The notes: generated from the letters alone by a model not told the origin. A stretch of 21,859 nt of DNA from a virus (IMGVR_UViG_3300044993_000274:1-21859), one strand, 5' to 3'. Counted from the first letter of the stretch, positions 1-21,859 are shown. Made by a program: numbers and translations.

Positions 1-157
1 TCACGGGCACGGGCTTCAGCTCGAACCCGTACCTGGCGGCCAGGGCGGTCAGGACGGCGATCAGGACCGCGTACCCGGCCTTGAGGGCGGCTTCGACCAG
101 CTTCTCACGGGTCATGTCACGGACTCGTTGGAACGGGCGACGGCGGAACACTGGCAT
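1..157 (-). CDS. Partial small protein with membrane-like helix, runs off left edge
   Basis: The gene is open from an ATG at 157 to the window edge, so only the first 52 residues are seen. A second in-frame ATG lies at 115. I chose 157 because it stands exactly nine bases after a perfect TATAAT (167-172), the same arrangement found before four other genes here. The N-terminus is basic (MPVFRRRPFQRVRD), followed by a hydrophobic Ala/Leu/Val stretch at about residues 27-42 (AGYAVLIAVLTALAA) that could be a short membrane segment or a buried helix. There is no Shine-Dalgarno before either start. The function is not recognised. A small helix of this kind near the tail genes could be a holin-like or membrane protein, but that is a guess. 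The gene follows the Cys-rich gene, whose stop overlaps the promoter. Confidence 0.6.
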   Translation of the reverse strand, partial: MPVFRRRPFQRVRDMTREKLVEAALKAGYAVLIAVLTALAARYGFELKPVPV

Positions 158-160
158 ACG

Positions 161-1138
161 TTACCCATTATAGGGTTTGTAGTCCGGGCAGGTCATGCAG
201 CTCCGGTTCGCGCCGGGGCACGTCCGGAGCTTGGTCGTGTAGTCGCCGTACAGGTTACACCGGTGGGCGGTCGACCCGCACGGGGCGTTGGGCATTTTTT
301 CGCCCAGATGGACGCACGGGTTACGGACCCTTCTAAGCTCGTTTCGGTCGATTCTCGGAGCGGACAGGGCGGGCAAAACGAGTGACGACTCCGGCGGGGC
401 CAAAGTGAGTAGCGACTCCGGCGACCCCGTGCTTTCCGGGGCGATCGCCATAAAACCACCGCCGCCCTCGCCCTCGCTTATGGAGCAGAACGCGCTGAAC
501 GGCATCCTGTAGCAGCCCCAAATATGGTCTAAATTGTCTACCACTAATTCTAGTTCCCCTGACACCGGACTGCTGTCATTGTAGTATCCACTGAAAAACC
601 AACTGCCGCCCAAGGCTCCACACAACCACGGCGGTCTTGCGAACGGGTCAGCTTGACAACCAAGCGGATGGGGGATGCAACAGGTCCATGCGTAAACGAG
701 TATACTTATGTAACCGGTATCACATCGAACTTCGACGGTGCCCCCGGTATAGAACTCATGGCACACCCACTCATGAGGAGGCACAGGGGTGCTCACGATG
801 ATCGGGTCGATGTACCCGATCCACAATCTTAAAGTACAAGTCCCGTGTACCCCGTTGATGATATACGGCTCACAGACGACGGTCTTGTTTTCCAAATGTT
901 TCCAGCTGACATACGGGCTACAGTTCCCGCATATGCCGCCCGGGGTGCCCGTAATCTGATGCGTAGGACAGTTGATGACTCTACCCAAGCAGTCGAGCAT
1001 CCCCGGCTGCGGGACCCCCTCCCCGATAGTGACGACCATGTTGCTGTTAACGCACCAGTTACATTGGCACGGGCCGCCGCCCCCGCCGCCGCCCCCGCCG
1101 CAACAACAGCCACCAGACGGTAACGATATTGTTGACAT
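161..1138 (-). CDS. Cys-rich protein with poly-Gly tract, unknown function
   Basis: A 325-residue protein with 26 cysteines. Near the N-terminus is a CCC triplet (11-13), nine glycines (14-22) and a CxCxxC cluster (24-29). Further pairs are spread along the chain (70/73, 153/154). The C-terminal 50 residues form a compact module with Cys at 275, 287, 294, 307, 314 and 317, including CVHLG and CMTCPDY, which looks like a metal-binding or disulphide-rich domain. The ATG overlaps the stop of the upstream gene (TAATG), so it is translated as part of the tail operon. The middle of the gene is visibly richer in A/T than its neighbours, suggesting separate origin. Position after tape measure and two other tail-region genes suggests a tail-tip, receptor-contact or late accessory protein. 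I do not recognise the family. Confidence 0.8.
   Translation of the reverse strand: MSTISLPSGGCCCGGGGGGGGGPCQCNWCVNSNMVVTIGEGVPQPGMLDCLGRVINCPTHQITGTPGGICGNCSPYVSWKHLENKTVVCEPYIINGVHGTCTLRLWIGYIDPIIVSTPVPPHEWVCHEFYTGGTVEVRCDTGYISILVYAWTCCIPHPLGCQADPFARPPWLCGALGGSWFFSGYYNDSSPVSGELELVVDNLDHIWGCYRMPFSAFCSISEGEGGGGFMAIAPESTGSPESLLTLAPPESSLVLPALSAPRIDRNELRRVRNPCVHLGEKMPNAPCGSTAHRCNLYGDYTTKLRTCPGANRSCMTCPDYKPYNG
167..196 (-). promoter_or_regulatory. Promoter of the near-leaderless family (left-edge gene)
   Basis: On the minus strand ATGACC (191-196) is followed after 18 bases by a perfect TATAAT (167-172), then nine bases ending AACGT and the ATG at 157. It overlaps the 3' end of the Cys-rich gene. 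Spacing and layout match the signals before portal, protease and the 57-aa gene. Confidence 0.6.
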
Positions 1139-1806
1139 TACACATTGCCGGTAATTGTTATTGTCGCAGTATTGTTAGTACACGTCCAGTTCGTCATGAG
1201 GCCCGGGGCAATGATGGCGACGAACACCGGGACGCCCGTCGAGGTAATTCGGTCTTGGACGACGGCCGGGACACGGGTATTCGTCAAAAACCCGGACGGG
1301 GGGTTGCGGTCGGACGGGAGCGGGCCGCCGTTCGGGTTGATTAGGCGGACAGACCCCCCAAAGCCTGACCACACACCCGTATTAGCGTTGTACCGCTCGA
1401 CGTTAGCTGGGTATCCCCCGCCTACGGCCGGCCCGGTCGGTCTCAGGAAGCGGACGGCATACGGGGCGCGGGAGCGGAGGCGGTAGAGCTGCGGGAATCG
1501 AGGGTGCCGTTGCGCCTCGGCCTCCTCGCCGACGAAGAACGGGTACTCTCTGTCCGAGACGCCCCACCATATAGTACCGTTCGACCGCCGGCCGCCGTGC
1601 AAGTCCGTTTCGGCCCCGGTAACATAGTTGAGATTCTGTTCCCTAAACCCGTACCGCACCTGGGCCGGCGGGCCGGTCACAGGGACGATGTGCGTGATGA
1701 CGACCGGGAACCAGTCCGGGTCGTCCGTATACGGGGTGCCGCCGACGAACCCGACGGGCGAGCCGGTCACTGAGGCAGACAGGACTCGGCTCGGCTCAGA
1801 AAGCAT
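1138..1806 (-). CDS. Unknown protein in tail-tip region
   Basis: A 222-residue protein, rich in Gly, Pro, Tyr and Trp, with a beta-strand character and many short Asn/Thr-rich turns. It ends in a Thr/Ile/Asn-rich strand (TITGNV). No signal peptide or membrane helix is seen. Its stop shares a base with the next start (TAATG), so the two are probably coupled. Upstream there is a 45-base gap to the 353-aa gene that contains a small inverted repeat (CCGGT/ACCGG), without a T-run. By position it could be a minor tail or baseplate component. The family is not recognised. Confidence 0.75.
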   Translation of the reverse strand: MLSEPSRVLSASVTGSPVGFVGGTPYTDDPDWFPVVITHIVPVTGPPAQVRYGFREQNLNYVTGAETDLHGGRRSNGTIWWGVSDREYPFFVGEEAEAQRHPRFPQLYRLRSRAPYAVRFLRPTGPAVGGGYPANVERYNANTGVWSGFGGSVRLINPNGGPLPSDRNPPSGFLTNTRVPAVVQDRITSTGVPVFVAIIAPGLMTNWTCTNNTATITITGNV

Positions 1807-1851
1807 ACCGTTAACCCGTAGTACGCCCGGTAAGACTAACCGGCCGCGTCG

Positions 1852-2913
1852 TCACGTCACACTGAACAAGTTGACAAACTCCCGCTCGTTGAATAGCGAG
1901 TACCTGTCCGGGATGCCGCCCGGGGGATACCACGTCGTCCCAGCCCCAACAAAATACAAACCCGAGTTGCCCGCATTAGATCGTCCACTTCCTGGCGGGA
2001 CCGGATCGACGTAGAACTTGTAGTTGTGCCCCTTCGGGTCATACCGGAACGTAAACTCGATGTCCCACTCGACACTCGGGCTCACCCACGTCACCGGGCC
2101 GCCCGGGAAAGGCGTGTTGAACAGCGTGAACGGGGCCGGCTTGCGGATCGGCCGCCACGACTTCAGTAACAGCGTCCCGGCCGGGAACGTCAGGAACGGC
2201 GTCTTGTTAACAATCCCCTGGTACGGGACCATCGACGGGTTGTTCGGGTTGCCGACCATCCGCAAGAGCCACGGGCCGGGGGAATACACGTCGAATATCT
2301 CCGCCGGCAGCCGCTTCCACGTCACCTGAAAATCAATCATCGGGAATATCTTCGGCACGTTGTACCCGACCGGGAGTGTCGCACTCCCGCCGAACGGCGT
2401 CCCGGACTGGGCGATAAAGTTCAGCGTGTGGCCCGGCATGGTGAACACCTCCTCCGTCGGCTGCGGCGAGTCGCCCCAGTCCACATACCGGAGGTATTCC
2501 TGGTCCGACGGGCACTCGTGGTCTTCGAGCAGCTTGTACATCGGCCGCTCGTAGTTTAGCTCCAAGATCGCCTTGTCGTAAGCGGAACCGATCGACTGGT
2601 CGGAAAGCGGGGCGTACACCGGCCGCCGCTGGCCACGCTTGCTGACAAACTTATGATTCCTGATAAGCGACACACGCGTACAAATAAGCGTCGTGTCGTC
2701 CGGGTGAGACATGGGCAAAAGCCGCTCCAGCCGCCCGTTAGCGATCCGCGAGTACCCGAGGTAATGCTGGGCCGCCAGGTGGGCCTCACTCCACAAGACG
2801 GAGACCGTCCGGGTGACGGACACCTCCCCGATGGCGAGCGTGGACCGGGTGGACGTGCCGTCCCGGGTGCCCACCTCCACGACCCGGGTCAGGACCGGAC
2901 GCTGGATCGGCAT
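1852..2913 (-). CDS. Probable minor tail / distal tail protein
   Basis: A 353-residue soluble protein directly after the tape measure gene, whose stop it overlaps (TAATG at 2913). In siphovirus gene order this slot usually encodes the distal tail or tail-hub protein. The sequence is beta-rich with aromatic residues throughout (WSEAHLAAQHYLGYSR, PWLLRMVGNPNNPSMVPYQG) and the C-terminal third is Pro/Gly/Tyr rich. The assignment rests on position and general character; I cannot point to a diagnostic motif. The small overlap suggests translational coupling to the tape measure gene. Confidence 0.7.
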   Translation of the reverse strand: MPIQRPVLTRVVEVGTRDGTSTRSTLAIGEVSVTRTVSVLWSEAHLAAQHYLGYSRIANGRLERLLPMSHPDDTTLICTRVSLIRNHKFVSKRGQRRPVYAPLSDQSIGSAYDKAILELNYERPMYKLLEDHECPSDQEYLRYVDWGDSPQPTEEVFTMPGHTLNFIAQSGTPFGGSATLPVGYNVPKIFPMIDFQVTWKRLPAEIFDVYSPGPWLLRMVGNPNNPSMVPYQGIVNKTPFLTFPAGTLLLKSWRPIRKPAPFTLFNTPFPGGPVTWVSPSVEWDIEFTFRYDPKGHNYKFYVDPVPPGSGRSNAGNSGLYFVGAGTTWYPPGGIPDRYSLFNEREFVNLFSVT

Positions 2914-4520
2914 TACTGACGCCCCGGCCGGATTTCCCGGCGGCTCTCGCTCCGCTGCTCCTCCGCGACCGCGAGTAACTCTTCGGAAGTCTTCAACGCC
3001 TGCCGCTGAATCTTGAGCAGCTCCTGCTCGAACGGGCTGGCGTTCAGCCCGGCGAGCTGGGCCTGGCGGCCGATGTCCGCGATGTTGACGGATTCCGCCT
3101 TCGGCCCGAGTCCCCGGCGTAACTCCATCACCGCCAGCCGGAACATGTCGTTGAACCGGTTCCCGCCGCCCCGGGGACGGTCGGTCATGACGGCCTCCCC
3201 GTCAAACGTCCCGGCCCCGCCCTCGGCACGGCCGCCCCGACCGGTCAGCCGTTCCTGGTTCTTCTCCGTCCGATCCGTGATCGCTTGCCAGCCGGCCGAG
3301 GCTACCGTCTCGCCTACCGCCATAGCGGCGGCGGCGGTCGGGCTTTGCCCGACGACCGCCTTGGCGGCCGCTGCCAGTAAGGGGCCGAGGTTTGTCGTCC
3401 ACGCCCCGCCCATCGCCATCTTAGTAAGCGGCGAGTTGTAGACCGCCATGAACCCGTCAACAAGTGCCCTCGTGGCCCCGACGGCAAGTTCGATCGTCGT
3501 GACGAACAGGGCCAACGCCCGGACCGTCCCGGGGATGACCACCTCGCCCAGTTGCTTCGACGCCTCACTGAGCGGGCCGGCCAGTTCGCCGGCTACGGAC
3601 ATGACGGCCGCCGCCAGGCTCAGGAACAGGGGAAGTAGAACTAGCCCGATCACGCTCGCAAGCACCTGATGCGCCTTACCGAGCACGGAGTACCCGCTCG
3701 TCTGAGAGTTGATCGCACTCGACATTAGGGCGACGGGGCTCAAATAGCGGGTGATCGACTTGGCGAGCGTGTCGAATACGGTCGCCCCGGCCTTGAACAG
3801 TGCCAGCCCGGCGGCCGCGACGACCCCGACGACGGCCCCGCCGACCGCCCCGAGCGGGCCGCCAACGGCCCCGAGAGTGCCGCCGGCCCGCGCCCCCACA
3901 GCCACCCCGCCGACCGCACCCGTCGCGGCCCTCGCCCCGGCCTTCGACCCGACCTTCGCCCCGGCGACCGCCCGCCGGACCCAACGGGGGGCCTTTTCCA
4001 GCCGACGGCCGAGCCAGGCTTTCGCCCGACCCGTCTGCCGGCCGGCCCAGTCCGTCATACTCCCCACGGCCGTCCGAACGGGCGACTGGCCGGGGGTGAC
4101 GCCCCGGGCCGCGAGCGCCCGGCGGCCGGCCTCGGCGAGCGTCCGCAACACCTCGGCGAGCTGCTGTGTTAACGAAGGGTCTTTCGCCGCGTCCTCTTGC
4201 CGGGCACGAACGGCCGCCTCGGCGGCCCGGCCGGCCTCGTCACCGTCGGTCGGCTTGCGGGCGGGCGGCGGGGGTTGCACGACGACCGGGCGGGGCGGGT
4301 CGGGGGTAGCGGCAAAGGCCGCCGACGGGTCGGCCGGTGAGGGCAGGCCCGCCGCCACCGCCCGGGTCGCCCGCTGAAACTGGTCGAACGTGTCGGTCAG
4401 CTTGGCGACCAGCTCCGAGTTGGTCCGCACGGCCCCGGTCAGGCGGGCGATCTGCCCGCCAAGGTACGCCTCCGCCTCGGCCTCTTTAGTCGGTTTAGGC
4501 TGCTCGGGGGTGTCGGTCAT
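2913..4520 (-). CDS. Tail tape measure protein
   Basis: A 535-residue protein that sets tail length during assembly and is carried inside the tail tube. The N-terminal third is Ala/Arg/Glu-rich and helical with a Pro-rich linker near residues 75-90. A long Gly/Ala-rich stretch (about 185-250) and strongly hydrophobic helices (about 225-250 and 285-315) follow, typical of tape measure proteins that later interact with the membrane. The C-terminal quarter is charged and helical. It begins with ATGA overlapping the stop of the chaperone extension, the classical place for a tape measure gene. It is short for the class, so a short tail is expected. The identity is well supported by context; the sequence itself is low complexity. 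Confidence 0.85.
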   Translation of the reverse strand: MTDTPEQPKPTKEAEAEAYLGGQIARLTGAVRTNSELVAKLTDTFDQFQRATRAVAAGLPSPADPSAAFAATPDPPRPVVVQPPPPARKPTDGDEAGRAAEAAVRARQEDAAKDPSLTQQLAEVLRTLAEAGRRALAARGVTPGQSPVRTAVGSMTDWAGRQTGRAKAWLGRRLEKAPRWVRRAVAGAKVGSKAGARAATGAVGGVAVGARAGGTLGAVGGPLGAVGGAVVGVVAAAGLALFKAGATVFDTLAKSITRYLSPVALMSSAINSQTSGYSVLGKAHQVLASVIGLVLLPLFLSLAAAVMSVAGELAGPLSEASKQLGEVVIPGTVRALALFVTTIELAVGATRALVDGFMAVYNSPLTKMAMGGAWTTNLGPLLAAAAKAVVGQSPTAAAAMAVGETVASAGWQAITDRTEKNQERLTGRGGRAEGGAGTFDGEAVMTDRPRGGGNRFNDMFRLAVMELRRGLGPKAESVNIADIGRQAQLAGLNASPFEQELLKIQRQALKTSEELLAVAEEQRSESRREIRPGRQ

Positions 4521-5181
4521 CGCAACTCCCCGGCGACGTACCGGTCAACCGTCGCCTTGTCCGTCAGCCCGAGCCGCCACAGGAACCGCCGGCACTCCTC
4601 GTGGTACGGGGTCCGGTCCGATTGTTCGGCCGGGTCAAGCCTGCCGTCGCTGTCCCTCGGGTAACAGACGATGGCCGCGATCTGGGTTGCGGTCATCTGG
4701 GCGATCTCGGCGAACGGCCGCTGGGCCTCGTGCCACAGCCAGGCAATCAGCCCGGCGGTTCCGCCGGGCCACCCGGCAAAGGGTCGGCACACGCTTTCTC
4801 GATCAGCTGCAACCGCTCGGCGATCTTGGCGTCGTAGAGGGCCTCCGCGTCGGCCAGCTCGACCGTCGGGTCGTGCTGCTCCATCGCCAGGAATAGGGCG
4901 TAGCTCCCGCCCGCCCGCTGGGCCATCGCCTTAACGCACGCCGACCCGCCGAAGTCGTATACGCCGGACGCGATGTCCTGCGCCACCTCGGACAGCAGCA
5001 TCCGCCGGGCCGCCTCCGGGGCGTCCTCCGACACCCGGAGGGCCTCGTTCACGGCCCGGTCCTTCAGCCACCGCTCGAACTTGGCACGGCCGAGCAGGGT
5101 CAGGTCGCCCACCTGGTAGGTCCGCCCGTTGTGCTCGATCTCGGCGGGCGCGTTCAGAATATCGGACAGTCCGGCAATCAT
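4517..5181 (-). CDS. Frameshifted tail assembly chaperone (G-T type fusion, -1 PRF)
   Basis: Joining the 144-aa frame (4747-5181) to the overlapping 91-codon frame (4517-4792) by a -1 slip at CCCTTTG (4777-4783) gives a 221-residue fusion. The first frame supplies residues 1-135; the second contributes 86 residues starting AGWPGG and ending VDRYVAGELR. In siphoviruses such as lambda the G and GT proteins are made this way and hold the tape measure in an extended state before tube polymerisation. The two frames stand between tail tube and tape measure, exactly where this pair is expected. The second frame has a possible GTG start at 4792, but no good Shine-Dalgarno, which favours production by frameshift. 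Its stop overlaps the tape measure ATG (ATGA). Confidence 0.85.
4747..5181 (-). CDS. Tail assembly chaperone, short form (G-like)
   Basis: A 144-residue, mainly helical acidic protein starting with ATG that shares a base with the stop of the tail tube gene (TAATG at 5181). It opens with a short beta segment (EIEHNGRTYQVGDLTLL) and continues with helices rich in Glu and Ala. The last nine residues (PGGPAEPPG) are encoded after the slippery site and are replaced in the longer product. By analogy with lambda gpG this would be the abundant unshifted form. The gene is followed in the -1 frame by the extension domain. Confidence 0.85.
   Translation of the reverse strand: MIAGLSDILNAPAEIEHNGRTYQVGDLTLLGRAKFERWLKDRAVNEALRVSEDAPEAARRMLLSEVAQDIASGVYDFGGSACVKAMAQRAGGSYALFLAMEQHDPTVELADAEALYDAKIAERLQLIEKACADPLPGGPAEPPG
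4751..4783 (-). promoter_or_regulatory. Programmed -1 ribosomal frameshift signal
   Basis: On the minus strand the zero-frame codons GAC CCT TTG contain the heptamer C CCT TTG (4777-4783), which fits X XXY YYZ. After an eight-base spacer (4769-4776) comes a perfect GC inverted repeat, CCCGGCGG AA CCGCCGGG (4751-4768), ideally placed to stall the ribosome. The upstream frame stops at 4747-4749, just past the hairpin, and the -1 frame is open through the whole overlap. Confidence 0.88.
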
Positions 5182-5723
5182 TACGCGTCAGGGGAGTTTT
5201 GGGGCAGGGCTAGGGTAATCAGTTCGGCGGCGGTCCATTTCGGCTGGCCCGGCCCCCGGAACGGCCCCTTGTTCTTGATCCGGATTGTAGACCTCGTTTG
5301 CCCCCGCACTTCGACCGGGTGGGTCATGTCCATCACCACGCACCACGGGAACTGCCAGTCGGGGACGTACCCGACCTGACTCTTATAACTGTTGGCGTAC
5401 AGCTCCAGCCCGTTCAGGATGGCCCCGGGCAGGAACGCCGGGAACGGCCCGTTCGCGTTCCGGTGGACGAAATCAATGGTCACCTCGGCGGTGAACGCCC
5501 CGATGTCGCTGTTCGTGAACCCGTCGTGCTCGGCGTCGGTCGCGTCCAGGTCGTCGGGGCGGACGGCAACGGTCCACCGCTGCATCCCCTTGACCACATA
5601 CCCGGGCGGGTTGCCGGTCCCGTTCTGCCCGGGTGACAACGGCCCGACCCCGGCGGTCAGCGGGTCCGACACCCCCTTGATGCCCCGGATGCGGCACCGC
5701 ATGTACTTGCCGGCCGTGCTCAT
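5181..5723 (-). CDS. Major tail (tube) protein
   Basis: A 180-residue soluble beta-rich protein without membrane segments. It is placed between the tail completion genes and the chaperone pair, the standard slot for the tube subunit. Features include a central block with alternating strand residues (TAEVTIDFVHRN) and a strand-turn region with WQFPWCVVMDMTHPVEV. The start ATG has a GAGGT Shine-Dalgarno about seven bases upstream, and its stop overlaps the next ATG. The assignment is from size, composition and synteny; no sequence motif is diagnostic. Confidence 0.75.
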   Translation of the reverse strand: MSTAGKYMRCRIRGIKGVSDPLTAGVGPLSPGQNGTGNPPGYVVKGMQRWTVAVRPDDLDATDAEHDGFTNSDIGAFTAEVTIDFVHRNANGPFPAFLPGAILNGLELYANSYKSQVGYVPDWQFPWCVVMDMTHPVEVRGQTRSTIRIKNKGPFRGPGQPKWTAAELITLALPQNSPDA

Positions 5724-5732
5724 GGATACCTC

Positions 5733-6146
5733 TTACACGTCTTCGAGGATCGTAATGTACACGACCGCCTCATCGGTCGGGCTAGCGTTGGTCAGGAACA
5801 GGGCCGTCACGTCGGCCGCCGCGAACGGGTTGGCCGCCGACATATCTTCAGTCCAGATGACCGGCCCGTTGGCCTTGACCAAGTGCGTGTTCGCCGGCGA
5901 GCTGGGCGAATTCGTCTTAAGCGTTACGTCCTTCGTGGTCGTGATCAGGACGGACTTGATGTTGTCTTTATCGAACGCGAGCGCGACCGGCTGATCGGTC
6001 GTCGCGGCGGGGACGTTGACCATCGCCACCTTCAGCCCGTCGGCAATGGTAGACATCTGGACCGGCGGGGTACCGGAAATCCCAACCGTCTGGTCAGTAA
6101 TCGATACCCCGCCGCTGACCACGATGGTGTGTTTGTACGCGGACAA
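5733..6146 (-). CDS. Small beta-rich virion-module protein, TTG start
   Basis: A 137-residue protein with a Thr/Val/Ala-rich beta pattern (HTIVVSGGVSITDQTVGISG, SVLITTTKDVTLKT). The frame begins with TTG at 6146, preceded by GGAG about nine bases upstream, which overlaps the end of the preceding gene. No ATG lies near the start in this frame, so TTG is the best choice. It stands between the tail completion candidate and the tail tube, so it may be a second tube-related or tail-decorating protein. The family is not recognised. Confidence 0.7.
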   Translation of the reverse strand: MSAYKHTIVVSGGVSITDQTVGISGTPPVQMSTIADGLKVAMVNVPAATTDQPVALAFDKDNIKSVLITTTKDVTLKTNSPSSPANTHLVKANGPVIWTEDMSAANPFAAADVTALFLTNASPTDEAVVYITILEDV

Positions 6147-6149
6147 GGC

Positions 6150-6611
6150 TCACTCCGTCAAGGGTTCGATGACTCGGTAGGTGAACAGCTGGGCGCTCAC
6201 GTCCTTGCCCCTCGGGACGGACGCCTTGTCGAACGGCGGGCGGCCGTCATACTGCACATCGTCCGGCGGGCCGTCCCACCCGTCGGGGACGAATACGGCA
6301 TAGTGGCACAGCTTCCGCCGGATTCGCTCCCGAACCCTCAGTATCGTCTGCCGGTCCGATACCGTCCCGGCCGTCGCCCGGAAGAACGTCACCTGGACCG
6401 GGTAGTAGGCGAAGTACGCCTCGTCCGGCTCCGCCGCAAACACCTCCTGCCGGTCCGGCCCGGGCGAGACGACGACCAAAGGGAACGTGTCGCCTTCGAG
6501 GGCCGTCGGCGTCTTCCGGTACGCGATCGACAGATCGGGGGCAAGCGGCGGGTCCATCTCCATCAACTTCGCCCCGACCGTCTGCATCAGGTCGTTCATG
6601 CGGCTAGACAC
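6150..6611 (-). CDS. Probable tail completion (terminator-like) protein
   Basis: A 153-residue protein with mixed helix and strand. The first codon is probably GTG at 6611, just after the upstream TGA; an in-frame ATG lies at 6599 (MNDLMQTVGAKL). The order helix, PDLSIAYRKT, LVVVSPGPDRQ, YYPVQVTFFRA, long helix (ILRVRERIRRKL) and a last strand (AQLFTYRVIEP) resembles the fold pattern of tail terminator and tail completion proteins. Its position between head-tail adaptor and tail tube agrees. This is context and pattern based. Confidence 0.65.
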   Translation of the reverse strand: MSSRMNDLMQTVGAKLMEMDPPLAPDLSIAYRKTPTALEGDTFPLVVVSPGPDRQEVFAAEPDEAYFAYYPVQVTFFRATAGTVSDRQTILRVRERIRRKLCHYAVFVPDGWDGPPDDVQYDGRPPFDKASVPRGKDVSAQLFTYRVIEPLTE

Positions 6612-6612
6612 A

Positions 6613-6948
6613 TCAGCGTCTCACGCACTCGCACCGGACCCGCGTCCCGAACGTCTGGTACTGCACCCGCTGCAAGACCCACACCGACCCGTCGGTGTCC
6701 GTTATCAGGCCCCGCTCCGTGACCGGCGTCCCGCCGAGCGTGCTCGCTCGAAGGTGCCAGGTCCGGCGGCTGTGGAACACCTCGGCGTCACCCGCGCCCT
6801 CGGTGTCCTTGTCCGGCCCGCCGGCCGGGAACGCGTCAACGTCGGCGACCGGCGCCCCGTGACCGTCGGTGTCCGCCAGGTAGGGCGTGTACGTCACCTT
6901 CCGCACGCCCAGGAACGACGCCCACGCCTTGTCAAAGTCGATGACCAT
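6613..6948 (-). CDS. Probable head-tail connector / stopper protein
   Basis: A 111-residue protein beginning MVIDFDKAW. It contains a GVRKVTYTPY strand, an acidic Gly/Asp-rich loop (about 36-54), and a terminal strand series with GSVWVLQRVQYQTFGTRVRCE. Size, beta content and location after the capsid gene fit the head-closure (stopper) proteins that join capsid to tail. No Shine-Dalgarno is evident before the ATG. Its TGA is separated by one base from the GTG of the next gene, so coupling is likely. Confidence 0.6.
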   Translation of the reverse strand: MVIDFDKAWASFLGVRKVTYTPYLADTDGHGAPVADVDAFPAGGPDKDTEGAGDAEVFHSRRTWHLRASTLGGTPVTERGLITDTDGSVWVLQRVQYQTFGTRVRCECVRR

Positions 6949-6996
6949 ACGGTACCGTCCGGCACACCCTCCCCCGACGGCCGCCCGGCCGAACGG

Positions 6997-7206
6997 CTAG
7001 ACCGCCACCGTCCGCTTTTCCGTAATGTCGAACAACGCGATCAATTCCTGAGTCGCCTTGATGTTCGACGTAAGGGACGTGAGGTAGTCCGAGTACGACA
7101 CGCTCTGCCCCTCGACGCTGTAGCTCGGCTGCGGGTTCGCTACCGCCGCCGCGTAAGCGTTCAGCAGCGAGGCGAGCGCCGCCTGGAGCTGTTCGAGGGG
7201 CGTCAC
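6997..7206 (-). CDS. Small helical protein, unknown
   Basis: A 69-residue protein in two parts: an Ala/Leu-rich amphipathic helix (LEQLQAALASLLNAYAAAVA) and, after a SYSVEGQSVSYSDY turn, a second helix ending in KRTVAV. It begins with GTG directly after the stop of the 67-aa gene, with GAGG about eight bases upstream inside that gene. Small helical proteins are common between capsid and connector genes in phages. The function is not recognised. A 48-base gap follows. Confidence 0.65.
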   Translation of the reverse strand: MTPLEQLQAALASLLNAYAAAVANPQPSYSVEGQSVSYSDYLTSLTSNIKATQELIALFDITEKRTVAV

Positions 7207-7410
7207 TTACACCTCGGTGACACTGAACGGGTGAACCGTACTGATGATGCCACACGTAGCTTTGTACTTGTCCTCCGCGTCCTTCCGGTCCCACGCCTCG
7301 ACGACCAGCTCCGGGTTGTCTTTGAGCGAAACCCGGTACTTCTTGGTCGGCACGGTCGGGTTTTCCGGGTCGGCCTTTGCCGGCGGGTCGGTCTTCTTCG
7401 GCTCGGGCAT
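7207..7410 (-). CDS. Small protein downstream of capsid gene, unknown
   Basis: A 67-residue protein. The longest frame opens at 7482, but the ATG at 7410 is preferred because AGAGGTG lies about eight bases upstream and because the longer form would overlap the capsid gene. The first 20 residues are Pro/Lys/Asp-rich and probably disordered. The remainder (KYRVSLKDNPELVVEAWDR and so on) forms a strand-helix-strand unit ending HPFSVTEV. It may bind DNA or capsid, but no family is recognised. Confidence 0.7.
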   Translation of the reverse strand: MPEPKKTDPPAKADPENPTVPTKKYRVSLKDNPELVVEAWDRKDAEDKYKATCGIISTVHPFSVTEV

Positions 7411-7438
7411 AGCAAGCACCTCTGAGTAAAGCCTGACG

Positions 7439-8665
7439 TTAGGCGTTGCTGTTATAACCACGGAACACGTACCGGGGGTCACGGACGGCCGCCACCCCGA
7501 ACACGCTCGCCTTGACCTGGTACACGATGTCCGCCTCGAACTCGGCCGGGGACATCGGCGGGGCCGTGGTCAGCTGGAGCGGGTACACCTCCCGCCACAC
7601 GAACGCCTTCTTAAACTCGCCGGCCAGCATGATCGTGTCGGCCTGGGCGGCCGTAAACGCCCCGTTGACGTTCAGCTCCGGGATGCCGTTGATCGCCACC
7701 TGCCGGGCATAGGGCGAGGTCAGGGGGTTCATGCCCGCCTGGGCGATCGGGTTCGGGCCGACCGTCTGGGTGCCCGCCCCGCTCGTGATGTTCCCCACCC
7801 GCACCTCGGTCGCGTTCAGAATCCGCTTCGTGTTCCAGAGCTTCGCCGGCATCACGAACACGTCGGTGGGATTAATCTGGATCGGCAAACCGGTCCCGAT
7901 GTCCACCATGTTCGTGAACAGCTGGGTAATCGCGTTCCAGTCGTTCCAGTCGTTGAACGTGAACGTGTTGATCGCGTTCACCCACGCCCCGGTAGTCAGA
8001 TACGTGTTATACGTCGTGTCGTTCCACGTGTGGTTGTTGATGATCCCGATGGCGACCGCCATCCGCTCCAGTTCCACGTCGACACCGGTGATCGTGCCGA
8101 CGGAATCCGCGCTTTGCCTCGCCTGGTTGGTCCGGTCGGCGAAGATCATCTCCATCGACAACCGGCAGATGTCCCCCCGCTTCCTCGGGGCCGGGTAGGT
8201 GAAGGTCCCGGCCTCGAAGCTGGTCGCCGGGTACGGCATCCCCTGGTTGACGATACTCGACTTGTTCTTCACCCGGGACATGTACGGTTCGATGTGCGTT
8301 CCCAGGTTGTAAGTAACCTTATCGACGTCGAACATCTGGTCGCCGATCTGGGTCGCGAGCTGGTACTTTTCGCGAATCCGGTCGATCAGCAGCTGGCCGC
8401 TGATGGCGGCGAAGTTCGAGGCGTCCATCGCCTCGGTACCTTCCGTCAGCGCCACGTCGTTCAGCTCGCCGAACCCGGGCCTTGTCCGGTGCCGGCGGAG
8501 CTTCTCCTCCCACCCGTCCCCGAGAAAACTCTCGGCCATCTCCCGCAACGACCACCCGTTGCGGTCCATACGGCCGGTCTCGAAGTTCTCCCGCAACGCC
8601 TGGTAGGTCTTCCGAGAGCCATACCGCTGCGATTGCTCTTTCAAATGTTTGCCGTAACGCGGCAT
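7439..8665 (-). CDS. Major capsid protein
   Basis: A 408-residue protein in the canonical slot after portal, protease and decoration protein. I start it at the ATG at 8665 (MPRYGKHLKE), with GGAG about nine bases upstream. A five-codon longer form is possible. It has a charged helical N-terminal arm, a long central helix region (GVDVELERMAVAIGIINN), and a C-terminal domain with strands (KAFVWREVYPLQLTTAPPMS, DIVYQVKASVFGVAAVRDPR), typical of HK97-fold shells. No protease cleavage site can be assigned by eye. The gene order makes the assignment strong even though the family cannot be named. Confidence 0.85.
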   Translation of the reverse strand: MPRYGKHLKEQSQRYGSRKTYQALRENFETGRMDRNGWSLREMAESFLGDGWEEKLRRHRTRPGFGELNDVALTEGTEAMDASNFAAISGQLLIDRIREKYQLATQIGDQMFDVDKVTYNLGTHIEPYMSRVKNKSSIVNQGMPYPATSFEAGTFTYPAPRKRGDICRLSMEMIFADRTNQARQSADSVGTITGVDVELERMAVAIGIINNHTWNDTTYNTYLTTGAWVNAINTFTFNDWNDWNAITQLFTNMVDIGTGLPIQINPTDVFVMPAKLWNTKRILNATEVRVGNITSGAGTQTVGPNPIAQAGMNPLTSPYARQVAINGIPELNVNGAFTAAQADTIMLAGEFKKAFVWREVYPLQLTTAPPMSPAEFEADIVYQVKASVFGVAAVRDPRYVFRGYNSNA

Positions 8666-8705
8666 GGTTAGACACTCCAAGCGTTGTGATCGGGTCAGGG
8701 TATCG

Positions 8706-9206
8706 TTAGATCGGGGAGTCCACCGGGAACCGGCGGCTCAGCAGCCGGCAGCGGACGGTACTCTTGTTGGTCGTCGTTTCGACGGCAACGGCGATGGCCT
8801 GTGAGGCGGCGGAGACGACGGCAAGGGCGTCGTCCCGCAAGGTGTTGCCCGTCCCTTGGGCCGGGCCGAGTAGCGTAATCCCGTTCACGCACGAGACGGG
8901 AGTACTCAAGGTCGCCTCGAACTCGCCCTGCGGGTCGATCCGGATGATATTGTCCTCACCGTTCCCGTACACCCGGGCCTTGCCCGCCTCCTTGTACTGG
9001 GCGGACGTCCCGGCGAACATGGCCGCGAAGTCCGCCTGCGTCTGGGCGAGCGACGTGTTCCAGGTCGTCTGCGACGGCTTGGTGAACGCCCCGTTGGTGG
9101 CAATCCCCACCGGGTCGCCGATGTTTACAGCGGTCGCCGTCTGGACGACCACGGTCGTCGGGTTGGGCGAGTGCCGGACGTACCGGCCGAACGCACCGAA
9201 TGCCAT
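8706..9206 (-). CDS. Probable capsid decoration / stabilisation protein
   Basis: A 166-residue beta-rich protein located between protease-scaffold and major capsid genes, like lambda gpD or related head-stabilising proteins. It has an N-terminal strand run (TTVVVQTATAVNIGDPVGIA) and a C-terminal half with AIAVAVETTTNKS before a basic ending. The ATG at 9206 is preceded by AGAGGTG about nine bases upstream. Placement and fold character support the call; the sequence alone is not diagnostic. Confidence 0.7.
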   Translation of the reverse strand: MAFGAFGRYVRHSPNPTTVVVQTATAVNIGDPVGIATNGAFTKPSQTTWNTSLAQTQADFAAMFAGTSAQYKEAGKARVYGNGEDNIIRIDPQGEFEATLSTPVSCVNGITLLGPAQGTGNTLRDDALAVVSAASQAIAVAVETTTNKSTVRCRLLSRRFPVDSPI

Positions 9207-9244
9207 AATTTTACACCTCTGTCAGTGGGTCCGGCGGGTCCGGG

Positions 9245-10336
9245 TTAGTCGGCTGCGGCCAACGCGGCGGCGATCCTCTTCACCTCGTCCGCCTCGTCAA
9301 GCGGCTTCTCACGATACGGGGTCCGCCCGGCCGACCGGGGGCCGCCGACCAGCTTCGCCCGGTCGGCGATCATCCGGTCGGCGTGGTCCTCGTCCCTGGC
9401 GTTAGCCAGGTCGTCACGGAACTGTTCGGTAATGTGGTCAGGCCGGAGCACCTTAGCCGCCCTGGCGATCCGGGCGGCCGTCCGGTCCTTGATCGCCTGC
9501 TCCCGGAGCTTCTGGCCGGCCCGCTTGGCGAGCGGGTCAGAACTCCGGAGCAAAGCCTCGGCCAGCTTCTCGTCCGGCACGTCATCCGGGGTATCGTCGT
9601 CGTCGTCCGGGTCTTCGGACCCCTCGATCCCGTCCCCGTCGGCGTCAGTCCCGTCGATCATCTTGAGCAAGGCATTAACCTTCGCCTTGACATCCGCCAG
9701 TTCGAGTTTGCCGTTCTTAAGGTCCTGGAGTAGCGCCTCAACGGCATCGATCAGGTGGTCCTTGTGACCCTCCACCGTGGGCACGGTAACCGGGTCCGCC
9801 GGGCCAGTCAGCGTCTCGCCCATGTCCGCCCTCTCGTACTGCTCTTTGAGGTTACACGTCGCCGGGCTGTCCACCAGATCGACGGAGTAAAGCCGGTTCA
9901 GCCGCTTGACCGAAAGCCCGGTACGGGTCCGCTCGCAATCGCCGTCGGCGTCGATCGACAGGCCGATGGCGTCCGGGTCGTTGTGCACATGCCACTTGAA
10001 CGACTCGGCGAACTGGTGCGCCGGGTTGTACCGCAGCTCCTTAGCGTACGCCTTGCCGTCCTTCTTATACAGCCCGTGAAGCCGGCCGAACCGGTCCCGG
10101 ATCGCCCGCCCGGTCGCCCCGTCCGGGGCGTGATCGAGGTAGACGGACGCGCCCTCGGCCAGCCGGATCGCGTCGTCGATGGCCGCCTCGGTGTAGGTCC
10201 GGCGGTTCCGCGAGGTCCGGCCCAACACCGGTACGTCACGAAGGATACCGGCGGCCGGGTCGAACCGGCCAGAGTCGGCCTGACCGAAAGCGACCGCCTC
10301 GGAAAGGCGTACTCTGACTGGACGGTTAACACTCAT
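9245..10336 (-). CDS. Head maturation protease with scaffold-like C-terminal domain
   Basis: A 363-residue protein in two parts. Residues 1-165 form a small beta domain with features of prohead proteases: VYLDHAPDG containing His69, AIGLSIDADG containing Ser127, and the strand SVDLVDSPAT. These fit a catalytic His and Ser followed by an acidic residue. The remainder is helical and charged, as in proteins where protease and scaffold are fused. An acidic insert (about 229-252, DGTDADGDGIEGSEDP and a run of Asp) resembles a calcium-binding loop. The ATG at 10336 stands nine bases after TACAAT and there is no Shine-Dalgarno. The gene is first in the protease-decoration-capsid block. The protease family (gp21-like versus HK97-like) is left open. 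Confidence 0.8.
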   Translation of the reverse strand: MSVNRPVRVRLSEAVAFGQADSGRFDPAAGILRDVPVLGRTSRNRRTYTEAAIDDAIRLAEGASVYLDHAPDGATGRAIRDRFGRLHGLYKKDGKAYAKELRYNPAHQFAESFKWHVHNDPDAIGLSIDADGDCERTRTGLSVKRLNRLYSVDLVDSPATCNLKEQYERADMGETLTGPADPVTVPTVEGHKDHLIDAVEALLQDLKNGKLELADVKAKVNALLKMIDGTDADGDGIEGSEDPDDDDDTPDDVPDEKLAEALLRSSDPLAKRAGQKLREQAIKDRTAARIARAAKVLRPDHITEQFRDDLANARDEDHADRMIADRAKLVGGPRSAGRTPYREKPLDEADEVKRIAAALAAAD

Positions 10337-10345
10337 ACGCTAGGT

Positions 10346-10375
10346 ATTGTAAGCTAGGACCTAGGCAAAGTTTAG
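10346..10375 (-). promoter_or_regulatory. Promoter of the near-leaderless family (protease)
   Basis: TACAAT (10346-10351) stands nine bases before the ATG at 10336. The matching upstream hexamer at 10370-10375 is CTAAAC, the weakest of the set. The 18-base spacer includes an 11-bp palindrome (CTAGGACCTAG at 10354-10364) that overlaps the portal stop codon and could be an operator. Confidence 0.5.
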
Positions 10376-12244
10376 TTTTTTTTCAGCCGATAATCGCTGT
10401 TCGCGGAGCAAGTCGGCCGGCGGCCGCTTAGCCGTGTCCGGCGAGAGTAGCGAGTCGAGCGGGCTCTCAGAAGGCGTTTGGTGGCCGAACGGCCCGGACG
10501 GCCCGTCGGGCTGCCCGCCCGCCCCCGGTGACGCCGGCGGCCCGGCCGGTTGCGACGGGTTAAGACCCTTCGCCGTGCGGTCCACGCCCCCGGCAATAGG
10601 CAGTAACCGTTCGGCGTCTTCCGCCGAAAAGCCCATCAGGGCCAGAAGTGCCACGGCCGCCGCCCGGGACACGTTGCCCGCCTGGTATTCTTTCTGGACC
10701 GTCAGGATCGCCGTCGGGTCGTCGGCCAGCCGCGCCCGCCGCTTGCGGCTTTCCTCGGCCGCCAGGTGGGCGGCCTCCGCGTCCGGGTCCAGCCCGATCT
10801 CCTCCCGGATCGTGCGGACCGACTTGACCCCGGCCGCGTTGTACCGCTCGTTCGTGACCGCCTCCGACTGCTTGTCCCGGGTTTCGAGCGACGGGCCGGT
10901 ACACTTGACCGAGACGCACTCGTACACGTCGGCCGGGAGCAGCCCGCACTCGACCGCGTGACCGATGGCACGCCAGGCGAGCGACTTGTTCGGCCCGAAC
11001 CGCCCCGACCCGAACAGCGAACACAGCCGCGCCTGTTCCCGCTTGAACGCCCTTAGCGTCGGGGCCTCGATCACGAACGCGTTAGAGTACTTCGCGTCGG
11101 CCAGGCCGGTCAGCATCCACTCGGGCATGTGCAGCCGGGAGGCGACCGCCCGGAGGTCGGCCTGGATCGCCTCGACGTACGACGCCGCGTCCAGGTTTGC
11201 GGCCGGGAACTCGTAGTCGGTGTTCTGGCCGGTCGTCAAAATCGTCCCGTTCCGCAGCCGCTCGACGTTTAGGCTTTCGCCCGTCACCGGGTCGTTCACC
11301 CTCGCGGCGGTCACCGTCTTGAGCAGCCCGGCCGCACTGTCGTTCGTCACCCCGGCAATCTTCCGGATCAGGGCGATTTTCGCCCGGGTCTTCGCCATCG
11401 AGGCGAGGGACGCCAGCATCTCCTCCGCCCGGCGGAGGTTCCGTTCGACCGGGTACAGGGTCGGCAGGCCGCGTTTCGACGACCGCTTGACGTTCCGCTT
11501 AAGGTGCAGGACGTACTTCGCGGGCACCGGCTCGGGGTCGAGAGAGTCCAGCGGCTCGCTGACGACCCAGTACCGTTTCGGCGTCTCGACGTCATGCGGG
11601 ACAGTCTCGATGCCGAACGACAGTTCTGGGTCCCACTCCTCACCGGTCGGGGCGCGGACGTGTTCCGGTTCCACCGCCCGCACGTCAACGAACCCGTCGT
11701 TCCGGGGGAACCAGCGGAGGAACGCCTCCCCGTCCTCGTGGGCGGCAAAGTCCGCCTCCGCCGCCCGCTCGGACAGGTCGCACAGGTCGTGCAGCTCGTC
11801 GAGGTAGTCCTGCACCCGGGCCGCCAGCCGGCGGTGCCGGGCGTCCTTGCGGTCAACCGGTGACGCGGTGAACGTCAGCCCGTCGCCCACGACGTAGTTC
11901 GTGTGGTTCCCGAGGGCGGCCAGGGCGAACTCGTTCGCGGCACAGAGGATTCGCGACCGGTCGCGGATGACCTTTAGCTCGGCCTGCGTCTGGTAGACGG
12001 GCAGGGCCTCGCCCCGCTTGCGAGAGTCCTGAAAAACGGGCGGGGCGTATACCGGGCCGGTCAGCCCGCCGGGCGACAACGGGTCGGAAAGGTCGAAGTT
12101 GAACTGGTCCCGGAAGTCGTACCCGAGCGACCCGTAAATGTCGAGCGTCGCCTCCTGGACACGCACGATACGTTCTAGTGTCCGTTCGATCCGTTTGGAC
12201 AGCGGGGGGGCGGTCAGCTCGGCGTCTGGCTCGGAGTGGGTCAT
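10361..12244 (-). CDS. Portal protein
   Basis: A 627-residue protein forming the ring at the capsid vertex through which DNA is packaged. Supporting features are an N-terminal helical arm, the segment FALAALGNHTNYVVGDGLTF, an acidic loading region (DYLDELHDLCDLSERAAEAD), and the conserved-looking helix preceded by HMPEWMLTGLADAKYSNAFV. The last 75 residues are Pro/Gly/Ser-rich and probably disordered. It begins with ATG at 12244, exactly nine bases after TACAAT, with no Shine-Dalgarno. An A8 run in the codons for the last residues could allow slippage but alters only the extreme C-terminus. It is followed by its usual partner, the head protease. Confidence 0.88.
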   Translation of the reverse strand: MTHSEPDAELTAPPLSKRIERTLERIVRVQEATLDIYGSLGYDFRDQFNFDLSDPLSPGGLTGPVYAPPVFQDSRKRGEALPVYQTQAELKVIRDRSRILCAANEFALAALGNHTNYVVGDGLTFTASPVDRKDARHRRLAARVQDYLDELHDLCDLSERAAEADFAAHEDGEAFLRWFPRNDGFVDVRAVEPEHVRAPTGEEWDPELSFGIETVPHDVETPKRYWVVSEPLDSLDPEPVPAKYVLHLKRNVKRSSKRGLPTLYPVERNLRRAEEMLASLASMAKTRAKIALIRKIAGVTNDSAAGLLKTVTAARVNDPVTGESLNVERLRNGTILTTGQNTDYEFPAANLDAASYVEAIQADLRAVASRLHMPEWMLTGLADAKYSNAFVIEAPTLRAFKREQARLCSLFGSGRFGPNKSLAWRAIGHAVECGLLPADVYECVSVKCTGPSLETRDKQSEAVTNERYNAAGVKSVRTIREEIGLDPDAEAAHLAAEESRKRRARLADDPTAILTVQKEYQAGNVSRAAAVALLALMGFSAEDAERLLPIAGGVDRTAKGLNPSQPAGPPASPGAGGQPDGPSGPFGHQTPSESPLDSLLSPDTAKRPPADLLREQRLSAEKKLNFA

Positions 12245-12253
12245 ACGTCGCCT

Positions 12254-12283
12254 ATTGTAATACGGTCCGAGCGAAACGGTCAG
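12254..12283 (-). promoter_or_regulatory. Promoter of the near-leaderless family (portal)
   Basis: CTGACC (12278-12283), an 18-base spacer and TACAAT (12254-12259) precede the portal ATG by exactly nine bases ending ACGT. It fills the 51-base gap after the tailspike gene. Confidence 0.6.
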
Positions 12284-12295
12284 CCCGTTGTCGGG

Positions 12296-14251
12296 TCACA
12301 CCCGCCGTCTGGCGAACTGTGGCGGGCAGTTGGTCAGGGCCGCGCCGGTCGCGGTCGTGGCGGCCGGCATATTTAAGGTCACTGTCCCGTCGGCCGCGAT
12401 GCCCAGCACCCGGGCACGGGTGACCCCGGGGAGGGACACGTAGTCGCCTTCCAACAGCTCTTCGACGGCCGACAGGCCGGTCAGGACCGGCGAACCGGCG
12501 GTCGTGTTACAGGTGAGCGATAGGACCCGGTCGGTCCCGGGGGCGCTACAGATATGAGGCAGCCCGCCGTTGAGCGTGAGTACCCGGTCGCCGAACTCGT
12601 AAGTCCCGGGCGGCGGGCCGCCGCCCGGGGTCCACTCGAACCCGCTCACCACGCCCGGCCGGGCCGGCTCCAGGGGGTGCGGGCGGACGGCCGAGAGCGC
12701 CGCCCCGTAGACCAACAGCCACGGGCTGGGCGGCTGCTGGTACGTCCCGCCGTACATCGCCGACCGCCAGTCGGCGAACTGGAGCAGGACCGACTCACCT
12801 CCGGCTACCGGCAAAGACAGCGGGTGCAAGACGGCCGGGGCGAACCCGTCGGGCACTTGGCGGAACTGGTCGATCCCGGCGGCAAAAAGTCTGGCCCACA
12901 GGCCGTCAGCCCCGCCGCCCCGGCGGACGTGGTGCGGGGAGGCGGCTTTGACGGCGAGGAACAGCCGGCCAGGCCCGGGCCGCCGGCCGACCGGCAGGAC
13001 GAACGCCGTCCCGGTACCGCGGAACGCCAGGCACGGGCCGTAAACCGGGTGCCGGTGCGGGTAAATGAGTCCCGTCCCACGGGTCAGGTTGCCGTCGTTC
13101 CCGGTCCCCCCGGCGTAAACGTATAACGGTTGTGAGACCGGCTCCAGCCGGCCCAGCCCGACCGGCGACTCGTACCGGTTCCCGCTTTCGGCCTTGGACG
13201 TGTCACGAATTTCGTGGGCGTCCCGTTCGATCGCGTCCACCAGCCCGCTCGTCGCCAGGGTCATGCCGGGCGACTTCTCGGAATAGACGGTCATGGGGTC
13301 AAGACTGCCCGACTGATTTTTGACCAGTACGTACCCGTTGCACGCGAACAGATAGACCGACCGGGGCTGATGCGCCCCGGCCGCCCCCGAGAACGGGTTG
13401 CGGATGACCGTTTGGTGCCAGTTCGGGTTGGATCGCGTCCCCCAGTTTTCCGACCACAGCTGCGATATGACGGTCGTCTGCGGGCCGGGGTTGTCGATCA
13501 GTACCCCGGTCGCCCCGTCGTACAGGGCCACCCCGTCCACCCCGGGGGCGAACCCCCACCCGCCCTCGGCGATGTTGCCCTGGAAGAGCAGGTTGCGGTG
13601 GCCGTCAAGCCAGTAGTCCGGGGCGTACCGCCTGTTTGCCGCGACGTGGGACCGGCACTGGACCACCCGCAGGGTACTGGTCGCGTGCGGCTCAAGGGTG
13701 CCCGGCCGCCAGCGGATCAGGCAGCCGAAGAACGCCTCACACCGCTCGACGGTCGGGATGATCGAGTAATCGGCCACCAGGTCAATCCCGTACCCGGGGG
13801 CCTCGGTCGATGCCGGGTCCGTCCACAGGTCCAGCCCGGACAGGTGGATGCGGTGAAACCGGCAGTAGTGGTCGCCGGTGTTATCGGTCGAGATACAGGC
13901 CGCCCCGCCCGTCCCGGCCGTCAGGGTGGCGTCCCGGATCGTGGCCCGGTGCGTCTGCCAGTCGTTCGGCCCGCCGTCGAAGAAGAACTGGAATACCGGC
14001 TGTCCGCCAGTCTGCTGGTGAAGATTAGCGACTTCCCGGCCGTCGAACATGACACTTCGGGTGACCGGCCACCGGCACGGGCCGGCGAAGGGGATCGGCG
14101 AGGCGGTGTCCCCGAGGATTGTGAGTGGGGGGCCGGAGTCGCCCACCGCCGCGTTCCAGGCGGCGGTGTTGGCTGTCCCGGAGTTTCCGGGCAATATGCC
14201 GATCTCGGCGAGCGTCTTGACGCCGCTGTAGGCGCCGGGCACGTTGGCCAT
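12296..14251 (-). CDS. Beta-helix tailspike-like protein
   Basis: A 651-residue protein. The longer open frame reaches 14497, but the start at 14251 (MANVPGAYSGV) shares a base with the stop of the fibre gene (TAATG), and sequence before it has no protein-like character. Residues 50-330 carry repeated short strands with Asn and Gly turns, such as HYCRFHRIHLSGLDLW, LRVVQCRSHVA and NLLFQGNIAEGG, the look of a right-handed parallel beta-helix (pectate-lyase-like) as in tailspikes. The C-terminal part is Pro/Gly-rich with a TYEFGDRVLTLNG strand unit. It probably binds or cuts a surface polysaccharide. Active-site acids cannot be assigned by eye. Its position between terL and portal is unusual. 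Confidence 0.7.
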   Translation of the reverse strand: MANVPGAYSGVKTLAEIGILPGNSGTANTAAWNAAVGDSGPPLTILGDTASPIPFAGPCRWPVTRSVMFDGREVANLHQQTGGQPVFQFFFDGGPNDWQTHRATIRDATLTAGTGGAACISTDNTGDHYCRFHRIHLSGLDLWTDPASTEAPGYGIDLVADYSIIPTVERCEAFFGCLIRWRPGTLEPHATSTLRVVQCRSHVAANRRYAPDYWLDGHRNLLFQGNIAEGGWGFAPGVDGVALYDGATGVLIDNPGPQTTVISQLWSENWGTRSNPNWHQTVIRNPFSGAAGAHQPRSVYLFACNGYVLVKNQSGSLDPMTVYSEKSPGMTLATSGLVDAIERDAHEIRDTSKAESGNRYESPVGLGRLEPVSQPLYVYAGGTGNDGNLTRGTGLIYPHRHPVYGPCLAFRGTGTAFVLPVGRRPGPGRLFLAVKAASPHHVRRGGGADGLWARLFAAGIDQFRQVPDGFAPAVLHPLSLPVAGGESVLLQFADWRSAMYGGTYQQPPSPWLLVYGAALSAVRPHPLEPARPGVVSGFEWTPGGGPPPGTYEFGDRVLTLNGGLPHICSAPGTDRVLSLTCNTTAGSPVLTGLSAVEELLEGDYVSLPGVTRARVLGIAADGTVTLNMPAATTATGAALTNCPPQFARRRV

Positions 14252-15378
14252 TAGCTCATCAGCCCTAAGTTGCGGAGGGCGTCGTAGACCTTTTGGAGCA
14301 TTTCCTGCTCGGTCGTGCCGTAAGTGTTGGAGGCGGTAGCCGCCCCGCCGGGCTGCTGGTCTACCGGGGTGGCGCCGAAGAACCCGACCTTCTTTCCGGC
14401 CAGGAAACCGACCGATTGGGCGGTGTTGTTGAACGTGATTACGTTTTGCCCGCCAATCATCAGGGTCCACCCGTGTGCGGAGGTGGTACCCAGCCACATG
14501 TTCGTACCGTCGTTCTGGATGTCGAACCTTCGACCGTTCCGTTCGACTCGCAGGCCGAGGCCGCTGGCCGGACAGAACAGGTGTAAAGGGGCGGAGTAAG
14601 TGCCGGCCCCGAACCCGGCGTACCCGTTCTTGTCCACCTGGCAGACGACCGTCGTGCCGTCGTCTTGTACCACCCTGAACAGGGGTGCCGTCTGGCCGGT
14701 GGCCATCTGGAGGGTTAGGGGGACGTCGGTCGTAGCCTGGGCGGTAATCGTGAAGTGAGTACCACTGGTCGCGTAGGTGGCAGCCGTCGTCCCGGCGAAC
14801 GTCCCGTTATCGTTCCACTGTAACTGGCCGGACGCGCCGCCCGGGGTCCCGCCGCCGCCGGTCGCGGACAGGGTGCCGGAAGTGAAAGTGAGACCGGTAC
14901 CGATCGTGACCGGCGACCAGGCCGACGCCCCGGACCGGTAGTAGATCGTGTTCGTACCGGTCAGCGACTCTAAAGCTGCGAGGTCGTCGGCGAGAGCTAA
15001 CGTGATCGACCCGGACGTAGTGACCGGCCCGCCCGAGACGGTAATCCCGGCGGGCGGGGCTGTCAAGTCAACACTGGTTACCGTCCCGCCGCCGCCCGTA
15101 ACGGCAAGGCTAAGCGCCCCGGCCGCGTTCCCGTTATCCGTGTAAGTGACGGTGACACCGGTGTGGGTGCCGGCCGCGAACAGGGCGGCGACGTGATCTT
15201 CGACGGCCTCTTGTCCGTCGGTCAGGTCGGAGAACGTGTGAGTGTGCGGACTGCCGGCCACCAGGTTGGACACGAGAATCCGCGTCGTCTCCCCGACATT
15301 CGGGTCCACGATGGGCAGGAACGTCGTCGGCCCATAGGTGTTGACGAGCGAAAGCTCGGAGATTTTTTTGTTTGCCAC
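14251..15378 (-). CDS. Tail fibre-like protein
   Basis: A 375-residue protein beginning at a GTG (15378), four bases after the stop of the 57-aa gene. The N-terminus MANKKISELS and the segments SPHTHTFSDLTDG, GTVTSVDLTAPPAGITVSGG and TIGTGLTFTSGTLSAT are typical of trimeric phage fibres: Thr/Gly/Ser-rich beta repeats. Later come a strand-rich middle (LFRVVQDDGTTVVCQVDKNG) and a C-terminal unit KVGFFGATPVDQQPGG that ends in a short helix, a common form for fibre tip or chaperone segments. It likely forms a receptor-binding fibre with the following tailspike. It is in an operon with the poly-Pro protein and the tailspike. Confidence 0.75.
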   Translation of the reverse strand: MANKKISELSLVNTYGPTTFLPIVDPNVGETTRILVSNLVAGSPHTHTFSDLTDGQEAVEDHVAALFAAGTHTGVTVTYTDNGNAAGALSLAVTGGGGTVTSVDLTAPPAGITVSGGPVTTSGSITLALADDLAALESLTGTNTIYYRSGASAWSPVTIGTGLTFTSGTLSATGGGGTPGGASGQLQWNDNGTFAGTTAATYATSGTHFTITAQATTDVPLTLQMATGQTAPLFRVVQDDGTTVVCQVDKNGYAGFGAGTYSAPLHLFCPASGLGLRVERNGRRFDIQNDGTNMWLGTTSAHGWTLMIGGQNVITFNNTAQSVGFLAGKKVGFFGATPVDQQPGGAATASNTYGTTEQEMLQKVYDALRNLGLMS

Positions 15379-15382
15379 GGTA

Positions 15383-15556
15383 TTACTCTTGAATCAGGAA
15401 GTCACCGGCTTCGGTCGTTAGGTAATCACCGGTTTCGGTCAGTAGCCTGTCAGTCGGTGGCGGCGGCGGCGGTGGTGGGGGCGGCGGCGGCGGTGGGGGC
15501 ACCGGCACGAACGATTTGCCGGTCGGGCCGGCCACGAACCAGGCGTAACGGCTCAT
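15383..15556 (-). CDS. 57-aa protein with 15-proline run and TE(T/A)GD repeats
   Basis: The true start is the ATG at 15556 (MSRYAWFVAGPTGKSF), nine bases after TACAAT; the longer open frame to 15610 has no support. After residue 20 follow 15 consecutive prolines, then two imperfect repeats LLTETGDYL and LTTEAGDFL, a motif type found in phage fibre and virion proteins. The proline run would be a rigid stalk and would also need elongation factor P for efficient translation. It is the first gene of the fibre operon and is probably a small virion or linker protein. No enzymatic function is seen. Confidence 0.7.
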   Translation of the reverse strand: MSRYAWFVAGPTGKSFVPVPPPPPPPPPPPPPPPTDRLLTETGDYLTTEAGDFLIQE

Positions 15557-15565
15557 ACGCCACAA

Positions 15566-15595
15566 ATTGTACGACGTTCGGCCGCGAGAGATCAG
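15566..15595 (-). promoter_or_regulatory. Promoter of the near-leaderless family (fibre operon)
   Basis: CTGATC (15590-15595), 18 bases and TACAAT (15566-15571) are followed by nine bases ending GCGT and the ATG at 15556. Confidence 0.6.
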
Positions 15596-15625
15596 GCCAA
15601 CACTTCGCAATCAAACCAAGTTCGG

Positions 15626-15653
15626 ATTATCGACAAGTCTAATTTTCTGTCAA
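15626..15653 (-). promoter_or_regulatory. Sigma-70-like promoter upstream of fibre operon
   Basis: A perfect TTGACA (15648-15653) is separated by 16 bases from GATAAT (15626-15631), five of six matches to the consensus -10. It would give a leader of about 65 bases before the ATG at 15556. It lies just downstream of repeat copy 1. The fibre operon would then have two promoters. Confidence 0.6.
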
Positions 15654-15728
15654 GTAAAATATTAGCGCGCCGATCAGTCAAAAAACTTTAGTTTCGGCGA
15701 TAGACAAGGTACAGCAAAAGATAAGAGG

Positions 15729-15872
15729 AAAGATAGGGGTATAGATATAGTAAATAATATAATATATATATTTTTTGTATTTATTGTTGTTATTGCAGGC
15801 TGTCTCGATCCCTTTACCTCTCCTAGAGAGGTAGGCGCAATAACAACAAGAAATGCAATAATTCGGTCAAGG
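15729..15872. repeat. 144-bp direct repeat, copy 1 (AT-rich tract plus long hairpin)
   Basis: This block matches 19374-19517 at 137 of 144 positions with no gaps. It holds an A/T tract (about 15738-15780) and an inverted repeat with arms 15776-15796 and 15837-15857 (19 of 21 pairs). A smaller hairpin, TACCTCT-CCTAG-AGAGGTA, lies inside the loop. The function is unknown. It lies in the 463-base gap between terL and the fibre operon. Most of that gap is covered by the repeat, two promoters and a 43-codon frame. Confidence 0.95.
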
Positions 15873-15998
15873 CGGCTGAATTAGATGACGGATACCATAT
15901 CCGGCATCAAATGTGTCGGCAACAGGACGATCTGCCGGCACAGACGGGTACGCCGAGACGAACGTGCATCCGTTACTAGGCTGGGTGTGACGGGTCAT
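15867..15998 (-). CDS. Possible 43-aa protein after terL
   Basis: An open frame of 43 codons plus stop (MTRHTQPSNGCTFVSAYPSV...), too short to call from length alone. In its favour, its ATG at 15998 stands nine bases after TGTAAT (16008-16013), with CTGACC 18 bases further up, as in the leaderless promoter family. Against it, the CTGACC lies within terL codons and so could be chance, and the peptide resembles nothing known to me. Its stop codon lies inside the first bases of repeat copy 1. Confidence 0.3.
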   Translation of the reverse strand: MTRHTQPSNGCTFVSAYPSVPADRPVADTFDAGYGIRHLIQPP

Positions 15999-16007
15999 AC
16001 TGTACCA

Positions 16008-16037
16008 ATTACAAGATGCTCAACCGTAATAGGTCAG
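16008..16037 (-). promoter_or_regulatory. Candidate promoter overlapping terL 3' end
   Basis: CTGACC (16032-16037), 18 bases and TGTAAT (16008-16013), nine bases before an ATG at 15998. It is the least certain member because it overlaps terL coding sequence and its -10 has one mismatch to TACAAT. Confidence 0.35.
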
Positions 16038-18623
16038 GGCCACCGCGTCCGCCACGTCCGGCGAACAGCCGAGTAACTCCTTAACCCGGGCCTTCGGCAA
16101 CAGCCGTTTCACCCCGTCATCCTCATACGGGGTAACAGTCAACTGCCGTTTGAGCGTCGCCAGGTCGGCCGACGGGAGCCGTGAAAAGTCGAGTATACCC
16201 GCAACGGCCAGGGCAGCAAGCCGGAAGTACAGGTACGAACGCATCCGCGCTACCTTCGGGTCCGGGCTGGCCGCGCTCATCAACAGTTCAACCGTAGTCA
16301 GCCGGCCCCGCGCCTGATCGACCACACCTCCGCCGTACCCGCCGGTCCCGTCAACAATGAACGTAGCCTTACCGCGTGGCCGGGACAGCCGGTCGGCCCA
16401 AAGGGCGTCCAGTTCTACCGCCCGGTCGGCGATCCAACTCGTGTCCCGCTTGGCGTGCGTCTCGACATGAAGCAAGACCGGCCCGCACCGGACCCCGAAG
16501 GCCGTCTTGTCGTCCCCGAACCGGGCCACGTCACACCCGATGGCGACCGGCCAGTCTGGCTGTAAGGCGCAAGGCGGCCGGTTGGCGCACCGGTCGATCA
16601 GGGCGGGGGTAAACAGCGTGGCCGTCGGGGTCAGCGGCCAGCGGCCTAAGACCTGGGCCTCGAAAGCCGGGGTCTTCGGCCGCCACCACTGGCCCGGCCG
16701 CGACAGGCAGGCTACGGCCGCGTCGGAAAGGCCGTAGGCCAGCCACCGGTCCCGGGCCCGGCGGACGTCCGTCCCGTCCGGCGGGAACCGGAAGTCGGTC
16801 AGCGGGTCCGGGTCATCGACCGGTTCGCACTCCGCCAGGAGCCGGGCGACCAGCCCGGCGAGCCGGATCGCCGCCGGGATCGGCGGCGGGTCGCCGGCCA
16901 GCTCGGCGAGAATGTTGGGGTGCTCTAAGGCGCTCAGCCGGACCACGTGCCAGGTGTCGGACTCCTCCTCGGCGTACACCCACGAGGCCGGGTCGTTCGG
17001 GTTGTAAAAGCACAACCAGGCGTGCCCGGGGTGCGGCTGGGCCATCGTCCGCCCCCGGTCGGCGAACGCCCGACCGACCCCCGTCGCCTCGTCGAAGATC
17101 AGGCACAAGTGCTCGGCGTGCCGGCCCTGGAAGGCGTCCGGGGTGTTCGCCGTAAACCCGTGAACAAAGTGGTCGTGCGCGTCCTGGAGCCGGGTGTCTT
17201 TCGGCAAAAACCCCGGGTCGCCCGGCCGCACCGTCCGCAACTCCTTGAACATCAGGTCCCGGACTTGCTTGTACACCGGTGCGGTAATCAGCGTCGTTGA
17301 CGGGCGATAGCAGTCGTAAAAGTAACTGGCGTAACACGCCCCGGCAAACGTGTTGTGTTCGTAAACGCAAGTGACGAACGTGTGACGGTCGGGTACGGTT
17401 ATGGCGACCGACCGCTGGGCGGGCAGGGGTTCGACGGACTCGACCTTCTCCCACCGGCAGCCGGGCGGGGCGTTTAGCGTGACCCAATCCGGCCGCCTGT
17501 CAACGGCGGAAAGGTATCTCGCCCGTTCGACCTCGGCCTCGGCCCCGAATATCCCGACGGCCTCGGCGAACCGCACCACGTCCGGGCCGGCCGGGACGGT
17601 CAGTTCCCAGGGGGTCAGAACCGACCGGATACCCTGACGGGCGAGCAGCTCTTGAACGTCCCGGCAGAGCGGCTCGGTTTCCGCTCGAAACCAGACCTCG
17701 CCGGACGGGGACACCCACCCCCGGGCGGCGAACAGGCGGGACAGGAAGAGCCGTTGGCCCCGCCCGCTGGCCCCCATCACCGCCGCCGGCAGGTGCCCGT
17801 CCCACGACCAGTTCCGGTACATGCCGAGCCGCCGGAGCAAGTCGAGTACCCCGCACGCCCCGTTCCGGCGGATGCCGTCCGCCCGGGAGACGCGGTAAGT
17901 GTCGGGCCTCTCGGTCGGGACGAGTACCGTTCCCATTTCGGCCGCGTACCGCCTGAACTCGTCGAGTACGGGTCCCGCCTTCGAGGTGAACGTGGCCGGG
18001 CTTTTCTTCGTGTACCCGCCCCCGGCCATATACGCGACGAGGCACAGTTCGGCGTCCGACAGGGTGCCGGCCCCCTCGTGGGGCCGCAGGACCGGGACGG
18101 CCACCAGGTCTCCGGCCTTGAGCTTGCCCGCCTCAACCCACCGGCCGGGCGGGACGACGGGTTCCCACGAGGCGGGGAACAGGCCCCGGGTTGACCAGAC
18201 CGGGTGGTTAGCCGTCCGGCGGATCAGCTCGCCGGTCGCCAGCGTGACCGCGACCATCGGTTGAGGCTCGTCCCAATCGGCGAACGCCGCCGCCATCACC
18301 GGCCGGCCCGCCGGGTCGAGGGTCAGCAGCCCGAACGTGGTGCCGGCCAGCTCCCGGGCGGGGGCCATCGGTCCCAACGCTAGCGGGATGCGGTCGTCCG
18401 GGTGGACACACTTGCCCTGGTTGTTCGCCGACGGGACAAGGACGCGATAGGGCGGGGTCTCGGCTAACGCCCAGATGCGTTCCTGTTGGGGCGTCGGGGT
18501 GCGGCGGAGGACGTCCCGGGCGTAGTCCCCCGGCCGGCCGACGTACCGGCCCAGGCGGGGGTCAGGCCCGGGCCGCCGGAGGGCAGCCACCTTCGCTTCG
18601 AGGCGGGACAGAAGGCGGCCCAT
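16020..18623 (-). CDS. terL: Terminase large subunit, intein-containing precursor
   Basis: An 867-residue precursor; removal of the 353-residue intein (72-424) leaves 514 residues, normal for TerL. The ATPase motif reads SANNQGK, intein, TFAGA, restoring a Walker A when spliced. Walker B is LCLIFDEAT (506-514), and FYNPN (539-543) follows as the coupling segment. The nuclease domain has acidic residues at D698 (GCDVARFGDD), D758 (VDGTGGYGG) and D859 (SPDVADA). It packages DNA into the prohead through the portal and cuts the concatemer. I start at ATG 18623, which overlaps the stop of the previous gene (TGATG); a longer frame to 18662 exists but would overlap that gene by 40 bases. Without splicing the ATPase cannot form. 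Confidence 0.95.
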   Translation of the reverse strand: MGRLLSRLEAKVAALRRPGPDPRLGRYVGRPGDYARDVLRRTPTPQQERIWALAETPPYRVLVPSANNQGKCVHPDDRIPLALGPMAPARELAGTTFGLLTLDPAGRPVMAAAFADWDEPQPMVAVTLATGELIRRTANHPVWSTRGLFPASWEPVVPPGRWVEAGKLKAGDLVAVPVLRPHEGAGTLSDAELCLVAYMAGGGYTKKSPATFTSKAGPVLDEFRRYAAEMGTVLVPTERPDTYRVSRADGIRRNGACGVLDLLRRLGMYRNWSWDGHLPAAVMGASGRGQRLFLSRLFAARGWVSPSGEVWFRAETEPLCRDVQELLARQGIRSVLTPWELTVPAGPDVVRFAEAVGIFGAEAEVERARYLSAVDRRPDWVTLNAPPGCRWEKVESVEPLPAQRSVAITVPDRHTFVTCVYEHNTFAGACYASYFYDCYRPSTTLITAPVYKQVRDLMFKELRTVRPGDPGFLPKDTRLQDAHDHFVHGFTANTPDAFQGRHAEHLCLIFDEATGVGRAFADRGRTMAQPHPGHAWLCFYNPNDPASWVYAEEESDTWHVVRLSALEHPNILAELAGDPPPIPAAIRLAGLVARLLAECEPVDDPDPLTDFRFPPDGTDVRRARDRWLAYGLSDAAVACLSRPGQWWRPKTPAFEAQVLGRWPLTPTATLFTPALIDRCANRPPCALQPDWPVAIGCDVARFGDDKTAFGVRCGPVLLHVETHAKRDTSWIADRAVELDALWADRLSRPRGKATFIVDGTGGYGGGVVDQARGRLTTVELLMSAASPDPKVARMRSYLYFRLAALAVAGILDFSRLPSADLATLKRQLTVTPYEDDGVKRLLPKARVKELLGCSPDVADAVALTYYG
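17352..18410 (-). other. Intein in TerL Walker A, with degenerate LAGLIDADG domain
   Basis: The 353-residue insert begins with Cys1 (CVHPDDR), has the block B motif TANHP (67-71) and ends with block F/G VPDRHTFVTCVYEHN, penultimate His and terminal Asn, followed by Thr as the +1 residue. All residues needed for standard class 1 splicing are present. The middle (about 120-300) resembles a LAGLIDADG endonuclease with both helices: LVAYMAGGGY (124-133) and LFLSRLFAARGW (221-232). In active enzymes the first would read GDG and the second DADG or similar. Here the acidic catalytic positions are Gly131 and Arg230, so cleavage is probably lost. The splicing part looks intact. Confidence 0.93.
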
Positions 18624-18970
18624 CACGTCTCGCCCGGCAGGGGTTCGCGGAGGACGACGCACCGGATGTCAACGACACTTTGGACCGTCCGGTCCGGCCC
18701 GGTTCGGCAGAGCCAGTCCGGCCGGGCGACTTTCCGCCCGGCCCTCAGGTCGGCCAACGCCCGGGCGTGATACAGGACGAGTGTGGCGTACAACGCCCCC
18801 TCACGAAACGCCCAGTCCGACGCCTCCCCGACCGCCCTTGTCAGCTGTTCTGCCAGGTAGACCGGCCGCGCGTCGAACCGGCCGGCGACGGTCGTTAACA
18901 CGTCGGCCGGGTACGTGTACCCGGTGGCCGGCGTCGGCACGCCGGCGGCGACGAGCCTGGCGACGAACAT
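18623..18970 (-). CDS. Small protein before TerL, possible protease-fold relative
   Basis: A 115-residue protein starting at ATG 18970 (MFVARLVAAG); the open frame extends to 19042 but overlaps the upstream gene. A G-rich stretch (AAGGGTAGGG) precedes the ATG. The order GYTYPADVLTTVAGRFDARP, VYL, then GALYATLVLYHARALAD resembles the protease domain at 9245-10336 (RRTYTEAAIDDA, VYLDHA, GKAYAKELRYNPAHQFAE). If related, it lacks the catalytic His (VYLAEQ) and Ser motifs, so it would be a non-catalytic single domain. This is a by-eye resemblance and may be chance. It is translationally coupled to terL by TGATG. Confidence 0.75.
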   Translation of the reverse strand: MFVARLVAAGVPTPATGYTYPADVLTTVAGRFDARPVYLAEQLTRAVGEASDWAFREGALYATLVLYHARALADLRAGRKVARPDWLCRTGPDRTVQSVVDIRCVVLREPLPGET

Positions 18971-18975
18971 CGGCC

Positions 18976-19284
18976 CTACCCTTGGTTGTCGAACGGGCGG
19001 TCCAGGCGGTACTTCCGGTCGTTTACGTGTTCTTCGTAGCACTCGGCGAAGATGCTCAGGTTGCCGACCGCTTCGACCAGTTCGAGGAACTCGCCCAGCC
19101 CTGACGGGTCGAACGGCACCCGGACCTTCGCTTCCACCAGTTCCGGGGCCATGCGGAGCAAGCCCTCCCGGGCGTGCCTGACGATCTTCCGGAGTTCCTC
19201 CCCGGCGGGTGACCTCTCGGCCTCCTGACCCGACGACAACCCGCAGGCCGACAAAGACCGGTCGGTCAGGTGATTAACGGCCAT
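18976..19284 (-). CDS. Hypothetical helical protein, first gene of terL block
   Basis: A 102-residue protein starting at ATG 19284 with a good Shine-Dalgarno (TGGGAG, about eight bases upstream); the longer frame to 19329 has no such support. It is mostly helical: a charged helix EELRKIVRHAREGLLR, then a PFDPSGLGEFLELVEAVGNL helix pair, and a polar basic end. No known motif is seen. It is five bases from the next gene and shares the operon with terL, so a packaging role is possible but unproven. Confidence 0.7.
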   Translation of the reverse strand: MAVNHLTDRSLSACGLSSGQEAERSPAGEELRKIVRHAREGLLRMAPELVEAKVRVPFDPSGLGEFLELVEAVGNLSIFAECYEEHVNDRKYRLDRPFDNQG

Positions 19285-19373
19285 AACGTCTCCCAGATGC
19301 GGCTTTTTTTGGACGCCAGATACCGGCAAAAAAACGGCATCGGAACTAGCTAAAACAGGTAGCAGATAATGGT
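19285..19373 (-). other. Leader of the terL operon with U-rich loop hairpin
   Basis: The 89 bases between repeat copy 2 and the first gene contain, on the minus strand, GATGCCG, a T7-GC loop, and CGGTATC, a seven-pair stem with one G-U. An A7 run near the Shine-Dalgarno follows. It could be an attenuator-like or stability element, but no function can be shown. Confidence 0.4.
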
Positions 19374-19517
19374 AAAGATAGGGGTATAGATATAGTAAAT
19401 AATATAATATATATATTTTTTGTATTTCTTGTTGTTATTGCAGGCTATCTCGATCCCTTCTCTTCTCCTAGAGAGGTAGCTGCAATAACAACAAGAAATG
19501 CAATAATTCGGTCAAGG
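19374..19517. repeat. 144-bp direct repeat, copy 2 (AT-rich tract plus long hairpin)
   Basis: Same orientation as copy 1 and 3.5 kb away, with seven substitutions and no gaps. The arms 19421-19443 and 19480-19502 pair at 22 of 23 positions and the stem can continue with seven more pairs (CTATCTC against GAGGTAG), leaving a pyrimidine-rich loop of about 21 bases. It lies between the terminator after terS and the terL operon leader. No protein-coding frame is credible in it. Confidence 0.95.
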
Positions 19518-19544
19518 GGGATCACTCATGGCGCCAGATATGGC

Positions 19545-19570
19545 AAAAGGCCAGTGAAAATTCACTGGCC
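19545..19570 (-). terminator. Rho-independent terminator after terS
   Basis: On the minus strand a perfect ten-pair stem, GGCCAGTGAA-TT-TTCACTGGCC (19549-19570), is followed at once by TTTT (19545-19548). It stands 48 bases after the terS stop. The T-run is short, so the efficiency may be moderate. Confidence 0.75.
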
Positions 19571-19617
19571 AACTCGCCGGCAGACGGTATGGCTTCATGT
19601 TTATCATGGCGATCAAG

Positions 19618-20055
19618 TTACTCGGCCGACTTCTCCGCCGGGACGGCCAGCGGTAGGTCGATCCCGTGCGCCGCCAAAGCCGCCTCGATGGCAGCCATTC
19701 GCGGCGCGACCAACGCCTCGTGACGAATCTTGAACAGGCAGTCGATTAGCTTCGGGGCGAGCGTCGCCCGGATCGAAACGTGGATCGGCTTTTTGTCATT
19801 CCGTAGCTTCCCGTCCACTACAATCTGTCGCATCACCTCGACAACCCCATCGACCACCCGAACGGCGTTCAGGGCGGTCGGCCCGAGTGCGGCCCCGCGA
19901 AGTTCGGTCAGCTGGGCCTTGAACATCGGGTCGGCCATCTTGGCGTAGACCGTCCGCATGTCGATGTCGAGCGCCTTGGCCACCTTGCTCGGCGGGGTGT
20001 ACTCCGCCAGCATGGCCATCATGGCACTCTCGTCAACCCGTTTACCCTGTGGCAT
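19618..20055 (-). CDS. terS: Terminase small subunit-like HTH protein
   Basis: A 145-residue protein with a helix-turn-helix at about residues 21-41 (PPSKVAKALDIDMRTVYAKM), then DPMFKAQLTELRG and a long helical middle and end (HVSIRATLAPKLIDCLF). This order, DNA-binding N-terminus followed by an oligomerising helical part, is that of small terminase subunits that bind the packaging site. It is near terL in the expected order, although two small genes and repeat copy 2 intervene. It starts with ATG at 20055. No Shine-Dalgarno is clear; a CCAAT/ATTGG stem may cover the start. It could instead be a different phage HTH regulator, hence moderate confidence. Confidence 0.65.
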   Translation of the reverse strand: MPQGKRVDESAMMAMLAEYTPPSKVAKALDIDMRTVYAKMADPMFKAQLTELRGAALGPTALNAVRVVDGVVEVMRQIVVDGKLRNDKKPIHVSIRATLAPKLIDCLFKIRHEALVAPRMAAIEAALAAHGIDLPLAVPAEKSAE

Positions 20056-20081
20056 ACCAATAATCGTTAGTGAATTGGATC

Positions 20082-20096
20082 ACCCACAAAGTGGGT
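20082..20096 (-). promoter_or_regulatory. Leader hairpin of terS
   Basis: ACCCAC-TTT-GTGGGT is a perfect six-pair stem with a three-base loop in the roughly 50-base leader between promoter and terS start. There is no T-run, so it is more likely a 5' stabiliser or a protein-binding site than a terminator. Confidence 0.5.
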
Positions 20097-20109
20097 CAGT
20101 GTACGTTAC

Positions 20110-20250
20110 TTATTGTATGACCGTGCGGCGGGAAACGTCAGGGGGGATTCGCTCACGGGTCGGGTTGATTCGCGCCTCACCGTTGCCTTGTACCCCGTAT
20201 CCCCCTGTAGCCTTCCACTCAAACGCTTCCCAAATCCTTCGATGAGTTCT
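20110..20250 (-). pseudogene. Possible C-terminal remnant of a DNA methyltransferase
   Basis: This minus-strand frame reads RRIWEAFEWKATGGYGVQGN then GEARINPTRERI and then ends RRTVIQ. The GGYG-x-QG-x-G stretch with a following TRERI resembles, from memory, the tail of some phage DNA adenine methylases, which end in a RERIWFSPHC-like sequence. Here the expected ending is replaced. The frame is in another phase relative to the tetrapeptide-repeat frame before it. No catalytic motifs remain, so if correct it is a truncated remnant. A chance resemblance is quite possible. Confidence 0.3.
20112..20141 (-). promoter_or_regulatory. Promoter of the family, terS version with leader
   Basis: CTGACG (20136-20141), 18 bases and TACAAT (20112-20117), then nine bases ending AACGT. 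The triplet after it is ACA, so here the signal drives a normal leader of about 50 bases instead of a leaderless start. The -10 overlaps the end of the frame of the possible methyltransferase remnant. Confidence 0.6.
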
Positions 20251-20257
20251 TTTGAGA

Positions 20258-20461
20258 GAGACTTTCGAGAAGGTTTTCTCGAAGGCCTTCGATGGCACCC
20301 GCAAGAGCACTTCTGATGGCATCTTCGAGAGACCCTTCGAGAGAGCCTTCGAGGGCACTTTCGACGACAGTTTTGACTACAATTTCGACAATACTTTCAA
20401 GAACATTTTCAAATACACTTCCGAGAGCGTCCTTAAGGGGGCCTTTAAGGTGCCCTTTGAG
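20258..20461. repeat. 12-bp imperfect tandem repeat encoding tetrapeptides
   Basis: About 17 consecutive 12-base units (minus-strand consensus CTC GAA RGT GCC) encode LKGH, LKGP, LKDA, FENV, LESI, LEGS, LEGS, LEDA and so on. The plus strand is also open and reads F-x-x-x tetrads (FEGT, FDDS, FDNT). The minus frame could start at TTG 20479 and stop at 20219 (86 codons). Composition is lower in G+C than the surroundings. I do not assign a gene to either strand. Confidence 0.75.
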
Positions 20462-20481
20462 GGGGCCTTCGCTTTGCAAGT

Positions 20482-20498
20482 CACTTTACCCGAAAGTG
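20482..20498 (-). other. Stem-loop after the 81-aa gene
   Basis: CACTTT-CGGGT-AAAGTG, a perfect six-pair stem, begins ten bases after the stop of the 81-aa gene. There is no T-run, so it is not a standard terminator; it may protect the 3' end. Confidence 0.4.
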
Positions 20499-20508
20499 TG
20501 TGTCAGAC

Positions 20509-20754
20509 TTAGGGTTTCACTTTATCGGCCCGGGACCGGTTCTTGCCCCGACCGTTGGCCGGTCGGGGCCGTTTCCGGCCTTTCGCCTTCGCCTTACCCT
20601 CTGGTTGGGGCGGGGCGGCCGGCGGGTTTTTGGTCGCGGCCAACTTCGCGACCAACAGGTCTAGGTAATCCAGGTGGGACAGGACTTCTTCGGTCGTGCG
20701 GGGAGGGTATGGCGGCCGCACCAACGTTGGTGTGCCGAGAGGCAAAGTAGACAT
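20509..20754 (-). CDS. Small basic protein, unknown
   Basis: An 81-residue protein from an ATG at 20754. Residues 20-42 form a helix (TTEEVLSHLDYLDLLVAKLA) and the last 30 are Lys/Arg/Pro-rich (KAKAKGRKRPRPANGRGKNR), so it may bind nucleic acid or a virion surface. Codon use is typical of the window (G/C at third position), which supports a real gene. A sigma-70-like promoter is found about 120 bases upstream. An overlapping 103-codon frame (20594-20905) has some G/C-rich codons but only a TTG start, and I prefer the ATG gene. Confidence 0.6.
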   Translation of the reverse strand: MSTLPLGTPTLVRPPYPPRTTEEVLSHLDYLDLLVAKLAATKNPPAAPPQPEGKAKAKGRKRPRPANGRGKNRSRADKVKP

Positions 20755-20966
20755 GGGTTGTGCTCAACTCGGATCGGGCCGGCCGGCCAAGGCGAACGGT
20801 GAGCACGGCGCCCGCCCCGACCGGCCGCGTTGAGCCGTCCAAGTCGCGAACCCGGACGGCTACCCGACGTTCATTATTTATACTACGGCGGGACCGGTCG
20901 GGCAAAGGGAATTCCGGCGGCCGCCTACCTATGACCTGGAAAACGGCCGGGTTCCCTCGTACGGGG
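20755..20966 (-). other. Intergenic region between sigma gene and 81-aa gene
   Basis: About 212 bases without a convincing gene. It holds the promoter at 20877-20905 and the leader of the 81-aa gene. The first third of the competing 103-codon frame crosses it, but lacks a good start. Confidence 0.5.
20877..20905 (-). promoter_or_regulatory. Sigma-70-like promoter
   Basis: TTGCCC (20900-20905), a 17-base spacer and TATAAA (20877-20882), four and five of six matches to the consensus. It would drive the 81-aa gene. Confidence 0.45.
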
Positions 20967-21608
20967 TCAGGCTTCGGCGGCCAGCTTTTTCAGTGCCAGG
21001 TTTATCACCTGGCCCACCCGTGACTTGCTGACCCCGAGCGCGCAGGCAATCTCCCGGATTTGCTGGGGCTTCCGCCCGATCCCGAACCGCCGCCTAATCA
21101 CGTCCCGCTCACGCGGGGCGAGGCGCGACAAGAGTGTCTTAACCTGCTCTTCCGTGTCGCCCCGTTCGACCGGCCGGGCGGTATCGGTCGCGGGCCGGTC
21201 GGCGGGGTCGGGCCGCCAGACGTGCCGGGGCCGCTTGCCGTCAGACCCCTCGTCGCCATGCCGGCCGCCCCCGCGTCGGTCGGGGTCTGACTCGCCGGTC
21301 GCCCGGTAGAAGTCTGGCCCGCCCGCATGGGTCACCTTACGGCAGAGGTCGGTCATAACCCCCCAGACGGTGTTGGGGGCGTAGGTGCGGAACTTGACGC
21401 CCCGCCCCGGGTCGTACTTGACGGCCGCCTTGCACAGCCCGGTGACGATGTAGGCGTCGGCGTCCTCCCGGCCGATCCCGGCGGCCCGGAGGTAGGCAAG
21501 ATAAGCGGCGAACTTTCGGCGATAAAACGGCAAATAGGGCAGCTCGCCGGCCACCAGCGATTGCTGGTACGCCGAGAGCTTCTCGCCCGGTGGTATGACC
21601 CCTCTCAT
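20967..21608 (-). CDS. Compact sigma-70 family factor
   Basis: A 213-residue sigma factor that would direct RNA polymerase to chosen promoters. The region 2 part is at about 44-92 (GIGREDADAYIVTGLCKAAV, then KYDPGRGVKFRTYA, close to the KFDPxRGxKFxTYA signature). Region 4 is at about 157-211 (LLSRLAPRERDVIRRRFG, QQIREIACALGVSKSRVGQV), a clear helix-turn-helix. A charged, Gly/Arg/Asp-rich linker (103-150) replaces region 3. I start at ATG 21608 because it overlaps the stop of the preceding sigma-like gene (ATGA); the open frame to 21812 continues over that gene in another frame and looks unnatural. It lies next to terS and upstream of all structural genes, so control of late genes is a reasonable proposal. 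It is not proven to be a phage gene. Confidence 0.88.
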   Translation of the reverse strand: MRGVIPPGEKLSAYQQSLVAGELPYLPFYRRKFAAYLAYLRAAGIGREDADAYIVTGLCKAAVKYDPGRGVKFRTYAPNTVWGVMTDLCRKVTHAGGPDFYRATGESDPDRRGGGRHGDEGSDGKRPRHVWRPDPADRPATDTARPVERGDTEEQVKTLLSRLAPRERDVIRRRFGIGRKPQQIREIACALGVSKSRVGQVINLALKKLAAEA

Positions 21609-21859
21609 GGCGGTACGTCCGACGGGTCGGGGTAGGCGAGGCGGAGCCGGCCGAGTGCCTTTCGCAAGACGCAACACACGGCCCTTTGTGTTAGCCCGAT
21701 CTTTGCCGCGATCCGTTTCGTCGCGATCCCGTGTCGGAACCGGAGCTCGACGAGCTTTCGCTCGCGGGGTCGGAGCGGGGCCAGTACGGTCGCCCATTCC
21801 GCGTTCCCCCATGTCGCCGGGCCGGTCGGCTTTGCCTCCGGCTGGGTAATCAGGTCGTC
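21605..21859 (-). CDS. Partial sigma region-4 protein, 5' end beyond window
   Basis: The last 84 residues of a protein whose start lies beyond the right edge. Residues (window numbering) about 26-78 read LAPLRPRERKLVELRFRHG, then TKRIAAKIGLTQRAVCCVLR, a sigma region 4 helix-turn-helix. The TGA (21605-21607) overlaps the ATG of the sigma gene, so two sigma-type proteins are co-translated. It resembles the region 4 of its neighbour (LAPRERDVIRRRFG versus LRPRERKLVELRFR), consistent with a tandem duplication. Whether region 2 is present cannot be seen. Confidence 0.8.
   Translation of the reverse strand, partial: DDLITQPEAKPTGPATWGNAEWATVLAPLRPRERKLVELRFRHGIATKRIAAKIGLTQRAVCCVLRKALGRLRLAYPDPSDVPP

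Follow-up and report, generated by a model that had tools for sequence, protein, structure and literature searches.

This locus raises the question of whether a signal that recurs before its gene blocks is a promoter class dedicated to late genes, and of where RNA synthesis and translation would begin on the units that it precedes. The window, that is, the whole stretch of viral DNA analysed, is a complete virus record of 21,859 bp with 65.5% GC in which the identified phage genes all lie on the minus strand. Along this strand, two sigma-factor genes (the only early genes within the window) are followed by small ORFs, terS, two small genes and terL, then by a 43-aa ORF, a 57-aa ORF, two long ORFs and the genes of the portal and the head protease, and finally by a small gene, the major capsid protein (MCP) gene, tail genes and a left-edge gene. 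Pfam/PHROG matches underlie the assignment of the sigma genes, terS, terL, portal and protease; MCP was assigned from its size, its place in the gene order and its synteny with late modules of Planctomycetia. The main genes are:

21605..21859, minus strand: 3' part of sigA, which runs past the record end
20967..21608, minus strand: sigB, 213 aa, with sigma-70 regions 2 and 4 (Pfam Sigma70_r4 1.3e-9, Sigma70_r2 2.1e-5)
19618..20055, minus strand: terS, the first gene after P-terS (weak PHROG match to terminase small subunit, E 0.0084)
15867..15998, minus strand: 43-aa ORF (orf43), predicted near-leaderless start
15383..15556, minus strand: 57-aa proline-rich ORF (orf57), predicted near-leaderless start
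10361..12244, minus strand: portal gene (Pfam Phage_portal_2 2.9e-20), predicted near-leaderless start
9245..10336, minus strand: head maturation protease gene (PHROG 8.7e-5), first of the block with MCP and the tail genes, predicted near-leaderless start
2..157, minus strand: left-edge gene, incomplete and running past the record end, predicted near-leaderless start

The host is probably a planctomycete bacterium. Of 398 Planctomycetia genomes, 54 encode a homologue of the window portal, with identities reaching about 40%, and the primase of a sister record (L003/L025) shows 68-78% identity to genes in Gemmataceae and Planctomycetia MAGs. Regarding this data, the virus seems to be a phage of Planctomycetia, with Gemmataceae as the probable host family. 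Two further features of the record were also observed. The Walker A motif of terL (16020-18623) is split by an intein with a LAGLIDADG domain (NNQGK/CVHP...VYEHN/T), and the ORF at 20219-20479, between the sigma genes and terS, carries degenerate repeats (GSLEGSLE-like; DNA TTCGAGA/TTCGA) that resemble a repeat stretch at 12530-13069 of the related contig L027.

A search of the minus strand for all T(A/G)(C/T)AAT boxes recovered the five sites that a previous sequence-only reading had reported, all of them where it had placed them, and a sixth at 16013 that was absent from its list. The six sites on the coding strand share the consensus (C/A)TGACC-N18-TACAAT-N7-GTA with fixed spacing:

20100..20141, minus strand: P-terS, CTGACG-N18-TACAAT-AAGTAACGTAC; the 9 nt past the -10 box are AAGTAACGT, then ACA
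15996..16037, minus strand: P-orf43, CTGACC-N18-TGTAAT-TGGTACAGT-ATG, with the -10 box at 16013, overlapping the 3' end of terL
15554..15595, minus strand: P-orf57, CTGATC-N18-TACAAT-TTGTGGCGT-ATG, with the ORF start at 15556
12242..12283, minus strand: P-portal, CTGACC-N18-TACAAT-AGGCGACGT-ATG
10334..10375, minus strand: P-protease, CTAAAC-N18-TACAAT-ACCTAGCGT-ATG
155..196, minus strand: P-left, ATGACC-N18-TATAAT-GGGTAACGT-ATG, lying within the 3' end of the gene before it (161-1138)

The spacer between the hexamers is exactly 18 nt in all six. The -10 boxes are close to TATAAT (four TACAAT, one TATAAT and one TGTAAT), and the -35 boxes follow (C/A)T(G/A)A(C/T/A)(C/G), a CTGACC-like form that matches TTGACA at no more than four of six bases. 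Invariant throughout are the T at position 2 and the A at position 4 of the -35 box, the T..AAT of the -10 box, and the G, T and A at positions 8-10 past it. The -35 form nTGACn proposed previously is right for terS, portal and the left-edge gene, and has to be widened for the protease (CTAAAC) and the 57-aa ORF (CTGATC); in the same way, the (A/G)CGT described before the ATG does not extend to the 43-aa ORF site, which ends in CAGT.

Since the motif was defined after the sites were seen, over-fitting was guarded against by a leave-one-out test and by the sixth site, which was new to the earlier reader. The two hexamers and the ten bases past the -10 box were combined into a weight matrix, which was rebuilt six times, omitting one site each time. 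Among the 43,623 positions of the two strands, the omitted site came first in every case, scoring 20.6-27.4 bits against at most 13.0 for any other position. With the full six-site matrix the sites scored 28.5-32.5 bits and the next-best window position 10.8, so that the motif occurs in the window only at the starts of structural or packaging blocks. The predicted enrichment of the nine-base spacing was also borne out: T[AG][CT]AAT-N9-ATG occurs five times, always on the minus strand, against 0.05 expected per shuffle, and none of 1000 dinucleotide shuffles reached five occurrences. No T(A/G)(C/T)AAT box precedes an ATG on the minus strand at any other spacing from 0 to 30. In a scan of the whole collection of viral contigs, the pattern TGAC-N19-TAYAAT-N6-CGTATG gave 21 single matches, in contigs unrelated to the phage and mostly AT-rich; the window holds two.

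Such a motif could in principle be a by-product of codon usage, or of a recent duplication of one upstream sequence, and two sites (172 and 16013) do overlap the coding region of the gene before them. However, the spacers and flanks are unrelated between the six sites, which are hence not recent copies, and the shuffles never reproduced the motif. On these two grounds this origin was rejected, its probability being close to nil, and the promoter family is almost certainly real.

Concerning the start region, the ATG lies exactly 9 nt past the -10 box at five of the six sites, and the distance from the first T of this box to the A of the ATG is 15 nt in all five. Alone among the six, P-terS is followed by a leader, as had been described before, and its length is about 47-49 nt; the site has GTA and lacks the ATG (GTACAC). 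Because terS keeps GTA without a start codon, this triplet belongs to the promoter and not to the start codon, and is most simply read as the start-site region of the promoter. By standard spacing, RNA synthesis begins 7-9 nt past the -10 box. The first nucleotide would then be the C, G or T of CGT, with G as the favoured purine, giving 5'-GUAUG, and the distance from the -10 box to the ATG would place the RNA start 0-3 nt before the ATG. As 15 nt exceeds the approximately 12 nt typical of leaderless genes, a leader of 1-3 nt is likelier than none. Near-leaderless starts are thus highly likely at five of the six units.

The anti-Shine-Dalgarno (anti-SD) energies are consistent with this. As claimed for the block starts, SD sites are missing at all promoter-led genes, where the energies range from -3.7 to +0.8 kcal/mol, none of them as strong as the random average of -3.9. 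The complementary claim that genes inside blocks have SD sites or overlaps was right in direction and too broad in extent, since only 10 of the 21 other starts reach -6 kcal/mol or better; internal genes without a clear SD probably rely on coupling. For four of the starts in this energy comparison (the genes at 7410 and 19284, MCP and the 57-aa ORF), the upstream windows were slightly shifted, by 1-9 nt. For portal, protease, the left-edge gene and orf43, no in-frame ATG, GTG or TTG lies upstream, where the frame closes within 17 codons, and no SD-led internal start was found in the first 40 codons. In terS, the sole internal start with an SD-like site is codon 40. The host may also have leaderless genes: in 95 Gemmataceae genomes, leaderless-type spacings of 5-9 gave 433 cases against 244 for a reversed-pattern control, and the same pattern at spacings of 25-29 gave 367 against 241, so that the excess is only modest. 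Separately, the terS leader contains a perfect inverted repeat at 20082-20096 (ACCCAC-TTT-GTGGGT) near the predicted 5' end; the leader folds no better than its shuffles (z -1.33). No Rfam match was obtained.

The conservation of (A/G)CGTA exceeds normal promoter needs, terS included. It could be explained if the stretch from the -10 box to the start codon were also an operator for a phage regulator (e.g., at ACGT), a dual function that would account for GTA. Nevertheless, symmetry is limited to a 4-bp ACGT core, found at three of the six sites, and no candidate regulator was identified, so that a dual element is very improbable.

The next point is which sigma factor could read these promoters. 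The window carries two sigma-70-family genes, which the sequence-only reading did not mention. They stand in tandem directly upstream of the late genes, with the sigB start overlapping the sigA stop (ATGA). The 281-aa ORF that contains sigB matches a PHROG sigma factor (1.3e-22), and a full-length sigA in the relative L003 (9654-10208) encodes 184 aa with sigma-70 regions 2 and 4. In E. coli sigma70, the region 4.2 residues TRERIRQ contact the -35 box. They are SKSRVGQ in sigB and TQRAVCC in sigA, and this large replacement fits an altered -35 box (CTGACC) together with a kept -10 box. An AlphaFold model of sigB was too poor to use (pLDDT 46). No sigB homologue was found in 398 Planctomycetia genomes at E 1e-12, in a search run without a positive control.

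Since the -10 box has the usual sigma70 form, the host housekeeping sigma might read the six near-leaderless promoters, perhaps with a phage activator, and the phage sigmas would then serve other promoters. TATAAT and TACAAT are standard for sigma70, CTGACC matches TTGACA at four of six bases with an 18-nt spacer, and a generic sigma70 scan picked up two of the six sites. However, the six share a non-consensus -35 box (C first and last), a spacer of exactly 18 nt and an unvarying GTA, features that the TTGACA-N16/17 promoters of the window and its relatives lack, and the two sigma genes adjoin the late block. Reading by the host factor is thus unlikely, and sigB and/or sigA probably recognize the six promoters.

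The host-type promoters come from the window and from its relatives, which were used for the early modules because the sigma genes are the only early genes in the window. The window example, which lies outside the family, is:

15626..15653, minus strand: host-type promoter TTGACA-N16-GATAAT (11 of 12)

The early-module sample comprised 29 kb of two related contigs, L025 and L027. The sigB of L025 shows 89% identity to that of the window; L027 is tied to the window only by an AT-rich repeat and by a primase with 96% identity to that of the L025 phage. Loose forms of the motif had no match in these early modules, and the best matrix scores were 14.7 bits in L025 and 9.8 in L027. Both carry TTGACA-N16-TATTGT upstream of a DnaB-like gene, and L025 additionally has TTGACA-N17-TAACAT. 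The late motif and the TTGACA-type promoters can therefore be told apart by sequence as two promoter kinds. The idea of a dedicated late class agrees with these results, as the motif is confined to the starts of structural and packaging blocks, is absent from the relatives' early modules, and differs from the TTGACA-N16 type found there and at 15653-15626. Late timing is itself likely from the gene content.

Moreover, none of 20 homologous late modules from Planctomycetia genomes carries the motif; the portals of these modules share 34-39% identity with that of the window over the aligned part. The best position there reached 17.3 bits, with the wrong -10 box, no start codon and a location far from the portal. 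The motif thus lacks cross-species conservation, and the promoter class seems to track the sigma-carrying lineage and not the late genes as such, which, for one lineage, agrees with a coupling between sigma factor and promoter. Among viral contigs, queries with portal, terL and MCP found no close late-module relatives.

Taken together, we propose that the six sites form one promoter class that would start the late transcription units for packaging, head and tail. RNA polymerase with a phage sigma factor (sigB and/or sigA) would bind the -35 and -10 boxes, and RNA synthesis would begin at or beside the invariant GTA, which lies 7-10 nt downstream of the -10 box. GTA merges into the start codon (GTATG) in five of the six units, so that the 5' end of the mRNA would fall 0-3 nt before the AUG and these five messages would be translated without SD, as leaderless mRNA. 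The core of this proposal, late promoters read by the phage sigma-RNA polymerase with RNA starting 0-3 nt before the ATG, appears reasonably probable from the sequence data. A more tentative extension, which seems less likely than not, is that the phage changes its mode of translation together with its sigma factor: a phage sigma would read promoters in which the start codon itself serves as the initiator, so that the main late structural units would be leaderless, with early and internal genes using SD sites or coupling.

Parts of this arrangement have precedents. The late promoters of phage 7-11 (GTAAtg-16-aCTA) are read by its own sigma factor gp47 (PMC8948821); as in the window phage, a bipartite motif precedes late genes, there is a phage sigma-70 relative, and early promoters are of host type, but the consensus differs, the host is Salmonella and leaderless starts are not mentioned (PMC8948821). 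In phiEco32, gp36-dependent middle and late promoters carry tAATGTAtA (PMC8948821, PMC4331800), and transcription starts 6-8 bp beyond this element (PMC8948821). This phage also combines its own sigma with few promoters before structural blocks, although its promoters have a single element without a -35 box, whereas those of the window phage have -35 and -10 boxes and a start codon fused to the predicted start site. Middle and late promoters of the Thermus phage P23-45 belong to the extended -10 class (PMC7403470), likewise a phage-timed class unlike the -10/-35 promoters of the host; however, they depend on host sigma and gp39, in contrast to the phage-encoded sigma proposed here.

On the translation side, a -10 box adjoining the ORF with leaderless mRNA has been described in Deinococcus-Thermus and many other bacteria (PMC12340547, PMC3160421), and bacterial leaderless genes are marked by a -10-like signal that lies some 12 bp ahead of the start codon (PMC3160421). 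The window sites resemble these genes in having the -10 box fixed a few bases before the start, no SD and a leader predicted to be short or absent. In contrast, those genes are chromosomal and defined by the -10 box alone (TANNNT), whereas the window sites also conserve a -35 box and an initiator and are restricted to phage late units. Planctomycetes are reported to have few SD sites and to show leaderless and/or S1 signals (PMC5397173), and according to one paper phage transcripts are often leaderless (PMC5312081). In the literature covered, which included few subscription papers, no report uniting phage-sigma late promoters and leaderless starts in one class was found, nor any paper on the transcription strategy of planctomycete phages. 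Together, the near-identical promoters, the candidate sigma pair and the single-base start predictions make up a model that can be tested directly, covering both late transcription and leaderless translation, for a phylum in which SD sites are reportedly scarce. If true, it would be a case of promoter and start codon acting as a single element.

The AT-rich repeat shared with the relatives spans roughly 150 bp and occurs at 15707-15875 and 19371-19520 in the window, 5116-5284 in L025 and 750-918 in L027. Its copies lie in different gaps between genes, share 90-97% identity, on par with or above that of the genes, and contain a 13-bp hairpin (TTGTTGTTATTGC/GCAATAACAACAA; fold z -4.8). A search of the species-level genome collection for its 22-base core gave no match; a mobile element, a terminator or another structured site are the candidates. 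In addition, the DEAD/ResIII helicase of L025 (9426-12227) and L027 (3822-6626) contains an insert that resembles an intein, and in L025 a LAGLIDADG match was scored. Finally, the related contig L031 (JAIXLE010000096.1), which carries replication genes as well as late genes, belongs to a MAG labelled Bacteroidales; this genome was drawn among Gemmataceae in the genome search, and the MAG is probably mislabelled.
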